Part shown: one piece after another, positions 1 through 64,000 of the stretch
Layout: each line of letters starts with the position of its first letter
Numbering within the stretch: position 1 is the first letter of the stretch
NCBI GenBank assembly: GCA_900318775.1
Contig: ONLY01000003.1
Location: forward strand, 124,001 to 188,000
Source of the DNA: an uncultured Prevotellaceae bacterium
Lineage (GTDB): Bacteria > Bacteroidota > Bacteroidia > Bacteroidales > Bacteroidaceae
Direction of reading: 5' to 3'
Length of the DNA: 64,000 nucleotides
Position numbers and translations under genes: made by a program
The notes under the pieces: model-generated
Seen by the model: the letters and a program-made list of their open reading frames with translations, nothing else
Database searches by the model: none
Told to the model about the DNA's origin: nothing

Positions 1-2006
1 ACAGTGGACCAGAACCTTTGCGCCACACTTACAATGCCTCTGTTTCCATGCGAGACCTATGGGAAACATATCTACCAGCATTCAAAGCCTTGGTGAAGAA
101 AGGCAATGTACGTGAGGTGATGTGTGCCTACAACCGCTACGAAGGCAAGCCTTGCTGCACCAGCGACCGCCTTTTGGTTGATATTCTTCGCCGCAAATGG
201 GGCTATAACGCTATCGTTGTGACCGACTGCGACGCAATCAACAACTTCTATAACAAAGGACAGCATGAGACGCACCCCGACCCTCTGTCTGCTTCTGTAG
301 ATGCTGTACTGAATGGCACAGACCTTGAATGCGGCAAGGTATTCATGGTGCTGACAGAAGCTTTGCAAAAAGGACTCATCCAAGAATCTACGCTGGACGA
401 CCACCTGCGCAAGACACTTATGGGGCGTTTTGAGCTTGGGATGTTCGACCCTGCCGACATGCTGCCTTGGGCAAAACTAGGACCAGAAGTCATCAGCAGC
501 GAGTCCAACAATGAACTCGCCACCCAAGCAGCACGCGAGTCAATGGTTCTGCTGAAAAACAACGGAGTGCTCCCACTCTCGAAAAGCCTCAAAAACATAG
601 CTGTGCTTGGCCCTAATGCTGACGATACCGAACTGCTCAATGGTAACTATGGCGGCACACCCACCAAAGAGCACACACATTCCCTGCTTGAAGGCATCCG
701 TAATGCCATGCCTAACGCTAACATCTTCTACAAGAAAGCCTGTGAACTCAACGACGAGTTCGCCACCGTACACCATTTGAACGATTTCAATGATGGCAAA
801 GGCGTGCGCGTTGAGTTCTTCAACAACAACTCTTTGAGTGGAACTCCCGACAAGACAGACTACTACAACGAACTCAACTTTAGCACGTTCGGCGCATGGG
901 GATTCGCTCAAGGCATCAGCAAGGACACCCTCTCCGTTCGCGTATCAGGCACCTATAAAGCCACCTTTACAGGCGACATGAAATATACCCTCTCCACCGA
1001 CAATGGCTATGTTCTCAAGGTAAATGGCGAGGTGGTAGAGGAAGCCACTGCGGGTGGCCGCCGTGGCGGTTTCGGATTTGGCCGCAACGTACAGTATAAG
1101 TCCTTCCCGGTGGAAGAGGGCAAGACCTATGATGTCGTGATTGAGTACAAACATGGCAACGGCAATTTTGCCATGTTACGCGGTGACATCTGCGAGCGCA
1201 AGCCTGTTGAGTTCACCAACCTTGCCGAGGAAGTGAAAAACATGGACGCCATTATCGTCATCGGTGGCATTTCTGCCCGAATGGAAGGAGAAGGCGGAGA
1301 CAAGGCAGACATCGAACTGCCCAAGGTACAGCAACGCTTGGTGAAGGCGATGCATGCCACAGGAAAGCCTGTTGTGTTCGTCAATTGTTCTGGTTCTGCC
1401 ATCGCCTTCGGCAGTGTGGAAGACAGCTACGACGCACTCCTTCAGGCATGGTATCCAGGACAAGGCGGAGCAAAAGCCTTGGCAGAAGTGCTCTTCGGCG
1501 ACTACAACCCAGGCGGCAAACTCCCTGTCACATTCTATCGTTCCAACGACGACCTCCCCGATTTCCTCGATTACAGCATGGAGAATCGCACCTACCGCTA
1601 TTTCCATGGCACTCCACTCTATGCGTTCGGTCAAGGACTTTCCTACACAACCTTCTCTGTAGGTAAAGGCAAGCTGTCAAAAAGCGCCATGAAAGCAGAC
1701 GGAAACGTAAAACTGACCGTTCCTGTCACAAATACTGGCAAGCGTGAAGGAACTGAAACAGTGCAAGTCTACGTGAAGGCGCTCGACTATCCAGAAGCCC
1801 CCATCAAGTCGCTCAAAGGATTCCAGAAGTTGTCACTTCAAGCTGGCGAGACAGGGAAGGCAATCATTACGCTGGACGGCGAAGCCTTTGAGTATTACGA
1901 TCCTTCCATCGACGAGCTCTCTACTCGCCCTGGACGATACCAGATACTCTACGGGACGTCTTCACTCGACAGTGACCTACAGAGCCTCAACTTTGTAGTG
2001 AAATAA
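1..2006 (+). CDS. Glycoside hydrolase family 3 beta-glycosidase, 5'-truncated by window edge
   Basis: Probably a secreted or periplasmic exo-acting beta-glucosidase or beta-xylosidase that trims plant oligosaccharides. The frame is open to the window edge (codons before position 18 read SGPEPL), so the true start lies outside. Visible parts, numbering from the TTG at 18: the end of the N-terminal TIM barrel with the nucleophile motif VVTDCDAI (Asp about 70); the second alpha/beta domain with EGEGGDKADIELP near 425; a PA14-like insertion at about 255-390 within that domain; and a C-terminal fibronectin type III-like domain from about 555. The order GH3-N, GH3-C with PA14 insert, Fn3-like is common in Bacteroidetes polysaccharide degradation. 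The substrate cannot be told from the sequence. It converges with ruvB, with a palindromic repeat between the two stops. Confidence 0.93.
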   Translation, partial: SGPEPLRHTYNASVSMRDLWETYLPAFKALVKKGNVREVMCAYNRYEGKPCCTSDRLLVDILRRKWGYNAIVVTDCDAINNFYNKGQHETHPDPLSASVDAVLNGTDLECGKVFMVLTEALQKGLIQESTLDDHLRKTLMGRFELGMFDPADMLPWAKLGPEVISSESNNELATQAARESMVLLKNNGVLPLSKSLKNIAVLGPNADDTELLNGNYGGTPTKEHTHSLLEGIRNAMPNANIFYKKACELNDEFATVHHLNDFNDGKGVRVEFFNNNSLSGTPDKTDYYNELNFSTFGAWGFAQGISKDTLSVRVSGTYKATFTGDMKYTLSTDNGYVLKVNGEVVEEATAGGRRGGFGFGRNVQYKSFPVEEGKTYDVVIEYKHGNGNFAMLRGDICERKPVEFTNLAEEVKNMDAIIVIGGISARMEGEGGDKADIELPKVQQRLVKAMHATGKPVVFVNCSGSAIAFGSVEDSYDALLQAWYPGQGGAKALAEVLFGDYNPGGKLPVTFYRSNDDLPDFLDYSMENRTYRYFHGTPLYAFGQGLSYTTFSVGKGKLSKSAMKADGNVKLTVPVTNTGKREGTETVQVYVKALDYPEAPIKSLKGFQKLSLQAGETGKAIITLDGEAFEYYDPSIDELSTRPGRYQILYGTSSLDSDLQSLNFVVK

Positions 2007-2061
2007 ACAAGGTCTTGCAAGAAAAAGAAAGAGGGAAAGAGATGTCTCTATAACCTCAGAA

Positions 2062-2126
2062 CCTAAGTGCCCCACATCGGTCAACCGATGTGGGGCACTT
2101 AGACTAATCGATGTGGAGGACATCAA
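2062..2126. repeat. Triple 19-bp palindromic repeat, period 23 (intergenic)
   Basis: Three 19-bp units at 2062-2080, 2085-2103 and 2108-2126, separated by 4-nt spacers (TCAA, CTAA), giving a period of 23 and a total of 65 bp. Unit 2 is CCGATGTGGGGCACTTAGA; unit 1 is its reverse complement at 18 of 19 positions; unit 3 is a diverged copy (TCGATGTGGAGGACATCAA) and itself near-palindromic. Units 1 and 2 together form an 18-bp perfect inverted repeat with a 2-nt centre (2064-2081 and 2084-2101). It lies between convergent GH3 and ruvB, so it may also end transcription, though there is no U-tract. Confidence 0.8.
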
Positions 2127-2185
2127 TTGGGAGAGTGTTAGGCTCATTCTATTTTGAAACACCCTTCGTTTTATGCTTCATTACC

Positions 2186-3232
2186 TCAATCAAACAGATT
2201 GCGCATGCCTGTCGTGTCATTGGGGTTTGCCCAAGGATTGCGGCTAAGGTGCTTATAGGCCAGCTCCGTCACCTCACGCCCACGTGGAGTACGCTTGATG
2301 AATCCTTCCTTAATAAGGAAAGGCTCATAAACCTCTTCCACCGTGCCCGTATCTTCTCCTATGGCTGTGGCAATAGTGCCAAGCCCCACAGGACCTCCCT
2401 TGAACTTATCAATGATAGTGGTAAGAATCTTGTTGTCGATTTCGTCCAAGCCAAACTTGTCAATATTCAACGCTTCGAGAGCCATGTGAGCAATTGGCAA
2501 ATCAATAGTGCCATTACCTTTCACCTGCGCGAAATCACGCACACGGCGCAAAAGGGCATTGGCAATACGAGGCGTACCACGAGAGCGGGAAGCAATCTCA
2601 CCTGCTGCATCAAAATCGCAAGGAATACCTAACAATTTGGATGAGCGGAGAATAATCTTTGTCAGCACTTCTGCATCGTAATATTCAAGGTGAAGGTTAA
2701 TGCCAAAACGAGCACGGAGTGGCGCTGTCAAGAGTCCACTGCGGGTTGTAGCGCCCACCAACGTGAAAGGATTCAAATCTATCTGGATGGAGCGTGCTGA
2801 CGGCCCCTTGTCTATCATGATGTCAATACGGTAGTCCTCCATGGCAGAATAGAGGTACTCTTCCACAATCGGCGAAAGACGATGTATCTCATCAATGAAA
2901 AGCACATCATTCTCTTCCAGCGACGTGAGAATGCCAGCAAGGTCACCAGGCTTATCAAGCACAGGACCCGACGTCACCTTAAACCCCACCCCCAACTCAT
3001 TGGCGATAATGTTGGAGAGCGTAGTCTTGCCCAGTCCTGGAGGACCATGCAATAAGGTATGGTCAAGAGGTTCACCACGAAAACGGGCCGCCTCAACAAA
3101 CACGCTAAGGTTTTCCACCACCTTGTTTTGTCCACTGAAATCATCAAAGCGGAGCGGACGAAGGGCATTCTCAAAGTCCTTATCCTTTGTATTCCGCTGT
3201 TCACGTATATCGAAATCTTCTTGCATAGTCAT
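2186..3232 (-). CDS. ruvB: Holliday junction branch migration DNA helicase RuvB
   Basis: Motor subunit of the RuvAB complex, which drives branch migration of Holliday junctions during recombinational repair. At 348 aa it has the normal family length. Walker A GPPGLGKT is at residues 63-70, Walker B FIDEIH around 112-117, sensor 1 ATTR at 161-164 and the arginine finger in PLRARFG (about 173). The C-terminal winged-helix DNA-binding domain ends with an [16 protein letters not shown] segment typical of RuvB. A second Met at residue 3 could be the real start. It starts 8 nt after the stop of the upstream secreted-protein gene, so it is probably the last gene of the 7301-2186 operon. Confidence 0.97.
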
Positions 3233-3240
3233 TCAAGCAA

Positions 3241-6027
3241 TTATTCATTCACCATAAACTTGCCTTCGGGCGTCATTCCCTCACAAGAAATATACATCTC
3301 ATGACACGACGAGTTATTGTAGAACTCCACAGTAGCTTTACCCTCGGCATCAGTCTTCACTTCCGGCTCCCAGAACAGCGTACGGCGGAAGTCATCCATC
3401 GGAGGCAACACCGAATAATCATCCGTCTCGAAAGTGGTAGCCTTGTTGAAAGCCTGGAAATGAGTGTTGCGCAATCCCTTCTGCTTCGTTTGGAACGAAT
3501 GATGGGTATAGACAAACACCGTCACAGGATTTGGAATGGACGGAATCGCCCTCAAATAGCGCGGATAGATATCCGACCTTTCTGTCACATAGACAGACTT
3601 CACCTCGTCCAGGTCCATATTGAGCAACGTTCCTGCGATATCCGAATCCGCTTGAGCCACAGCACTACCCTGCTGCACTTCAAAAGTGTCAAACTTGAGA
3701 GAACCCAGCATCGTGATGGCCCAATAGGCATTATCAACAATCCAAATAATAGGCCGATTCTTGTAAGAAAGCCCTGCGTAACGGTAGATGCTGCCTGTTT
3801 CTGTATTTTCGTCCATCTCCAATGGTTCAGACTCCGTAATGTCTGCCCCTTCTTCTGCCATATCCCCATCCTCTGCCACTTCCAGCGAATAATCGGCCGT
3901 GGAGACAGCAGAAGCATCGGCCGTTGCTTCCTGTATGGCGGCATCAGTGGCAAAAGCATTCACGTCCTTGCCAGACCCTCCAAAGAAAGGATTGCGCATA
4001 TGGAGCCAACTGCTCAAAGTGGGCAACTCCATTCCCCTGTCGGCAAACATGTCCGCATCAGTATCTGCGTTGTAATACATGGAAGCATAGTGCTGGGCTT
4101 GGGTTTCCGACTCCCATGCTGCACGGGCATTGTCATAGATACGAGCGCGCTTAGCCTTCACCACCACCGTAGGCAACACGTGCTCGCGCCGCTGGATAGG
4201 AATATACTCATGCTCTTCCTCTGCAGCCTTTTTCGATGCTTCGGTAGCAAAGAGATTAGGACGCATCAGATTGATGGTCTTAGTCTCATTGGGCGATAAC
4301 CAGCGCCGAGCCGGTGAGAAATGGCGGTCAATGCCCACATAGTAATTGGCATCCTTCTCGTCTTTCTGAGTGTTGATAATCAATTTCCACTCCCCATCCA
4401 TATTCGGCAGGGAGAAGGCATAATTTCCCAAAGAGTCCGTCACCGTGGCACCTTCCAGATGCTCGCCGTTTTGGTTGTAGAAGTACATGAACAAATTCAC
4501 GCCATCCACCGTGTTCTTCTTACGCTTTTGCCCCAATGTGCCAAACACATACAGTTTATCTTCTATAGGCTGCGTAAAGTTTGCCGTGCTGTCGTTGAAG
4601 AAAGTACGTCCCTCGTTCTGAGCAACAGCATTGGCCATCAGCGCCCAGTCATACCTGCGCCATCCCTGCACCAGCATCAATAAGTCTGCAGCAAGACGGT
4701 GCTCATAATCATCAGCCTCAAAATAATAACCCGGATCGGCAATATAGCCCTTAATGTCACTAGACAGCAAGAGCCACGTAAGCGCATTACCCTCACACCC
4801 ATTAGTCATCGTGGCTGCATCCATCGCTGAAATAGACAGGTTGCTGTTCGGCTGAGCCTGAATATTGAGTGTCACCGTCTTGCAAGGCTTCGGGAAAGCC
4901 TGCACAGAAGTGACGCGGATAGAGTCAGCCTTGTCGGCTACAGGGGCAATGAAGAACTGACGGTCTGCCTGAATACGTCCATCAGCCGTGAAGAATGTCA
5001 ACTGATTCACTCCTGCTGGCAGCGAAGCCCTGTCTATCGGAATCATCATTGCAGGCTCAGCATATACCGTATCAGCCATCATCACACGACCATTGTTAAT
5101 CAGCGTGTAGCCCAACAATTTGCCCACCATCGACGGAGTAGCGTACACCGTCACCTCCACCGTTTCATCCTTCAGCGTGTTCACCTTCATCGCCAATCCG
5201 TCCTCCTCTCCTTCTTCCAAACGCACGTCATGCTTTTTGCCGTTGGCATCTATCAAGCGCAAATATTTAGGCTTTCCGTCAAGCACCACATCAAACACGC
5301 CCTTTCCGTCGCGCACAGTCGTCACAGCCGACAATTCCACTTTTTGGTCATTCAGCACGCTTCCTTGGGCATCAATGCCCACGCCCGTCTTGTCCGTCAC
5401 ATAGAAAGCCACACGATTAGGCACACCACGCACCAGCTTACCACCCTCCGGATAGAGCTTCACCTTCAATCCGCTCTCTTTCGGATTGGAAGTATCAGCC
5501 ATTCGTGTATTGGGCAAGCGTTTGCGGTAACCATAATCATCCATCACCATCTTGGAGTAATCGCCCTCCTTTTGAGGGGCGTTGAATACAGGGAACACCC
5601 GTGAGAAGATGCCTCCATTCCCCCAGTTCGTCATATAACGTGTGTAGGCACGCACCTCATAGAAACCCGTGCTATAGAGGCTGTCCAATTTGATGTCACC
5701 ATGTGCCACGCCATCCAGAATGGGCAACTTGCGAGTCTCCACCACATCGCCCGAAGGATTGACCAGCTCCACATACAGCACAGCGCTCATGTCGGTTGGC
5801 TTGCCGCTGTCAGAACGAATCACATACCCCTTGAACCAGATAGTCTCGCCCTTAAAGTATCCCGTGTTGTCAAAATGCAGATACACCTTCTCTTGAGGCA
5901 TCGTCTGCGCAAAGTTCATGGCACGTTTCATGTAGGACAACACGCCGACGAGTTCGCTGTTGTCCTGCGCCCATCCGCCCACTACGGCAGAGAGGGTGAA
6001 GATGAATAGTAAAAGATGTCGTTTCAT
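3241..6027 (-). CDS. Large secreted MG2-like / carboxypeptidase-regulatory-like protein
   Basis: A 928-aa exported protein of unknown function. A signal peptide is clear (MKRHLLLFIFTLSAVVGGWAQ). Residues about 45-130 (EKVYLHFDNTGYFKGETIWF onward) match the MG2-like beta-sandwich of Bacteroidetes proteins related to alpha-2-macroglobulins. Around 500-560 lies a carboxypeptidase-regulatory-like segment (GATVTDSLGNYAFSLP). Residues about 770-860 (PIIWIVDNAYWA, LDEVKSVYVTE) resemble a degenerate TonB-receptor plug domain, but no beta-barrel follows. An acidic stretch rich in Glu and Asp lies around 720-760. The last strands (ATVEFYNNSSCHEMYISCEG) look like the closing domain of this family. Co-transcribed with ruvB and a U32 peptidase gene. 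I infer an envelope role, but no specific function can be assigned. Confidence 0.8.
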   Translation of the reverse strand: MKRHLLLFIFTLSAVVGGWAQDNSELVGVLSYMKRAMNFAQTMPQEKVYLHFDNTGYFKGETIWFKGYVIRSDSGKPTDMSAVLYVELVNPSGDVVETRKLPILDGVAHGDIKLDSLYSTGFYEVRAYTRYMTNWGNGGIFSRVFPVFNAPQKEGDYSKMVMDDYGYRKRLPNTRMADTSNPKESGLKVKLYPEGGKLVRGVPNRVAFYVTDKTGVGIDAQGSVLNDQKVELSAVTTVRDGKGVFDVVLDGKPKYLRLIDANGKKHDVRLEEGEEDGLAMKVNTLKDETVEVTVYATPSMVGKLLGYTLINNGRVMMADTVYAEPAMMIPIDRASLPAGVNQLTFFTADGRIQADRQFFIAPVADKADSIRVTSVQAFPKPCKTVTLNIQAQPNSNLSISAMDAATMTNGCEGNALTWLLLSSDIKGYIADPGYYFEADDYEHRLAADLLMLVQGWRRYDWALMANAVAQNEGRTFFNDSTANFTQPIEDKLYVFGTLGQKRKKNTVDGVNLFMYFYNQNGEHLEGATVTDSLGNYAFSLPNMDGEWKLIINTQKDEKDANYYVGIDRHFSPARRWLSPNETKTINLMRPNLFATEASKKAAEEEHEYIPIQRREHVLPTVVVKAKRARIYDNARAAWESETQAQHYASMYYNADTDADMFADRGMELPTLSSWLHMRNPFFGGSGKDVNAFATDAAIQEATADASAVSTADYSLEVAEDGDMAEEGADITESEPLEMDENTETGSIYRYAGLSYKNRPIIWIVDNAYWAITMLGSLKFDTFEVQQGSAVAQADSDIAGTLLNMDLDEVKSVYVTERSDIYPRYLRAIPSIPNPVTVFVYTHHSFQTKQKGLRNTHFQAFNKATTFETDDYSVLPPMDDFRRTLFWEPEVKTDAEGKATVEFYNNSSCHEMYISCEGMTPEGKFMVNE

Positions 6028-6044
6028 TGATGTGTTTGTGTGTA

Positions 6045-7301
6045 TTATCGTTGCGTCAGTCGGTCAGCGGGCTGCAGCACGTAGAGCTTGTCGTTCACCC
6101 GCACCCGGTCATTCACCTTGATGCTGATGTGCTGCCCACGTGTAGCCGTTTCCACTGGTTCCAAGTCAAAGCGAATCTCTTCGCAGGGCTGGATGAGTGC
6201 ACCCGTCGTGGTGCCTGTCACCAATATCTTGTCGCCTACATGCAGGTCCACGTTCTCTATCAAGAACTCCGCCACGCCTATCTTCGAGAAGTACTTCATG
6301 CATTTTCCCACATAGACTTTCTTCTCTGTGGCCTTGCTGCCATACACCTCACACCATTCGCCCAACTTCTGCCCTTGGTAGTAACCATCCCAAAAGCCTC
6401 GGTTAAACACGGTGCTGAGTTCCTTGTCCCACACATCCTTCCGCTCATCGGTGAAATCACCGTCAAGCACAGCGTTGATAGCCTCGTTGTAAGCCTTCAC
6501 CACCGTATAGACGTATTCTGGACCTCTGGCACGCCCCTCAATCTTGAACACTCTGACACCCGCATTCATCATCACATCGATGAAACGGACAGTCTTCAAG
6601 TCACGAGGCGACATGATATACTTGTTATCCACATTCAGCTGTGTGCCTGTCTCCACATCAGTCACCTCATAGCCTCGACGACAGATCTGCACACACTCGC
6701 CACGATTAGCGCTACGGCCTGCATTCTGCAACGACAGGTAGCACTTACCGCTAATCGCCATGCACAAAGCGCCATGACAGAACATCTCGATTCTGATGAG
6801 TTCGCCCTTCGGACCTCTCACATCCTGCTCCACAATCTGCTGGTAAATGTCACGCACCTGCCACATGTTCAGCTCGCGCGCCAGCACCACCACATCGGCA
6901 AACTGCGCATAGAACTTCAGAGCCTCAATGTTTGAGATGTTCAGCTGGGTGCTCAAATGCACCTCCTGCCCAACCTCTCGGCAATAGGTCATCACCGCCA
7001 CATCACTCGCAATCACCGCCGAAATCTTCGCTTCCTTCGCCGCATCGATAATCTCATGCATCGTTGGGATGTCCTCGCCATAGATAATCGTGTTCACCGT
7101 CAGGTACGACTGCACGCCATGCTCATGACAGATGGCAGCAATCTCCTTCAAGTCATCAATCGTGAACGCGTTGGCCGAGTGGCTCCGCATATTCAGCTTC
7201 CCTATACCAAAATAGATTGAATTAGCTCCTGCCTTCAATGCTGCCGCCAAACTCTCGCGGCTTCCAACAGGTGCCATGATTTCAAAATCAGAACGTTTCA
7301 T
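6045..7301 (-). CDS. U32 family peptidase-like protein (TrhP/YegQ-type tRNA hydroxylation factor)
   Basis: A member of the U32 'collagenase-like' family. Related proteins (TrhP) are needed for 5-hydroxyuridine at the tRNA wobble position rather than proteolysis, so a tRNA-modification role is likely. The U32 signature is present as EMFCHGALCMAISGKCYLS, followed by further Cys in GECVQICRRGYE, consistent with Fe-S ligands. The N-terminal half is a TIM-barrel-like domain (APVGSRESLAAALKAGANSIYFG). I prefer the ATG at 7301 to the GTG at 7307, because the -7 promoter box TACCTTTG covers 7307-7314. The mRNA may therefore be nearly leaderless. First gene of the operon continuing into 6027-3241 and ruvB. 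Confidence 0.88.
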   Translation of the reverse strand: MKRSDFEIMAPVGSRESLAAALKAGANSIYFGIGKLNMRSHSANAFTIDDLKEIAAICHEHGVQSYLTVNTIIYGEDIPTMHEIIDAAKEAKISAVIASDVAVMTYCREVGQEVHLSTQLNISNIEALKFYAQFADVVVLARELNMWQVRDIYQQIVEQDVRGPKGELIRIEMFCHGALCMAISGKCYLSLQNAGRSANRGECVQICRRGYEVTDVETGTQLNVDNKYIMSPRDLKTVRFIDVMMNAGVRVFKIEGRARGPEYVYTVVKAYNEAINAVLDGDFTDERKDVWDKELSTVFNRGFWDGYYQGQKLGEWCEVYGSKATEKKVYVGKCMKYFSKIGVAEFLIENVDLHVGDKILVTGTTTGALIQPCEEIRFDLEPVETATRGQHISIKVNDRVRVNDKLYVLQPADRLTQR

Positions 7302-7306
7302 GGCCA

Positions 7307-7338
7307 CAAAGGTACAACTTTTTCATGTTTCCATCAAA
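7307..7338 (-). promoter_or_regulatory. Bacteroidetes sigma-ABfr promoter of the U32-ruvB operon
   Basis: On the minus strand a -33 TTTG (7335-7338) is followed by exactly 20 nt and a -7 TACCTTTG (7307-7314). Only five bases (TGGCC) separate the -7 box from the ATG at 7301. Confidence 0.82.
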
Positions 7339-7391
7339 AGAATGGATTCACTTTGTCGCATTTCACGGAAAAGATGTATCCCTTTGGAGAT

Positions 7392-8633
7392 TTATTCTCT
7401 TTTTCGGCACTTCAGCAGCTGATTGCCAATGTCTTTCACCTTTGCTCCAAATAAATAGACATCGCCGCCATCTTTGATGCCGGTCTTCTTGCGCAGGGCA
7501 TCAGCGGTGAGAATAAAGTTACGAGTGGCTATATTGGCTTGGGGCACCGCTTTCTTCAGGCTTTTCAGCAGTTTCGATGTGAAGGGTATCTGTTCTTCTA
7601 CTTCGAAGATGCGGCCGGGGAAGTCTGCTATGAGCTCGTCGGAGGTCATCAGATGGGTATCTACGTCTAACTGCTGCACGGGATAGCGTGCGCAGAGGCT
7701 GCTGAATGCCTGCACTTTCATCAGGGTGACATCAGGCTCATACAGATAGCGTTTCACGCCTCCATCTGTCAGGGAAATGCACATTTCATCGGATAAACCG
7801 AAGGTATATTTAATGGTATCGAAGGCTAAGAAATCCACACAATGGACTTTCACCTTGTTCACAGGGGGAACATCGTCCTGTGCTTGGGCTGCAACTTGCT
7901 TGACCAGCACCTCCTTACATTCGTTGCGCACGGCCACCACGTGCACTTCTGTCACGCCTTTCAACTTGCGCAACACATCCTTGATATCCACCATGGGGGA
8001 TAGTTTCACCAGCACCATCTGTGCGTGCTGCAGGAGTTCGTCCTGCCACTCCACAATGTTTGGCTCACAGTCTTCCATCGCATACACACGGCTACCGTCG
8101 CCGGCTCGTCGGGCTGGGTCGAGATAGATGACATCCACCGATGGAATGGGAAGATTTCGTCCATCGCCACAGCGCACTTCCACTTGAGGGTGCTGAGCGT
8201 CCTTCAGTACCTCAAAGTTATGCTGGGCCGTCTCGCAGAGCCATTCATTCCGCTCTGTATAGATGGCGCGTTCCATGCCTGCCGACATGTACCAGAAGTC
8301 TACACCCATGCCACCTGTCATGTCGCACAGGCTTGTTGGCTTCGAAGAGCCATCTGCCTGCGTCAGGCCATAGGTCTGCTCTATGATTCCACGCTTGTAG
8401 CGGGCTGTCTGCTCCGAACTGCATTGCTCGGCGGGCACTCGCCCTCCCATAATGAGGTCGGCACAGGCATACCATTCGGGCAGTTTCCCTTTCAAGCGCC
8501 GGCGTGCCTCTATTTGCTCCACGGCGAATGGCACGTCGATGCTTGGATAGCGTCGGGCTGCCAGCAGCAGTTCTACGGTGTCGGCATTTTGATGCTGCTG
8601 AATGAAATCGCGTATGTCGGAAGTCCAAGTCAT
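7392..8633 (-). CDS. Class I SAM-dependent methyltransferase with THUMP-like C-terminal domain
   Basis: A 413-aa protein with a central Rossmann methyltransferase fold. The SAM-binding motif I region is CDMTGGMGVDFWYMS (about 103-117); the acidic motif follows in AIYTERNEWLC, and the catalytic loop is YLDPARR, as in N- or C-directed nucleic-acid methyltransferases. The C-terminal part fits the THUMP-like domain of a Bacteroidetes family usually annotated only as methyltransferase. The likely substrate is RNA, but this is inference from the domain. It has its own promoter (-7 TACCTTTG at 8656-8663) and is separated from the next upstream gene by a triple palindrome element. Confidence 0.82.
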   Translation of the reverse strand: MTWTSDIRDFIQQHQNADTVELLLAARRYPSIDVPFAVEQIEARRRLKGKLPEWYACADLIMGGRVPAEQCSSEQTARYKRGIIEQTYGLTQADGSSKPTSLCDMTGGMGVDFWYMSAGMERAIYTERNEWLCETAQHNFEVLKDAQHPQVEVRCGDGRNLPIPSVDVIYLDPARRAGDGSRVYAMEDCEPNIVEWQDELLQHAQMVLVKLSPMVDIKDVLRKLKGVTEVHVVAVRNECKEVLVKQVAAQAQDDVPPVNKVKVHCVDFLAFDTIKYTFGLSDEMCISLTDGGVKRYLYEPDVTLMKVQAFSSLCARYPVQQLDVDTHLMTSDELIADFPGRIFEVEEQIPFTSKLLKSLKKAVPQANIATRNFILTADALRKKTGIKDGGDVYLFGAKVKDIGNQLLKCRKRE

Positions 8634-8655
8634 CGTTATTTATGGATTAGCCTGA

Positions 8656-8687
8656 CAAAGGTAAGAACTTTCCGGAAAACCTGCAAT
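8656..8687 (-). promoter_or_regulatory. Promoter of the THUMP-like methyltransferase gene
   Basis: Minus strand: -7 TACCTTTG at 8656-8663, 20-nt spacer, -33 core TTG (within ATTG) at 8684-8687. Start codon at 8633, about 22 nt downstream. Confidence 0.65.
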
Positions 8688-8740
8688 GATTGCCTCCTAA
8701 AAGAAGCACCGACAGAATGGGGCACCCTGCACCTCAAAAT

Positions 8741-8805
8741 CGGTGTGACTCAGACCGAGGGTACCGGTGTGAGTCAGACCGAGGGTGGCGGTGTGACTCA
8801 CACCG
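8741..8805. repeat. Triple palindrome element, copy 1
   Basis: Units at 8741-8757, 8765-8781 and 8789-8805, each fitting CGGTSTGASTCASACCG. The 7-nt spacers are AGGGTAC and AGGGTGG. The element is flanked by CCTCAAAAT on the left and TTTTTGAGG on the right, an outer inverted repeat. A CCTGCACCTC motif at 8726-8735 recurs beside copy 5. It lies between two minus-strand genes. Confidence 0.93.
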
Positions 8806-8905
8806 TTTTTGAGGCACAAAGTGCGGGGCAAAAGGAAGGGACTGTGTCACCTTTGAACACAGCCCCTTGTCTGACTATTTGAAGCCTGAATGAATCGGTA
8901 ACTCG

Positions 8906-11900
8906 TTAAGGAATGAGCACCTTCTTCGACAGACCGTTAGAGTACTTCACTATATTGAAACCACGCTGTGGAGCAGCCAGCTGTGCACCAGAGAGCGAGT
9001 AGAACGCCACTGGAATGCCTTCAACAACGGCGCTTCCATCAACTTCGACACCTTCGATATCAGTTGGCAAACCGTTAGGATAGTAGTAAAGGTTCCAAGC
9101 ACCTACCACTTCGTAGTCGTTGTCGTAGGTCTGGGTCTTGCTCAAGCCAATACGTACCTTACCGTCGGCAGGAACAATGAACTCGAGCTCGTTGAGGTAA
9201 TAGCCTGCGTTGAAGAAGGCCACGGTTGGAGTGGTGCCGTCAGGAGCAATAAGGCCGCTTGTGAGCGTGTAGGTGTTGCCTGCACCTTCTGGCACATCAG
9301 CTGCTGCTACGGCGCCTTCGGTCAGGTTCAGCACGGGCTTCGTGTACTTCTTCTCGGAGGTCTGCGCATAGAGGTCCTCGTTCCAGTAGCCTGCACGGTA
9401 GTAGGTGTGGACGGTCACTTTGTAGGTGCCTTCTTCCAAGCCAGAGAGGTCTTGGTAAAGCTCGAATGGAGCACGGTTGTAGGATACGGAGTACTGCTTG
9501 TAACCATTCATCGCGGTAGTAGTCCAGCCTTCGATATAACCAGTGTTCTTGTCACCCTTGGCAGGGTCGAAGGTTGGGTTGACGATGAGGCTTGTACATT
9601 CTTCTTCTGGGGTTGGATCGCCCAAGTAATAGAGATTCCATGCACCTACCACTTCGTAGTCGTTGTCGTAGGTCTGAGTCTTGCTCAAGCCAATGGTCAC
9701 ACTTCCATCTGCACCGACCGTGAACTCGAGCTCGTTGAGGTAGTAGCCTGCGTTGAAGAAGGCCACGGTTGGAGTGGTGCCGTCAGGTGCGATGAGACCG
9801 CTTGTAAGCGTGTAGGTATTGCCTGCACCTTCTGGCACATCAGCTGCTGCTACGGCGCCTTCGGTCAGGTTCAGCACGGGCTTCGTGTACTTCTTCTCGG
9901 AGGTCTGCGCATAGAGGGGTGGTGAGGTGGGTCTCTGCGCCTTCTGCGATGCGGCCTTCCTCCTCATTCCAGTAGCCCGCACGGTAGTAGGTGTGGACAG
10001 TCACTTTGTAGTTGCCCTTCTTCAAGCCCGTCAGTTTCTGGTTGAGTTCGAATGGAGCACGGTTGTAGGACACGGAGTACTGCTTGTAGCCGTTCATCGC
10101 TGTGGTGGTCCAGCCTTCGATGACACCGGTGTTCTTGTCACCCTTAGCAGGGTCGAAGGTTGGGTTGACGATAAGGCTTGTGCAATCTTGGTCGCCCAAG
10201 TAGTAGAGGTTCCATGCACCTACCACTTCGTAGTCGTTGTCAAAAGTATTGGCCTTGCTCAAGCCAATAGTTGCTTCACCATCTTCTCCCACGAAGAACT
10301 CGAGGGTGTTGAGGTAGTAGCCCGCGTTGAAGAAGGCCACGGTTGGAGTGGTGCCGTCAGGTGCGATGAGACCGCTTGTAAGCGTGTAGGTATTGCCTGC
10401 ATTTTCTGGCACATCAGCTGCTGCTACGGCGCCTTCGGTCAGGTTCAGCACGGGCTTCGTATACTTCTTCTCGGAGGTCTGCGCATAGAGGGTGGTGAGG
10501 TGGGTCTCTGCGCCTTCTGCAATGCGGCTTTCCTCCTCGTTCCAGTAGCCTGCACGGTAGTAGGTATGGACAGTCACGCGATATTTACCTTTTTTCAAGC
10601 CTGTCAACTTTTGGTTGAGCTCGAATGGGGCACGGTTGTAGGACACGGAGAACTGCTTGTAACCGTTCATCGCTGTGGTGGTCCAGCCTTCGATGACGCC
10701 GGTGTTCTTGTCACCCTTGGCGGGGTCGAAGGTTGGGTTGACGATGAGATTGGTACAATCGGTTGGATTGTACTCGGAAGCGGTGTCGTCGCCCATCCTG
10801 ACGGAAACCGCTGCGGCGTTCAAGTCGGAAATGGCTTGTTCGGCCTCTGCATTACCGTAGGTCTTGCTGTCGTATGCAGCTTGGGCAGCATCAAGAATGT
10901 TTTGTGCTGCAGCTGCCTTGCTGGAAGATGGGTTCTCCTCGATGGCTGCAGAAAGAGATGTCAAAGCCACTTTGAGTTTCCCGTAGAGGTCTACGCCTTC
11001 CTGCACATTGTCCATCGCGGCCTTCATGGCGATGAGTGCCTTATAAGCATCGTCGGCAGATGCAGCCTCAGCTATGGCGTCGGAAAGGGCATTGAGCTCA
11101 GGGGAACCTGCATACTGAGTCAGCAACTCTTGAGCTACAGGTGTGAGCGAAGCAATGACTGAAGCCAGCACTTCTGGGTTCTTGCCTCGGAAGGTGAGCT
11201 TTGCACCACCTGCCCACAGACGCATGCCGTCAGCAACACGCAATTCGTTGCTGAAGCCTATCTTCATCTTTCCCTCGGTCACAAGGCCATATACCGTAAC
11301 GGGGAACTTGTCTGCAGCAAAGGCGTCGGAGGCGTCTTCCTGGCTGTTGAGTGTCACATCGTCAAGAATCAGACCTGCTGGGATTGAGGTCTTGAAGTCG
11401 TTGATGTAGGCATGGGCCTTGATAGCGTTCACGTTGGCTTCGTCATAAGCACCGTCGTCGGGACGAACGGCTGCCTGAAGCGTAAACTCATAGAGGCCAT
11501 TCTGCAGGTTGTTGAGGTTCTGGTAGATGTCGCATACAGCATTCACCACCTCCACAAGACGATAATCTTCCCTGCCTGCAGGCCATGTGATGCTGCTGTT
11601 GGTCTTGCCTTGCCAGCCACCATCGGCGGTGAAGTCCGGATTCTGCAATAGGTCGGTGCAATCGTCTCCATCTTCCTTGGCATTGGCCTTGGCATCAAGG
11701 AAGAGCTTGTTGAGATAGGCGAGTTCGGCTGTTATCTGCTCATCGTTGAGCAAAGCATTCTCGAGGACATAAAGCGCACCACCATTCCCATTGTAGGCGC
11801 CTTCCTCTTTCTCGTCATCACCAATATAGTCACTAAGAAGCGCTACTTCTGTACTCTCGCTGGTGGTACTGCCAACAAAGTCAGTAGCCTCGTCAAAGAC

Positions 11901-13370
11901 TTTCTTGTATGCACCATAAGCAGCCACGCTGGATGCCATAGCCTTGGATGCGGCCATGAAGTCATCCACAGCCTGAGCACGAGCCTGGGATGTCTGGGCT
12001 GATTCGACGGTGTTCTTCGCAGCCGTGTAGGTTGCGCGAACTGATGCTTGAGCACAAGCCTCTTCATCATCGAACAGTGCCTCGTAGTCAGGCTCAAGAA
12101 GCATGATTTCTTCAAGCAACTTCTCATAAGACTCATCGCTATCTCCCAAATAATAGAGCTGCACATTGTCGAGCCCAATCCAATTGGGTCCTTTCGCGAA
12201 CAAATTAAGACCTATTTCCATTTCACCTCCACCACAATATGTATATACTTCTGTAGGAGACTCAATATCTATTAGTGTCGAGGTGACAGGCTTCTGTGCC
12301 GCACCAGCATAAAGATTCAGTCCAGCACCAGTGCTGGTGAAAGCTAATGCCTCGAAACGATAAACACCTGCCGGAAGCTTGACGGCTGTGGCAGAGACCT
12401 TGCCTACAGACATGGCACCATCATTCCAGTTCTCATAGTGATTGCCTGTCACAGAATAGTCCTTGGCATTGTGTCCATTGCCTGCTCCTTTATTCTGCGC
12501 ATTGGTAGTAGAGGTCCAGCCTGTCGTCTGTTCATCGGAGAAGTTTGTAGCGATGCTCTGATTCACTAATACTTCCACTGGATTCTCCAAAGAAGCGGCA
12601 TGATAGGCCGCAGCCATGATGGCATCGCGCAATTTCTGGGCCTGCGTGGTCATGGCCTCAACAGTGCTGGAAGTGTTGTTGTACAATGCTTCAGAAGCAG
12701 ACAACACATCGGCATCGACGCCAACCGTCGCTTTTGCTATGGTTATTTGCTCGCCAAGCTCCATTGCCGCATTATAAATGATAATGGAGGCAACGTAAGC
12801 CGTGTAGTCGTCTGGAGTCACAAAGTACCAAACGAGCTGGCAATCAGACTCCTGTTCGTCTCCATTCTCATAGTCACAGAAGTAAAGACGAGTGTCTTTC
12901 TTCGCCTTGTTCACACCCAAAAAGGCTGTAGGATAATCGGTAGCGGTGAAAGTGGCATTCTTGTTGGAAAGACCTATCTTATAGGTACCATCGCCTTGGG
13001 AAACAAAGGTGTACTGGTTATTGGGCTTGCCTTCCTTTGTGTTGTCTGTATAAATGGCGCTGAAGTTGTCAAGGAACATATACCCCCAACTGTTTTTCAT
13101 CCAGCCTTCCAACACATAACTGCTGATGTAATAAGAGTCAGATTCGGTGCCCTGCTCTATTTTGACTTCGTAGCCTGACGTCTGACTGACGCTTGCTCGT
13201 GTCCCGTAGTCATTGGCTCCCACATAGAAACCATCTGCATCTTTGTTATATAAGTAGCAACTCTGATTGGTGGACAAAGGAGCCACAGCAGGAGCTGCAG
13301 GCTTAGTCCATTGGGCAAAGGATGTCACACTCATCAACAAAGAAGCGACAAATAACGCGAATTTGTTCAT
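8906..13370 (-). pseudogene. Secreted repeat protein interrupted by a single-base frameshift
   Basis: One gene in two frames: 13370 to about 9915 (signal peptide MNKFALFVASLLMSVTSFAQ), then about 9920 to 8906 in another frame. The break is a GGGG run at 9916-9919 where the sister repeat at about 10490 has GGG. The intact product would be about 1,490 aa. Residues 1-870 hold Bacteroidetes beta-sandwich-like segments and FIVAR-like helical stretches. Then come three near-identical modules of about 190 aa beginning CT(N/S)LIVNPTFDPAKGD; the third lacks 15 residues after GYWNE. The end (AFYSLSGAQLAAPQRGFNIV) resembles the C-terminal tails of Prevotella secreted proteins, possibly a type IX sorting signal. 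Function unknown; probably glycan binding or adhesion. The frameshift could be real, phase-variable, or an assembly error. Confidence 0.82.
9063..10757 (-). repeat. Three tandem in-gene repeats of about 0.57-0.59 kb
   Basis: Module starts (Cys codon of CTNLIV or CTSLIV) are at 10757, 10184 and 9598, so the first two modules are 573 and 586 nt long. The 586-nt module is 195 codons plus one base, which is the frameshift. Long stretches are identical between modules at DNA level, so recombination or assembly collapse is possible. Confidence 0.85.
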
Positions 13371-13565
13371 TGTGATAAAGATATGAAATTAATAATTAGT
13401 TAATGTGATTTATATCTGTTCTTGAGTCCCAACCGTTCTATAAGGACTGGTATTGGCTGTTTCTATAAAGAGAGGGGGAAACGGGGACACTTGCGCTATC
13501 AGTTGCCCACACCTTGCACCCTATTAGCCTCCCTATTATAACATATGTAAATAGGTCTGTGTGTA
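13371..13565 (-). other. Long 5' leader of the repeat-protein gene
   Basis: About 190 nt between the predicted start of transcription (near 13558) and the ATG at 13370. It contains AATAGGG twice on the minus strand, but no hairpin or known riboswitch that I can recognise. Confidence 0.4.
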
Positions 13566-13597
13566 CAAATGTAGATATTTCAAAGGTTACTTCCAAA
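13566..13597 (-). promoter_or_regulatory. Promoter of the secreted repeat-protein gene
   Basis: Minus strand: -33 TTTG (13594-13597), exactly 20 nt, -7 TACATTTG (13566-13573). This is a full match to the Bacteroidetes housekeeping promoter. Confidence 0.8.
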
Positions 13598-13648
13598 GCT
13601 TTTTCGGGTTTTGTTCTAAAAAAGACACGTTTTTCATCTCATTTTCAC

Positions 13649-13656
13649 TATCTTTG
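13649..13656 (+). promoter_or_regulatory. -7 promoter box of mnmG
   Basis: TATCTTTG ends 22 nt before the ATG at 13679. No TTTG is found at the expected -33 distance, only a T-run near 13630. The box rules out the longer reading frame beginning at 13514. Confidence 0.6.
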
Positions 13657-13678
13657 CAAAAATTTACACTTCATTCAA

Positions 13679-15667
13679 ATGGTTTTCAACTATGATGTGG
13701 TTGTGGTGGGAGCTGGCCACGCTGGATGTGAAGCTGCCGCAGCGGCAGCTAATCTGGGCGCCAAAACGTGTCTCATCACGATGGACATGAATAAGATTGC
13801 ACAAATGTCGTGCAATCCCGCCATTGGTGGAATCGCCAAAGGACAGATCGTGAGGGAGATAGACGCATTAGGAGGATACACAGGTATCGTCACAGATCGC
13901 TGTAGCCTTCAATTCAGAATGCTGAACCTCTCGAAGGGACCTGCGGTGTGGAGCCCTCGTTCTCAATGCGACAGGGCGAAGTTCATCTGGACTTGGCGAG
14001 AAATCTTGGAGAACATACCGAATCTACAGATATGGCAAGACCAAGCAAGAGAGTTAGTTGTTGATAATCAAGAAGTTCAAGGTGTAAAGACTTACTACGG
14101 AGCGGAGTTTAAGGCTAAGTGCGTCATTATCACAGCAGGCACATTCCTGAACGGTCTGATGCACATTGGTCGTGTGAAGATTCCTGGAGGAAGATGTGCT
14201 GAATCGGCTGCGCTGGAACTGACGGAGTCTATCACGAAATACGGCATCCGCGCTGGGCGCATGAAGACAGGCACGCCTGTGCGCATCGACAAGCGCAGCG
14301 TGAACTTCTCGCTGATGGAGAAGCAGGATGGCGATCACAACTTCCACAAGTTCTCTTATCTGCCAACAGAACACACGGCAGTGAGCGAACGCAATAACTT
14401 GCCTTGCTGGATTTGCTACACAAACACGGAGGTGCACGATGTGCTGCGCTCAGGACTCCCTGACTCACCACTCTACAATGGGCAGATTCAAAGTATCGGA
14501 CCACGGTATTGCCCCAGCATCGAGACGAAGCTGCACACGTTCCCCGATAAGGACGAGCACATGCTTTTCCTCGAGCCTGAAGGAGAGACGACGAACGAGA
14601 TGTATCTTAATGGCTTCTCTTCCTCGCTCCCATTAGACATACAGCTGACTGCTCTACGCAAGATTCCTGCATTTAGAAATCTGGAGATTTACCGCCCTGG
14701 CTATGCCATCGAATACGACTTCTTTGACCCTACGCAGCTTACTCATGCGCTTGAATCGAAGGTAGTGAAAAACCTCTTCTTTGCAGGACAAGTGAATGGC
14801 ACAACAGGCTATGAGGAAGCGGCAGGGCAAGGCGTGATTGCCGGCATCAATGCAGCCATCAACAGCAGTAAAGCGGACTTCACAAAAAGCAAAGACTACC
14901 CATCCGAGATTTCCAAGAAACAGAAGGTTGACACCCACAGCAACGCCGGCACCACTCTCCTCAACAACGGAGAACCATTCACTCTCGGACGCAACGAAGC
15001 ATATATAGGAGTGCTTATTGACGACCTTGTAACGAAGGGAGTTGACGAGCCCTACCGTATGTTCACCTCTCGTGCCGAATACCGCATCTTGTTGCGCCAG
15101 GACGATGCCGACATGCGCCTTACGGAACGTAGCTACAAATTAGGATTAGCTTCCGAGGAACGGTACCAACTGATGACCTCAAAAAAGGAGAAGATAAAGG
15201 CCATCACAGATTTTGTGGCTAACTTCTCTATGAAGCCCTCGTTAATCAATCCCGCGCTGGAAACGTTGGGAACCACCCCACTCCGCCAAGGATGCAAACT
15301 GGAAGAGCTTTTAGGACGCCCCCAAATCAACATCAACAATATCACACCACACATCGACACTCTCCGAAAAGAACTGGAGCACGTCATTGGAGACGACCAT
15401 CGGCGCGAAGAAATCATTGAAGCGGCAGAAATACAAATCAAGTACAAGGGTTACATCTATCGCGAACAGCAAATGGCAGAGAAAATGATTCGCTTAGAGA
15501 ACATCAAGATTCAAGGCAAGTTTGACTATCCGAACATGACTCAAATCTCCATCGAAGCACGCCAAAAGCTACAAGCCATCCAGCCTGTCACGCTAGCTCA
15601 GGCCTCTCGCATCCCCGGTGTTTCACCCTCCGATATCAATATCATGCTTGTACTTATGGGTCGATAA
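13679..15667 (+). CDS. mnmG: tRNA uridine-5-carboxymethylaminomethyl modification enzyme MnmG (GidA)
   Basis: FAD-dependent partner of MnmE; together they install the cmnm5 group on the wobble uridine of several tRNAs. At 662 aa from the ATG at 13679 it is slightly longer than usual. The N-terminal dinucleotide-binding motif VVVVGAGHAGCEAAAAAA is at residues 7-24, followed by the family signature SCNPAIGGIAKGQ and later PGYAIEYDFFDPTQL and FFAGQVNGTTGYEEAAGQG. The C-terminal helical domain that contacts MnmE is complete. The start at 13679 is chosen because the -7 box lies just upstream. mnmG is often close to the replication origin, which fits the parS site 7 nt after its stop. Confidence 0.97.
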   Translation: MVFNYDVVVVGAGHAGCEAAAAAANLGAKTCLITMDMNKIAQMSCNPAIGGIAKGQIVREIDALGGYTGIVTDRCSLQFRMLNLSKGPAVWSPRSQCDRAKFIWTWREILENIPNLQIWQDQARELVVDNQEVQGVKTYYGAEFKAKCVIITAGTFLNGLMHIGRVKIPGGRCAESAALELTESITKYGIRAGRMKTGTPVRIDKRSVNFSLMEKQDGDHNFHKFSYLPTEHTAVSERNNLPCWICYTNTEVHDVLRSGLPDSPLYNGQIQSIGPRYCPSIETKLHTFPDKDEHMLFLEPEGETTNEMYLNGFSSSLPLDIQLTALRKIPAFRNLEIYRPGYAIEYDFFDPTQLTHALESKVVKNLFFAGQVNGTTGYEEAAGQGVIAGINAAINSSKADFTKSKDYPSEISKKQKVDTHSNAGTTLLNNGEPFTLGRNEAYIGVLIDDLVTKGVDEPYRMFTSRAEYRILLRQDDADMRLTERSYKLGLASEERYQLMTSKKEKIKAITDFVANFSMKPSLINPALETLGTTPLRQGCKLEELLGRPQININNITPHIDTLRKELEHVIGDDHRREEIIEAAEIQIKYKGYIYREQQMAEKMIRLENIKIQGKFDYPNMTQISIEARQKLQAIQPVTLAQASRIPGVSPSDINIMLVLMGR

Positions 15668-15674
15668 GGCACAT

Positions 15675-15690
15675 TGTTCCACGTGAAACA
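15675..15690. promoter_or_regulatory. parS: parS centromere site 1
   Basis: TGTTCCACGTGAAACA is a perfect match to the bacterial parS consensus TGTTNCACGTGAAACA, bound by ParB (Spo0J) for chromosome segregation. It lies in the mnmG-apt intergenic region. Confidence 0.95.
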
Positions 15691-15761
15691 ATACCACAAC
15701 ACTCCGAACAAAACCAAGCAGTTACAAAAAGACATCAAACAAACTCTATAACAAAACAACT

Positions 15762-16298
15762 ATGGAACCCAACACCAAGTATTTACTGGACCACCTGCGC
15801 TGCATCCCAGACTTCCCTAAGAAGGGCATTAACTTCCGTGACGTAACAACACTCTTCAAAGATGCCAAAGCGCTTGAAATAATGGAAGATATGCTTTACG
15901 AACTTTACAAAGACAAAGGAATCACCAAGGTAGTTGGCCTCGAGACTCGAGGTTATATCATGGGCTCTATCCTTGCACGACGCTTGAACGCAGGCTTTGT
16001 AATGGCTCGTAAACCCGGAAAGCTACCGGCTACCACTGTAAGAGAGAGCTTCACCAAGGAATATGGGACAGACGCCATCGAAATACACCTTGACTCTATC
16101 GAGCCAGACGACGTTGTTCTCCTTCACGATGACCTGCTCGCGACAGGCGGCACGATCAAAGCTGCATGGACACTCGTCAAGAAGCTCCATCCCAAGAAGT
16201 GTTATATGAACTTCTTGATAGAGATTCGCGACGAAGGCTTGCACGGCAGAGAAGCAATTGGAGAAGGCATCGAAATCACCACTCTTCTCTCTGTATAA
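15762..16298 (+). CDS. apt: Adenine phosphoribosyltransferase
   Basis: Purine salvage enzyme converting adenine and PRPP to AMP and pyrophosphate. At 178 aa it has the expected length. The N-terminal IPDFPKKGINFRDVTTLF segment is characteristic of bacterial APRT, and the PRPP-binding motif VVLLHDDLLATGGT is present near residues 121-134. The gene sits alone between two inverted parS sites, a placement that may reflect origin proximity rather than any functional link. Confidence 0.96.
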   Translation: MEPNTKYLLDHLRCIPDFPKKGINFRDVTTLFKDAKALEIMEDMLYELYKDKGITKVVGLETRGYIMGSILARRLNAGFVMARKPGKLPATTVRESFTKEYGTDAIEIHLDSIEPDDVVLLHDDLLATGGTIKAAWTLVKKLHPKKCYMNFLIEIRDEGLHGREAIGEGIEITTLLSV

Positions 16299-16408
16299 GA
16301 AGTTCCTCACACGCAAGCGTTCCACACGTCGAAAAGTTGATTTTACAGTCAACAAGGCGTTGAACACATTTGCGTTACATACTGAAAATTGAGCAGTTAG
16401 AGGAGAAT

Positions 16409-16424
16409 TGTTTCACGTGGAACA
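16409..16424. promoter_or_regulatory. parS: parS centromere site 2 (inverted copy)
   Basis: TGTTTCACGTGGAACA is the exact reverse complement of the site at 15675-15690. It lies 15 nt before the uvrC start, so bound ParB could affect uvrC expression. Confidence 0.95.
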
Positions 16425-16439
16425 AAAGTAAAGCTTTAA

Positions 16440-18284
16440 GTGAACACGCTTAGCAAAACAAAAAACGAAGAAAGACTACGGCGCCTCAAAGTGATTGTTA
16501 ACAGCCTCACAGAAGAGCCTGGATGCTATCAATACTTAGATAAAGATGGCACGGTGATTTATGTGGGCAAGGCTAAGAACTTAAAGCGCAGAGTCAGCTC
16601 CTATTTCAACAATTCACCTAAAAACCACAAAACTCAGATTCTCGTCAGCAAGATTGAGGACATCAAGTACGTTGTCGTCCCGACAGATGAAGATGCACTG
16701 ATTCAGGAGAACAATCTCATCAAGGAGCACCAGCCATTCTACAATATATTATTGAAGGACGGCAAGACCTACCCTTCCGTCTGCATCACAAACGAATACT
16801 TTCCACGCGTGATTAAAACACGAAATATAGACAAGAAAGCTGGTACCTATTACGGTCCTTTCAGTCATGCGGGCACACTAAACGCAATGCTTGAGCTCAT
16901 CGATAAATTGTACCAAGTACGCCTCTGCCACACCACAATTACCCCTGAAAGGATGGAGCAAGGCAAACTCAAGAAGTGCCTATACTACGACATTGGCAAG
17001 TGTAAGGCTCCTTGTCTCGGCTGGCAATCCAGAGAGGATTATCTGCGTCAAATCGATGAAATTAAGGAAATACTGAGCGGAAACACACGCCAATTATGTC
17101 AAAAGCTCATCGCAGAGATGAGCACCTTAGCAGAAGAAGAAAAATTCTTAGAGGCAGAAGCTATCAAGAAGAAGTACCTACTAGCTAAAGACTTTGACAG
17201 CAAGAGCCGCGTGATTACGAGCACGAACCAAAACATCGATGTATTCAGCATAGAAGACGATGAAAGCAAGGCATACGTCAACTACATGCATGTAGTAAAT
17301 GGTTGTATTACCCGCGTTTTCACCAACGAATACAAGAAACGGCTAGATGAGACAGCAGAAGAGATACTCTCATTAGCGATCATTGACATGCGCGAACAAT
17401 ATGGCGATGAATCCAAAGAGATTGTGATACCTTTCGAACTTGATTTCACGCTGAAAGGCGCCACATTTATAGTACCGAAAGCGGGAGACAAGAAGAAACT
17501 TCTCTTCTTATCGGAAGCAAATGTGCGTCAATACCGCATTGATGCACTCAAACAAGCAGAGCGTCTTAATCCTGACCAACGGAACATCAATCTATTGAAA
17601 GAACTACAACGCAAACTCAAACTGCCTGAAATACCGATGCGAATCGAGTGTTTCGACAACTCCAACACTATGGGACAGGACGCCGTAGCGGGATGCGTTG
17701 TATTCATCGGCGGAAAGAAGTCAAAGAACGACTATCGCAAGTATAACATCAAAACTGTCATCGGGCCAGACGACTATGCTTCAATGAGCGAGGTAGTATT
17801 CCGCAAATATAGCCGCGCCATCGAAGAGAATACGCCCCTACCCGACCTCATCATCACAGATGGCGGCAAGGGACAAATGGAAGTGGTTAGGAAAGTGATA
17901 GAAGACCGGCTGCACTTGGATATCCCTATTGCCGGATTGGCCAAAGACAGTCACCACCGCACGAATGAACTGCTCTTCGGATTCCCTGCACAAACAGTAG
18001 GGATTGAGATGGACAGCCCGTTATTCAAGCTGCTTACACAGATTCAAGATGAAGTGCACCGTTTTGCCATCACATTCCATAAGCAAAAACGCGCCAAGCA
18101 CAACACGGAGTCTGAGCTCGATAACATCAAGGGAATCGGCAACGCAACTAAAACTGCGCTACTCAAAAAGTTCAAGAGTTTGAAGAGAATCAAAGAAGCT
18201 GATTTTGAATCACTTGCAAATATAATTGGCACATCAAAAGCACAACTCATTAAAGATTATTATAACGAACAAAACATACAATAA
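16440..18284 (+). CDS. uvrC: Excinuclease ABC subunit C
   Basis: Nuclease subunit of UvrABC nucleotide excision repair, cutting on both sides of a lesion. At 614 aa it is typical. The GIY-YIG domain is N-terminal (PGCYQYLDKDGTVIYVGKAK, about 27-46); a UVR helical segment follows near 205-240; the RNase H-like 5' nuclease domain contains RIECFDNSNTMGQDAVAGC (about 401-419); and the C-terminal helix-hairpin-helix motifs are in LDNIKGIGNATKTALLKKF. The start is a GTG directly downstream of parS site 2. It opens a plus-strand operon with dtd (3-nt gap) and deoC. Confidence 0.96.
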   Translation: MNTLSKTKNEERLRRLKVIVNSLTEEPGCYQYLDKDGTVIYVGKAKNLKRRVSSYFNNSPKNHKTQILVSKIEDIKYVVVPTDEDALIQENNLIKEHQPFYNILLKDGKTYPSVCITNEYFPRVIKTRNIDKKAGTYYGPFSHAGTLNAMLELIDKLYQVRLCHTTITPERMEQGKLKKCLYYDIGKCKAPCLGWQSREDYLRQIDEIKEILSGNTRQLCQKLIAEMSTLAEEEKFLEAEAIKKKYLLAKDFDSKSRVITSTNQNIDVFSIEDDESKAYVNYMHVVNGCITRVFTNEYKKRLDETAEEILSLAIIDMREQYGDESKEIVIPFELDFTLKGATFIVPKAGDKKKLLFLSEANVRQYRIDALKQAERLNPDQRNINLLKELQRKLKLPEIPMRIECFDNSNTMGQDAVAGCVVFIGGKKSKNDYRKYNIKTVIGPDDYASMSEVVFRKYSRAIEENTPLPDLIITDGGKGQMEVVRKVIEDRLHLDIPIAGLAKDSHHRTNELLFGFPAQTVGIEMDSPLFKLLTQIQDEVHRFAITFHKQKRAKHNTESELDNIKGIGNATKTALLKKFKSLKRIKEADFESLANIIGTSKAQLIKDYYNEQNIQ

Positions 18285-18287
18285 AAT

Positions 18288-18740
18288 ATGAGAGCTGTAC
18301 TACAACGAGTAACGCATGCTTCAGTCACCATAAACGGAGTGAAAAAGTCATCGATAGGCAATGGATACCTTGTACTTCTAGGATGCGAAAATGCAGACAA
18401 TGAAGAAGATATAGAATGGTTGACAAAAAAGATATGCAATTTGCGCGTATTCGATGACGAGAATGGCGTGATGAATAAGTCCATACTTGACAAAGGAGGA
18501 GACATCTTGGTTGTCAGCCAGTTCACCCTTTGGGCAAGTTACAAGAAAGGTAACCGTCCGTCATATCTGCGTGCAGGAAGTCATGAAGTAACCATCCCGC
18601 TCTATGAACGTTTTTGCACGGTTTTATCGGAACAACTTGGTCATCAAGTAGCTACAGGGGAATTCGGTGCAAACATGAAGGTTGAGCTACTTAACGACGG
18701 TCCGGTGACCATCTGCATGGATACAAAGAATAAGGAATAA
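18288..18740 (+). CDS. dtd: D-aminoacyl-tRNA deacylase
   Basis: Proofreading enzyme that hydrolyses D-amino acids (and glycine) from mischarged tRNAs. At 150 aa it has the usual length. Both diagnostic motifs are present: SQFTLWASYKKGNRPSY (about 79-95) and the Gly-cisPro loop in NDGPVTICMD near the C terminus. It starts 3 nt after the uvrC stop and is followed by deoC. Confidence 0.96.
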   Translation: MRAVLQRVTHASVTINGVKKSSIGNGYLVLLGCENADNEEDIEWLTKKICNLRVFDDENGVMNKSILDKGGDILVVSQFTLWASYKKGNRPSYLRAGSHEVTIPLYERFCTVLSEQLGHQVATGEFGANMKVELLNDGPVTICMDTKNKE

Positions 18741-18787
18741 ATCGCTCATTTCACCGAGTGAACACAAGAACAAAAAAGAAAAGCAAT

Positions 18788-19675
18788 ATGGAAGAAAACA
18801 AGTATTTCGAAGTTCTGAAGCAATATGATTTAGAACTAGATGACGAGAAAGTGAAGCGCCAGGTAGAGATTCTTCTGAAGGAGCATCTGGCGGAGAACAA
18901 CACCAAGGAAGTGAAGCAGTTCCTGCTGAACAGCGTAGAGCTCACCACCCTAAAGACAACAGACAGCGAGGACAGCGTGCTGAAGTTCGTGGAAAAGGTA
19001 AACAGATTTGACGATGTCTATCCTGAACTAGGACACGTCGCCACTGTGTGTGTTTATCCTTGCTATGCCAAGATCTGCCACGACACACTGGAGAGTGAAG
19101 AGGTGGAAATCGCTTGCGTCTCGGGTAGTTTTCCGTCATCACAGACATTTCTGGAAGTAAAGATAGCAGAGACTGCGTTGGCGCTAAAGGATGGCGCCAC
19201 AGAAATAGACATGGTGATTCCTGTAGGCAAGTTCTTGAATGGTGACTATGAGGGAATGTGCGATGAAATCGAAGAAATGAAGGCCCTTTGTGGTGATAAA
19301 AAACTGAAGACCATCCTTGAAACAGGATGTCTCAAAACTGCCACAAACATCAAGACAGCTAGCATCCTTGCCATGTATGCCGGTGCTGATTATATCAAGA
19401 CTTCAACGGGCAAATTGGAGCCTGCAGCAACGCCCGAAGCCGCCTTTGTCATGTGCCAAGCCATTAAGGAATATTACGATAAAACGGGCATTCAGATCGG
19501 TTTTAAGCCCGCAGGCGGCATGAAAACTGTAGAAGACGCCCTCACCTACTACACCATTGTAAAAGAAGTGCTGGGAGAGAAATGGCTCACGAACCAATGG
19601 CTGCGCCTTGGTACAAGTTCACTGGCCAATAAGCTGCTCTCTGAGATTGAAGGTAAGGAAGTGAAGTTCTTCTAA
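18788..19675 (+). CDS. deoC: Deoxyribose-phosphate aldolase
   Basis: Class I aldolase cleaving 2-deoxyribose-5-phosphate to glyceraldehyde-3-phosphate and acetaldehyde in deoxynucleoside catabolism. 295 aa from the ATG at 18788, longer than E. coli DeoC because of an N-terminal helical extension common in Bacteroidetes. The Schiff-base lysine lies in DYIKTSTGKL, and GFKPAGGMKTVEDAL carries the second active-site lysine. A GTG at 18758 would add ten residues, but the ATG is preferred. Last gene of the uvrC-dtd-deoC group. Confidence 0.95.
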   Translation: MEENKYFEVLKQYDLELDDEKVKRQVEILLKEHLAENNTKEVKQFLLNSVELTTLKTTDSEDSVLKFVEKVNRFDDVYPELGHVATVCVYPCYAKICHDTLESEEVEIACVSGSFPSSQTFLEVKIAETALALKDGATEIDMVIPVGKFLNGDYEGMCDEIEEMKALCGDKKLKTILETGCLKTATNIKTASILAMYAGADYIKTSTGKLEPAATPEAAFVMCQAIKEYYDKTGIQIGFKPAGGMKTVEDALTYYTIVKEVLGEKWLTNQWLRLGTSSLANKLLSEIEGKEVKFF

Positions 19676-19710
19676 TAGATGCAAGAGAAAGGCTGAACTG
19701 CTTTGAGTCT

Positions 19711-19894
19711 TTTTCCTCAAGCACAAATAAGTAGTTTCTTGAAACGCACAGATGCGTTGCCTACAAGCGCAATGAAGACTTGCCCACAAGCACAATGAAG
19801 ACTTGCCCACAAGCACAATAAAGGCTTGCTCACAAGCACAATGAAAGCTTGCCTACAAGCACAAAAGAGTGATGCCCTAAAGCACCAAGGAACT
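19711..19894. repeat. Eight-unit tandem repeat, period 23
   Basis: Eight consecutive 23-bp units start at 19711, 19734, 19757, 19780, 19803, 19826, 19849 and 19872. The five central units are close copies containing TTGCCYACAAGCACAATGAA; the outer ones match at 12-14 of 23 positions. Each core can form a small hairpin (CTTG, 4 nt, CAAG). It starts 35 bp after deoC. Confidence 0.88.
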
Positions 19895-19982
19895 ACTTCA
19901 ATAAACAGGGAAAAAGCTCACAAACATACACGAAGAAGGTATATCCTATACTTCTACAGAGCGACACACACAACCACATAAT

Positions 19983-20047
19983 CGGTGTGACTCAGACCGG
20001 GATAGGCGATGTGACTCAGACCACCAACCTCGGTGTGAGTCACACCG
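19983..20047. repeat. Triple palindrome element, copy 2
   Basis: Units at 19983-19999, 20007-20023 and 20031-20047 with 7-nt spacers GGATAGG and CCAACCT. The middle unit (CGATGTGACTCAGACCA) is the most diverged of all fifteen. It lies between convergent deoC and the polyprenyl synthase gene, just before a terminator. Confidence 0.9.
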
Positions 20048-20061
20048 TTTTCAGAACATAA

Positions 20062-20085
20062 AAAGCAGGCTTTCGGGCCTGCTTT
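20062..20085. terminator. Bidirectional intrinsic terminator, deoC / polyprenyl synthase
   Basis: A 9-bp stem (AAAGCAGGC, loop TTTCGG, GCCTGCTTT) flanked by A-rich and T-rich sequence between convergent genes. Confidence 0.8.
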
Positions 20086-20125
20086 CTTTATATATTCTAT
20101 TGAAAAGGGTGAATCACAGTTCAGA

Positions 20126-21103
20126 CTAAAGTGAACGATCAATCACATAGGCAACGTAGGCAATTAATGCTTGCTTAGCATCTGAATCAGGGAAGGAAGC
20201 TAGCAAATCCTTTGCTTTTTGGGCATAGCTATTCATCACCGCCTCCGCATATTCAATGCCGCCATTCGCCTTTGTAAACTCAACAAGAGTGTCTATCTCA
20301 GCTTGAGATACCATGCGTGATTTCACCTTACGTGCCAAAGCAAGCATTTCGTCGCTTCCGGAAACGAGCACAGCGTGAATAACGGGAAGCGTGAGCTTAC
20401 CCTCCTTCATATCGTTGCCAGTAGGTTTTCCTATCGCTGCATCAGAGGAATAATCGAAGATATCATCACGAATCTGGAAACAAATGCCAACATTTTCTCC
20501 GAATTGAGCCATAATTCGTCGTACTGATTTGTCCGACGAAACAGAAAGTGCCCCTGCTTCGGCGCATGCAGCAAAGAGCGCAGCCGTCTTATTGCGAATG
20601 ATATCAAAATAAACAACCTCGTCGATAGTCTGATTATTCACGTTGTGAAGTTGAAGCAGCTCGCCAGAAGAAAGGCTCTGTGCGGCATCAGACACAGAAT
20701 TCACCAAGTCGACACTACCCGTCTTGGCAGCACAACGAAGTGCATTTGCAAGGATGAAATCGCCTACAAGAACTGCCACCTGATTGCTATATGCGCTATT
20801 GACAGATTCTTGCCCACGACGTTCAGCGCTTTCGTCGACCACATCATCATGGATAAGGCTGGCTGTGTGGAAGAACTCAAACGTAGCTGCAGCATAGATG
20901 GAATCTTCATTTACAGCACCACCAATCAGTTTAGCGGCCAGCAACGTAAGCATTGGACGCATCATTTTCCCCTTCCTGTTAGCGATAGTGGCCAGCACTT
21001 CACGCAAGAGAGGGTTCGTGTGCACCATGTATGAGTCAAACACCTGACGATAGGTGTCCATCTCGGATTCAATTGGCTTTCTGATATATTGCAATACGTC
21101 CAT
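20126..21103 (-). CDS. Trans-polyprenyl diphosphate synthase
   Basis: Makes a long-chain all-trans prenyl diphosphate, probably the side chain of menaquinone. From the ATG at 21103 it is 325 aa. The first aspartate-rich motif is in SLIHDDVVDESAERRG and the second in FQIRDDIFDYS, both intact; GKMMRPML binds the allylic or homoallylic diphosphate. Longer reading frames upstream (to 21142) are rejected because the -7 promoter box TAACTTTG lies at 21122-21129. Chain length cannot be fixed from the sequence; heptaprenyl to nonaprenyl are possible. Divergent from polA. Confidence 0.93.
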   Translation of the reverse strand: MDVLQYIRKPIESEMDTYRQVFDSYMVHTNPLLREVLATIANRKGKMMRPMLTLLAAKLIGGAVNEDSIYAAATFEFFHTASLIHDDVVDESAERRGQESVNSAYSNQVAVLVGDFILANALRCAAKTGSVDLVNSVSDAAQSLSSGELLQLHNVNNQTIDEVVYFDIIRNKTAALFAACAEAGALSVSSDKSVRRIMAQFGENVGICFQIRDDIFDYSSDAAIGKPTGNDMKEGKLTLPVIHAVLVSGSDEMLALARKVKSRMVSQAEIDTLVEFTKANGGIEYAEAVMNSYAQKAKDLLASFPDSDAKQALIAYVAYVIDRSL

Positions 21104-21121
21104 CTTTACAAAAAACATCTG

Positions 21122-21129
21122 CAAAGTTA
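21122..21129 (-). promoter_or_regulatory. -7 promoter box of polyprenyl synthase gene
   Basis: TAACTTTG on the minus strand, 18 nt upstream of the ATG at 21103. It sets the start codon. No good -33 match is seen at 20 nt. Confidence 0.6.
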
Positions 21130-21179
21130 GCGCTTTTTCCAAATATAATTCGTAAGTTTACACACAAAATGGAAAAGGC

Positions 21180-24062
21180 ATGGCAAAATTGTTCCTTCTC
21201 GATGCTTACGCATTGATTTATAGAGCCTACTACGGCTTCATCAAGAATCCCCGCATCAACAGCAAAGGCGAAAATACTTCAGCAGTGCTAGGCTTCGTCA
21301 ACACGCTGGAAGAGATTCTCACCAAGGAGAACCCCGAATACATCGGTGTAGCATTCGATCCACACGGCCCAACATTTCGCCATGAGACATTCGCCGAATA
21401 CAAGGCGCAGCGCGAAGAAACACCCGAAGGCATCCGCTTTGCCGTACCCATAATTAAAGATGTATTGAAAGCCTACCGCATCCCCGTATTGGAAGTTCCA
21501 GGCTTTGAAGCAGACGATGTAATCGGCACATTGGCAAAACAAAGCGAATCCATCGAAGGAATTGACACCTATATGATGACTCCCGACAAGGACTATGGGC
21601 AACTTGTAGCTGAACACGTGAAAATGTACAAGCCTCGACATGATGGTGGCTTCGATATCATGGGCGTGAAAGAGGTGACGGAGAAGTATGGCATCAACAA
21701 TGTGAACCAAGTCATCGACCTTCTAGGTTTGATGGGCGACTCATCCGACAACTATCCTGGCTGCCCAGGCGTAGGCGAGAAGACAGCCGTGAAACTCATC
21801 AACGAGTTTGGCAACATCGAAGGACTCTTAGCCAACATCGACCAGCTGAAAGGAGCGATGAAACGGAAAGTGGAGGAACATGTGGACGACATCAAGCTAT
21901 CGAAGTACCTCGCAACCATACGTACCGACGTGCCCATCACCCTCGACCTCAATAACCTCAAGCGTGAATCCATTGACGAAACTGCCTTGAAAGAAATTTT
22001 CGAACGGCTAGAGTTCCGTACCCTAAGCAGAAAACTTTTCAGCGATGGAAAAGACACAAATGGAGAAAAGGAGCAAGCAGGAGCAAGGAACAAGCGACAA
22101 GGAGCACAAGGCGATCTTTTCAGCGGTGACCTCTTCGGTGGACCCGCGCCAACCTCGCAACCCTCCCTTTTTGACGCCCCTAATACTGCGCTCAATTCGA
22201 GCGAGGGGCAAGGCGATTTGTTTTCGTCGAATCTCAGTGACATAACATCAACAAGCCATAATTACCAGCTCGTTGATTCTGAGGAAGAAATGGATTCGCT
22301 AATTGCAAAATTATTGACTTCCGATTCCATTAGTCTAGATACAGAGACTACTTCCGTGGACGCTATGGCGGCAAAACTGGTGGGATTGAGCTTTGCAGTG
22401 GAAGAAGGAAGTGCATTCTATATACCCATTCCCTATCATGAAGAGTGGACAGGCAGCGAGTTTGAAGAATCGTTAAGGATTGTTAACAAGTTCAAACTGG
22501 TGTACGAGTCAGACCAAATCCTAAAGATTGGACAGAACATCAAGTACGACATGATGGTGCTCGCCAACTATGGCATTCACCTTGAGGGCAAGATGTTCGA
22601 CACGATGATTGCGCATTATATCATCGCACCCGAGCTGCGCCACAATATGGATTACCTCGCGGAAGTATATCTCAAGTATCAAACTATCCACATCGACACC
22701 CTCATCGGCTCGGGCAAGAAACAACGCTCCATGCATGAGCTCGACCCCAAAGAAGTGTACGAGTATGCAGCAGAGGATGCCGATGTGACGCTGAAGCTGA
22801 AAAACATTCTGGAGAAGGAACTGCTGGAGAAGGGGCTTTGGAAACTGTTCAACGAGGTAGAAATGCCGCTGGTGCCTGTGCTGGCAAGGATGGAGATGAA
22901 TGGTGTACGCATCGACGAAGCCTCTCTGTCGGAAACTTCACGAGTGTTTACAGAGCGCATGGAAAGCATCGAACGAGAAATACGCGAAGTGGCAGGAGAG
23001 GAACTGAACATCAGCTCTCCGAAACAAGTGGGCGAACTCCTCTTTGACAAGCTAAAAATCGACGCCAAACCCAAGAAGACAAAAACAGGACAATATGTAA
23101 CTGACGAAGCCACTCTGCTTGCGCTGAAGAGCAAGCACCCCGTGGTGGAGAAGATACTGGATTATCGTGGTTACAAGAAATTGCTGAGCACCTATATTGA
23201 CGCGCTCCCTCAGCTGGTAAACCCGCGCACAGGCCACATACACACATCTTACAACCAAGCAGTTACAGCCACAGGAAGACTCTCTTCAAGCAGTCCTAAC
23301 CTGCAGAACATCCCCATCCGTGACGAGAATGGAAAGGAAGTGCGTAAAGCCTTCATTCCCGACCAAGGAGAGCTCTTTTTCTCTGCCGATTACAGTCAGA
23401 TAGAATTGCGATTGATGGCTCATTTGAGCCAAGACCACAATATGGTAGAGGACTTCAACAGCGGACACGATATCCATCAGGCCACAGCAGCCAAAATCTT
23501 CAAGGTGGACATCAAGGATGTGACGAGCGACATGCGCCGCAAGGCCAAGACTGCCAACTTCGGCATCATCTACGGAATCTCCGCCTTCGGATTGGCCGAG
23601 CGCATGGAGGTGAGCCGCAGCGAAGCCAAACAACTCATTGACGACTACTTTGCCACTTATCCGGGCGTGAAAGCGTACATGGACCAGAGCATCGAGAAAG
23701 CCCGCGAATTGGGCTACACAGAGACCCTTCTCGGACGTCGCTGCCAACTGCCCGACATCAACTCGCGCAACGCTGTGGTGCGCGGCTATGCTGAACGAAA
23801 CGCCATCAATGCTCCTATTCAGGGAACTGCCGCCGACATTATCAAGGTGGCGATGATACGCATCGACAAGCGAATGCGCGAAGAAGGTCTGCGCTCAAAG
23901 ATGATACTGCAAGTGCACGACGAACTCAACTTCTCCGTCGTGCCCGAAGAGAAAGAGATGCTGCAAGCATTGGTTATCAACGAGATGCAGAACGCCATCC
24001 AGCTCTCCGTGCCCCTCTTTGCAGACTGCGGATGGGGCACCAACTGGCTTGAGGCACACTAA
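21180..24062 (+). CDS. polA: DNA polymerase I
   Basis: Removes RNA primers, fills gaps and acts in repair. 960 aa with three domains: 5'-3' exonuclease (LLDAYALIYRAYYG at the N terminus, GDSSDNYPGCPGVGEKTA for the H3TH region), an intact 3'-5' exonuclease (SLDTETTS, KIGQNIKYD, YAAEDADVTL), and the polymerase (FSADYSQIELRLMAH, RRKAKTANFGIIYG, LQVHDELNFS). Between the two nuclease domains (about 290-350) is a low-complexity linker rich in Gly, Ser and Ala. It carries three QxxLF motifs, QGDLF at 310, QPSLF at 327 and QGDLF at 344, which fit the sliding-clamp-binding consensus. Divergent from the polyprenyl synthase gene. Confidence 0.97.
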   Translation: MAKLFLLDAYALIYRAYYGFIKNPRINSKGENTSAVLGFVNTLEEILTKENPEYIGVAFDPHGPTFRHETFAEYKAQREETPEGIRFAVPIIKDVLKAYRIPVLEVPGFEADDVIGTLAKQSESIEGIDTYMMTPDKDYGQLVAEHVKMYKPRHDGGFDIMGVKEVTEKYGINNVNQVIDLLGLMGDSSDNYPGCPGVGEKTAVKLINEFGNIEGLLANIDQLKGAMKRKVEEHVDDIKLSKYLATIRTDVPITLDLNNLKRESIDETALKEIFERLEFRTLSRKLFSDGKDTNGEKEQAGARNKRQGAQGDLFSGDLFGGPAPTSQPSLFDAPNTALNSSEGQGDLFSSNLSDITSTSHNYQLVDSEEEMDSLIAKLLTSDSISLDTETTSVDAMAAKLVGLSFAVEEGSAFYIPIPYHEEWTGSEFEESLRIVNKFKLVYESDQILKIGQNIKYDMMVLANYGIHLEGKMFDTMIAHYIIAPELRHNMDYLAEVYLKYQTIHIDTLIGSGKKQRSMHELDPKEVYEYAAEDADVTLKLKNILEKELLEKGLWKLFNEVEMPLVPVLARMEMNGVRIDEASLSETSRVFTERMESIEREIREVAGEELNISSPKQVGELLFDKLKIDAKPKKTKTGQYVTDEATLLALKSKHPVVEKILDYRGYKKLLSTYIDALPQLVNPRTGHIHTSYNQAVTATGRLSSSSPNLQNIPIRDENGKEVRKAFIPDQGELFFSADYSQIELRLMAHLSQDHNMVEDFNSGHDIHQATAAKIFKVDIKDVTSDMRRKAKTANFGIIYGISAFGLAERMEVSRSEAKQLIDDYFATYPGVKAYMDQSIEKARELGYTETLLGRRCQLPDINSRNAVVRGYAERNAINAPIQGTAADIIKVAMIRIDKRMREEGLRSKMILQVHDELNFSVVPEEKEMLQALVINEMQNAIQLSVPLFADCGWGTNWLEAH

Positions 24063-24073
24063 ATCCAATAGCA

Positions 24074-24103
24074 CTTTCCCATCGTTCACGCACGATGGGA
24101 AAG
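24074..24103 (+). terminator. Possible terminator after polA
   Basis: A perfect 12-bp stem (CTTTCCCATCGT / ACGATGGGAAAG) with a 6-nt loop, 11 nt after the polA stop. The U-tract is weak. Confidence 0.55.
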
Positions 24104-24152
24104 CCCATTATTTACCTCAAACACAAACCAAGCGAATCAAGCAGAATTCCCC

Positions 24153-25100
24153 ATGTGGCAAAGTCTCGCTGCATTCATATTATTGTTGTTATACGCGCAT
24201 GACGTAAAGGCACAACAGACCTTTACGGCCCTTTCCTACAACATCGAGAACGCGTTCGACACCATCCACGACGAGGGAAAGCAAGACTACGAATTCTGTG
24301 CGGGCGGAGAACGGAGATGGAACAAGCAGCGCTTGTTCAAGAAGCTGATAGCCATAGGCAAAGTCATTGTGGCAGCAGACGAGCAGAAGCCCGTTGACTT
24401 GATAGGCCTCTGCGAAGTTGAGAACGACACGGTGATGACCTACCTCACTGAACACACTCCGCTGAAGAACCTCGGCTACCGCTACATCATGACTCACTCC
24501 AGCGACAAGCGTGGCATCGATGTCGCCCTGCTCTACTCGCCATTTACGTTCTATCCTGTTGAGGTTCAAGACATACATCCTCACGCAGGCAATAGGAACA
24601 CACGCGACATTCTACATGTGGCAGGCATCATTGCCAAAGGCGATACACTTGATGCTTACGTGCTCCATTTGCCTTCCAAACTGGGCGGCGGAGAGGCACA
24701 ACAAGTCAGCATGAACATCTGTCAGCAGCTCCTCTCACACGCCGATTCTGTATGTGCATCGCGCCAGTGCCCCAACCTCATCATCATGGGCGACTTCAAT
24801 GCCGAAACTAATTCGCCACAACTCAAGCTGCTCACTCAAAGCCGCAGCCTTACTGACAGGACTGTCGATCTTGAACCTGGCACCTATAAGTATCAAGGAG
24901 AATGGTCCACGATTGACCACATTCTCACCCATACCACTACCCTCTCCCACCTGCTGACACGCATCCTCACCTTCCCCTTCCTCACCGAGCCAGACCCACT
25001 CGGCAACAACGAGAAACCTTACCGAACGTATCGTGGACCCAACTATCTCGGCGGTCCCAGCGACCACCTCCCTGTGGTAAGTGTCTTCCAAATGAGGTAG
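24153..25100 (+). CDS. Exported endonuclease/exonuclease/phosphatase-family protein
   Basis: 315 aa of the DNase I-like (EEP) superfamily, metal-dependent phosphodiesterases acting on nucleic acids or phospholipid/inositol headgroups. An N-terminal signal peptide ends near VKAQQ. Conserved EEP residues are visible: SYNIENAFD with the Asn, LCEVEND (metal-binding Glu), RGIDVALLY, MGDFNAET (Asp and Asn), TIDHILTH and the final catalytic GPSDHLPV. Bacteroidetes relatives are usually annotated only as endonuclease. Substrate unknown; extracytoplasmic location inferred from the signal. Confidence 0.88.
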   Translation: MWQSLAAFILLLLYAHDVKAQQTFTALSYNIENAFDTIHDEGKQDYEFCAGGERRWNKQRLFKKLIAIGKVIVAADEQKPVDLIGLCEVENDTVMTYLTEHTPLKNLGYRYIMTHSSDKRGIDVALLYSPFTFYPVEVQDIHPHAGNRNTRDILHVAGIIAKGDTLDAYVLHLPSKLGGGEAQQVSMNICQQLLSHADSVCASRQCPNLIIMGDFNAETNSPQLKLLTQSRSLTDRTVDLEPGTYKYQGEWSTIDHILTHTTTLSHLLTRILTFPFLTEPDPLGNNEKPYRTYRGPNYLGGPSDHLPVVSVFQMR

Positions 25101-25154
25101 CCTCTATTCACTTCACATTATTGTCCAATATGTACTCGCCTTGTGCTACTTTTC

Positions 25155-25219
25155 CGGTGTGAGTCACACCGATGGTGGCGGTCTGAGTCACACCGCACAG
25201 TACGGTCTGAGTCACACCG
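25155..25219. repeat. Triple palindrome element, copy 3
   Basis: Units at 25155-25171, 25179-25195 and 25203-25219 with 7-nt spacers ATGGTGG and CACAGTA. The right flank ATTTTGAGGCA is shared with copies 1 and 5. It lies between two plus-strand genes. Confidence 0.93.
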
Positions 25220-25450
25220 ATTTTGAGGCATATACTGCTGGCCATTTTGTACAATTCCTGCACACCTATTGCCAACAAGGGCGCAGAACATGAATCAGGA
25301 ACAAAGAAAGCGTGAAAACCACCTCTGTAAGAAAGCAGAAAGATGCACTCAAGGCAATGGGCCTCCCGCTGGGCGATGTCCGGCGAGACGCACGTCTAGG
25401 CACCACTTGTGCTTTCGCCGCGACGCTGAGAAAGAATAAAACCGAATGAA
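25220..25450. other. Intergenic region without recognisable gene
   Basis: About 230 bp between the triple palindrome element and the next promoter. I see no open frame with coding character, no tRNA and no clear repeat. Confidence 0.5.
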
Positions 25451-25482
25451 TTTGTTTTTTCTCCCACTTATTCGTATCTTTG
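25451..25482 (+). promoter_or_regulatory. Promoter of the GNAT-parE-coaD-ctpA operon
   Basis: -33 TTTG (25451-25454), exactly 20 nt, -7 TATCTTTG (25475-25482). The ATG at 25506 is 23 nt downstream, which excludes the in-frame start at 25446. Confidence 0.85.
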
Positions 25483-25505
25483 TACCCAAATTTGCATTTG
25501 ACAAA

Positions 25506-26639
25506 ATGGTAACCATCAAGAAAGTAGAAACAAAGAAAGAACTGAAACAGTTCATCCGTTTTAATTACGAATTATATAAAGACAACCCCTATTCCGTGCC
25601 CGACTTGTATGAGGACATGCTGAACACGTTCTCTGACAAGAACGCAGCAATGGAATTCTGCGAGGCAGCCTATTTCCTGGCATATAAGGATGGGAAGCTG
25701 GTAGGCCGCGTGGCAGCCATCATCAACAAAAAGGCGAACAAGGCGTGGAACCTGAAGAATGTGCGCTTCGGCTGGATAGACTTTATAGACGACGAGGAAG
25801 TGAGCGAGGCGCTGCTGCAGACGGTGGAAGCATGGGGAAAGGAGCGCGGAATGGACACCATTCAAGGTCCGCTGGGCTTCACCGACATGGATGCAGAAGG
25901 CATGCTGATTGAAGGCTTCGAGGAGCTTTCAACAATGGCCACCATCTATAACTATCCTTACTATCAGAAGCACATCGAGCGACTAGGCTTTGAAAAGGAT
26001 GCCGACTGGATAGAGATGCTGATGACTGTGCCCAAAGAGACAGGGCTGCCCGAACGGCTCAAGAAGATTGCCGAAATCGTGATGAAGAAGTACGACCTGC
26101 GCATCAAGAAATACACGTCGGCCAAGAAGATTGCGAAAGAATATGGCCAAGAAATCTTCTCGGTCATCAATGAGGCCTTCAAGCCTCTGTTCGGATACAG
26201 CGAGCTGAGCCAGAAACAGATAGACCAATACGTGAAGATGTTCCTTCCCGTGCTCGACCTGAAGCTGGTGAGCCTCGTGACAGAAGCAAACGGCAAGCTG
26301 GTGGCTGTGGGCATCTCCATGCCATCTATGTCGAAGGCGCTGCAGGCCGCCAAGGGAAAGCTCACGCCATTCGGCTGGTGGCACCTGCTGAAGGCACTGA
26401 AATTCAAGAAGCCCAAGGTGCTCGACCTCCTGCTGGTGGGCGTGCTGCCTGAATACCAAAGTAAGGGCGTGAACTCCATCCTGTTCTACGACTTGCTGCC
26501 CATCTATGTGTCTGAGGGCTATGACTACGTGGAGACCAACCCAGAGCTGGAAGAAAACGAAAAGGTGCAGCAGCAGTGGATCTATTTTGAAAGAAGACAG
26601 CACAAGAGAAGAAGGTGCTACAAGAAGGAGATAAAATAA
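25506..26639 (+). CDS. GNAT-family acetyltransferase-like protein
   Basis: 377 aa; the central and C-terminal parts have the GNAT fold. The C-terminal [24 protein letters not shown] segment corresponds to the acetyl-CoA-binding motif A (R/Q-x-x-G-x-G/A), here QSKGVN. The N-terminal half ([33 protein letters not shown]) matches a family widespread in Bacteroidetes of unknown substrate. Its stop codon overlaps the parE start (TAATG), so translation is probably coupled. The promoter at 25451-25482 fixes the start. Confidence 0.85.
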
Positions 26640-28606
26640 TGGCAGAACAGAATCTGAACAACACCACCCCCGATGCAGCCTATGGTGATGCCAACATCAT
26701 CACGCTGACAGGCGTGGAGCACATCCGCCTGCGTCCAGGCATGTACATCGGCCGCCTAGGCGACGGAAGCCATGCCGAAGACGGCATCTATGTGCTCTTG
26801 AAAGAGATAGTCGACAACAGTATCGACGAGTTCAAGATGCAGGCCGGCAAGCGCATCGAGGTGGAAGTGCAGGACAACCGCGCCGTGACGGTGCGCGACT
26901 ATGGCCGTGGCATTCCGCAAGGCAAGATGATTGAGGCCGTCAGCATCTTGAACACAGGTGGTAAGTACGACTCGAAAGCATTCCAGAAGTCCATCGGCCT
27001 GAACGGCGTGGGCACCAAGGCCGTGAACGCGCTGTCCAACCGCTTCGAGGTGAGAAGTTACCGCGACGGTGTGGTGCGCACGGCTGTGTTTGAAAAAGGC
27101 AAGCTGGTGGACGATAAGACGGAGAAGACAAATGAGGAGAACGGCACCTACATCTATTTCCAACCCGACGACACCTTGTTCCTTAACTATAAGTTTCAGG
27201 ATGAGTTCGTAAGCAACATGCTGCGCAACTACACCTACCTGAACACAGGACTGGAAATCTTCTACAACGGCAGCCGCATCGTGAGCCGCAACGGTCTGAA
27301 AGACCTCCTCAAGGACACGATGGACGCCACCCCACTCTATGATATCATCCACCTGAAGGGTGACGACATTGAGATAGCATTCACCCACACCAATCAGCAA
27401 TACGGCGAGGAATACCATTCATTTGTGAATGGTCAGCACACCATTCAGGGAGGTACCCATCAGAGTGCCTTCAAAGAACATATTGCCAAGACCATTAAGG
27501 AGTTCTACAGCAAGAACTATGAGTACAGCGACATTCGCTCAGGCATCATTGCCGCAATAGCCATCAACGTGCAGGAGCCGCAATTCGAGTCACAGACGAA
27601 AATCAAGCTGGGCTCACTCACAATGGAGCCCAATGGCGGCATCAGCGTGAACAAGTTTGTGGGCGACTTCATCAAGATGGAAGTCGACAACTACCTGCAC
27701 AAAAATCTTGATGTGGCAGAGGTTCTTGAAGAGAAAATCAAGAATAACGAACGAGACAGAAAAGCTATTGCAGGAGTAACAAAACTAGCACGCGAACGGG
27801 CAAAGAAAGCCAACCTGCACAACCGCAAACTGCGCGACTGCAAGATACACCTGAACGACGCCAAGGGCCCTCTAAAAGAGGAAAGCTCCATCTTCATCAC
27901 CGAGGGCGACTCAGCCAGCGGCAGCATCACCAAGAGCCGCGACGTGATGACACAGGCCGTCTTCTCCCTGCGAGGAAAACCGCTGAACTCGTACGGCATG
28001 ACAAAGAAAGTGGTGTACGAAAACGAAGAGTTCAACCTGCTACAAGCAGCCCTCAACATCGAGGACGGACTCGACGGACTGCGCTACAACAAAGTCATTG
28101 TGGCCACCGATGCCGATGTGGACGGCATGCACATCCGACTGCTGATGATCACCTTCTTCCTGCAGTTCTTCCCCGAACTCATCAGAACCGGACACGTGTA
28201 CATCCTCCAGACACCGCTCTTCCGCGTACGCAACCGCAAAAAGCGCATCAAGAAAGCCTTGCTGGACAAATATATGGAAGAACATCCCGACAGCAAAGGC
28301 GACTTCATCACCCTGTATTGCTACAACGACGAAGAGCGCCAGAAAGCCATCGAAATGCTCGGACCTGAACCCGAAATCACCCGATTCAAAGGACTGGGAG
28401 AAATCTCACCCGACGAGTTCAAGAACTTCATCGGCTCAGACATGCGACTGGAAAGCGTCACACTGCGCAAAACCGACCAAGTGAAGGAACTCCTCGAATA
28501 CTACATGGGCAAGAACACCATGCAGCGCCAGAACTTTATCATTAACAACCTGGTCATCGAGGAAGACAAACCCGAAGAAGACCGCGAACTGAAAGAAGAT
28601 GAGTAA
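26639..28606 (+). CDS. parE: DNA topoisomerase IV subunit B (type IIA topoisomerase ATPase subunit)
   Basis: ATPase and TOPRIM subunit of the decatenating topoisomerase. 655 aa, shorter than most GyrB. The GHKL ATPase has [10 protein letters not shown] (catalytic Glu, Mg-binding Asn), DYGRGIP and [14 protein letters not shown]. The TOPRIM domain has [10 protein letters not shown] and [11 protein letters not shown]. The C-terminal [13 protein letters not shown] motif is intact. ParE rather than GyrB is inferred from length and sequence style. The partner parC gene is not in this window. The ATG overlaps the GNAT stop, and the 3' end overlaps coaD by 8 nt. Confidence 0.92.
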
Positions 28607-29048
28607 AAAAGCATTATTTGCCGGAAGCTTTGACCCCTTCACCAAAGGACATCAGAACATCGTCGACCGCGCCCTGCAAAGCGTGGCCGACGAAGTCGTT
28701 ATAGCCATCGGCATCAACCGCGACAAGCACAGCACCTTCTCCTGCGAAGAACGCCTGCAAGCCATCCGAAAACTCTACAAGGACAATCCCAAAGTGCACG
28801 TAGACACCTACGAAGGGCTCACAACCGACTATGCGCAACGCATCGGAGCTGACTTCCTGCTGCGCGGCGTGAGAAGCGTCAAAGACTTCGAGTTCGAACG
28901 CGACATCGCCGAAGTGAACAAACGCCTCACGGGCATAGAAACCGTACTTCTGTTCACAACCCCCGAATATGCCTGCATTAGCTCCAGCGTAGTGCGCGAG
29001 CTAATGTCCTACAACACAAACGTAAACGATTTTTTACCAACAACATGA
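28599..29048 (+). CDS. coaD: Phosphopantetheine adenylyltransferase
   Basis: Penultimate step of coenzyme A synthesis: ATP plus 4'-phosphopantetheine gives dephospho-CoA. 149 aa. The nucleotidyltransferase (T/H)xGH motif is present as DPFTKGH near residues 12-18; [14 protein letters not shown] and the ISSSVVREL segment are family hallmarks. It overlaps parE by 8 nt and the following peptidase gene by 4 nt, so the three are probably translationally coupled. Confidence 0.97.
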
Positions 29049-30730
29049 AACAACTGTTCCTAAACCTCAGAAACACAACCACACTCCTGCTGATGATGGC
29101 GCTCATGCCGCTCGCCGCCCAGCAAAGAAGCAATTCAGACATAGACCTGCAGATGCGCAAACTTGTCTATGCACAAGGAGCCATCAGCCAACTATATGTT
29201 GACACCGTCGACATGAAGAAGGTCACCGAAGAAGCCATCCGAGGCATGCTCAAAGAACTCGACCCCCACTCCACCTACACTCCAGCCAAAGAGGTGGAAG
29301 CGCTAAACGAACCACTGGCTGGCTCATTCGATGGAATCGGCGTGCAGTTCAACATGAATGAAGACACCCTTGTCGTCATCCAGCCTGTCAGCGGCGGACC
29401 TTCAGAGAAAGTGGGCATTCTGGCAGGCGACATGATCGTGACGGTCAACGACACATCTATCGCTGGCGTGAAGATGTCAAAAGAAGAAATCATGAAGCGC
29501 CTGCGCGGTCCCAAAGGCACGAAAGTGCGGCTGGGCATTATCCGCCGCGGCGTGAAAGGCATACAAGACTTCACCGTCACTCGCGACAAGATTCCTGTCT
29601 ATACCATCGACGCCTACTACATGGTGGACCCAACCACCGGCTATGTGCGCATCAGCAGCTTCGGAGCAACCACCAATGCAGAATTCATTAAAGCCACCAC
29701 ACAACTGCTGGCCGTAGGCATGAAAGACCTTATCATCGACCTTCAAGGCAACGGTGGCGGTTATCTGCAAGCCGCAGTGGAACTTTCCAACCAGTTCCTA
29801 GGCAACAACGAAATGATTGTCTATACAGAAGGCCGCACAACCGGAAGGCACGAATACCGCGCAGAATCCGGCAAGATGAACATCCATAAGATTGTAGTGC
29901 TTGTTGACGGCTACACAGCCTCTGCTGCAGAAATCCTTTCTGGCGCTCTCCAGGACAACGACAGAGGCATCATCGTGGGACGGCGCACCTTTGCCAAAGG
30001 CCTTGTGCAGCGCCCTGTCACCCTACCAGACGGCTCTCTCATCCGCCTCACCATTGCCCACTACTACAGCCCCGTGGGACGCTGTTTCCAGAAACCATAC
30101 GAAAAAGGAGACCGCAAAAAGTATGACATGGACATGCTTGACCGGCTAAACAGCGGCGAACTGATGAGCGCAGACAGCATCCACTTCCCCGATTCCCTTC
30201 AGTACACCACCAAAGGAGGACGCATCGTCTATGGCGGAGGCGGCATCATGCCAGACGTTTATGTGCCGCTCGACACAACGCGCTACACGGCCCTGCACCG
30301 TGAACTTGCCGCCAAGAGCTGTGTGAACACAACCGTTCTGAAGTGGGTTGACCTCAACCGCAAGCAAATCATGAAGGAATACGATGTTGCCACTTACCGC
30401 AAGGCAAAAGCCAAGCAAACCAACAATAAGAACTACGATCCCAACGACTTGGTTGCAGGCTTTGAACGCTTCAAGCAAGGCTTTACAGTGCCGAAAGATA
30501 TGCTTGACATCCTCATTGCAAAGGCGAAAGAAGCCAAAGTCGAGTACACCGACTCCGCTTTCCAGGCTACATTGCCCATGCTGAACCTGCAACTGAAAGC
30601 ACTCGTGGCACGCGACCTTTGGGATATGTCGGAGTATTTCCAAATCATCAACTCCACCAACGAAATCTACCAGCGAGGACTTGAAGCTATCAAGGACGAC
30701 AGCCTTTTCGAGAAGATTCAGTCGGAATAG
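29045..30730 (+). CDS. S41 family C-terminal processing peptidase
   Basis: 561-aa periplasmic serine protease of the CtpA/Prc type. The N-terminal signal peptide ends near PLAAQQ. The PDZ domain covers about 85-165 (GIGVQFNMNEDTLVVIQPV). The catalytic dyad is Ser293 in GYTASAAE and Lys318 in FAKGLVQ, 25 residues apart as is typical for this family. A helical C-terminal region follows. Overlap with coaD is ATGA. In Bacteroidetes this gene usually follows coaD, so the order is conserved rather than functionally revealing. Confidence 0.93.
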   Translation: MKQLFLNLRNTTTLLLMMALMPLAAQQRSNSDIDLQMRKLVYAQGAISQLYVDTVDMKKVTEEAIRGMLKELDPHSTYTPAKEVEALNEPLAGSFDGIGVQFNMNEDTLVVIQPVSGGPSEKVGILAGDMIVTVNDTSIAGVKMSKEEIMKRLRGPKGTKVRLGIIRRGVKGIQDFTVTRDKIPVYTIDAYYMVDPTTGYVRISSFGATTNAEFIKATTQLLAVGMKDLIIDLQGNGGGYLQAAVELSNQFLGNNEMIVYTEGRTTGRHEYRAESGKMNIHKIVVLVDGYTASAAEILSGALQDNDRGIIVGRRTFAKGLVQRPVTLPDGSLIRLTIAHYYSPVGRCFQKPYEKGDRKKYDMDMLDRLNSGELMSADSIHFPDSLQYTTKGGRIVYGGGGIMPDVYVPLDTTRYTALHRELAAKSCVNTTVLKWVDLNRKQIMKEYDVATYRKAKAKQTNNKNYDPNDLVAGFERFKQGFTVPKDMLDILIAKAKEAKVEYTDSAFQATLPMLNLQLKALVARDLWDMSEYFQIINSTNEIYQRGLEAIKDDSLFEKIQSE

Positions 30731-30830
30731 ACCACTAAACACCCGCTATTCGACACCTACATCTCGTCATGCCGGCAATTAGTGACACGCTATATACTAT
30801 CAATTCGTCATCACGTAATACTGAAAGTTT

Positions 30831-31271
30831 ATGATTTCCTATCAAACAGACCAAGTCAAGATGCCCGCCATCCGTCGCCGCGACACGAGCGCATGGATTA
30901 AGGCAGTAGCCGCCTCCTACGGCAAGCGCGTAGGCAGCATCGCCTACATCTTCTGCAACGACGACAAGATTCTCGAGGTGAACCGTCAGTATCTGCAGCA
31001 CGACTACTATACAGACATCATCACCTTTGACTACTGCGATGACGAGCTGATGATGGGCAAGAAAGACACCATCTCTGGCGACCTCTTCATCAGCCTTGAC
31101 ACCGTACGCTCCAACGCCGAGCTGCAAGGCACCACCTACGAGGAAGAGCTACATCGGGTCATCATCCACGGCGTTCTTCACCTCTGTGGCATTAACGACA
31201 AAGGACCCGGTGAAAGAGAAATCATGGAGGCGGAAGAGAACAAAGCTTTGGCGCTCCTCAAAGAAAACTGA
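30831..31271 (+). CDS. ybeY: Endoribonuclease YbeY (16S rRNA maturation)
   Basis: 146-aa metal-dependent RNase for 16S rRNA 3'-end processing and ribosome quality control. The zinc motif region reads HGVLHLCGINDKGPGERE. The first two His (HxxxH) are there, but the third ligand position holds Asp (IND) rather than the His of E. coli YbeY. This variant appears usual in Bacteroidetes as far as I recall. The upstream 100 nt hold no clear promoter; argF' follows 23 nt downstream. Confidence 0.92.
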   Translation: MISYQTDQVKMPAIRRRDTSAWIKAVAASYGKRVGSIAYIFCNDDKILEVNRQYLQHDYYTDIITFDYCDDELMMGKKDTISGDLFISLDTVRSNAELQGTTYEEELHRVIIHGVLHLCGINDKGPGEREIMEAEENKALALLKEN

Positions 31272-31294
31272 TTACTACCCAAAACAATACAACA

Positions 31295-32323
31295 ATGAAC
31301 ATTTTCCAGCATGTATCCGACATTGGCGACCTGCGCAAAGCTCTCGACGAGGCATTTGAGATCAAGGCCGACCGCTATAAGTATCAGCATCTTGGCAAGA
31401 ACAAGACTGCTATGCTCATCTTCTTCAACAATTCGCTCCGTACACGCCTCTCCACCCAGAAGGCAGCCCTCAACCTTGGCATGAACGTCATTGTGCTTGA
31501 TGTCAACCAGGGCGCCTGGAAACTGGAAACCGAGCGTGGCGTCATCATGGAGAGCGACAAGAGCGAGCACCTGCTTGAAGCCATTCCCGTGATGGGCTGC
31601 TACTGCGACATCATCGGCGTACGCTCCTTTGCCCGCTTCGAAAGCCGCAAGGATGACTACGAGGAGAAGATTCTCAACCAATTCATCAAGTACAGCGGCC
31701 GCCCAGTCTTCTTTATGGAGAGCGCCACAGTTCACCCGCTGCAGGCATTTGCCGACCTCATCACCATCGAGGAGTACAAGAACAAGACGCTCATCGAGCC
31801 TAACCCCCTCTTTGGTGGCAGCGCCATACAGCGCACACCCAACAAGCGTCCTAAGGTCGTGCTCTCATGGGCCCCCCACCCCAAGGCTCTTCCACAAGCT
31901 GTTCCAAACTCCTTCGCTGAGTGGATGAACGCTGCTGATGTGGACTTTGTGGTGACACATCCTGAAGGCTACGAACTTGACCCAGAGTTTGTGGGCGACG
32001 CTAAAGTTGAATACGACCAGATGAAAGCCTTCGAGGGTGCAGACTTCATCTACGCAAAGAACTGGAGCTGTCCTGGTGTAACCCGCCCTGAGGACTACGG
32101 CAAGGTGCTCGGCGACTATCACGACTACGCAGACTGGACTGTGTCCGACCGCCAGATGGCCGTGACTAACAACGCCTTCTTCATGCACTGCCTGCCCGTA
32201 CGCCGCAACATGATTGTGACGGACGACGTGATAGAGGCCCCTACTTCCATCGTCATTCCTGAAGCCGCCAACCGCGAGATTTCTGCAACCGTCGTGCTGA
32301 AGAGAATGCTGGAGTCTCTGTAA
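31295..32323 (+). CDS. argF': N-succinyl-L-ornithine (or N-acetylornithine) carbamoyltransferase
   Basis: Arginine biosynthesis through acylated ornithine, as in Bacteroides fragilis, where N-succinylornithine is the substrate. 342 aa. The carbamoyl-phosphate motif is the variant NNSLRTR at 45-51, not STRTR; GCYCDIIGVRSFARFE and FMHCLPVRRNMIVTDDV match the SOTCase/AOTCase class. Two differences from the B. fragilis enzyme as I remember it: residue 90, where Pro selects succinyl and Glu selects acetyl substrates, is Ser here; and about 20 extra residues (LIEPNPLFGGSAIQRTPN) are inserted before RPKVVLSWAPHP. Ends at a strong terminator. Confidence 0.9.
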   Translation: MNIFQHVSDIGDLRKALDEAFEIKADRYKYQHLGKNKTAMLIFFNNSLRTRLSTQKAALNLGMNVIVLDVNQGAWKLETERGVIMESDKSEHLLEAIPVMGCYCDIIGVRSFARFESRKDDYEEKILNQFIKYSGRPVFFMESATVHPLQAFADLITIEEYKNKTLIEPNPLFGGSAIQRTPNKRPKVVLSWAPHPKALPQAVPNSFAEWMNAADVDFVVTHPEGYELDPEFVGDAKVEYDQMKAFEGADFIYAKNWSCPGVTRPEDYGKVLGDYHDYADWTVSDRQMAVTNNAFFMHCLPVRRNMIVTDDVIEAPTSIVIPEAANREISATVVLKRMLESL

Positions 32324-32384
32324 AAAGCGGATAAACCAATCATCGGTGGCATCTGGCCTACCCTATATTTCAGATACCATCCAT

Positions 32385-32423
32385 AAAAAGAAAGGCTGCC
32401 ATCATTTGGCAGCCTTTCTTTTT
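32385..32423. terminator. Bidirectional intrinsic terminator, argF' / lgt
   Basis: Perfect 16-bp stem (AAAAAGAAAGGCTGCC, 7-nt loop, reverse complement), A-tract and T-tract on either side, between convergent genes. It overlaps the last codons of lgt. Confidence 0.92.
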
Positions 32424-33283
32424 GCTCTAATCATGCACCACATTCCCAATATCACGAATGGGATGCTAAGCAGTTGCCCCATGTCCAGGAGCATGCCCTG
32501 CTCAAAATCCACCTGCTCCTTCTTCAGGAATTCAATAAAGAACCGGAACGTAAAGATAGTGGCGAGGCAGAAACCGAAATAAAAGCCCGTTCCGACGGCT
32601 ATGGGCGACGTTTGGCTCATGTCCTGAGACTTGTACCACTTCCAATAAATCAGCGCGCCAGTAAAGAAAAAGACCAAGTAAGCAATTGCCTCATAGAGTT
32701 GTGCTGGGTGACGTGGCGCCAACGCTCCATCCACCATCGCCTCACGGGTGTGGAAGATGAATGCCCACGACACGTCTGTCACGTTGCCGATAATCTCAGA
32801 GTTCATCAAGTTTCCCATACGGATGCAACATGCTGTAGCCGGCACCGCTATGGCCACATTGTCCACTACGGTCCAGGGCTTCAGTTTCATCCGCTTCCAG
32901 TAGAGCGCCATCGCGATGATGAGACCGATGGTGCCTCCATGCGATGCGAGTCCCTCGTATCCCGTAAACTTCCACGAGCCGTTGCCCAAACGGTGGAACG
33001 GTATAAGCATTTCGATAAAGCCAGTTCCGCTGGTCAAGTAGTACTGTGGCTCATAAAAGATGCAGTGCCCTAACCGCGCACCGATGAGCACGCCCAGGAA
33101 GCAGTAAAAGAAAAGAGGCTCAAATTTCTCATCCTCAATCTTTTGCTGACGATACAGACGCTGCACGATAAGATAGGCCAACAGCAGGCCTGCACACCAC
33201 AGCAGCGAATACCAGCGCACGCTGAACGAGCCAATGGTGAAGGCTTCTATAGAGGGTTGCCAATCGATGAAGAGGGTAGTCAT
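32402..33283 (-). CDS. lgt: Prolipoprotein diacylglyceryl transferase
   Basis: Inner-membrane enzyme moving a diacylglyceryl group from phosphatidylglycerol to the lipobox Cys of prelipoproteins. 293 aa with about seven hydrophobic segments. The key SHGGTIGLIIA motif (catalytic His) and CIRMGNLMNSEIIG (Lgt signature) are present, as is APRHPAQLYEA. Its clients in this window include the lipoproteins at 53971, 60975 and 52271. It follows ychF on the minus strand with a 52-nt gap. Confidence 0.95.
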   Translation of the reverse strand: MTTLFIDWQPSIEAFTIGSFSVRWYSLLWCAGLLLAYLIVQRLYRQQKIEDEKFEPLFFYCFLGVLIGARLGHCIFYEPQYYLTSGTGFIEMLIPFHRLGNGSWKFTGYEGLASHGGTIGLIIAMALYWKRMKLKPWTVVDNVAIAVPATACCIRMGNLMNSEIIGNVTDVSWAFIFHTREAMVDGALAPRHPAQLYEAIAYLVFFFTGALIYWKWYKSQDMSQTSPIAVGTGFYFGFCLATIFTFRFFIEFLKKEQVDFEQGMLLDMGQLLSIPFVILGMWCMIRAKRKAAK

Positions 33284-33335
33284 GACCTTTCTTATTTAAC
33301 GAATGGTTACTGATTTGCGCTTTACAACAACTTGA

Positions 33336-34439
33336 TTACACATTGAAGCGGAAGTGCATGATGTCACCGTCCTGCACCACATAGTCCTTGCCTTCCACAC
33401 CCAGTTTGCCAGCCTCGCGCACAGCTGCTTCGCTGCCATACTTGATGTAGTCTTCGTATTTGATGACCTCGGCACGGATAAAGCCTTTCTCAAAGTCGGT
33501 GTGAATCACGCCGGCACATTGCGGGGCTTTCCATCCTCGACGGAACGTCCAAGCCTTCACCTCCATCTCGCCGGCTGTGATGAACGTCTGCAGGTTCAGC
33601 AAGGCGTAGATAGCCTTGATAAGGCGGTTGCAGCCGCTTTCCTCGAGCCCCATGTCCTCAAGGAACATTTGCTTTTCCTCATAACTCTCCAGTTCGGCGA
33701 TGTCTGCCTCGGTCTGTGCGCTGATGACAATCAGTTCTGCATTCTCGCCTTTGATGGCTTCACGCACCCTGTCCACATAGGCATTGCCCGACTTGGCGCT
33801 GGCGTCGTCCACGTTGCACACATAGAGCACAGGCTTTGTGGTGAGCAGGAACATGTTCTTGGCAGCCACAGCCTCCTCGTCGTTCTCAGGCTCCACTACA
33901 CGGGCCGAGAGCCCTTTCTCCAGCGCCTCCTTATAGCGGAGCAGCAGACCGTATTCCACTTTGGCGTTCTTGTCATGACCAACGTTAGCCAGTTTCTCTG
34001 TCTTTTTGATGCGAGCCTCAACTGTCTCCAAATCTTTCAACTGCAGCTCGGTGTCGATGATTTCCTTGTCACGCACAGGGTCAACCGAGCCATCTACATG
34101 CACGATGTTGCCGTTGTCAAAGCAGCGCAACACATGAATGATGGCATCGCACTCGCGGATGTTTCCCAAGAACTGGTTGCCCAGACCTTCACCCTTGCTG
34201 GCGCCCTTCACCAGACCTGCAATGTCCACGATGTCGCAGACGGCAGGCACAATGCGTCCTGGGTGTACCAGCTCAGCCAACTTCGTCAGTCGCTCATCAG
34301 GCACACTCACTTGTCCCAACTGGGCGTCGATTGTACAAAAAGGGAAATTTGCTGCCTGAGCCTTTGCGCTCGACAAGCAATTAAACAACGTCGATTTGCC
34401 CACGTTTGGCAAACCCACAATACCAGCTTTCAATGCCAT
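33336..34439 (-). CDS. ychF: Redox-regulated ATPase YchF (OLA1 family)
   Basis: 367-aa Obg-family P-loop NTPase that prefers ATP and associates with ribosomes. The P-loop is GLPNVGKSTLFN at 8-19; DIVDIAGLVKGASKGEGLGN is the switch II region; the nucleotide-specificity position reads NVDD (YVCNVDDA) rather than NKxD, as in YchF. A C-terminal TGS domain ends with KDYVVQDGDIMHFRFNV. A long antisense frame covers the gene but is a shadow. Confidence 0.96.
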   Translation of the reverse strand: MALKAGIVGLPNVGKSTLFNCLSSAKAQAANFPFCTIDAQLGQVSVPDERLTKLAELVHPGRIVPAVCDIVDIAGLVKGASKGEGLGNQFLGNIRECDAIIHVLRCFDNGNIVHVDGSVDPVRDKEIIDTELQLKDLETVEARIKKTEKLANVGHDKNAKVEYGLLLRYKEALEKGLSARVVEPENDEEAVAAKNMFLLTTKPVLYVCNVDDASAKSGNAYVDRVREAIKGENAELIVISAQTEADIAELESYEEKQMFLEDMGLEESGCNRLIKAIYALLNLQTFITAGEMEVKAWTFRRGWKAPQCAGVIHTDFEKGFIRAEVIKYEDYIKYGSEAAVREAGKLGVEGKDYVVQDGDIMHFRFNV

Positions 34440-34480
34440 ATCTTCTTTATTTTCTGATGCTCAAATTATTAAATCAGCTG

Positions 34481-34512
34481 CAAAGTTAGGACTTTTCTTC
34501 CGCTCAGCCAAA
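34481..34512 (-). promoter_or_regulatory. Promoter of ychF-lgt
   Basis: Minus strand: -33 TTTG (34509-34512), exactly 20 nt, -7 TAACTTTG (34481-34488). Confidence 0.82.
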
Positions 34513-34597
34513 TGTTTGGAACAGAAAGGCGGAAAGAGTGCGCCGTAGAGAAGGGAAAGAGAGTGGGGGAGAAGAGGTGCAGGAAGAACCTCTCAGG

Positions 34598-34662
34598 CGG
34601 TGTGACTCAGACCGGCACCCTCGGTGTGACTCACACCGCATAGGTCGGTCTGAGTCACACTG
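34598..34662. repeat. Triple palindrome element, copy 4
   Basis: Units at 34598-34614, 34622-34638 and 34646-34662 with 7-nt spacers GCACCCT and CATAGGT. The first spacer is the reverse complement of the AGGGTGS spacers in copies 1 and 5, and GAGGTGCAGG at 34574-34583 is the reverse complement of the motif beside those copies. It lies between divergent ychF and purL. Confidence 0.92.
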
Positions 34663-34818
34663 ATTTTGTAGTGCTGAAAGAACCTGTTGCAGGCACCTTC
34701 TTATGGAGCCATAGAGGCAGTGCTTTCTGGGGTGTGTAAATGACTGGTGAAAAGATGTTTTTTCTATAAATAATGTAAGTTGGCGGCGTTTTGTGGTGAG
34801 GGTTCCCCGAAAAAGTCG

Positions 34819-34826
34819 TACCTTTG
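34819..34826 (+). promoter_or_regulatory. -7 promoter box of purL
   Basis: TACCTTTG, 27 nt before the ATG at 34854. A TTTG lies at 34790-34793, but its 25-nt spacing is long. Confidence 0.6.
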
Positions 34827-34853
34827 CGGCAAATTTTCAGATCTGTAACTTTT

Positions 34854-37800
34854 ATGATTTACTTTTTTAGAACACCAGCCCAGAGCGTGATTGCCACTCA
34901 GGTGAACCACGAACTCACGGCTGATGAAACCAATGAGCTTTGCTGGCTGTATGGCGAAGCTCGTCCAGAAAGCGAGAACAATTTGCAGGGTTTCTTTGTA
35001 GGCCCACGCCGTGAGATGATTACGCCTTGGAGCACCAACGCTGTGGAGATTACGCAGAACATGGCTATTGAAGGCGTGCAGCGCATTGAGGAGTATTTCC
35101 CTGTGGACAGCGAGGACGCTGAGCATGACCCCATGCTGCAGCGCATGTACAAGGGCTTGAATCAGGACATCTTCACGGTGAACATCGAGCCTGCTCCAAT
35201 TCTGCACATCGAGAATCTGGAGGAATATAACGAACAAGAGGGTCTTGCACTCTCTCCTGAGGAAATCGAGTACCTGCACAAGGTGGAGGGCCAGCTGGGC
35301 AGAAAGCTGACCGACTCTGAGGTGTTTGGTTTTGCGCAGATTAACTCAGAGCACTGCCGCCACAAGATTTTCGGCGGCACCTTCATCATCGATGGCGAGG
35401 AGAAGGAAAGCTCACTCTTCCAGATGATTAAGAAGACCACGCAGGAGAATCCCAACAAGATTCTCTCAGCATACAAGGACAATGTGGCATTCAGCCAGGG
35501 TCCAGTGGTAGAGCAGTTCGCACCTGCCGACCACTCAACCAGCGACTACTTTGAGGTGAAGGACATCGAGTCTGTCATCTCGCTGAAGGCTGAGACGCAC
35601 AACTTCCCAACCACCGTGGAGCCATTCAACGGCGCTGCTACAGGTACGGGCGGTGAAATCCGCGACCGTATGGGCGGTGGTGTAGGCTCATGGCCTATCG
35701 CGGGTACAGCTGTTTATATGACCAGCTACCCACGCAACGGTGTAGCTCCAAGTCAGCCTCACAGCTATCCAAAGTGGACCAAGTCTGACAAAGAGGGCGA
35801 CATCCGTCCTTGGGAAAGCATTCTCCCTGTGAGAAAGTGGCTGTATCAGACCCCTGAGCAGATTCTCATCAAGGCATCCAACGGTGCTTCAGACTTCGGT
35901 AACAAGTTTGGCCAGCCCCTCATCTGCGGTTCTGTGCTCACATTCGAGCACGAGGAGCAGCAAGGCGACACCACTGAGCAGTATGGTTACGACAAGGTCA
36001 TCATGCTGGCAGGCGGTGTGGGCTACGGCACCAAGCGCGACTGTCTGAAAGGCACGCCTGAGAAGGGCAACAAGATTGTTGTGGTGGGCGGCGACAACTA
36101 CCGCATCGGTCTCGGTGGCGGTTCCGTATCTTCTGTGGACACAGGCCGTTACTCTTCAGGCATCGAGCTGAACGCCGTGCAGCGTGCTAACCCTGAGATG
36201 CAGAAGCGTGCCAACAACTTGGTGCGTGCCCTCTGCGAGGAAGAGGTGAATCCTGTGGTCAGCATCCACGACCACGGCTCTGCAGGTCACGTGAACTGCC
36301 TGTCTGAGTTGGTAGAAGAGTGTGGTGGCCTCATCGACATGACCAAGCTGCCTATCGGCGACCAGACCCTCTCAAGCAAGGAAATCATTGCCAACGAGAG
36401 CCAGGAGCGCATGGGTCTGCTCATTGACGAGAAGCACATCGAACACGTGCGCCAGATTGCTGAGCGCGAACGTGCTCCGCTGTATGTGGTGGGTGAAACG
36501 ACTGGCGACGCACACTTTGCTTTCCAGCAGGGTGACGGCGTACGCCCATTCGACCTGGATGTGGCACAGATGTTTGGCCACTCGCCCAAGACTTACATGC
36601 ACGACGAGACAGTGGTGCGCAAATATGAAGATGCATCTTATTCTTACAACGATATAGAAGCTTATCTGGAGAACGTGCTTCAGCTGGAAGCTGTGGCATG
36701 TAAGGACTGGTTGACCAACAAGGTGGACCGTTCTGTGACAGGTAAGATTGCCCGTCAGCAGTGTCAGGGCGAAATCCAGTTGCCTTTGAGCGACTGCGGC
36801 GTCGTGGCGCTCGACTATCGCGGCGAGAAGGGTATTGCTACCGCTATCGGTCATGCCCCTCAGGCTGGTTTGGCCGACCCTGCAGCAGGTTCTGTGCTGT
36901 CTGTGGCCGAGTCTTTGACCAACCTCGTTTGGGCTCCATTGGCAGAAGGCCTTGACTCTGTAAGCCTCTCAGCCAACTGGATGTGGCCTTGCCGCTCGCA
37001 GAAGGGTGAGGACGCACGCCTCTACGAAGGTGTGCAGGCTCTGAGCGACTTCTGCTGCGCTTTGCAGGTGAACGTACCAACAGGTAAGGATTCACTCTCC
37101 ATGACCCAGAAGTATCCTGACGGTAGCAAGATTATCTCTCCAGGAACTGTGATTGTGTCATCAGGCGGCGAGGTGAGCGACGTGAAAAAGGTGGTAAGCC
37201 CCGTATTGGTGAACGATGCAGATACAACTCTTTATCATATCGACTTCTCGTTCGACACGCTGAAGCTCGGCGGCTCAGCCTTTGCACAGACGCTTGGCAA
37301 GGTGGGCAGCGATGTGCCTACAGTGAAGAACCCTGAGTACTTCCGCGATGCCTTCTTGGCTGTGCAGGACTTGGTGAAGGAGGGATTGATTCTGGCTGGT
37401 CACGACATCAGCGCAGGTGGTCTCATCACAACCCTCTTGGAGATGACCTTTGCCAACCAGAAGGGTGGTATCAAGGTGAACCTCAACGGCATCAACGAGA
37501 GCGACCCTGTGAAGCTGCTCTTCGCAGAGAACCCTGGTGTGGTGATTCAGGTGAAGAACGCCGACAAGCGCGAAGTGGAGAATCTGCTGAACAAGGCTGG
37601 CGTTGGCTTCGTTGAAATCGGTCAACCCACAGAGGAACGCCAGATTGTGGTGAAGAAGGGTGGTCGCAACCGCTACTTCGACATCGACAAGCTGCGCGAT
37701 ATCTGGTACAGCACTTCTTACCGCCTCGACACCAAGCAGTCTTTCAACGGCATGGCGAAGGAGCGTTTCGACAACTACAAGAATCAACCTATCGAGCATA

Positions 37801-38642
37801 AGTTCCCCGCTTCATTCACGGGCACATTGGCACAGTACGGCATCAGCGCCGACCGCCGCGAGCGTACAGGCATCAAGGCTGCCATCATCCGTGAGAAGGG
37901 TACAAACGGTGAACGCGAGATGGCTTACTCACTCTATCTGGCAGGCTTCGACGTGAAGGACGTGATGATGACTGACCTTGTGAGCGGTCGCGAGACACTG
38001 GAAGACATCAACATGATTGTGTTCTGTGGTGGCTTCTCTAACTCAGACGTGCTGGGCAGCGCAAAGGGATGGGCAGGTGCTTTCCTCTTCAACCCCAAGG
38101 CAAAGGCCGCACTCGACGCATTCTATGCTCGTGAGGACACGCTGTCGCTGGGTATCTGCAACGGATGCCAGCTGATGGTAGAACTGGGCCTCATCAACAA
38201 CAACCACGCTGTAACTAACGCTAAGGACTACGCACAGATGCTCCATAACGTCAGCCACAAGTTCGAGAGCGAGTTCATCACGCTGCAGATTCCTGAAAAC
38301 AAGTCGGTGATGTTCGGCTCATTGAGCGGCAGCAAGCTCGGCATCTGGGTGGCTCACGGTGAAGGAAACTTCAACCTGCCAAAGGCTGAGAGCGAGTACA
38401 ACATCGTGGCGAAGTACAACTATTCAGGCTATCCAGGCAACCCGAACGGCTCTACCTACGACGTGGCTGGTATCGCATCGGCAGATGGTCGCCACTTGGC
38501 CATGATGCCACACTTGGAGCGTGCCATCTTCCCATGGCAGCAGGCCAACTATCCTGCTGACCGCAAGGCAGACGAGGTGACTCCTTGGCTGGAGGCATTC
38601 GTGAACGCTCGCAAGTGGGTGGAAGCCAACAAGAAGAATTAA
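34854..38642 (+). CDS. purL: Phosphoribosylformylglycinamidine synthase (large single-chain type)
   Basis: Fourth step of purine synthesis: FGAR, glutamine and ATP give FGAM. 1262 aa, the fused form with N-terminal domain, two AIR-synthase-like halves and C-terminal glutaminase. Key segments: INSEHCRHKIFGG (near the FGAR/ATP site), LKAETHNFPTTVEPFNGAATGTGGEIRD (ATP loop), GHDISAGGLITTLLEM, and the glutaminase nucleophile in LGICNGCQLMVELG with the PHLERA His/Glu region near the end. The start at 34854 (MIYFFRTP) is chosen over 34824 because of the -7 box position. Confidence 0.97.
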   Translation: MIYFFRTPAQSVIATQVNHELTADETNELCWLYGEARPESENNLQGFFVGPRREMITPWSTNAVEITQNMAIEGVQRIEEYFPVDSEDAEHDPMLQRMYKGLNQDIFTVNIEPAPILHIENLEEYNEQEGLALSPEEIEYLHKVEGQLGRKLTDSEVFGFAQINSEHCRHKIFGGTFIIDGEEKESSLFQMIKKTTQENPNKILSAYKDNVAFSQGPVVEQFAPADHSTSDYFEVKDIESVISLKAETHNFPTTVEPFNGAATGTGGEIRDRMGGGVGSWPIAGTAVYMTSYPRNGVAPSQPHSYPKWTKSDKEGDIRPWESILPVRKWLYQTPEQILIKASNGASDFGNKFGQPLICGSVLTFEHEEQQGDTTEQYGYDKVIMLAGGVGYGTKRDCLKGTPEKGNKIVVVGGDNYRIGLGGGSVSSVDTGRYSSGIELNAVQRANPEMQKRANNLVRALCEEEVNPVVSIHDHGSAGHVNCLSELVEECGGLIDMTKLPIGDQTLSSKEIIANESQERMGLLIDEKHIEHVRQIAERERAPLYVVGETTGDAHFAFQQGDGVRPFDLDVAQMFGHSPKTYMHDETVVRKYEDASYSYNDIEAYLENVLQLEAVACKDWLTNKVDRSVTGKIARQQCQGEIQLPLSDCGVVALDYRGEKGIATAIGHAPQAGLADPAAGSVLSVAESLTNLVWAPLAEGLDSVSLSANWMWPCRSQKGEDARLYEGVQALSDFCCALQVNVPTGKDSLSMTQKYPDGSKIISPGTVIVSSGGEVSDVKKVVSPVLVNDADTTLYHIDFSFDTLKLGGSAFAQTLGKVGSDVPTVKNPEYFRDAFLAVQDLVKEGLILAGHDISAGGLITTLLEMTFANQKGGIKVNLNGINESDPVKLLFAENPGVVIQVKNADKREVENLLNKAGVGFVEIGQPTEERQIVVKKGGRNRYFDIDKLRDIWYSTSYRLDTKQSFNGMAKERFDNYKNQPIEHKFPASFTGTLAQYGISADRRERTGIKAAIIREKGTNGEREMAYSLYLAGFDVKDVMMTDLVSGRETLEDINMIVFCGGFSNSDVLGSAKGWAGAFLFNPKAKAALDAFYAREDTLSLGICNGCQLMVELGLINNNHAVTNAKDYAQMLHNVSHKFESEFITLQIPENKSVMFGSLSGSKLGIWVAHGEGNFNLPKAESEYNIVAKYNYSGYPGNPNGSTYDVAGIASADGRHLAMMPHLERAIFPWQQANYPADRKADEVTPWLEAFVNARKWVEANKKN

Positions 38643-38685
38643 AGAGTTAGTACAAGCTTGTACAACAAGAAGAACTGAAAACTGA

Positions 38686-39219
38686 ATGGACATCTACACG
38701 GAGATTTTCCTCACATTCGCCAAGATAGGCAGCTTCACATTAGGAGGCGGCTTTGCTATGGTGCAACTGATGGAAAAGGAGGTGGTGGATAAGAAGAAGT
38801 GGCTAAGTCATGAAGAATTCATGAACACGCTGGTCGTGGCGCAGAGCACTCCTGGTCTCTTCGCCATCGACATGGCTTCGCACATCGGCTTAAGGCTGAA
38901 AGGCGTGAAAGGTGGCATTGTGGGCGCATTAGGCACCGCATTGCCATCTATCATAGCCATCTTGCTCATCGCTATATTCTTCCAGGCATTCAAGGAAAAT
39001 GTCTATGTAGAGAAAATCTTCATGGGCATCCGCCCTTGTGTGGTAGCGCTGATTCTGGCTCCCTGCTTCGGGATGGCCCGAAAGGCGAAACTGAACAAGA
39101 CGAACTGGTGGATTCCCGTGGTGACTGCCTTACTGATTTCCGCCTTTGGCGTGTCGCCCATCTGGTGCATCCTCGCCGCTGGCATCGGCGGCTACCTGTG
39201 GGGGCAAGTGACAAAATAG
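38686..39219 (+). CDS. Chromate transporter family protein, half-size subunit 1
   Basis: 177-aa membrane protein of the CHR (ChrA) family, short-chain type with a single CHR domain. The N-terminal signature FAKIGSFTLGGGFAMVQLMEKEVVDKKKWL and AQSTPGLFAIDMASHIG are typical, followed by four or five hydrophobic segments. Half-size CHR genes occur in adjacent pairs with opposite membrane topology, and the partner follows after 30 nt. The transported anion may not be chromate in an anaerobe. Confidence 0.9.
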   Translation: MDIYTEIFLTFAKIGSFTLGGGFAMVQLMEKEVVDKKKWLSHEEFMNTLVVAQSTPGLFAIDMASHIGLRLKGVKGGIVGALGTALPSIIAILLIAIFFQAFKENVYVEKIFMGIRPCVVALILAPCFGMARKAKLNKTNWWIPVVTALLISAFGVSPIWCILAAGIGGYLWGQVTK

Positions 39220-39249
39220 AGGTTGAACGACTGACACGTATTTGACACC

Positions 39250-39822
39250 ATGATATTCTTAGAACTGTTTTACGTCTTCTCCAAGATAGGCATCTTCAAC
39301 TTCGGAGGTGGCTACGCAATGCTGTCACTCATTCAAGACGAAGTGGTGAACAAGCACCATTGGATGACCGTCAACGAATTCACAGACATCGTGGCCATCA
39401 GTCAATCGACACCGGGTCCCATCGGCATCAACTGCGCAACCTACACCGGCTATACAGCAGTCATTCATGCAGGATTCCCCACGTGGGCAGCAGTCCTGGG
39501 CGCCATCTTGGCCTCCTTGAGCGTGATATGGCTGCCATTCATCCTGATGGTGAGCATCAGCAGGTTCCTTTTGAGACACAGCCAGTCGAAGGCTGTGACA
39601 GACATCTTCGGCACGCTACGCCTTGTGATTGTGGGACTACTAGCTGCAGCCGCCATCATGCTGATGTCGAAAGAGAATTTTGGCAATCCATCAGAATCGG
39701 TGTTCACCTTCATCGTAAGCCTGATTATCTTCTTCATGTCGTTCGTGGGAACAAGAGTCTATAAGATTCATCCCATCATCATCATTCTGCTCTGTGGACT
39801 GGCGGGGTTAGTGATTTATTAA
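39250..39822 (+). CDS. Chromate transporter family protein, half-size subunit 2
   Basis: 190 aa, partner of the preceding gene. FSKIGIFNFGGGYAMLSLIQDEVVNKHHWM and ISQSTPGPIGINCATYTGY are the CHR signature. It has about five membrane segments. The two proteins probably form a heterodimer equivalent to a full-length ChrA. Confidence 0.9.
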   Translation: MIFLELFYVFSKIGIFNFGGGYAMLSLIQDEVVNKHHWMTVNEFTDIVAISQSTPGPIGINCATYTGYTAVIHAGFPTWAAVLGAILASLSVIWLPFILMVSISRFLLRHSQSKAVTDIFGTLRLVIVGLLAAAAIMLMSKENFGNPSESVFTFIVSLIIFFMSFVGTRVYKIHPIIIILLCGLAGLVIY

Positions 39823-39883
39823 AGAACTGCGCCTTACCGAGCCAGCAAGACTTATCAGGCGTCTACAGAAAAAGAAATCAACA

Positions 39884-41200
39884 ATGGCAGAAGAAGCACG
39901 GACATACACGTTTGAGAACGGATTACGCCTCATACAGATTCCCTCACCAACCAACGTAGCGTACTGCGGCATCAGCATAGATGCAGGCACTCGCGACGAG
40001 GAAGAAGGGGAGGAGGGAATGGCGCACTTCTGCGAACACATGATGTTCAAGGGTACCCAACAACGGAAAGCGTGGCACATCATCAACAGGATGGAAGCTG
40101 TAGGTGGCGACCTGAACGCTTACACCAACAAAGAAGAGACTGTCGTATACGCCGCTTTCATGAAGGAGCACTTCGGACGCGCCGCAGAGCTGATCTTCGA
40201 CATCGTGTTCCACAGCACCTATCCTCAGCATGAGATAGACAAGGAATGTGAAGTCATCGTGGATGAAATTGAAAGCTACAACGACACCCCTGCTGACCTT
40301 ATCTTTGACCGCTTTGAAGACCTCATCTATGAGGGGCATGACTTAGGGCACGACATACTGGGAACAGCCGAGAATGTGAGACGATTCAAGACAGAGGATG
40401 CCTTAAAGTTCGTGAAGCGTTTATACCGACCTGAGAAGATGGTGTTCTTCGTGATGGGCGATATCTCCTTTGAGCAAGTGAAGAAAACGGTGAGCAAGAT
40501 TCTCAAAGGGATGAAAATACAGCACTCCCACGAGGCTACCAACATGCAAGAGCATTCTGCATCTTCGACGAACCTTGCGACTCAAAAAAGCTCTGCAATG
40601 CCCGAAGAGACCGCATCAGAAGAGAGTACAGCACCTTCACCCAAGCTCCATCCTGGCACTTTCACAGAAGAGCGCGGAACCCATCAGGCGCACGTCATGA
40701 TTGGACGAGCAGCATACGGATCGAAAGATGACAAGCGAATCGCTCTATACTTCCTCAACAACATTTTGGGCGGGCCAGGCATGAACTCGCGACTGAACAT
40801 TGCCTTGAGGGAGCGCAAGGGACTGGTTTACACCGTGGAGAGTACGCTGACCAACTATACAGACACCTCCACATGGGCTCTTTATTTCGGATGTGATGAA
40901 GAAGATGTGGAGAAATGCATCAAGGCTGTGCGGCGCGAACTGGACAAACTGATGAACGAGCCCCTCTCTGAGCGGCAGTTCCAAGCTGCACTAAAGCAGA
41001 TAAAAGGACAAATTGGTGTAGCTTGCGACAACTTCGAGAACTATACGCTGGATATGGCCAAGGCTTACCTCCACTATCACAAGTTCGAGGGAATGAAAGA
41101 TACTATTGAGCATCTGCAACGCATCACACCGCAACTTCTCCAAGAGGTGGCCAAGGATATGTTCGATGCACAAGGGCTAACCACGCTTATCTTCACATAA
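39884..41200 (+). CDS. M16 family zinc peptidase (insulinase/PqqL-like), cytoplasmic
   Basis: 438 aa with the inverted zinc motif HFCEH at 48-52 (HxxEH) and the downstream Glu in the EKECEVIVDEIE-like segment (DKECEVIVDEIESY). The C-terminal inactive half has the R-Y type substrate-binding segment (RERKGLVYTVES). No signal peptide. Between the halves (about 220-255) lies a low-complexity Ser/Thr/Glu-rich insert (SASSTNLATQKSS, ETASEESTAPSP), unusual for this compact family. Role probably peptide turnover. Confidence 0.9.
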   Translation: MAEEARTYTFENGLRLIQIPSPTNVAYCGISIDAGTRDEEEGEEGMAHFCEHMMFKGTQQRKAWHIINRMEAVGGDLNAYTNKEETVVYAAFMKEHFGRAAELIFDIVFHSTYPQHEIDKECEVIVDEIESYNDTPADLIFDRFEDLIYEGHDLGHDILGTAENVRRFKTEDALKFVKRLYRPEKMVFFVMGDISFEQVKKTVSKILKGMKIQHSHEATNMQEHSASSTNLATQKSSAMPEETASEESTAPSPKLHPGTFTEERGTHQAHVMIGRAAYGSKDDKRIALYFLNNILGGPGMNSRLNIALRERKGLVYTVESTLTNYTDTSTWALYFGCDEEDVEKCIKAVRRELDKLMNEPLSERQFQAALKQIKGQIGVACDNFENYTLDMAKAYLHYHKFEGMKDTIEHLQRITPQLLQEVAKDMFDAQGLTTLIFT

Positions 41201-41217
41201 GATGCGTATAAGACAAG

Positions 41218-41277
41218 CGATAGCCTATAGCCCTATAAGTCTGCGCAGCAGGATGAACTAATGCCAAAAGGCTATCG
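41218..41277. repeat. 9-bp inverted repeat after M16 gene
   Basis: CGATAGCCT (41218-41226) and AGGCTATCG (41269-41277), 42 nt apart. Possible weak terminator stem; it overlaps the start of the 23-bp array. Confidence 0.4.
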
Positions 41278-41363
41278 GGCTAAAATCATCGCTGCTAGCG
41301 AGCTATCCGCTCGAGTGTTATCGAGCAAGCCATACATGAGTTATCGAGCAAATCATAACTAAA
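41272..41363. repeat. Four-unit tandem repeat, period 23
   Basis: Units start at 41272, 41295, 41318 and 41341, each beginning with a version of YTATCGRGCWA: CTATCGGGCTA, CTAGCGAGCTA, TTATCGAGCAA, TTATCGAGCAA. The later part of each unit is more diverged. Located in the 290-bp M16-PfkB intergenic region, which otherwise shows nothing recognisable. Confidence 0.7.
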
Positions 41364-41493
41364 TAATTGAATAGCATCACAAGAAGGGAATAGCCATGCT
41401 TAAACAGCCTGCATGGCTTGAGAGATTAGAAGGACGCGCCACTCAAGACGGGCACGTCACACAAAGTAGAAAAGACAGGAAAGAAAACAATTT

Positions 41494-42420
41494 ATGAGAA
41501 AAGTAATAGGAATCGGAGAGACGATTTTTGACATCATCTTTAAGAACGAGCAGCCAACAGCAGCAGTGCCTGGTGGTTCCACATTCAACGGCCTTATCGC
41601 ATTGGGACGCATGGGCCAGAATGTGACCATGATTACAGAGACAGGCAATGACCGCGTGGGCAAGGCCATCAAGGCGTTCATGGAGGAGAACGGAGTTAAC
41701 AGCAAGCATGTATGCATGTATGAAGACGGCCGCACAGCCATCTCACTGGCTTATTTGAATGAACGGAACGACGCAGAATACACGTTCTACAAGGACTATC
41801 CCAATGCACGCCTTGATGTGGAATGGCCCGAGGTGAACAAAGACGACATCGTGATGATGGGGTCCTATTTCGTGCTGAATCCTGTGCTTAGAGCTAAAGT
41901 GACAGAGTTTCTTGATTATGCGACGAGACGCGGAGCATTGGTCTATTACGACATCAATTTCCGCTCCTCACATGCGTCAGAAGCCATCAAGCTCTATTCG
42001 ACTATTCTGGAGAACTTCGACTATGCCAGCATCGTGCGCGGTTCGACGGAGGACTTCCAGAATATGTTCCAGATTTCCGACCCCGAGAAGGTGTATCAGA
42101 AAGAAGTGGCATTCCACTGCAAGCAGATGCTCTGCACAGATGCCGAGGGCGATATCAGCCTATTCTCGCCCAGTGTGACAAAAACGTATAAGGTAAATAA
42201 AATAGAGACGGTCTCCACCATCGGAGCAGGCGACAACTTCAATGCAGGCATTATCTATGGCCTGCTGCAAGAAGGCATCGGATGTGACAACCTGGCAACC
42301 ATCAGCGAAGAGAAATGGAACCGCATTATCGCACACGGCGCTGCCTTTGCAGCAGATGTGTGCCAAAGTTTCAACAACTCAATTAGCAAAGAATTTGCAA
42401 ATAATTATGGAAGAAAATAA
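41494..42420 (+). CDS. PfkB-family carbohydrate kinase (fructokinase-like)
   Basis: 308-aa ribokinase-fold sugar kinase. The N-terminal PGGSTFNGLIALGRMG segment matches PfkB signature 1 (glycine-rich substrate region) and TIGAGDNFNAGIIYG is the signature 2 with the catalytic Asp (GAGD). In signature 2 the usual Ala or Ser after GAGD is Asn. The lid strand region AYLNERNDAEYTFYKD fits a hexose kinase. Substrate unproven; fructose is the usual annotation. The next gene overlaps its 3' end by 14 nt. Confidence 0.88.
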   Translation: MRKVIGIGETIFDIIFKNEQPTAAVPGGSTFNGLIALGRMGQNVTMITETGNDRVGKAIKAFMEENGVNSKHVCMYEDGRTAISLAYLNERNDAEYTFYKDYPNARLDVEWPEVNKDDIVMMGSYFVLNPVLRAKVTEFLDYATRRGALVYYDINFRSSHASEAIKLYSTILENFDYASIVRGSTEDFQNMFQISDPEKVYQKEVAFHCKQMLCTDAEGDISLFSPSVTKTYKVNKIETVSTIGAGDNFNAGIIYGLLQEGIGCDNLATISEEKWNRIIAHGAAFAADVCQSFNNSISKEFANNYGRK

Positions 42421-44539
42421 CAACGTAAAAGAGACTATGGACAACGAAATGTTTATGATGAATGAAGAACAAGCTGCGGCTATGGACAACGCGCCACAAG
42501 CAGCAAGCGAAGAACCCCAAACAGACAACACAGAACAGGCGACTGTAGATGCCTTCACCCAGACAGGCACAACCTTCGAAGAGCTGGGTGTTTCGGGCGA
42601 GATTCTGCAAGCCATCAAAGAGATGGGCTATGTTGCACCAATGCCCGTGCAGGAGCAGGTGATTCCTTACCTGCTGGGGCACAACAACGATGTGGTGGCC
42701 CTTGCACAGACGGGAACAGGAAAGACCGCTGCGTATGGCCTTCCCGTGTTGCAGAAGGTGGACACAAGTCGTGCCGAGGTGCAGGCAGTCATCATGGCTC
42801 CCACACGCGAACTGTGCTTGCAGATTGCCGACGATTTGAAGGACTATTCAAAATATATTGATGGTTTGCACGTACTCCCCGTGTATGGCGGAGCCAGCAT
42901 TGAGCCACAGATTCGTTCCTTGAAGAAGGGCGTGCAAGTGATTGTCGCCACACCAGGACGTCTCGTGGACTTGATGGAGCGCGGCGTGGCCAAGCTCGGC
43001 ACAGTGGAGAATGTGGTGCTGGACGAGGCCGACGAGATGCTCAACATGGGCTTCTCTGAGAGCATTGATACCATCCTCGCTGGTGTGCCTGCAGAGCGCA
43101 ACACGCTGCTCTTTTCAGCCACCATGAGCAAGGAAATTGAGCGCATCGCAAAGAACTACTTGCACGATGCCAAGGAAATCGTGGTGGGCAGCCGCAACGA
43201 GGGTGCTGAACATGTGAACCACATCTACTACATGGTGAGCGCACGCGACAAGTACAACGCACTGAAGCGCGTGGCCGACTACTACCCAGAGATTTATGCC
43301 ATCATCTTCTGCCGCACCCGCATGGAGACACAAGAGATTGCTGACAAGCTCATCAAGGACGGTTACAACGCAGAATCCTTGCATGGCGAACTTTCACAGG
43401 CACAGCGCGACCTGACCATGCAGAAGTTCCGTCAGCACCGTGTGCAACTGCTCGTGGCCACCGATGTGGCTGCACGAGGCTTGGATGTGGATGAGCTCAC
43501 CCACGTCATCAACTACGGTCTGCCCGACGACATCGAAAGCTATACACACCGTTCTGGACGTACAGGACGCGCAGGACGCTCTGGCACCTCCATCTCCATC
43601 ATCCACGTGAAGGAAAAGGGAAAGGTGCGCGCCATTGAGAAGCAGATTCAAAAGAAGTTTGTGCCAGGTGTCCTGCCTACAGGACAGGAGATTTGTGCCA
43701 AGCAACTCTATAAGGTGATTGACGACATCGAGAAAGTGGAAATCAACGAAGAGGAGATTGCTCCATTCCTTCCTGAGGTGTACCGCAAGTTCGACATGAT
43801 GGAGAAGGAGGATCTCATCAAACGTATGGTGTCGATGGAGTTCAACACGTTCCTTAACTACTACAAGAAGGCTCCAGAGATTATCCAGCCATCGGAGAAA
43901 GGTGACCGCCGTGGCGAAGAAGGCTTTGGTGAAAAGCGCGGACGTGGTGAGCGCCGCAGCCGTGGCGACCGCAACCGTATGGCAGAGGCCGGCTACACAC
44001 GCCTATTCATCAACCTGGGCAAAAAGGATGGCATCTCTCCCAAAGTCTTCATGGGCTTCATCAACCGTGTGGCAGGAGACACACACATTGACTTGGGCCG
44101 CATTGACCTCATGCAGAACTTCTCGTTCTTCGAAGTTCCAGAACCACAGACAAAGGCCGTGCTCAATGTGCTCAACGGCACCGATTTCGATGGCCGCAAG
44201 GTGAATGTAGAGGTGACTGACCAGAAAGAAGGCCAGCACGGTGGCGGTGAAAAGAGACGCGGCGGCAAGGAAGGCGGCAATTCTCGCCCCACGAGAGGCG
44301 AACGCGGCGGCAGACGTGATAACCGCTACAGCCGTGAAGAAAGTCGCTCCTACGGCGAGAGAAAGGGCAAAAAAGGCAGCGGGAAGGTTCGTGGCGCTGC
44401 TGCAGCCAAGCCTTCACGCGAGGAACGCGGCTACACCTCCGCACGTGGTCCCAAGGGAGCAGCCGAATGGGCCAAGTTCTTCGAGGGCCAGGTAGAGTCA
44501 CAACCCTTCTATGAAAACTTCAAGAAGAAGAAAAAATAA
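42407..44539 (+). CDS. DEAD-box RNA helicase with DbpA-like domain and RG-rich tail
   Basis: 710-aa CsdA/DeaD-type ATP-dependent RNA helicase, probably for ribosome assembly or mRNA decay at low temperature. After an acidic Gln/Glu-rich N-terminus come the Q motif (about 75-90), Walker A AQTGTGKT at 100-107, PTREL, DEAD at 206-209, SAT, ARGLDVDELTHV and HRSGRTGRAGRSG. A DbpA-type RNA-binding domain follows (YTRLFINLGKKDGISPKVFM) and a long Arg/Gly/Lys-rich tail. I place the start at 42407 (MEENNNVKE), overlapping the kinase gene by 14 nt; the frame extends further up but as a shadow. Confidence 0.93.
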   Translation: MEENNNVKETMDNEMFMMNEEQAAAMDNAPQAASEEPQTDNTEQATVDAFTQTGTTFEELGVSGEILQAIKEMGYVAPMPVQEQVIPYLLGHNNDVVALAQTGTGKTAAYGLPVLQKVDTSRAEVQAVIMAPTRELCLQIADDLKDYSKYIDGLHVLPVYGGASIEPQIRSLKKGVQVIVATPGRLVDLMERGVAKLGTVENVVLDEADEMLNMGFSESIDTILAGVPAERNTLLFSATMSKEIERIAKNYLHDAKEIVVGSRNEGAEHVNHIYYMVSARDKYNALKRVADYYPEIYAIIFCRTRMETQEIADKLIKDGYNAESLHGELSQAQRDLTMQKFRQHRVQLLVATDVAARGLDVDELTHVINYGLPDDIESYTHRSGRTGRAGRSGTSISIIHVKEKGKVRAIEKQIQKKFVPGVLPTGQEICAKQLYKVIDDIEKVEINEEEIAPFLPEVYRKFDMMEKEDLIKRMVSMEFNTFLNYYKKAPEIIQPSEKGDRRGEEGFGEKRGRGERRSRGDRNRMAEAGYTRLFINLGKKDGISPKVFMGFINRVAGDTHIDLGRIDLMQNFSFFEVPEPQTKAVLNVLNGTDFDGRKVNVEVTDQKEGQHGGGEKRRGGKEGGNSRPTRGERGGRRDNRYSREESRSYGERKGKKGSGKVRGAAAAKPSREERGYTSARGPKGAAEWAKFFEGQVESQPFYENFKKKKK

Positions 44540-44608
44540 AAAATAACCGATCATCCATCATGAATCAGCCGACAGGCATGACACATTGCTGAACCTGACG
44601 GCTCCTTC

Positions 44609-46498
44609 ATGACGAATGACGAACAAGGAATGAATCACATGGGCGCATTCAATTGGAAAGGTATCTACGAGAGCTTCAACAGCGGTTTCCTGACAGACAA
44701 GGAACATCCTGTTATCGGCATCACAGGCAACTACGACAAGGAGACCTGCATGCTGGCCGAGGGCTATTACCAGTCAGTGCTACGGGCTGAAGGCATCCCC
44801 TTCATCATCCCGCCGTTCTGGCCCGATGACCGTCTGGGCGAACTGCTCGACCAGCTGGACGGCATCATCTTCAGCGGAGGTGGCGACATCAACCCGTTGC
44901 TGCTGGGCGAAGAGCCCATCAAGGAGCTCCACAGCATCACGCCTCAGCGCGACATGCAAGAGCTGCTTCTGGCTCGCATGGCCTACGACCGGCAAATCCC
45001 TATGCTGGGCATCTGCAAGGGCATCCAGGTCATCAACGCCGCTCTCGGAGGCACCAACTACCAAGACATCTACACGCAGATGGAAGGAGTGCGCATCAAG
45101 CACAGCCAAGACCTGGACCGCCGCCATTCTTCGCATACCGTTAAGCTGACGAAAGGGTCCACACTGGAACGCATCTTCACCCTCGACACCTATGGTGGGG
45201 AGCAGTGCAACACTGAGCACCGCGTCGTGGAAAAACTCCCCGTCAACTCCTTCCACCATCAGGCCTGCAAGGACGTAGCTCCCTGCCTGAGAGTGGCTGC
45301 GATGAGCGAGGACGGTGTCATCGAAGCCGTTGAATCCAACGAGTTCAAGTCCATTCTGGGTGTGCAGTGGCATCCAGAGACCTATATCCTAGGTGACGAC
45401 TACTACATGATGAGCATCTTCGAGTGGCTTGTGGGCGAGAGCGCAGAGTTCAAGCAAGCCAAGGCGCTGCACAGCAAAATCCTCACGCTCGACAGCCATT
45501 GCGACACCCCCATGTTCTTCCCCAAAGGAGTTAACTTCGACTCGCGCGACCCCAAGGTGCTGGTTGACCTCCACAAGATGGCTGAAGGGCACCTCGATGC
45601 CACCATCATGGTAGCCTATCTGGAGCAGCAGGAACGCACCGAGGCAGCCCTTGAGAACGCCACCGCCAAGGCCAACCAGATTCTCACCCAGATTGAGGAG
45701 ATGGTAGCCAAAAACTGCACGGCAGTCGATATCGCCTACACACCCGACGAGCTCTGGAAACTGAAGCAAGAGGGAAAGCGTGGCATCATGCTCGGCATCG
45801 AGAACGGCTATGCCATCGGCAAGGACCTCAGCAACGTGAAAGCCTTCAGCAAGCGTGGAATAGTGTACATGACCCTGTGCCACAACGGCGACAACGACAT
45901 CTGCGACTCAGCCCGTGGCAATCGCGAGCATGGAGGCGTAAGCGATTTCGGAGCCCAAGTCATTGCTGAGATGAACCGCTATGGCATCATGGTAGACCTC
46001 AGCCATGCCAGCGAGGAGAGTTTCTATGACGCCATCGGGATGAGCAAGACCCCCATCGTGTGCAGCCATTCGTCGGCTCGTGCCCTGTGCGACCATCCGC
46101 GCAACCTGACCGACGCTCAGTTGCGTGCCCTCGCCAATGCGGGAGGTGTGGCACAAGTAACGCTCTATCATGGATTCCTCGTCAAGGACTCCGTCGATTA
46201 TAACCCCTCCAACCAACTGCGTGCCTTTGGCTCCAACACAGAGGGCGTGACCGAGGCCACCATCCTCGACGCCATCGAGCACCTCAACCACATGGTCAAC
46301 GTGATGGGTATTGAGCACGTAGGCATCGGCACCGACTTCGATGGCGACGGCGGCATCCGTGGATGTGCGTCGGCCAGCGAACTCATCAACTTCACGCGCC
46401 GACTGCTCCGCGAACGCTACACCGAAGAACAGATACAGATGATTTGGGGCGGCAACTTCCTCCGCGTAATGAAGCAAGTACAAGCCTACACCGGATAA
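44609..46498 (+). CDS. Fusion of C26 gamma-glutamyl hydrolase-like and M19 membrane dipeptidase-like domains
   Basis: 629 aa containing two enzymes usually encoded separately. Residues about 30-275: class I glutamine-amidotransferase-like C26 domain (PuuD/gamma-Glu-GABA hydrolase type) with GGGDINP, nucleophile Cys136 in GICKGIQ, and VQWHPE. Residues about 290-625: M19 renal-dipeptidase-type zinc peptidase with TLDSHCDTP (His297, Asp299), GIENGY, MVDLSHAS, PIVCSHSSARAL and GTDFDGDGG. No signal peptide is seen, so a cytoplasmic enzyme is inferred, possibly hydrolysing gamma-glutamyl peptides in two steps. Start may be 44609, 44630 (MNHMG) or the next ATG. Followed by a terminator. Confidence 0.88.
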   Translation: MTNDEQGMNHMGAFNWKGIYESFNSGFLTDKEHPVIGITGNYDKETCMLAEGYYQSVLRAEGIPFIIPPFWPDDRLGELLDQLDGIIFSGGGDINPLLLGEEPIKELHSITPQRDMQELLLARMAYDRQIPMLGICKGIQVINAALGGTNYQDIYTQMEGVRIKHSQDLDRRHSSHTVKLTKGSTLERIFTLDTYGGEQCNTEHRVVEKLPVNSFHHQACKDVAPCLRVAAMSEDGVIEAVESNEFKSILGVQWHPETYILGDDYYMMSIFEWLVGESAEFKQAKALHSKILTLDSHCDTPMFFPKGVNFDSRDPKVLVDLHKMAEGHLDATIMVAYLEQQERTEAALENATAKANQILTQIEEMVAKNCTAVDIAYTPDELWKLKQEGKRGIMLGIENGYAIGKDLSNVKAFSKRGIVYMTLCHNGDNDICDSARGNREHGGVSDFGAQVIAEMNRYGIMVDLSHASEESFYDAIGMSKTPIVCSHSSARALCDHPRNLTDAQLRALANAGGVAQVTLYHGFLVKDSVDYNPSNQLRAFGSNTEGVTEATILDAIEHLNHMVNVMGIEHVGIGTDFDGDGGIRGCASASELINFTRRLLRERYTEEQIQMIWGGNFLRVMKQVQAYTG

Positions 46499-46539
46499 GC
46501 AAGAGAGAATAGGGGAGTGTCCCCCTTCAAGCAACAGAG

Positions 46540-46580
46540 AAAGAACGGGAGCGAGTCCATCGGATTCGTTCCCGTTCTTT
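46540..46580 (+). terminator. Intrinsic terminator after the C26-M19 gene
   Basis: 19-nt arms (AAAGAACGGGA.. / ..TCCCGTTCTTT) with two mismatches and a 3-nt loop, followed by TTGG and T-rich sequence. Confidence 0.75.
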
Positions 46581-46614
46581 TGGTTTATTCTGCATGCACC
46601 CTGCACCTCTTTGG

Positions 46615-46679
46615 CGGTGTGAGTCACACCGAGGGTGGCGGTCTGACTCAGACCGGGGGTGCCGGTGTGACTCACACCG
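46615..46679. repeat. Triple palindrome element, copy 5
   Basis: Units at 46615-46631, 46639-46655 and 46663-46679 with 7-nt spacers AGGGTGG and GGGGTGC. Left CCTGCACCTC (46600-46609) and right TTTTTGAGGC flanks match copy 1. All three units here are perfect palindromes apart from the central base. Located between convergent genes. Confidence 0.93.
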
Positions 46680-46742
46680 TTTTTGAGGCTGTATCGTTAT
46701 CCTTTTTGTACTGTCCACGCTGGGAAAGTACCAGCAGTGTCG

Positions 46743-47351
46743 TTAGAGCACCTTGATAAGCTCCACGTCGAAGATGAGGGTAGCGAAAGGTGGAATCATG
46801 GCACCTGCACCGCCCTCGCCATAAGCGAGCATGTAAGGGATGTAGAAGCGATACTTGGCGCCCTCTGCCATGAGTTGAACACCCTCTGTCCAACCTGCAA
46901 TGACCTGCTGCAGACCAAAGTCGGCAGGCTCGTTGCGCTTGTAGCTGCTGTCGAACACGGTGCCGTCGAGCAGACGACCCTCGTAGTGGCAACGCACGGT
47001 GTCTGTAGCCTTTGGCTTCTTGCCAGTTCCCTCAGTCAGCACTTCATACTGGAGGCCGCTCTTAGTCACGTTGATGCCGTCCTTCTTGGCATTCTCTGTC
47101 AGGAACTTCTCACCCTCAGCCTTAGCAGCCTTTCCAGCCTCAGCCTTGGCTGCATTCTGCTTCTGCTCCAGGTCACGGAAGAAGTTGTTGACAATCTGCT
47201 GACCCTCCTGGTGGCTTACCTTCAGGTCGTTATCTGCGAGCACATCCTTGATAGATGCAGCGAAATCTTCAATCACAAGGTTCTCCTGCAGGCCCATCTG
47301 CTTCAACTGCTGGCCAATGCCGAGACCCAGCGCATAACTAAGTTTATCCAT
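46743..47351 (-). CDS. FKBP-type peptidyl-prolyl isomerase, cytoplasmic
   Basis: 202 aa, no signal peptide. The N-terminal helical domain (MDKLSYALGLGIGQQLKQMG) resembles the FkpA/Mip dimerisation region; the C-terminal FKBP domain includes VRCHYEGRLLDGTVFDSSYKR, WTEGVQLMAEGAKYRFYIPY and LAYGEGGAGAMIPPFATLIFDVELI, with the usual catalytic-pocket Tyr, Phe, Asp, Trp. Two exported paralogues are at 59067 and 60109. A promoter box TACCTTTG lies at 47396-47403. Confidence 0.93.
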   Translation of the reverse strand: MDKLSYALGLGIGQQLKQMGLQENLVIEDFAASIKDVLADNDLKVSHQEGQQIVNNFFRDLEQKQNAAKAEAGKAAKAEGEKFLTENAKKDGINVTKSGLQYEVLTEGTGKKPKATDTVRCHYEGRLLDGTVFDSSYKRNEPADFGLQQVIAGWTEGVQLMAEGAKYRFYIPYMLAYGEGGAGAMIPPFATLIFDVELIKVL

Positions 47352-47395
47352 TCTCTGAATTTGTGTTAAGTTGTTGATTTTTTGTAATTCGGGTA

Positions 47396-47403
47396 CAAAG
47401 GTA
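47396..47403 (-). promoter_or_regulatory. -7 promoter box of FKBP gene
   Basis: TACCTTTG on the minus strand, 44 nt before the start codon; faces the divergent box at 47418-47425. Confidence 0.55.
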
Positions 47404-47417
47404 AGACATTTTTTCCG

Positions 47418-47425
47418 TATCTTTG
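47418..47425 (+). promoter_or_regulatory. -7 promoter box of thioesterase-dprA operon
   Basis: TATCTTTG, 27 nt before the ATG at 47453. It is only 14 nt from the divergent FKBP box, so the two promoters probably compete for polymerase. Confidence 0.6.
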
Positions 47426-47452
47426 CCGAAAATAACGGATATTATCAAGAAT

Positions 47453-47857
47453 ATGGCCAATTACATCTTTGAACATAAGGACAAGGTGCGCGACTACGAG
47501 TGCGACCTGCAGGGAATCGTGAATAACGCTAATTATCAGCACTATCTGGAACATTGCCGACATGAATTCCTGCTGGCTCACAACATCAGCTTTGCCGAAC
47601 TGCACGACAAGGGAACGGACGCTGTGGTGGCGCGACTGACCATGCAATTTAAGGTGCCGTTGAAGAGCCGCGACGAATACGTGACGAAACTCTGGATTAA
47701 GAAGGACGGCATGCGCTATATCTTCATGCAGGACATCTTCCGCCTGCCCGACATGAAGCTTTGCATCCGCGCACAGGTGGATTCGGTCTGCCTCGTGAAC
47801 GGAAGACTGGCGGAGAGTGCTGAACTGAACGAGAAATTCGCTCCTTTCCTGCAATAG
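47453..47857 (+). CDS. Acyl-CoA thioesterase, 4HBT hotdog family
   Basis: 134-aa hotdog-fold thioesterase. The segment VRDYECDLQGIVNNANYQHYLEHCRHEFL is the 4-hydroxybenzoyl-CoA thioesterase (YbgC/FadM-like) signature with the catalytic Asp in the DLQGIVNN position. Substrate probably a fatty or aromatic acyl-CoA. Start at ATG 47453 because the -7 box is upstream. dprA starts 2 nt after its stop. Confidence 0.9.
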   Translation: MANYIFEHKDKVRDYECDLQGIVNNANYQHYLEHCRHEFLLAHNISFAELHDKGTDAVVARLTMQFKVPLKSRDEYVTKLWIKKDGMRYIFMQDIFRLPDMKLCIRAQVDSVCLVNGRLAESAELNEKFAPFLQ

Positions 47858-47859
47858 TA

Positions 47860-48987
47860 GTGGACACGCAGGAAATCATCTCCACCATCGCACTGACCAA
47901 ACTGAAAGGCTTGGGACTGCTGAATGCCCGCACCCTGATGGACACAATGGGGTCGGCCAGCGAGGTGTTTGCCCACCGGAAAGACATCGTGAGCATCATC
48001 CCCGACGCCAGCCAGCGACTTGTGGCAGCACTGGCCGATACGGGTAGTGCGCTGAAGACTGCGGAGGAAGAGATGGAATTTATTGAGGAGAAACACCTGA
48101 AGGCGCTCACACTCTATGATGAGAACTATCCGCAAAGGCTGAAAGAGTGCGAGGATGCTCCTTTGGTGCTCTACAGCTGCGGCACAGCCGACCTGAACAG
48201 CCAGCGCATCATCAGCATCGTGGGCACTCGCAAGTGTTCCGAATACGGCCGAGAGGTGTGCCAAAACTTCATCGCCGACCTGAAGCGCTACTATCCCGAC
48301 ACGCTGATTGTGAGCGGTCTGGCCTACGGCATCGACATCTGCGCTCACCGTACAGCCCTCGACAACGGCATGTCCACCGTTGGCGTGCTGGCACATGGAC
48401 TGGACACCATCTATCCCTCCATGCACCGAAAAACAGCTGCTGACATGGTGCATCAGCAAGGAGGACTGCTGACGGAATACACCACCCACACCACACCAGA
48501 GAAAGGGAACTTTGTGCGGCGCAACCGCATCGTGGCAGGCATGTGCGACGCCTGTATTGTGGTGGAGAGCTCGCAGCGAGGCGGCTCGCTCATCACCGCC
48601 GAACTGGCATTGGAATACAACAGGGAAGTGCTCGCCTTCCCGGGGCGCGTGTATGATGAATGCAGCCAGGGATGCAACAACCTCATCCGCAGCCAGCAAG
48701 CTACACTCATCACCTGTGCCGAAGACCTTCTTCAAGCGATGGGCTGGAAGAACCCTTTAGAGAAAGCACCCAGACAGAAGGCCGTGCAGCAGGACCTTTT
48801 CCCTGATCTGACCGATGAAGAGCGCGCTATCGTGAACACATTAAAAAATGTCGATGACAAACATGTAAACCAGATTGCCATCGACACTAATATTCCTTAT
48901 GCACGCGTAAGCATGCTGCTGTTTGACCTTGAAATGAACGGTATCGTCAAGGCGCTCGGAGGCGCCAGATACCGGTTGACACATTGA
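47860..48987 (+). CDS. dprA: DNA processing protein DprA
   Basis: Loads RecA on incoming single-stranded DNA during transformation; also kept in non-competent bacteria. 375 aa, GTG start two nt after the thioesterase stop. An N-terminal helix-hairpin-helix/SAM-like region is followed by the Rossmann core: ISIVGTRKCSEYG, VSGLAYGIDICAH, GVLAHGLDTIYPSMHR, FVRRNRIVAGMCDACIVVES and GGSLITAELALEYNREVLAFPG. A C-terminal winged-helix domain (ARVSMLLFDLEMNGIVKALGGARYR) completes the protein. No other competence gene is in the window. Confidence 0.96.
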   Translation: MDTQEIISTIALTKLKGLGLLNARTLMDTMGSASEVFAHRKDIVSIIPDASQRLVAALADTGSALKTAEEEMEFIEEKHLKALTLYDENYPQRLKECEDAPLVLYSCGTADLNSQRIISIVGTRKCSEYGREVCQNFIADLKRYYPDTLIVSGLAYGIDICAHRTALDNGMSTVGVLAHGLDTIYPSMHRKTAADMVHQQGGLLTEYTTHTTPEKGNFVRRNRIVAGMCDACIVVESSQRGGSLITAELALEYNREVLAFPGRVYDECSQGCNNLIRSQQATLITCAEDLLQAMGWKNPLEKAPRQKAVQQDLFPDLTDEERAIVNTLKNVDDKHVNQIAIDTNIPYARVSMLLFDLEMNGIVKALGGARYRLTH

Positions 48988-48988
48988 C

Positions 48989-50827
48989 CTACAGAGCCTG
49001 CATGTCATTCAACTTCTTGTAATAGCCATTCTGCGCTATCAACTCCTCGTGCGTGCCACGCTCCACAATCTTTCCATCGTGCAGCACATAAATCTCACTC
49101 GCATTCTTAATCGTTGACAGACGGTGAGCAATGGCAATGGTCGTGCGCGTTTTCATCAGCTTCTCCAACGCATCCTGCACCAGACGCTCACTCTCGGTAT
49201 CGAGCGCTGAAGTGGCCTCGTCAAGAATCAAAATAGGCGGATTCTTCAGAATGGCACGCGCTATGGAGATTCTTTGCCGCTGTCCGCCCGATAGGCGGCC
49301 ACCACGGTCACCAACATTCGTCTGGTAGCCATTCTCCATCTCCATAATGAAATCGTGCGCATTGGCGATTTTTGCCGCTGCTTCAACCTGCTCCTGTGTG
49401 GCATTCTCCACACCAAAGGCAATATTGTTGAAAATCGTGTCGTTGAAAAGAATTGCCTCCTGGTTCACATTGCCTATCAGTCCACGGAGCGAATGAATGG
49501 ACAGGTTGCGCACATCCTCGCCATCAATCTTAATAGCGCCACCTGACACATCATGGTAGCGGGGAATTAGATCAACCAGCGTGCTCTTTCCCGAACCCGA
49601 CTGGCCCACCAAAGCGATGGTCTGCCCCTTCTTGATAGTGATGTTGATGTCCTTCAAGATATCGCGGCCCGGAGTGTAGGCGAAATTCACATGGCTAATC
49701 TCGATGGAATCATCCAGAGATGTAACCTTCTTCGGATTGGCTATTTCCTTGATAGTATTCTCTGCCACAAGAATCTTGTTGATACGCTCCAGCGAAGCCA
49801 TACCCTTCTGGATGCTGTAGCCAGCCTTCGAGAGGTCCTTGATAGGCTGCAGCGTTGTGTAAAGAATCACTAAGTAATAGATGAAGCCACTCGCATCAAT
49901 AGGGCTCTGGCCAGAGAAGATGAGATAACCTCCGAACCAAAGCACAATCACAATCATGCAGGTGCCCAAGAACTCACTTACAGGGTGGGCAGACGACTGA
50001 CGAATGGCCACACGCATGGAGGCGTTGCGATACTCGTCGTTCACAGCCTTGAAACGGTCTTCCATTTTCTTTTCAGCAATGAACGCCTTAATGATGCGCA
50101 AGCCGCCCAGCGTTTCCTCTATCTGACTAATGCCATCGCTCCACTTTGACTGGGCATAAAGCGAACGGGCCTTCAACTTCTTGCCGATGCGGCCAATGCC
50201 GCCTGCCATCAAGGGCACCACCAACAAGGTGAACAGCGTAAGCTGCCAACTCATGGCAAACATCGTACCGATATACACCAGAATGAAGATTGGGTTCTTG
50301 ATGACCATGTCGAGCGACGATGTGATACTGCTATCTATCTCGCTGACATCGGTGCTGACACGAGCTAGAATGTCGCCCTTGCGCTCTTCGGAGAAAAACG
50401 AAAGGGGCAACGAAAGAATCTTCTTGTAGATATCCACGCGGATATCACGCACGATACCCGTACGCAACGGCATCAGACAAGCAGAACCGCCAAAGTAGGT
50501 AGCCGTCTTCAGCAACGTAAGGAACGCCAAAATCAGACCCAGCACCAACAAGGTGGTGGAAGGACCATAAGTGTTCACTAATAGCTGAGAGTAGTAATAG
50601 CCATTGTTCTTAGCCACCTCAATTAGGTTTTTCCACCCGCCAGTGCCCCATTCCATATAGGAATACGTCTCTGTGTCCACCTTGAAGAGTATCTGCAAGA
50701 TGGGCAGCAGCACGGAGAAAGAGAACACGTTGAATATAGCCGCCAAGACATTCAAGACCAGCGTGCCAACGATGTATTGCTTATAACGGGCAAAATACTT
50801 GCCCATCTGCTGAAAGAATTCTTTCAT
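48989..50827 (-). CDS. ABC exporter, MsbA-like half transporter
   Basis: 612 aa: N-terminal six-helix exporter domain (about 1-330) and C-terminal ATPase. Walker A GQSGSGKST, signature LSGGQRQRISIARAIL, Walker B ILILDEAT and the H-loop AIAHRLSTI are all present, so it should be active as a homodimer. In Bacteroidetes this type is annotated as lipid A/multidrug exporter; lipid A-core flipping is plausible but not proven. It follows the SufE-like gene by 5 nt on the minus strand. Confidence 0.92.
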   Translation of the reverse strand: MKEFFQQMGKYFARYKQYIVGTLVLNVLAAIFNVFSFSVLLPILQILFKVDTETYSYMEWGTGGWKNLIEVAKNNGYYYSQLLVNTYGPSTTLLVLGLILAFLTLLKTATYFGGSACLMPLRTGIVRDIRVDIYKKILSLPLSFFSEERKGDILARVSTDVSEIDSSITSSLDMVIKNPIFILVYIGTMFAMSWQLTLFTLLVVPLMAGGIGRIGKKLKARSLYAQSKWSDGISQIEETLGGLRIIKAFIAEKKMEDRFKAVNDEYRNASMRVAIRQSSAHPVSEFLGTCMIVIVLWFGGYLIFSGQSPIDASGFIYYLVILYTTLQPIKDLSKAGYSIQKGMASLERINKILVAENTIKEIANPKKVTSLDDSIEISHVNFAYTPGRDILKDINITIKKGQTIALVGQSGSGKSTLVDLIPRYHDVSGGAIKIDGEDVRNLSIHSLRGLIGNVNQEAILFNDTIFNNIAFGVENATQEQVEAAAKIANAHDFIMEMENGYQTNVGDRGGRLSGGQRQRISIARAILKNPPILILDEATSALDTESERLVQDALEKLMKTRTTIAIAHRLSTIKNASEIYVLHDGKIVERGTHEELIAQNGYYKKLNDMQAL

Positions 50828-50832
50828 TATCT

Positions 50833-51258
50833 CTAACTGTTCTTAGCCTTGAATGCCATAGCATAAAGCTTCATCTGCTTCATCATGGCAAGCAAACCGT
50901 TACTACGAGTAGGGGAAAGGTGCTCCTTCAAGCCGATATCCTCAATGAAGTGAAGATCGGCGCTCAAGATGTCGTCAGGAGTCTGGTTGTCCAACACGCG
51001 GATGAGAAGCGTCACGATGCCTTTCACGATGAGGGCATCGCTCTCTGCCTGGAAATGAATCTTCCCCTCAGGAGTTAAGTCGGCCTGCAACCACACACGG
51101 CTCTGGCAGCCATCGATGAGGTTGCTCTCCACCTTGTACTGCTCTGGCAATGGCTCCTGCTCACCGCCAAGGTCAATGAGCATCTGATACTTATCCATCC
51201 AATCATCAAAGTCTTCAAACTCTTCGATAACTTCTTGCTGTCTTTCTTCTATTGTCAT
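50833..51258 (-). CDS. SufE-family Fe-S cluster assembly protein
   Basis: 141 aa. SufE accepts persulfide sulfur from the cysteine desulfurase SufS on a single Cys, which here is in NLIDGCQSRVWL. The rest (ESDALIVKGIVTLLIRVL, HLSPTRSNGLLAMMKQMKLYA) matches the family. No other suf genes are nearby; its close coupling with an ABC exporter gene has no obvious functional reason. Confidence 0.94.
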   Translation of the reverse strand: MTIEERQQEVIEEFEDFDDWMDKYQMLIDLGGEQEPLPEQYKVESNLIDGCQSRVWLQADLTPEGKIHFQAESDALIVKGIVTLLIRVLDNQTPDDILSADLHFIEDIGLKEHLSPTRSNGLLAMMKQMKLYAMAFKAKNS

Positions 51259-51293
51259 AACTCTTTTATTACCTAAGATATTCTATCAACTAT

Positions 51294-52271
51294 TCAATCA
51301 CCTGTTGTCTCTGTCCATATCACCTCCAGCATGGTTTGTCCAACCGCCTTGAGGGTTTGCTTGCTGATATTCTTGACGTTGTCGTTCACAGTGTGCCATG
51401 TTGCCGGGAAACCGCCACTCTCCGTGTCTGAGCCTATCACGTCGATACAAGGAATGCCGCCACGGTTCACCTGCAGGTGGTCGTCAGTAATCGCGCCTCC
51501 ATCATCCTCATAGCTGAAGTACTTCCCGTAGCCGATGCGATTCGCTGCAGCCCATACCTTGTCCACAATGGAAGGTGCATAGGCCATCGAGAACTGCTCA
51601 CGGTAGAACACCGTGTTGTGACCACCCACCATGTCGAGGTTAATTCCATAACGTGCCGTGTATCCGTCTATATGGCGGATGCCAGACCAATATTGACTGC
51701 CCAGACACCAGCTGTTCTCGTTGGAGGCGCCCGACTCGCCACTGTCCTCAGCATCCCAGCAGATGAAGTCAATGCCAACCTTCACGCGGTTAGAGTCGTT
51801 CTGCAAGTGCAGCTGACGAGCCATCTCCAGCATCACGGCAATGGAGCTGGCACCATCGTTCGCTCCATCAATCGGCACCACATGGTTGCGCTCATCAGGG
51901 TCGTTGTCGGCCCATTGACGGCTGTCCCAATGACCCGATACCAGGATGCGCTCCGAGGCCTCAGGATTATATGAAGCGATGATGTTGCGCATCTTCACTG
52001 GTGTGCCATCATAAAGCTCCGCGTCGGCATACTGGTCATACACGACTGCCCCCAGACGCTTGAACGTCTGCGCGATGTACTCACCGCAAGCATCGTGCGC
52101 CTCAGAATTCATCACTCGAGGTCCAAAAGCACACTGAGCTGCCACATACTGATAGGCAGAGTCTTCGCAGAACTCAGGAGCGGGCGACACATAGGAGACA
52201 TCCGCTACCTTCTTCTCCTTGCAGCCAAGCAGCAGCAACGAAACAAGCGAAAGATAGAGTATTTTTCTCAT
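51294..52271 (-). CDS. M28 family zinc peptidase / glutaminyl cyclase-like lipoprotein
   Basis: From ATG 52271 the product is 325 aa with a lipoprotein signal (SLVSLLLLGCKEKK). The M28 zinc-binding residues are visible: VSGHWDSRQWAD (His, Asp), DGANDGASS (bridging Asp), CWDAEDSGE (catalytic Glu region) and WHTVNDNV (final His). The family includes aminopeptidases and glutaminyl cyclases; the overall shape (HWDSR, DGANDGA) is close to bacterial glutaminyl cyclases that form N-terminal pyroglutamate, an attractive role because signal-peptidase products often begin with Gln in Bacteroidetes. The frame extends to 52397, overlapping rdgB, but the -7 box at 52292-52299 sets the start. Confidence 0.9.
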   Translation of the reverse strand: MRKILYLSLVSLLLLGCKEKKVADVSYVSPAPEFCEDSAYQYVAAQCAFGPRVMNSEAHDACGEYIAQTFKRLGAVVYDQYADAELYDGTPVKMRNIIASYNPEASERILVSGHWDSRQWADNDPDERNHVVPIDGANDGASSIAVMLEMARQLHLQNDSNRVKVGIDFICWDAEDSGESGASNENSWCLGSQYWSGIRHIDGYTARYGINLDMVGGHNTVFYREQFSMAYAPSIVDKVWAAANRIGYGKYFSYEDDGGAITDDHLQVNRGGIPCIDVIGSDTESGGFPATWHTVNDNVKNISKQTLKAVGQTMLEVIWTETTGD

Positions 52272-52291
52272 TTTTGATGAATTAACGGGTA

Positions 52292-52299
52292 CAAAGGTA
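52292..52299 (-). promoter_or_regulatory. -7 promoter box of the M28 lipoprotein gene
   Basis: TACCTTTG on the minus strand, 20 nt before the ATG at 52271; it decides the start codon. Confidence 0.6.
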
Positions 52300-52350
52300 G
52301 GGATTTTCAACGAAACCAGACGTGTGAACCCCCAAGAATGTGCACTTTCA

Positions 52351-52947
52351 TCAAGCATCGCGGAGGAATGCCGCAAGTTTCGCCACTGCACGCGCACGAT
52401 GGCTGATGCCGTTTTTCACCTCGTTGCCTAACTCTGCGAACGTCTGCTCGTAGCCGTCGGGCACAAAAAGCGGGTCGTAGCCAAAACCGCCAGCACCACG
52501 CTTTTCGTAAATGATGCGGCCCTCCACCGTTCCATCGAAGAAATGAGTCTGTCCTTCATAAATCAGCGCCACACATGTGCGGAAACAAGCCTTACGGTTG
52601 TCAATGCCCGAGAGCTTCTCCAGCAGCACGTCCATGTTTGCCTCATCCTTGCCGCCCTCGATAGAGCGCCCGTTCTTCACAGCATAGCGCGCCGAATAAA
52701 CGCCAGGCTCTCCATTCAGCGCCTCCACCTGCAGGCCAGAATCGTCGGCAAAACAGTCGTAGCCAAAATGCTCCTTCACATACGTTGCCTTCTGCAGGGC
52801 ATTCTCACGGAACGTGGTGCCCGTCTCAGGGATATCAGCCTCGCAGTCGATGTCCTTCAGACTCTTCACTTCATACTGCCCTTTCAAAATAGCGCGTATT
52901 TCCTCCAACTTATGCGCATTGTTGCTCGCAAAAACCAATGTCTTCAT
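52351..52947 (-). CDS. rdgB: dITP/XTP pyrophosphatase (non-canonical purine NTPase)
   Basis: Housecleaning enzyme hydrolysing ITP, dITP and XTP to monophosphates. 198 aa, standard length. [10 protein letters not shown] at the N terminus, [13 protein letters not shown] with the metal-binding Asp pair, [13 protein letters not shown] and [10 protein letters not shown] are the hallmark motifs. It is upstream of the M28 gene on the same strand, 79 nt away. Confidence 0.96.
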
Positions 52948-53068
52948 TTTCCTTTGTCATTTATTTGTCGTTTGTCACTTACAAAGTGTAAAATTAGTGT
53001 TTTTCTTTTAGCTTAAGTGTCATCTATCTCATGTTTTTGGTGATTAATCACATTTTTCTCCCTAATTA

Positions 53069-53100
53069 TTTGACAAATAGAAAAAGAATAGCTACTTTTG
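53069..53100 (+). promoter_or_regulatory. Promoter of the Lrp-type regulator gene
   Basis: -33 TTTG (53069-53072), exactly 20 nt, -7 TACTTTTG (53093-53100); ATG at 53122. Confidence 0.8.
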
Positions 53101-53121
53101 TTTACAAATTGTTTCAACAAA

Positions 53122-53646
53122 ATGGAAAAGATTGACAAGCTTGATAAGCAGATTATGGAGATCATCTCCGCTAACGCACGCATTCCATTCAAGGACGTCG
53201 CAGCCGTATGCGGCGTGTCGCGTGCAGCCATCCACCAACGTGTCCAGCGCCTCATCGACACCAATGTCATCGTAGGCTCTGGCTACGTCATCAACCCTAA
53301 AAGCCTTGGCTACAAAACCTGCACCTACGTGGGCATCCGCCTGGAGAAAGGCTCCATGTACGAGCGCGTGGTCAGCGAGCTGGACAAGATACCAGAGATT
53401 GTGGAGTGCCACTACACCACTGGCCCTTACACTATGATGGTGAAGCTCTATGCACGAGATAACGAGCAGCTCATGGACCTGCTCAACCGCAAGATACAGG
53501 GCATCACAGGTGTTGATTCCACCGAGACCCTCATTTCTCTCGACCAAAGCATCAAGAAGGAAGTGCCTATCTGCGTGACCGACAAGCAGGAAGAGAAAAT
53601 CCAGAAGGGCGGCAAAGCCAAAATTATTCTCGCTGAAGACGAGTAA
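53122..53646 (+). CDS. Lrp/AsnC family transcriptional regulator
   Basis: 174 aa. N-terminal winged helix-turn-helix (MEKIDKLDKQIMEIISANAR, then FKDVAAVCGVSRAAIHQRVQRL as the HTH) and C-terminal RAM effector domain (KIPEIVECHYTTGPYTMMVKL, ITGVDSTETLISL). Such proteins sense amino acids and form octamers. A C-terminal tail (DKQEEKIQKGGKAKIILAEDE) extends about 20 residues beyond the standard domain. It has its own promoter and terminator, so it is a single-gene unit; targets are not evident. Confidence 0.94.
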   Translation: MEKIDKLDKQIMEIISANARIPFKDVAAVCGVSRAAIHQRVQRLIDTNVIVGSGYVINPKSLGYKTCTYVGIRLEKGSMYERVVSELDKIPEIVECHYTTGPYTMMVKLYARDNEQLMDLLNRKIQGITGVDSTETLISLDQSIKKEVPICVTDKQEEKIQKGGKAKIILAEDE

Positions 53647-53676
53647 CTCGTACATCATCAGCATCTAAAGACAAAC

Positions 53677-53708
53677 AAAGAGGCGTGTCCACTCGGACAT
53701 GCCTCTTT
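53677..53708 (+). terminator. Intrinsic terminator of the Lrp-type gene
   Basis: 14-nt arms AAAGAGGCGTGTCC / GGACATGCCTCTTT (one G-T type mismatch) with a 4-nt loop, followed by TCTTTAT. Confidence 0.88.
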
Positions 53709-53970
53709 TCTTTATCCTCTCCCCAAGCCTCACAAAATAACTACAAGGATTTTGGGCTGGTTCATGCTTTTTCACTTACTTTGCAACCGTTCTTCTAGCT
53801 CAAAGAGAGCCTCACTCTTAGAGAGCAAAGAGACTTGGGCACCTCAAATCACATTTTTTTGGATGAAACAAATAGTAGGCGATGAAGAAAGATGTATGCC
53901 TACAGCTACCTTTACGCAGCTATTGACTATGTTCGTGTTGACATCCGCATGAAACCAATTTATAAACATC

Positions 53971-54567
53971 ATGAATAAGAATCTTTTGAAATTCGCTGTC
54001 ATCGTATGCAGCACAATGACAAGTTTGCTGATTGCCTGTGGCAACAAGAGCAACAACCCCGCAGAGAGTCAGGCCAACGACTCAACCCTAGTCATCAACC
54101 TCGACTCCATCGTCATCAAACCGTACATGGCATTTGGTTCCTCGCTGGCTGACGTAGAGAAGTTCATGAACGAAAACTATGCCGACTGGGAAGTAAAGAA
54201 TCCCGATACGCTGGAGTGTATCAAACAAGAAGAAGGATATTTGTGGGCACGCAATTATGTCAATGGCAAAAATGGAATAAGCTTCTGTTTCAAAGACGCC
54301 GATGCAACCAATCTTGCTCTCGTAGCTTACGACTACTTCTTCCCCATGCCATTGGAGCCCATCATGGCAGAACTGGATCGGCTGGGCTTCGAGAAGAAAG
54401 GAGAGGTGAAGTTTGAAGATTATAATGCCGACATCACCTATCTATATCTTTCTGCTGACGAAAAGAATGAGGTGCTGCTGTCTTCTTGGGAAAAGGATGG
54501 TGGCAGCTGGGCCATTAGTTTCCAACTCACCGACAAGAATGATTTGAACCTCCTTGTTAATCAGTAG
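53971..54567 (+). CDS. Small lipoprotein of unknown function
   Basis: 198 aa with a lipoprotein signal peptide and lipobox LLIACG (Cys about 23), then a polar Asn/Ser-rich linker (GNKSNNPAESQANDS). The mature domain has no motif I recognise; SLADVEKFMNENYADW and EPIMAELDRLGFEKKGEV suggest an alpha/beta fold seen in small Bacteroidetes lipoproteins. Probably anchored in a membrane facing the periplasm. About 320 nt separate it from the previous gene; a partial -7-like TTACTTTG occurs near 53778, but the spacing of its elements is not canonical. Confidence 0.8.
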   Translation: MNKNLLKFAVIVCSTMTSLLIACGNKSNNPAESQANDSTLVINLDSIVIKPYMAFGSSLADVEKFMNENYADWEVKNPDTLECIKQEEGYLWARNYVNGKNGISFCFKDADATNLALVAYDYFFPMPLEPIMAELDRLGFEKKGEVKFEDYNADITYLYLSADEKNEVLLSSWEKDGGSWAISFQLTDKNDLNLLVNQ

Positions 54568-54742
54568 GAATTAGAGGCACTTTGTTCATTCAATTGATAC
54601 AGCAGATAAAATTACAGTAATGCATTACTGGTTCATACCCCATCTATGTCACTGCAAATAGGGTAGACGCCAGTAAGAATACACGCGGATGGAGTCAGCA
54701 TGCTGACAGAATACAAGGATTCTGAACAGAAGAGCCTCTAAA

Positions 54743-54807
54743 CCGACGTCGTCGACATCGACCGACCGACCTCGACGATGTCGGTTCACCGATGTCGACG
54801 ACGTCGG
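54743..54807. repeat. Triple 19-bp palindromic repeat, period 23 (intergenic)
   Basis: Units at 54743-54761 (CCGACGTCGTCGACATCGA), 54766-54784 (CCGACCTCGACGATGTCGG) and 54789-54807 (CCGATGTCGACGACGTCGG), with 4-nt spacers. Units 2 and 3 are palindromes with one mismatch. Units 1 and 3 are reverse complements, giving 21-bp perfect arms (54740-54760 and 54790-54810). The same 65-bp architecture as 2062-2126, with a shared CCGATGT core. Confidence 0.85.
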
Positions 54808-54850
54808 TTTGGGAGTTGTGGGCACAGACTGGCCGAGGCACAAAAAGAAC

Positions 54851-54888
54851 GCACCCCTCAACTGCGGATGGTTGCAGTTGAGGGGTGC
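54851..54888. terminator. Strong hairpin, possible terminator
   Basis: Perfect 15-bp stem (GCACCCCTCAACTGC and complement) with an 8-nt loop, 30 nt beyond the deacetylase stop. No U-tract on either side, so its role as terminator is uncertain. Confidence 0.55.
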
Positions 54889-54918
54889 ATTGTATAAGGT
54901 CTGAAAGGATAGGTGGCA

Positions 54919-55560
54919 TCACTTCATATGGCGCGAATGCAGAAGGTTGTCGTCGAAGACTTTGAATTCATAGCCTTGCTGCTGAAGCCACTCGATGCTG
55001 CGCGGAAGGGCTGTCTTGAGCTTGTCGATGCTGCGCAGCGAGTCGTGGAAGGTGATGATGGAGCCGTTGCGGGTGTAGCGCTTCACGTTGTTGAAGACAT
55101 CATCAGCTGTGAGGCGGCGCGAGTAGTCGCGTGTGACGAGGTCCCACATGATGATGGTGTAGTGCCGACGGATGCGTATGTACTGCTGGTTCTTCATCCA
55201 GCCGCGTGGTGGGCGGAAGAGGTTAGAGTGGATAAGCATGTCGGCTTCGTTGGCGTTGCGCAAAAAGTGGCCGCTCGATACGGTGAATCCTCCCAGATGA
55301 TTGAACGTATGGTTGCCCAGGCGGTGTCCGTGCGAACGAATCAGTTCCAAGAGTTCGGGATACTTGCGCACGTTGTCACCCACCATGAAGAAAGTTGCCT
55401 TCACTCCATAGCGGTCAAGAGTCTCAATGAGCCAAGGAGTCGATTCGGGGATGGGACCGTCGTCGAAGGTGAGATACACAGCCTTCTCGTTGGGGTCCAT
55501 CCGCCATATCGCGCTTGGGTAGAGCCAGCGCAACCATTTGCTGGGTTGTTCTATAATCAT
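54919..55560 (-). CDS. Polysaccharide deacetylase (NodB homology domain)
   Basis: 213-aa carbohydrate esterase family 4 protein. The NodB motifs are TFDDGPIP (catalytic base Asp and metal Asp) and HRLGNHTFNHLGG (HxxxH metal ligands); FRPPRGWMK is motif 3 and IITFHDS motif 5. There is no clear signal peptide; the N-terminal WLRWLYPSAIWR is only mildly hydrophobic. Likely removes N-acetyl groups from peptidoglycan or another envelope glycan. Last gene after DUF2723 on the minus strand. Confidence 0.92.
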   Translation of the reverse strand: MIIEQPSKWLRWLYPSAIWRMDPNEKAVYLTFDDGPIPESTPWLIETLDRYGVKATFFMVGDNVRKYPELLELIRSHGHRLGNHTFNHLGGFTVSSGHFLRNANEADMLIHSNLFRPPRGWMKNQQYIRIRRHYTIIMWDLVTRDYSRRLTADDVFNNVKRYTRNGSIITFHDSLRSIDKLKTALPRSIEWLQQQGYEFKVFDDNLLHSRHMK

Positions 55561-55620
55561 GTTGGTTGTTCAAGCAAGACCCCTCCCCGTTCTCTGCGGA
55601 GCGGGAAGGGGCGATTTTCT

Positions 55621-58600
55621 TTATTGGAGTCTCACTCCGGCAGCGTCACACTTCTGTGTGAAGGCGCTGTAGGTGGACTGCAGGTAGTTGTCAAGACTCT
55701 GTGACTTCTTCATGTATTTTGCTTTTGCCTTAGTGTCAGCGTTGGCCAAGTCGTTGTAGACGTCTTGAATCATGGCAAGGGCATAAATATCCTGATGGCA
55801 ATCTCTGCTGCTGTTGGCAAAGTATGCGTTGCTGAGCGAGAGATACCATGCTACATACTCTTTGGAGCGCTTCTCTATCTGCTCGAGGATGGGCAATGCC
55901 TTGTCATACTGTCCACAAGCGATGTAGGCGTTCACGATTTCGAGCGAGGCGCTGCCCACATCGTGAGGCACGTTGTAGGCAGGTATCTCTTCGGTGCACT
56001 TTGCCAATGCCTTTTTAGCCTTGTCGAACTTGCCTTCCTTCACCAGATTGGTGATGAGGTTAGCAAACCAGCGGCGGTGCGTGTAGCACATGCGCATGGT
56101 GGTCTCGTCAATGTAAAGGCCAGGCTGCTTCAGGTTGCCGTAGCGGTACTTGTTCATCATGTTGTCGTACATCTTCTCGGTGTCGCAGACCGTGTTCAGC
56201 GGCTGGTTGACGGCGAAGGTGAACGGCGTGATGCGCCAAGCGATGCCCTCCTGCATGAAGTGGTAAAAGAGGTTGCCGTAGTTGCTGGCCCCCACAGTGG
56301 TGGACATATAGAGCGGGCGAGAGAAGTTGCTCTGTGCGATGAGCTCGAGCATCATGGTGAAGCTCTTCGACACGCGCCCCTGCCCCTTGAGGCTAATGAC
56401 CATCTGGTCGGGGATGGAATCGCCAACAATCTTCATGCCCGAGCGGCGCACAGCGTCCTTATCGACTGTAACAAAGAGCGTGTCGCTTGGCAGGCAGGAG
56501 GGGAGTCCGTTCACCAGCTCGCGGTCGGCCTCTGAGAGGCCTTCGTAGTCCTGCAGCACAAACTTCCTGATGGCTGTCTTCAGCTCAAAAGGATTGTCGC
56601 CCCACAAGCGCTTGGCCAAAGCAGAGTCTTTTGCAGCCACCTCACGAACAATGTCCTTGATGGTGACGCCTTCAGCCAGCTCCGGATTCACATCTATCAT
56701 CTCATGCTTGCCGCTAGTGTACTGGTAGCGCTTCCACGAGATGGGGAGTGGGCTCGACTGGCCTTCGCCATCGTAAGCGGGACGCTTCATCTGGTCGATG
56801 TACCAGTCGGTCTGCAAATAAGAAAGGTTACAAACACGCACGTCGGTGCGGTTGCCCTCTGTATCCTCGTTATACCACAACGGGAAGGTGTCGTTGTCAC
56901 CATTGGTGAAGATGACGCCATCGTGTGGAATAGTCTCAAGATAGTTCAATCCGAAGTCACGGCACACATAGCGGCCAGAACGGTCGTGGTCGTCCCACGT
57001 CTGGCTCACCATCTGCGCTGGCACGGCCACAGCGGGCACCATGCCCACCAGAGCGGCCACGATAGCAGCCTTGCGCGCCTCCATCTTCTTCGAGAGCCAA
57101 GTGCCCAGCAACTCGTAGATAGCTGCGATACCCAATCCACACCACATGGAGAAGGCGTAGAACGAACCAGCATATGCGTAGTCGCGCTCACGAGGCTGTA
57201 GAGGTGTCTGGTTCAGGTAGATGACGATGGCGATGCCTGTCATGAAGAAGAGGAAGAACACTACCCAGAACTGCTGAATGCCCTTCTTGTCGCGGAAAGC
57301 TTGCCAGAAGAAGCCGAGCAGACCTAAAATAAGCGGCAGGCAGTAGAAGACGTTATGTCCCTTGTTCTCCTTCAAGTCGGATGGCAGCTTGTCTTGATTG
57401 CCCAGACGCGCGTTGTCGAGGACTGAGAAGCCGGACAGCCAGTTGCCGTGCTCCAGTTCGCCATTGCCCTGCAAGTCGTTCTGACGCCCAGCGAAGTTCC
57501 ACATGAAGTAGCGCCAGTACATCCAGTTCATCTGATAAGAGAGGAAAAAGCGGATGTTATCTATCTGACTTGGAATCTCCACGGTGCGAGACTCGCGACC
57601 CGGTATCCTGTATTCAACGGAATGGTAAGACACATTGCCCAACCAAGACTCGTAGGCCTGCACATGTGTGGGCTCATCGCTGTAGATGCGAGGGAAGAGC
57701 ATACACTGGTCGGAAGGGTACTTGAGAGAGAATTTCTCGCGAATCATCACGTATTCATCCTTCTCGTCCTCATGCTCCTTGGCCTTGCGCTGATAGACTG
57801 GCGCACCCTTCTCTGTGGCCCATGACAAATAGCCGTCGCCATTGTCCTTAATCTCAGGCTGTGACTTGTAGGTCTGCCCATAGAGCAGAGGACGCTCGCC
57901 GTACTGCTCACGACCCAGATACTCGCCCAGCGTGAACACGTCCTCGGGTGAGTTTTGGTCCATGGGCGGGTTGGCTGTAGAACGGATGACGATGAGCGCA
58001 TAAGAGCTGTAGCCCACAGTCATCAGCGTCATGCAGAGTATGGCCGTGTTAAGGATGCGAGGGGTTGCCTTGCGTGTGTAGAAAAGCAGGACTGCAATCA
58101 AGCCCAGCACAACAATGCCAATGACAACAGATGCCACGCCATGCCCATAGAAAGGGATGCCGAGCAATGCGGTGCATACAATGAACGAGATGTACATGCG
58201 GTTCTCGCTTTTGGCCTGAGTTGTCTCCCACAATGCCCACACCAGCGTGATGGCCAGCAGGGTGAGGTAGATGTAAAGACCTATGTTGTAGGACATGCCC
58301 AACGTGTTGACAAACAGCAGCTCAAACCATCCACCCACTTTCACGATGCCAGGCACAATGCCGTAGAGCACCGCTGCCACGATGACTACCGAAACTCCCA
58401 GCACTATGAGAGAGCCTTTGCCTGTGGGGTTCTTGCACATCTTGTAGTAATAGACGAGCACGATGGCTGGAATGCAGAGAAGGTTCAAGAGGTGCACGCC
58501 AATGGAGAGACCCACCAAATAGGCGATGAACACAATCCAGCGGTCTGAATGTGGCGCGTCAGCGTTGTCTTCCCACTTGAGGATGAGCCAGAACACCAAG

Positions 58601-59064
58601 GCTGTGAAGAAGCTGGAGAATGCATACACCTCGCCTTCCACAGCAGAGAACCAGAAGGTGTCTGACCATGTGTAGATGAGGGCACCAGCGATGCCGCTTC
58701 CCATCACGGCAATCAGCTGACTCAACGTGGGTTCAGCACCGTCCTTAACCAGCAGTTTCTTGGCCAGATGGGTCACGCTCCAGAATAGGAACAGGATGCA
58801 GCCAGCGCTCAGGAAGGCATTCATCATGTTGATCATCTTGGCTATTTGCGAAGCGTCGCTAGCAAAGAGCGAGAAGAAGTTGCCAAAGAGCATGAAGAAG
58901 GGTGCGCCAGGAGGGTGACCCACCTCCAGCTTGGCTGCTGTGGTGATGAACTCAGGGCAGTCCCAGAAGCTTGCCGTGGGTTCGATGGTGGAACAGTAGG
59001 TGAAGGCCGCTATGGCAAACACAACCCATCCCGCCACATTATTTATTATATTGTATCTTTTCAT
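55621..59064 (-). CDS. DUF2723 multi-pass membrane protein (GT-C-like)
   Basis: 1147 aa. The N-terminal segment (SFWDCPEFITTAAKLEVGHPPGAP) is the DUF2723 signature, resembling the first loop of GT-C fold glycosyltransferases with an acidic residue pair; about a dozen membrane segments span 1-700. A large extracytoplasmic part follows (GVIFTNGDNDTFPLWY near 710), then TPR-like helices (ALPILEQIEKRSKEYVAWYLSLSNAYF, written here in parts: ALPILEQIEKRS and AWYLSLSNAYF). Related proteins are proposed protein O-mannosyltransferases; in Bacteroidetes this could concern O-glycosylation of exported proteins. It starts 2 nt after the FKBP stop. Confidence 0.85.
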   Translation of the reverse strand: MKRYNIINNVAGWVVFAIAAFTYCSTIEPTASFWDCPEFITTAAKLEVGHPPGAPFFMLFGNFFSLFASDASQIAKMINMMNAFLSAGCILFLFWSVTHLAKKLLVKDGAEPTLSQLIAVMGSGIAGALIYTWSDTFWFSAVEGEVYAFSSFFTALVFWLILKWEDNADAPHSDRWIVFIAYLVGLSIGVHLLNLLCIPAIVLVYYYKMCKNPTGKGSLIVLGVSVVIVAAVLYGIVPGIVKVGGWFELLFVNTLGMSYNIGLYIYLTLLAITLVWALWETTQAKSENRMYISFIVCTALLGIPFYGHGVASVVIGIVVLGLIAVLLFYTRKATPRILNTAILCMTLMTVGYSSYALIVIRSTANPPMDQNSPEDVFTLGEYLGREQYGERPLLYGQTYKSQPEIKDNGDGYLSWATEKGAPVYQRKAKEHEDEKDEYVMIREKFSLKYPSDQCMLFPRIYSDEPTHVQAYESWLGNVSYHSVEYRIPGRESRTVEIPSQIDNIRFFLSYQMNWMYWRYFMWNFAGRQNDLQGNGELEHGNWLSGFSVLDNARLGNQDKLPSDLKENKGHNVFYCLPLILGLLGFFWQAFRDKKGIQQFWVVFFLFFMTGIAIVIYLNQTPLQPRERDYAYAGSFYAFSMWCGLGIAAIYELLGTWLSKKMEARKAAIVAALVGMVPAVAVPAQMVSQTWDDHDRSGRYVCRDFGLNYLETIPHDGVIFTNGDNDTFPLWYNEDTEGNRTDVRVCNLSYLQTDWYIDQMKRPAYDGEGQSSPLPISWKRYQYTSGKHEMIDVNPELAEGVTIKDIVREVAAKDSALAKRLWGDNPFELKTAIRKFVLQDYEGLSEADRELVNGLPSCLPSDTLFVTVDKDAVRRSGMKIVGDSIPDQMVISLKGQGRVSKSFTMMLELIAQSNFSRPLYMSTTVGASNYGNLFYHFMQEGIAWRITPFTFAVNQPLNTVCDTEKMYDNMMNKYRYGNLKQPGLYIDETTMRMCYTHRRWFANLITNLVKEGKFDKAKKALAKCTEEIPAYNVPHDVGSASLEIVNAYIACGQYDKALPILEQIEKRSKEYVAWYLSLSNAYFANSSRDCHQDIYALAMIQDVYNDLANADTKAKAKYMKKSQSLDNYLQSTYSAFTQKCDAAGVRLQ

Positions 59065-59066
59065 TG

Positions 59067-60086
59067 TTACTGTTCAATTCCATGAAGTTTCACCTTGAAG
59101 ATGAGAGCTGAATAAGGCTTGATGGTTTTTCCAGCTTCGTTTTCTCCATAAGCCAATTGATATGGGATGTAAAGCTCCCATTCAGAACCTACTGGCATGA
59201 GCTGAAGGGCTTCAGTCCAACCCTTGATGACCTGGTTCACCTTGAATGAGGTAGGCTGGCCGCGCTCGTAGCTGCTGTCGAACACAGTACCGTCGATGAG
59301 CTTGCCTTCGTAGTCAACATTCACTTTCGAGGTAGCTGTAGGTATTTCGCCTGAGCCCATCGTAAGCACCTTGTACTGCAAGCCGCTGGCTGTTGTCTTC
59401 ACGCCTTCCTTCACCTTGTTCTCCTCGAGGAACTTCTCGCCTGCGGCACGGTTAGGACCGTAGAGTTTCTCTTTGTTGAGAGCCTGACGCTCAGTAATTA
59501 CTGCCTGGAAATGGCGTGATGCGCTGTCGGGGGTGATTTCGCTTTCGCCCAGCAGACCTGCCACAATGCCACAAGCTACGATAGAAGGGCTGATGTGCAT
59601 GTCAGGGTCGGCAGAATAATAGTCTTTAGAGAAAGACTGTGCCATTGAGACAATCTGTCCACCCACCTGAAAACCAGAGTTGTATGCAGATTTCTCCTTG
59701 TCGTCAGGATTGACTGAAGCACGATCGAGGATGCCTTCAACAAACTGGCCAAGGTTGACTTTCTCCACATTGAACTGCTGAGCTGCGTACTGCTCCAGAC
59801 CCATGGACTGAGCGATACCGAACTCATAGCCAATTGAGTCGCCTGCGTTGGCCATAGCTGGCTTCTCCACCTTCATGGCTGGCTTGCCTGTCTTCTGAGC
59901 CTCAATGAATGCAGCAAGGTCGGCTTTCTGCTTCTCCTTAAACGCCTTCAGGTCGGCTGCATCCTTTACCTTCTTTGCCTTGGCAGCTTCTTTAGCCGCC
60001 CAGATGGAGTCCTTCGCCTCCGTCTGCGCAATAGCAGCGCCTGCCATTGCAAACGCTGCTATTGTCAATACGAGTATCTTCTTCAT
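59067..60086 (-). CDS. FKBP-type peptidyl-prolyl isomerase, exported, with N-terminal charged insert
   Basis: 339 aa. A signal peptide (MKKILVLTIAAFAMAGAAIA) is followed by a Lys/Ala-rich charged helical stretch (about 25-65), the Mip/FkpA-like dimerisation domain, and the FKBP domain (VDYEGKLIDGTVFDSSYERG, WTEALQLMPVGSEWELYIPY, ALIFKVKLHGI). Periplasmic chaperone and prolyl isomerase. It lies between a paralogous FKBP lipoprotein gene and DUF2723 in one operon. Confidence 0.92.
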   Translation of the reverse strand: MKKILVLTIAAFAMAGAAIAQTEAKDSIWAAKEAAKAKKVKDAADLKAFKEKQKADLAAFIEAQKTGKPAMKVEKPAMANAGDSIGYEFGIAQSMGLEQYAAQQFNVEKVNLGQFVEGILDRASVNPDDKEKSAYNSGFQVGGQIVSMAQSFSKDYYSADPDMHISPSIVACGIVAGLLGESEITPDSASRHFQAVITERQALNKEKLYGPNRAAGEKFLEENKVKEGVKTTASGLQYKVLTMGSGEIPTATSKVNVDYEGKLIDGTVFDSSYERGQPTSFKVNQVIKGWTEALQLMPVGSEWELYIPYQLAYGENEAGKTIKPYSALIFKVKLHGIEQ

Positions 60087-60108
60087 AATCTAAATGATTG
60101 AGAGCCGA

Positions 60109-60975
60109 TTACTTCAACACTTCGATGGTGAACACCAATACAGAGAATGGCTTAATCATGCCCTGGTTGGCTGAGCCGTAGGCCAGTTCCTGAGGGATAG
60201 TCACTTCCCACTTTGAACCTGCAGGCATCATCTTCAGCGCCTCAACCCAACCTTTGATGACACGTCGTGGCTGAGCCATATCAACGGTGAATGGCATGTT
60301 GCGCTCATAGCTGCTGTCGAACACAGTGCCGTCAATGAGCTTGCCTTCGTAGTTCACCTGCAACTTGGTGGTATCAGTAGGCAGGGCGCCTGTACCCTCA
60401 ACGAGCACCTTGTACTGCAAGCCGCTGGCTGTAGTCTTCACGCCTTCCTTCTTCTTATTCTGTGCCAAGTATTTCTCACCAGCAGCCTTGTTGTCAGCAA
60501 ACTGCTTCTCTGTGTTAGCTACACGGATAGGCTCCAGCTGCTTCTGGAACTCTTGGTATGCTTCCTCAGCAGTCAGGCTTGCCTTGCCCTTCATACCGTC
60601 AATCAGACCTGCCAGCATGCACTTCACGTTCACAGTCTTCGTTGTGTCGCCTGCATACACTTCCTGGCCAAGGCCTTCAACCATCTGCTGAATCTGCTTG
60701 CCCACGCCAAGACCCTTCATGTAAGCGTCCTTCTTGGGGTCTGACTCGTTCACTGCACCTTCCTTCATGCCCTTGATGAACTCGTCAATATAGGCAGAAT
60801 CCACATCAAACTGCATAGTAATGGCCTGCTTCAGACCTTCAGACTGAGCAACACCCCAATTGTAGGCCAGTGAATCAACACCATCCTTGAGGTCGGCACT
60901 GTTGCCGCCATCGCAAGAAACCATTGTCATGGCAGTCATTGCAACAGCAGCTGCCATCATCATCATTTTTTTCAT
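60109..60975 (-). CDS. FKBP-type peptidyl-prolyl isomerase, lipoprotein
   Basis: 288 aa. Signal with lipobox TMVSC (Cys about 21), then the dimerisation helices and the FKBP domain (VNYEGKLIDGTVFDSSYERN, WVEALKMMPAGSKWEVTIPQ, PFSVLVFTIEVL). It shares a near-identical stretch, YKVL-G-G--PT-T-KVNYEGKLIDGTVFDSSYER, with its neighbour, suggesting tandem duplication. First gene of the 60975-54919 operon; the -7 box TATCTTTG is at 61081-61088, leaving a leader of about 100 nt that contains a perfect 18-bp palindrome. Confidence 0.93.
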   Translation of the reverse strand: MKKMMMMAAAVAMTAMTMVSCDGGNSADLKDGVDSLAYNWGVAQSEGLKQAITMQFDVDSAYIDEFIKGMKEGAVNESDPKKDAYMKGLGVGKQIQQMVEGLGQEVYAGDTTKTVNVKCMLAGLIDGMKGKASLTAEEAYQEFQKQLEPIRVANTEKQFADNKAAGEKYLAQNKKKEGVKTTASGLQYKVLVEGTGALPTDTTKLQVNYEGKLIDGTVFDSSYERNMPFTVDMAQPRRVIKGWVEALKMMPAGSKWEVTIPQELAYGSANQGMIKPFSVLVFTIEVLK

Positions 60976-61046
60976 TGTCTTTATTATTTTTTAGATTTTA
61001 GTAATGAATATCAATCTTTCAGCGTCTTGCCTCACAAACATATACA

Positions 61047-61064
61047 CCTGCATACGTATGCAGG
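61047..61064. promoter_or_regulatory. Perfect 18-bp palindrome in the FKBP operon leader
   Basis: CCTGCATACGTATGCAGG lies between the -7 box (61081-61088) and the start codon (60975). It is nested in a wider inverted repeat, CTTGCCT (61026-61032) and AGGCAAG (61062-61068). It could be an operator for a dimeric regulator or an RNA hairpin near the 5' end. Confidence 0.65.
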
Positions 61065-61080
61065 CAAGCACAAAATCATG

Positions 61081-61088
61081 CAAAGATA
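61081..61088 (-). promoter_or_regulatory. -7 promoter box of the FKBP-DUF2723 operon
   Basis: TATCTTTG on the minus strand; no TTTG at 20-nt spacing. Confidence 0.55.
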
Positions 61089-61243
61089 ATGTTTCTTTCG
61101 CTGATTTTCCGCTCTGCTATCGCTAAAAAGTATACATTTTAATGTTTTTTGTATAATAATGTGTAGAATTGCCATTAAACACACGTGCCCTTAGAAACCT
61201 TTACGCCCACCACGAATGGGCCCTGAAAACCTGCATATCCCCC

Positions 61244-61450
61244 AAAGACCACCCTAGGGTGCTTCAAGCAATAAACCCGAACGAACATTAGCATCCGCCC
61301 TAAACAAACAACAGCATTCACCCTAAACGGTCATTAGCATTCGCCCAGAGCGAACAAACATGCTCGCCCTGCGCATCATAAACTGTGCACGGTGCGCAAT
61401 AAATAATGCGCACCGTGCACGAAAAAACACGCGCACCGTGCGCCACTAGT
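61244..61450. repeat. Nine-unit drifting tandem array, period 23
   Basis: Units start at 61244, 61267, 61290, 61313, 61336, 61359, 61382, 61405 and 61428. Central units read AGCATYCRCCCTAAAC; the last three are palindromic around GCACSGTGC (TGCACGGTGCGCA, TGCGCACCGTGCAC, GCGCACCGTGCGC). Unit 61359 (ATGCTCGCCCTGCGC) looks intermediate. The phase is kept throughout although the sequence changes. The first unit is weak. No gene is seen between 60975 and 61528. Confidence 0.75.
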
Positions 61451-61527
61451 TGCGAAAAGAGTGGGGCAAAGACTGCTCAAATTCACACCCTGCGAACACG
61501 CTCAAGCACGCTGGCAGAAAAAGAAAA

Positions 61528-61552
61528 CGGTGAATCCAAATTGGAATCACCG
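61528..61552. terminator. Intrinsic terminator
   Basis: CGGTGAATCCAA / TTGGAATCACCG with one mismatch, T-rich on the right and A-rich (T-rich on minus) on the left. It probably ends the minus-strand transcript starting near 62130. Confidence 0.75.
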
Positions 61553-61693
61553 CTCTTTATATATTCTTTTTTTAATTCTTTCTTTTTTTAATGTTGGAGC
61601 GCAACTTAATCGTTCTCTCCTCCTGTGAGAAACTCAAGTGCCCTATTGCACTGAGTTCTTACGGATTCTTACTTTGCAGATATCAACCTTAGC

Positions 61694-61771
61694 TTATTTG
61701 AAGATTGACACGTTGCTAACGATAACTGCTACAGATACGATAGCTACTGCGATAATAGTCATAGTTTCCAT
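61694..61771 (-). CDS. 25-residue single-span membrane peptide
   Basis: A short gene: ATG at 61771-61769 and TAA at 61694. The product starts METMTIIAVAIVSVAVIV and ends SNVSIFK, one hydrophobic helix of about 18 residues with a short polar tail. A textbook Shine-Dalgarno AAGGAG (61780-61785) lies 8 nt before the ATG, unusual for Bacteroidetes where such sites are rare. It is preceded by a leader of about 360 nt from the promoter at 62137-62169 and followed by a terminator at 61528-61552. Unknown function; membrane stress peptides and type I toxins have this shape, but no antitoxin RNA is evident. Confidence 0.7.
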   Translation of the reverse strand: METMTIIAVAIVSVAVIVSNVSIFK

Positions 61772-62130
61772 AAAACAATCTCCTTTCTTATTTTACTAAT
61801 AGTTATTGATTTGTGCTTAACTAAACCTTCTTTACTAACTTTATCTCTAACCTTGATTCATCCCAACAATCTTGTTTACCTCAAATGATTGAGTCTGCAT
61901 GACTGAGACAGAATCTATATGTTGTTTTAATACGAACTTTCAAAAAATTGGAGGAGGGCCTCTCACGAGGACCTAACTCCTAAATAACAATCTTTTACTA
62001 ACCTAAATCTAATACCTTTACCAAAACCTATATGATAGAAAAACTAACCTATGTTCTTATTACCTATGCTCTGTTATGATGTCTCAGGAACTTCTCAGTC
62101 ACTCTCTTGCGACCACCTTGTTTCCTTTTG
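61772..62130 (-). ncRNA. Long structured leader of the small-peptide transcript
   Basis: About 360 nt between predicted transcription start and the 25-aa gene. The RNA has a hairpin with CCUC-GUGA-GAGG, a GNRA tetraloop (61959-61970 on the DNA), extended by GG/CC pairs. The motif AGGTTAGTAAA and close variants recur several times (for example near 61820, 62000 and 62055). A 22-codon basic frame at the 5' end lacks a normal start codon. It may be a regulatory leader or an independent ncRNA; no known family recognised. Confidence 0.5.
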
Positions 62131-62136
62131 ACGATG

Positions 62137-62169
62137 CAAAGGTACGGCCTTTTTCACACCCAAAACAAA
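62137..62169 (-). promoter_or_regulatory. Promoter of the leader/small-peptide transcript
   Basis: Minus strand: -33 TTTG (62166-62169), 21 nt, -7 TACCTTTG (62137-62144). Confidence 0.75.
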
Positions 62170-62222
62170 TAAAGCAATAGATTTCAACAAAAAAATACGA
62201 TTTTATTGACACATATCAATGT

Positions 62223-62271
62223 TTGTGCACGCACACACAACAAAACACACTCAAATTGTGTGCGCACACAA
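62223..62271. repeat. GTGTGCGCAC-type palindromes upstream of the small-peptide promoter
   Basis: TTGTGTGCGCACACAA (62256-62271) is a perfect 16-bp palindrome; TTGTGCACGCACACACAA (62223-62240) is an imperfect copy. They lie 55-100 bp upstream of the minus-strand promoter. Otherwise 62170-62364 holds no gene that I can see. Confidence 0.6.
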
Positions 62272-62364
62272 CCCTTGACTCAAGATAGGGAAATAAGCCC
62301 AAAAGCCCCAATACAAAGCAAAAACAATAGCATTACATTATTTAATAGCCCGTGGGCGGGATAA

Positions 62365-62859
62365 AAACAGCATGCAGAAGGACGAACAAGCAGTGAGGGC
62401 CTTCAACAAGATGGCGCTGGCAGCGCTGGCAACAAAAGAAACAATGTAGCGGCATCTGAGCAACTCAAACCGACCGACCTGCGTGATGGAGTGAAGCCAG
62501 ATAGTGCAGAGTTGGATGCAGATGAGGCAAAAGCAAAAGCACAGGGTAAGTTTGGAACGATTTATCTCCAGTTCAAAGGCAAGGCAAAGGAGGCTGGCAA
62601 TTACAAGATGGGGCATGTCAAGATTGATGGCTATGATGTCACCATCGAGAATCCAAAAGGCTCAACTCGCAGCGGCAAGGATGCAAGGCGTATTTATAGC
62701 AGCCACAGATGGATATGACCGTAAGGACAATGTTTATGACACCGTATGGGCGCGCGTGCATCGCAGTACACGTACAATAAATATCACCACAAGCATATAC
62801 ACGACGCTTCCTGGCAGCACCCTATAGGACACTTACCCAAGTCTGTTGACAGGTTTTAG
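62365..62859 (+). pseudogene. Decayed fragment of a phage/ICE large polyvalent-type protein
   Basis: Frame 1 from 62365 reads KPTDLRDGVKPDSAELDADE, then GTIYLQFKGKAKEA and GHVKIDGYDVTIENPKGS, which I recognise as a segment common in large multi-domain proteins of Bacteroidetes phages and conjugative elements. It breaks near 62680-62716: the coding signal moves to frame 2 (AATDGYDRKDNVYDTVWARV), then returns to frame 1 (YNKYHHKHIHDASW, PIGHLPKSVDRF) ending at 62859. At least two frameshifts and no start codon context, so it is a relic. No att site, integrase or other element gene was found nearby. Confidence 0.6.
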
Positions 62860-62941
62860 CAATAAACGGAGCAATTGGAGGGCGAAGCGGCTTGCAACCA
62901 AGAAAAATGAAGCGCTCGTAACAACATTTTCCTCAAAAGAC

Positions 62942-62972
62942 TTGGGAGTTTCGGGAAATAAGGGTATTTTTG
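62942..62972 (+). promoter_or_regulatory. Promoter of the sdh/frd operon
   Basis: -33 TTG core (62942-62944), 20 nt, -7 TATTTTTG (62965-62972); the ATG at 63034 is 61 nt further on. Confidence 0.65.
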
Positions 62973-63033
62973 CAGTTATTCATTCACGAAAAACAATATA
63001 AACATATTAATAACTTTAATTCTTTAACATTTT

Positions 63034-63741
63034 ATGTGGTTATGTAACTCTTCAATCGGAAGAAAGGTCGTCATGTCTGTAACAGGTCTGGCACTGATCC
63101 TCTTCCTGACGTTTCATGGATGCATGAACGTAGTGGCACTCTTCAGTGCAGAGGCGTACAACCAGATTTGCCAACTGCTCGGCTCTAACTGGTATGCCAT
63201 TGTGGCTACCTGCGGCTTGGCAGCCCTGATGGCAATTCACATCATCTACGCCTTCATCCTCACTTTCCAGAACCGTAAGGCACGCGGCAACAACAAGTAT
63301 GCCATCACAGACAAGCCCAAAGCAGTGGAGTGGGCAAGCCAGAACATGCTGGTGCTCGGCATCATCGTATGCCTCGGCCTTATTCTCCACCTGAAAGATT
63401 TCTGGGCCAACATGATGTGGGCTGAAATCATCGGCGCGGAAGGCGCTTACTCTCCAACAGACGGTTTCGGCTGGATTAAGTACACCTTCTCCAACCCCAT
63501 CTTCACCGGCATTTACCTCGTTTGGATTGTAGCCATCTGGTTCCACCTCACTCACGGCTTCTGGTCAGCCCTGCAGACACTCGGCATGAGCGGCCACACT
63601 TGGTTCCTCCGCTGGAAGTACATCGGCTACATTTGGTCAACTTTGGTGATGGCACTCTTCGCCATCGTAGCCATTGCCTTCACTGTATGCCCAGACTCTC
63701 TTGGTGGCATGGACGGCAAGGTTGTTCCTTTCTGGATGTAA
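63034..63741 (+). CDS. sdhC: Succinate dehydrogenase/fumarate reductase cytochrome b subunit
   Basis: 235-aa di-heme membrane anchor of complex II. Five hydrophobic helices are visible; His residues that can bind heme are in LFLTFHGCMN, ALMAIHIIYAF, LILHLKDFW, and WFHLTHGFWSALQ. This is the B-type single-subunit anchor of Bacteroidetes and epsilonproteobacteria, which in fermentative Prevotella works mainly as fumarate reductase with menaquinol. The flavoprotein gene follows after 109 nt. Confidence 0.95.
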   Translation: MWLCNSSIGRKVVMSVTGLALILFLTFHGCMNVVALFSAEAYNQICQLLGSNWYAIVATCGLAALMAIHIIYAFILTFQNRKARGNNKYAITDKPKAVEWASQNMLVLGIIVCLGLILHLKDFWANMMWAEIIGAEGAYSPTDGFGWIKYTFSNPIFTGIYLVWIVAIWFHLTHGFWSALQTLGMSGHTWFLRWKYIGYIWSTLVMALFAIVAIAFTVCPDSLGGMDGKVVPFWM

Positions 63742-63850
63742 ATCCATGCACAATTGGGTTCTATTTACAATGCACCGTCTGCCATATGGCAAGGAATGAC
63801 ATTGCAAATAAAAAATGTAAATTGCAAATCACAAAATTGTAGATCAAATT

Positions 63851-64000
63851 ATGGCAATCAATATAGATTCTAAAATACCAGAGGGACCAGTTGCTGAGAA
63901 GTGGTCGAACTACAAAGCACACCAGCGCTTGGTGAACCCAAAGAATAAGCTGAAGCTCGATGTCATCGTCGTTGGTACAGGCCTGGCAGGCGCTTCGGCT
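63851..64000 (+). CDS. sdhA: Succinate dehydrogenase/fumarate reductase flavoprotein subunit, 3'-truncated by window edge
   Basis: First 50 codons only. The product starts [18 protein letters not shown] and reaches the FAD-binding motif [14 protein letters not shown], typical of SdhA/FrdA. The N-terminal extension before the FAD motif is usual in Bacteroidetes enzymes. Directly downstream of the cytochrome b gene; the iron-sulfur subunit should follow outside the window. Confidence 0.93.

What the first reader, a model, noticed from the sequence alone, without database searches (positions are those of the whole stretch)
8741..46679. Five-copy intergenic element made of exactly three 17-bp near-palindromes with 24-bp period
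Copies at 8741-8805, 19983-20047, 25155-25219, 34598-34662 and 46615-46679 are all 65 bp: three 17-mers and two 7-nt spacers, never two or four. 13 of 15 units fit CGGTSTGASTCASACCG exactly. Variation is confined almost wholly to C/G choices at positions 5, 9 and 13, which are symmetric about the centre; 7 units are full palindromes apart from the centre and 8 are hybrids (GTGTG arm opposite CAGAC arm, or the converse). Copies share flanks (CCTGCACCTC, TTTTGAGG) but sit between convergent, divergent and co-directional genes alike. Constant number and spacing with coded-looking C/G variation suggests a multi-site protein target or a mobile non-coding element under constraint, not random expansion. 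I know of no described family with this form.
Basis: seen in the sequence. Interest (0 to 1): 0.88.

Follow-up and report, generated by a model that had tools for sequence, protein, structure and literature searches.

The report
Triple DNA target of HU-like protein
The repeated triple palindrome looks like the dedicated landing site of a DNA-packaging (HU-like) protein that keeps one copy of the site in front of its own gene and dozens more between genes, and sister proteins in these gut bacteria seem to have their own, differently spelled triple sites.

Summary
Genome-wide, 35 of 38 copies have exactly three units, at 24-bp period. The arms are strongly conserved at fixed loci: 30 orthologous copies in a close species differ at 3 of 1080 arm cells but 37 of 540 spacer cells. 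Facing arms and inner flanks pair less often than chance within this genome, which argues against an RNA stem here.

One copy sits in the leader of an HU-HIG (PF18291) gene, HU1; at least one unit is there in 20 of 21 orthologues. HU1 and the elements occur in exactly the same 21 of 45 congeneric genomes, and on a PolA tree this label changes at least three times. A paralogue, HU2, has a differently spelled triple in its leader, and the window holds a dispersed element of that spelling at 54744-54806. Triples were found in leaders of 22 of 27 HU2-like genes and 0 of 16 more distant paralogues. Palindrome spelling tracks the first 23 residues (partial Mantel 0.61).

Best reading: cognate double-stranded DNA targets of diversified HU-like proteins, probably autoregulated, with a chromosome-organising role. 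Binding and role are inferred.

The parts
8741..8805 (.). HU1-type triple element 1 (units 8741-8757, 8765-8781, 8789-8805); outer inverted flanks CCTGCACCTCAAAAT / TTTTTGAGGCAC
   Evidence: between two genes on the minus strand
19983..20047 (.). HU1-type triple element 2 (units 19983-19999, 20007-20023 with 2 mismatches, 20031-20047)
   Evidence: between convergent DeoC-family and polyprenyl synthetase genes
25155..25219 (.). HU1-type triple element 3 (units 25155-25171, 25179-25195, 25203-25219)
   Evidence: between co-directional Exo_endo_phos_3 and acetyltransferase genes; my crude gene caller put it in a weak 52-aa frame
34598..34662 (.). HU1-type triple element 4 (units 34598-34614, 34622-34638, 34646-34662 with 1 mismatch)
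   Evidence: between divergent YchF-type GTPase and FGAR-AT (PurL-like) genes
46615..46679 (.). HU1-type triple element 5 (units 46615-46631, 46639-46655, 46663-46679)
   Evidence: after a peptidase M19 gene; the gene on the other side is unnamed and its strand differs between my two gene callers
54744..54806 (.). HU2-type triple element: three 17-bp near-palindromes at 23-bp period (54744-54760, 54767-54783, 54790-54806), flanks CCTCTAAAC / GTTTGGGAG, in the gap between a plus-strand and a minus-strand frame
   Evidence: spelling matches the leader of the own HU2 gene

Best explanation
The element is a double-stranded DNA target array for a dedicated HU-superfamily protein, HU1 (HU-HIG family, 133 aa, encoded outside the window at G000 C18:19047-19445). 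Each 17-bp palindrome would be bound by one protein dimer, so an element holds three dimers 24 bp apart. The basic N-terminal segment (about residues 5-23, outside the HU-HIG match at 27-120) would read the arms. The copy between promoter and start codon of the HU1 gene would give autoregulation. The other 37 own-genome copies, essentially all intergenic and over-represented between convergent genes, would be dispersed nucleation or anchoring sites for nucleoid organisation rather than operators of their neighbours. Sister HU-HIG proteins have their own triple sites with other spelling. Shown here: build, constraint, leader position, co-occurrence, and agreement of protein segment with site spelling. 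Inferred: binding, stoichiometry, autoregulation and the chromosomal role.
For: Arms far better conserved than spacers at orthologous copies: 3 of 1080 against 37 of 540 cells, Fisher 3e-15. At least one unit in the HU1 leader in 20 of 21 orthologues, three units in 18, and a TAnnTTTG box upstream of them in all 19 leaders in which one search found units. HU1 orthologue and elements in the same 21 of 45 congeneric genomes, neither in the other 24; the label needs 6 changes on a PolA tree of 30 genomes, 3 of them forced by well-supported branches. Two site types, GGTGTGA and GGTGAGA, in HU1 leaders, separated by alignment column 17 alone (14 and 8 proteins); none of the 11 genomes with only a type-1 leader other than G007 and G019 has type-2 doublets. 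Triples in leaders of 22 of 27 HU2-like paralogues, spelled differently, spelling grouping with the N-terminal segment (partial Mantel 0.61, p 0.0005). An HU2-spelled element away from its gene, in the window. HU1 matches HU-HIG at 46.2 bits against a cut-off of 26.2.
Against: No binding data. Type matching is imperfect: G002 has an HU1 of the type-2 clade (L at column 17), a lost leader site and 6 type-1 doublets but no type-2; G007 and G019 have type-1 leaders but 4 and 2 type-2 doublets; G003 has a type-2 leader and 2 type-1 doublets; G051's first leader is mixed. Five of 27 HU2-like leaders and all 16 distant ones lack a triple, and 6 of the 22 positives rest on reading, with scores inside the shuffled range. 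The rest of the protein also correlates with the site (partial 0.15, p 0.0075; in HU2 alone 0.31, p 0.0005). Only 2 of the 24 genomes without either are at least 90% complete with at most 5% contamination (G015, G024). The AlphaFold model was unusable (mean pLDDT 42.8). PDB sequence search gave only weak HU hits (best HU hit E 0.35).
Confidence: 0.7

Rival explanations
1. Mobile non-coding element (MITE- or REP/BIME-like), spread by a transposase or RAYT, the triple build inherited from a master copy.
For: Patchy copy number among congeners (0 to 75 doublets); inverted outer flanks that are species-specific and alike among copies of one species; intergenic places; unit gain by tandem copying in own L162 against three units in G010 C41.
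Against: No Y1_Tnp in the four element-rich genomes covered; shared positions between species; arms conserved at fixed loci; exact co-occurrence with an HU gene that carries the element in its leader. Target duplications and empty sites were not tested.
Confidence: 0.12
2. Structured RNA (three-way junction, attenuator or terminator) acting in transcripts.
For: Inverted flanks and three palindromes could fold as a three-way junction; leader position in HU1 genes; in other species some cross-unit compensation (G060 leader: unit 1 GGA with unit 3 TCC; likewise the mixed G051 leader) and long perfect outer stems (G016, G041, G003 leaders); one unit scored as terminator-like in L145.
Against: Within the own genome facing S bases are mismatched in 61 of 74 spacers, with 11 complementary where about 37 would be expected from the margins (my hand calculation from the counts); flank positions 3-10 pair in 150 of 296 cells against 168.9 (sd 7.8) after shuffling. 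Other leaders compensate within a unit instead (G017 L251, G002 L262). No Rfam match in the window at gathering score. No folding calculation was run.
Confidence: 0.08
3. Ordinary operators: the HU protein, or another factor, regulates the genes next to each element.
For: Leader copies sit between promoter box and start codon; 14 of 38 own places are co-directional and 9 divergent.
Against: 14 of 38 places lie between convergent genes, more than expected from other gaps (p about 0.002 with a crude gene caller); the ten neighbours examined in the window share no evident function.
Confidence: 0.2
4. A specific form of the main reading: regional marker sites, like matS or SlmA sites, that tell one chromosomal domain from another.
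For: All 38 own places lie on 12 of 41 contigs (1.59 of 2.62 Mb); the other 29 contigs have none (chance 5e-9). The best DnaA-domain hit is on an element-free contig. Of 12 marker pieces from element-free contigs 7 mapped in G010 at 92% or more, 6 of them to contigs without a triple.
Against: In the more distant G057 8 of the 12 markers mapped and 6 of these (one weakly) lie on contigs that carry elements, two within 10 kb of one. In G010 the seventh marker lies 6 kb from an element. Contigs cannot be ordered; GC skew showed no clear switch.
Confidence: 0.25

Closest known systems
MatP/matS and SlmA-site systems of E. coli (passages of PMC3116907)
   Same: A dedicated protein and tens of short palindromic sites over the chromosome (matS 23 sites, GTGAC..GTCAC; SlmA about 50 sites, GTGAGTACTCAC), here about 38; similar GTGA/TCAC letters; regional distribution in the own genome.
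   Different: Sites in fixed triples at 23-24-bp period; candidate protein of the HU superfamily, not MatP or SlmA (neither was searched for here); several paralogous protein-site pairs; region not kept in G057.
HU/IHF superfamily, HU-HIG family PF18291
   Same: HU1 matches the family (46.2 bits, cut-off 26.2).
   Different: Apparent private 17-bp palindromes in triples and an N-terminal segment outside the matched stretch that tracks their spelling. HU is generally taken as weakly specific (recalled).
Porphyromonas gingivalis HU PG0121 and its 77-bp inverted repeat (abstract and outline of PMC3969353)
   Same: A Bacteroidales HU protein linked with an inverted-repeat element at a transcription unit.
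   Different: One locus and one 77-bp inverted repeat; a section heading of that paper speaks of non-discriminatory binding; no dispersed triple array.
REP/BIME repeats with RAYT (PMC3733652 and PMC6006769 seen in listing only)
   Same: Intergenic palindromic repeats in many copies, limited to some taxa.
   Different: No Y1_Tnp in the four element-rich genomes searched; nearly constant unit number and spacing.

Membership tests
HU-HIG family (the protein HU1) | Match to PF18291 above the curated cut-off | tested here: met
   46.2 bits against 26.2, residues 27-120
HU-HIG family (the protein HU1) | HU fold with DNA-binding arms | tested here: inconclusive
   AlphaFold from four homologues gave mean pLDDT 42.8; PDB sequence search best HU hit E 0.35
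HU1 target element (this proposal) | Direct binding of HU1 to the triple | not testable with these tools
   needs gel shift, DAP-seq or ChIP-seq
HU1 target element (this proposal) | Gene and element occur together | tested here: met
   same 21 of 45 genomes
REP/BIME | RAYT (Y1 transposase-like) gene in the genome | tested here: not met
   0 matches to PF01797 in G000, G010, G012, G013; G049, G057, G059 not searched
MITE or IS relic | Target duplications and clean empty sites | not tested
   only one loss seen, the G002 leader
matS/MatP | 13-bp GTGACRNYGTCAC sites bound by MatP | tested here: not met
   unit is GGTSTGASTCASACC, 112 own units tallied; MatP itself was not searched for
matS/MatP | Restriction to one chromosomal domain | tested here: inconclusive
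   clustered in the own genome, agrees in G010, not in G057
Known structured RNA (Rfam) | Match at gathering score | tested here: not met
   0 matches in the window

The most novel reading that the evidence does not exclude
HU-superfamily proteins in this genus have become a set of sequence-specific DNA address readers. A short N-terminal turn (RPDG-M-HEAW in HU1, GPDHQQHEAW in HU2) spells the palindrome, each protein keeps a triple of its site in its own leader, and private networks of triple sites organise the chromosome. The amino-acid to DNA code could be read from the paralogues.
Probability: 0.45. Interest if true: 0.93.

Novelty: new variant of a known kind. Interest (0 to 1): 0.82.

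Why it matters
HU-like proteins are usually taken as weakly specific DNA benders (recalled). Here a subfamily seems to have private 17-bp palindromes, nearly always in threes, whose spelling tracks a 23-residue N-terminal segment. That gives a concrete, cheaply testable hypothesis for what expanded HU-HIG proteins of Bacteroidales do, and a natural set of protein-site pairs from which a recognition code might be read. It also points to a chromosome-addressing system in a group for which I recall none of the MatP or SlmA kind.

Tried and rejected
RNA three-way junction: attractive from the inverted flanks. Set aside because within the own genome facing bases and flank positions 3-10 are less complementary than chance and covariation across all copies is weak. 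Some leaders of other species do show cross-unit compensation, so it is not excluded there.

RAYT/REP: set aside for lack of Y1_Tnp in the four element-rich genomes searched.

Ter- or ori-domain marker: strong clustering in the own genome, agreeing in G010, not kept in G057. Left open.

Transfer of a small HU1-plus-site cassette into G059: its second HU1 differs from the G041 protein by one residue (alignment), but the surrounding 17 kb is syntenic with G041 and G016 in tracts of 74-95% identity, so a small cassette is not what moved.

Phage or plasmid origin: no relative of HU1 in viral contigs or plasmids; HU2 has two distant relatives in plasmids (26-30% identity) and none in phages. HU1 was not searched in phages.

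A possible third triple at L152:215-277 shows no flank symmetry and was not pursued. AlphaFold of HU1 was too poor to use, so no fold search was run.
Full report
OBSERVATION. The five copies are as described. In the own assembly (2.62 Mb, 41 contigs) 113 units match with up to 2 mismatches and 37 triple matches occur, two of them overlapping in one four-unit array. Reading the DNA around every place gave 38 places: 35 with three units, one with four (L162), one with two (L144), one with one (L152). These hold 112 units; the 113th is the isolated match at window 33497. Among the 112, the twelve non-S positions deviate in 2 of 1344 cells.

DISTRIBUTION. None of 16 genomes of other families of the order has the doublet, and no viral contig has it. 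With a looser pattern 21 of 45 congeneric genomes have it. Some species use a 23-bp period and other spacers and outer flanks around the same palindrome.

ANATOMY. The outer flanks are an inverted repeat to about 20 bp, roughly CTTCC..ACCTCAAAATC before the core and its reverse complement after it. The C/G choice at positions 5 and 13 follows a rule: across a spacer the facing bases are GG, CC or CG, never GC (0 of 202 spacers in 101 deduplicated triples; 0 of 74 in the own genome). In the own genome 61 of 74 facing pairs are mismatched, and flank positions 3-10 pair in 150 of 296 cells against 168.9 (sd 7.8) after shuffling; positions 11-20 show nothing (164 of 370 against 156.5, sd 9.3). I read this as selection against hairpin or cruciform formation by sites whose binding tolerates C or G there (inference). 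In species such as UBA4359 and G013 perfectly paired facing arms are common, so the bias is not universal, and some leaders of other species show cross-unit compensation.

CONSTRAINT AND CENTRE FLIPS. Thirty own elements were paired with G010 (RUG13218) copies: 25 have flanking-DNA matches and five were paired by order and core likeness, which could lower the difference counts. Differences: arms 3 of 1080, arm S 2 of 180, centre 11 of 90, spacer 37 of 540. Ten of 11 centre changes are C to G or back, against 3 such changes in 540 spacer cells (Fisher 4e-7). In a unit with matching arms the flip only reverses the same double-stranded site; template switching at the palindrome could cause it (inference).

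CONTEXT. With a crude codon-usage gene caller 14 places are convergent, 14 co-directional, 9 divergent, and one lies in a weak 52-aa frame; a simpler caller gave 10, 13 and 5 with ten inside mostly short frames, one of 1359 nt. Convergent gaps are over-represented (p about 0.002; the background was taken from the same fetched stretches). All 38 lie on 12 contigs holding 61% of the assembly (chance 5e-9). Markers from element-free contigs agree in G010 (6 of 7 mapped) but not in G057 (2 of 8 on contigs without elements).

THE HU LINK. At own C18 the element lies between a TAnnTTTG box (Bacteroidetes promoter motif, recalled) and the start codon of a 133-aa HU-HIG gene. Its orthologue (69-100% identity) is in 21 of 45 congeners, the same 21 as the elements; in the other 24 the best hit is no better than E 5.8e-12. 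In leaders with 23-bp period, or with no array, the 24-bp doublets must lie elsewhere, so in low-copy genomes such as G048, G060 and G023 the agreement is not made by the leader copy itself. On a PolA tree of 30 genomes the label needs 6 changes, at least 3 forced. In the leaders 18 of 21 have three units, G056 two, G046 one, G002 none. Two site types exist, GGTGTGA and GGTGAGA; column 17 alone separates 14 type-1 from 8 type-2 leader proteins (the G051 leader is mixed and was counted as type 2). G059 has a type-1 HU1 with a type-1 leader and a second HU1 with a type-2 leader, and its only type-2 array is that leader. The exceptions (G002, G003, G007, G019, G051) are given under evidence against.

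GENERALITY. A scan of 1.81 Mb of fetched DNA (overlapping loci included) for three 17-bp near-palindromes at 22-25-bp period gave 253 hits, 215 at 24 and 37 at 23, none in one shuffled copy of each locus. Seven distinct hits fell outside the HU1 family: the leader of the own HU2 gene, the leader of a G057 paralogue (two registers), a place in G041, window 54744-54806, an unexplained one in L152, and a noise-like one at period 25. The own HU2 spelling occurs twice in about 0.4 Mb of own DNA held, once in its leader and once in the window. I then scanned 43 HU-HIG leaders: 27 of the 28 paralogues listed with 90-116 bits (own HU2 type), and 16 with 63-77 bits. Of the 27, 22 have a triple: 16 with score 18 or more (AT-rich L355 left out) and 6 with scores 14-17 judged by reading the units (L304, L345, L351, L353, L356, L357); shuffles reached at most 17. 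None of the 16 has one. Spellings differ between paralogues and group with the N-terminal segment. Over 38 protein-site pairs (near-identical proteins left out; HU1 rows given their type consensus as the site) the partial correlation with site spelling is 0.61 for residues 1-23 given the rest and 0.15 for the rest given those residues; in the 21 HU2-like pairs 0.53 and 0.31.

MECHANISM. Most likely each palindrome binds a protein dimer through the basic N-terminal segment, three side by side per element, with autoregulation through the leader copy and an architectural role at dispersed copies. Genomic linkage is shown; binding, autoregulation and architecture are not.

LITERATURE. A search for HU-HIG, PF18291, TIGR01201 or HU-CCDC81 listed one paper, on Bacteroides vulgatus and gluten, seen as a listing only; HU-HIG with Bacteroidetes gave none. 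Searches on palindromes and HU in Bacteroidetes showed no such element in their listings. Seen: abstract and outline of PMC3969353, passages of PMC3116907 and of PMC8040213. A 2017 survey that named HU-HIG is recalled, not seen. The library holds open-licence papers only, so absence there is weak evidence.

Noticed in passing
window 54744-54806: Second-family triple element with the spelling of the own HU2 leader; it became part of the finding.
   Followed up: yes
window about 19780-19880: Tandem repeat of roughly 22-24 bp (ACAAGCACAATGAAGACTTGCC-like) shortly before the element at 19983 (seen).
   Followed up: no
L152:215-277: A possible third triple of near-palindromes (TAACACACGGCGTGTTA-like, 23-bp period), without symmetric flanks, upstream of a long frame.
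   Followed up: partly
L165, L017, L041, L046, L049, L050 outer flanks: In several species the element is flanked further out by TTGGTCAAAATGTAC on one side and a related CGTACAAAATGACCAA on the other, about 23 bp beyond the inner flank.
   Followed up: no
L162:4001 against G010 C41:2411: Own copy has four units where the likely G010 counterpart has three, as if one 24-bp unit had been tandemly copied.
   Followed up: partly
L148 and L149 against G010 C3:73775 and C3:109352: Two elements 36 kb apart carry core sequences that are exactly exchanged between the two species, two differences each; chance or exchange between copies.
   Followed up: no
L247 (G002 HU1 leader): The leader triple is lost by a deletion that leaves the right flank; this HU1 also has an otherwise unseen R to C change in its HU part.
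   Followed up: partly
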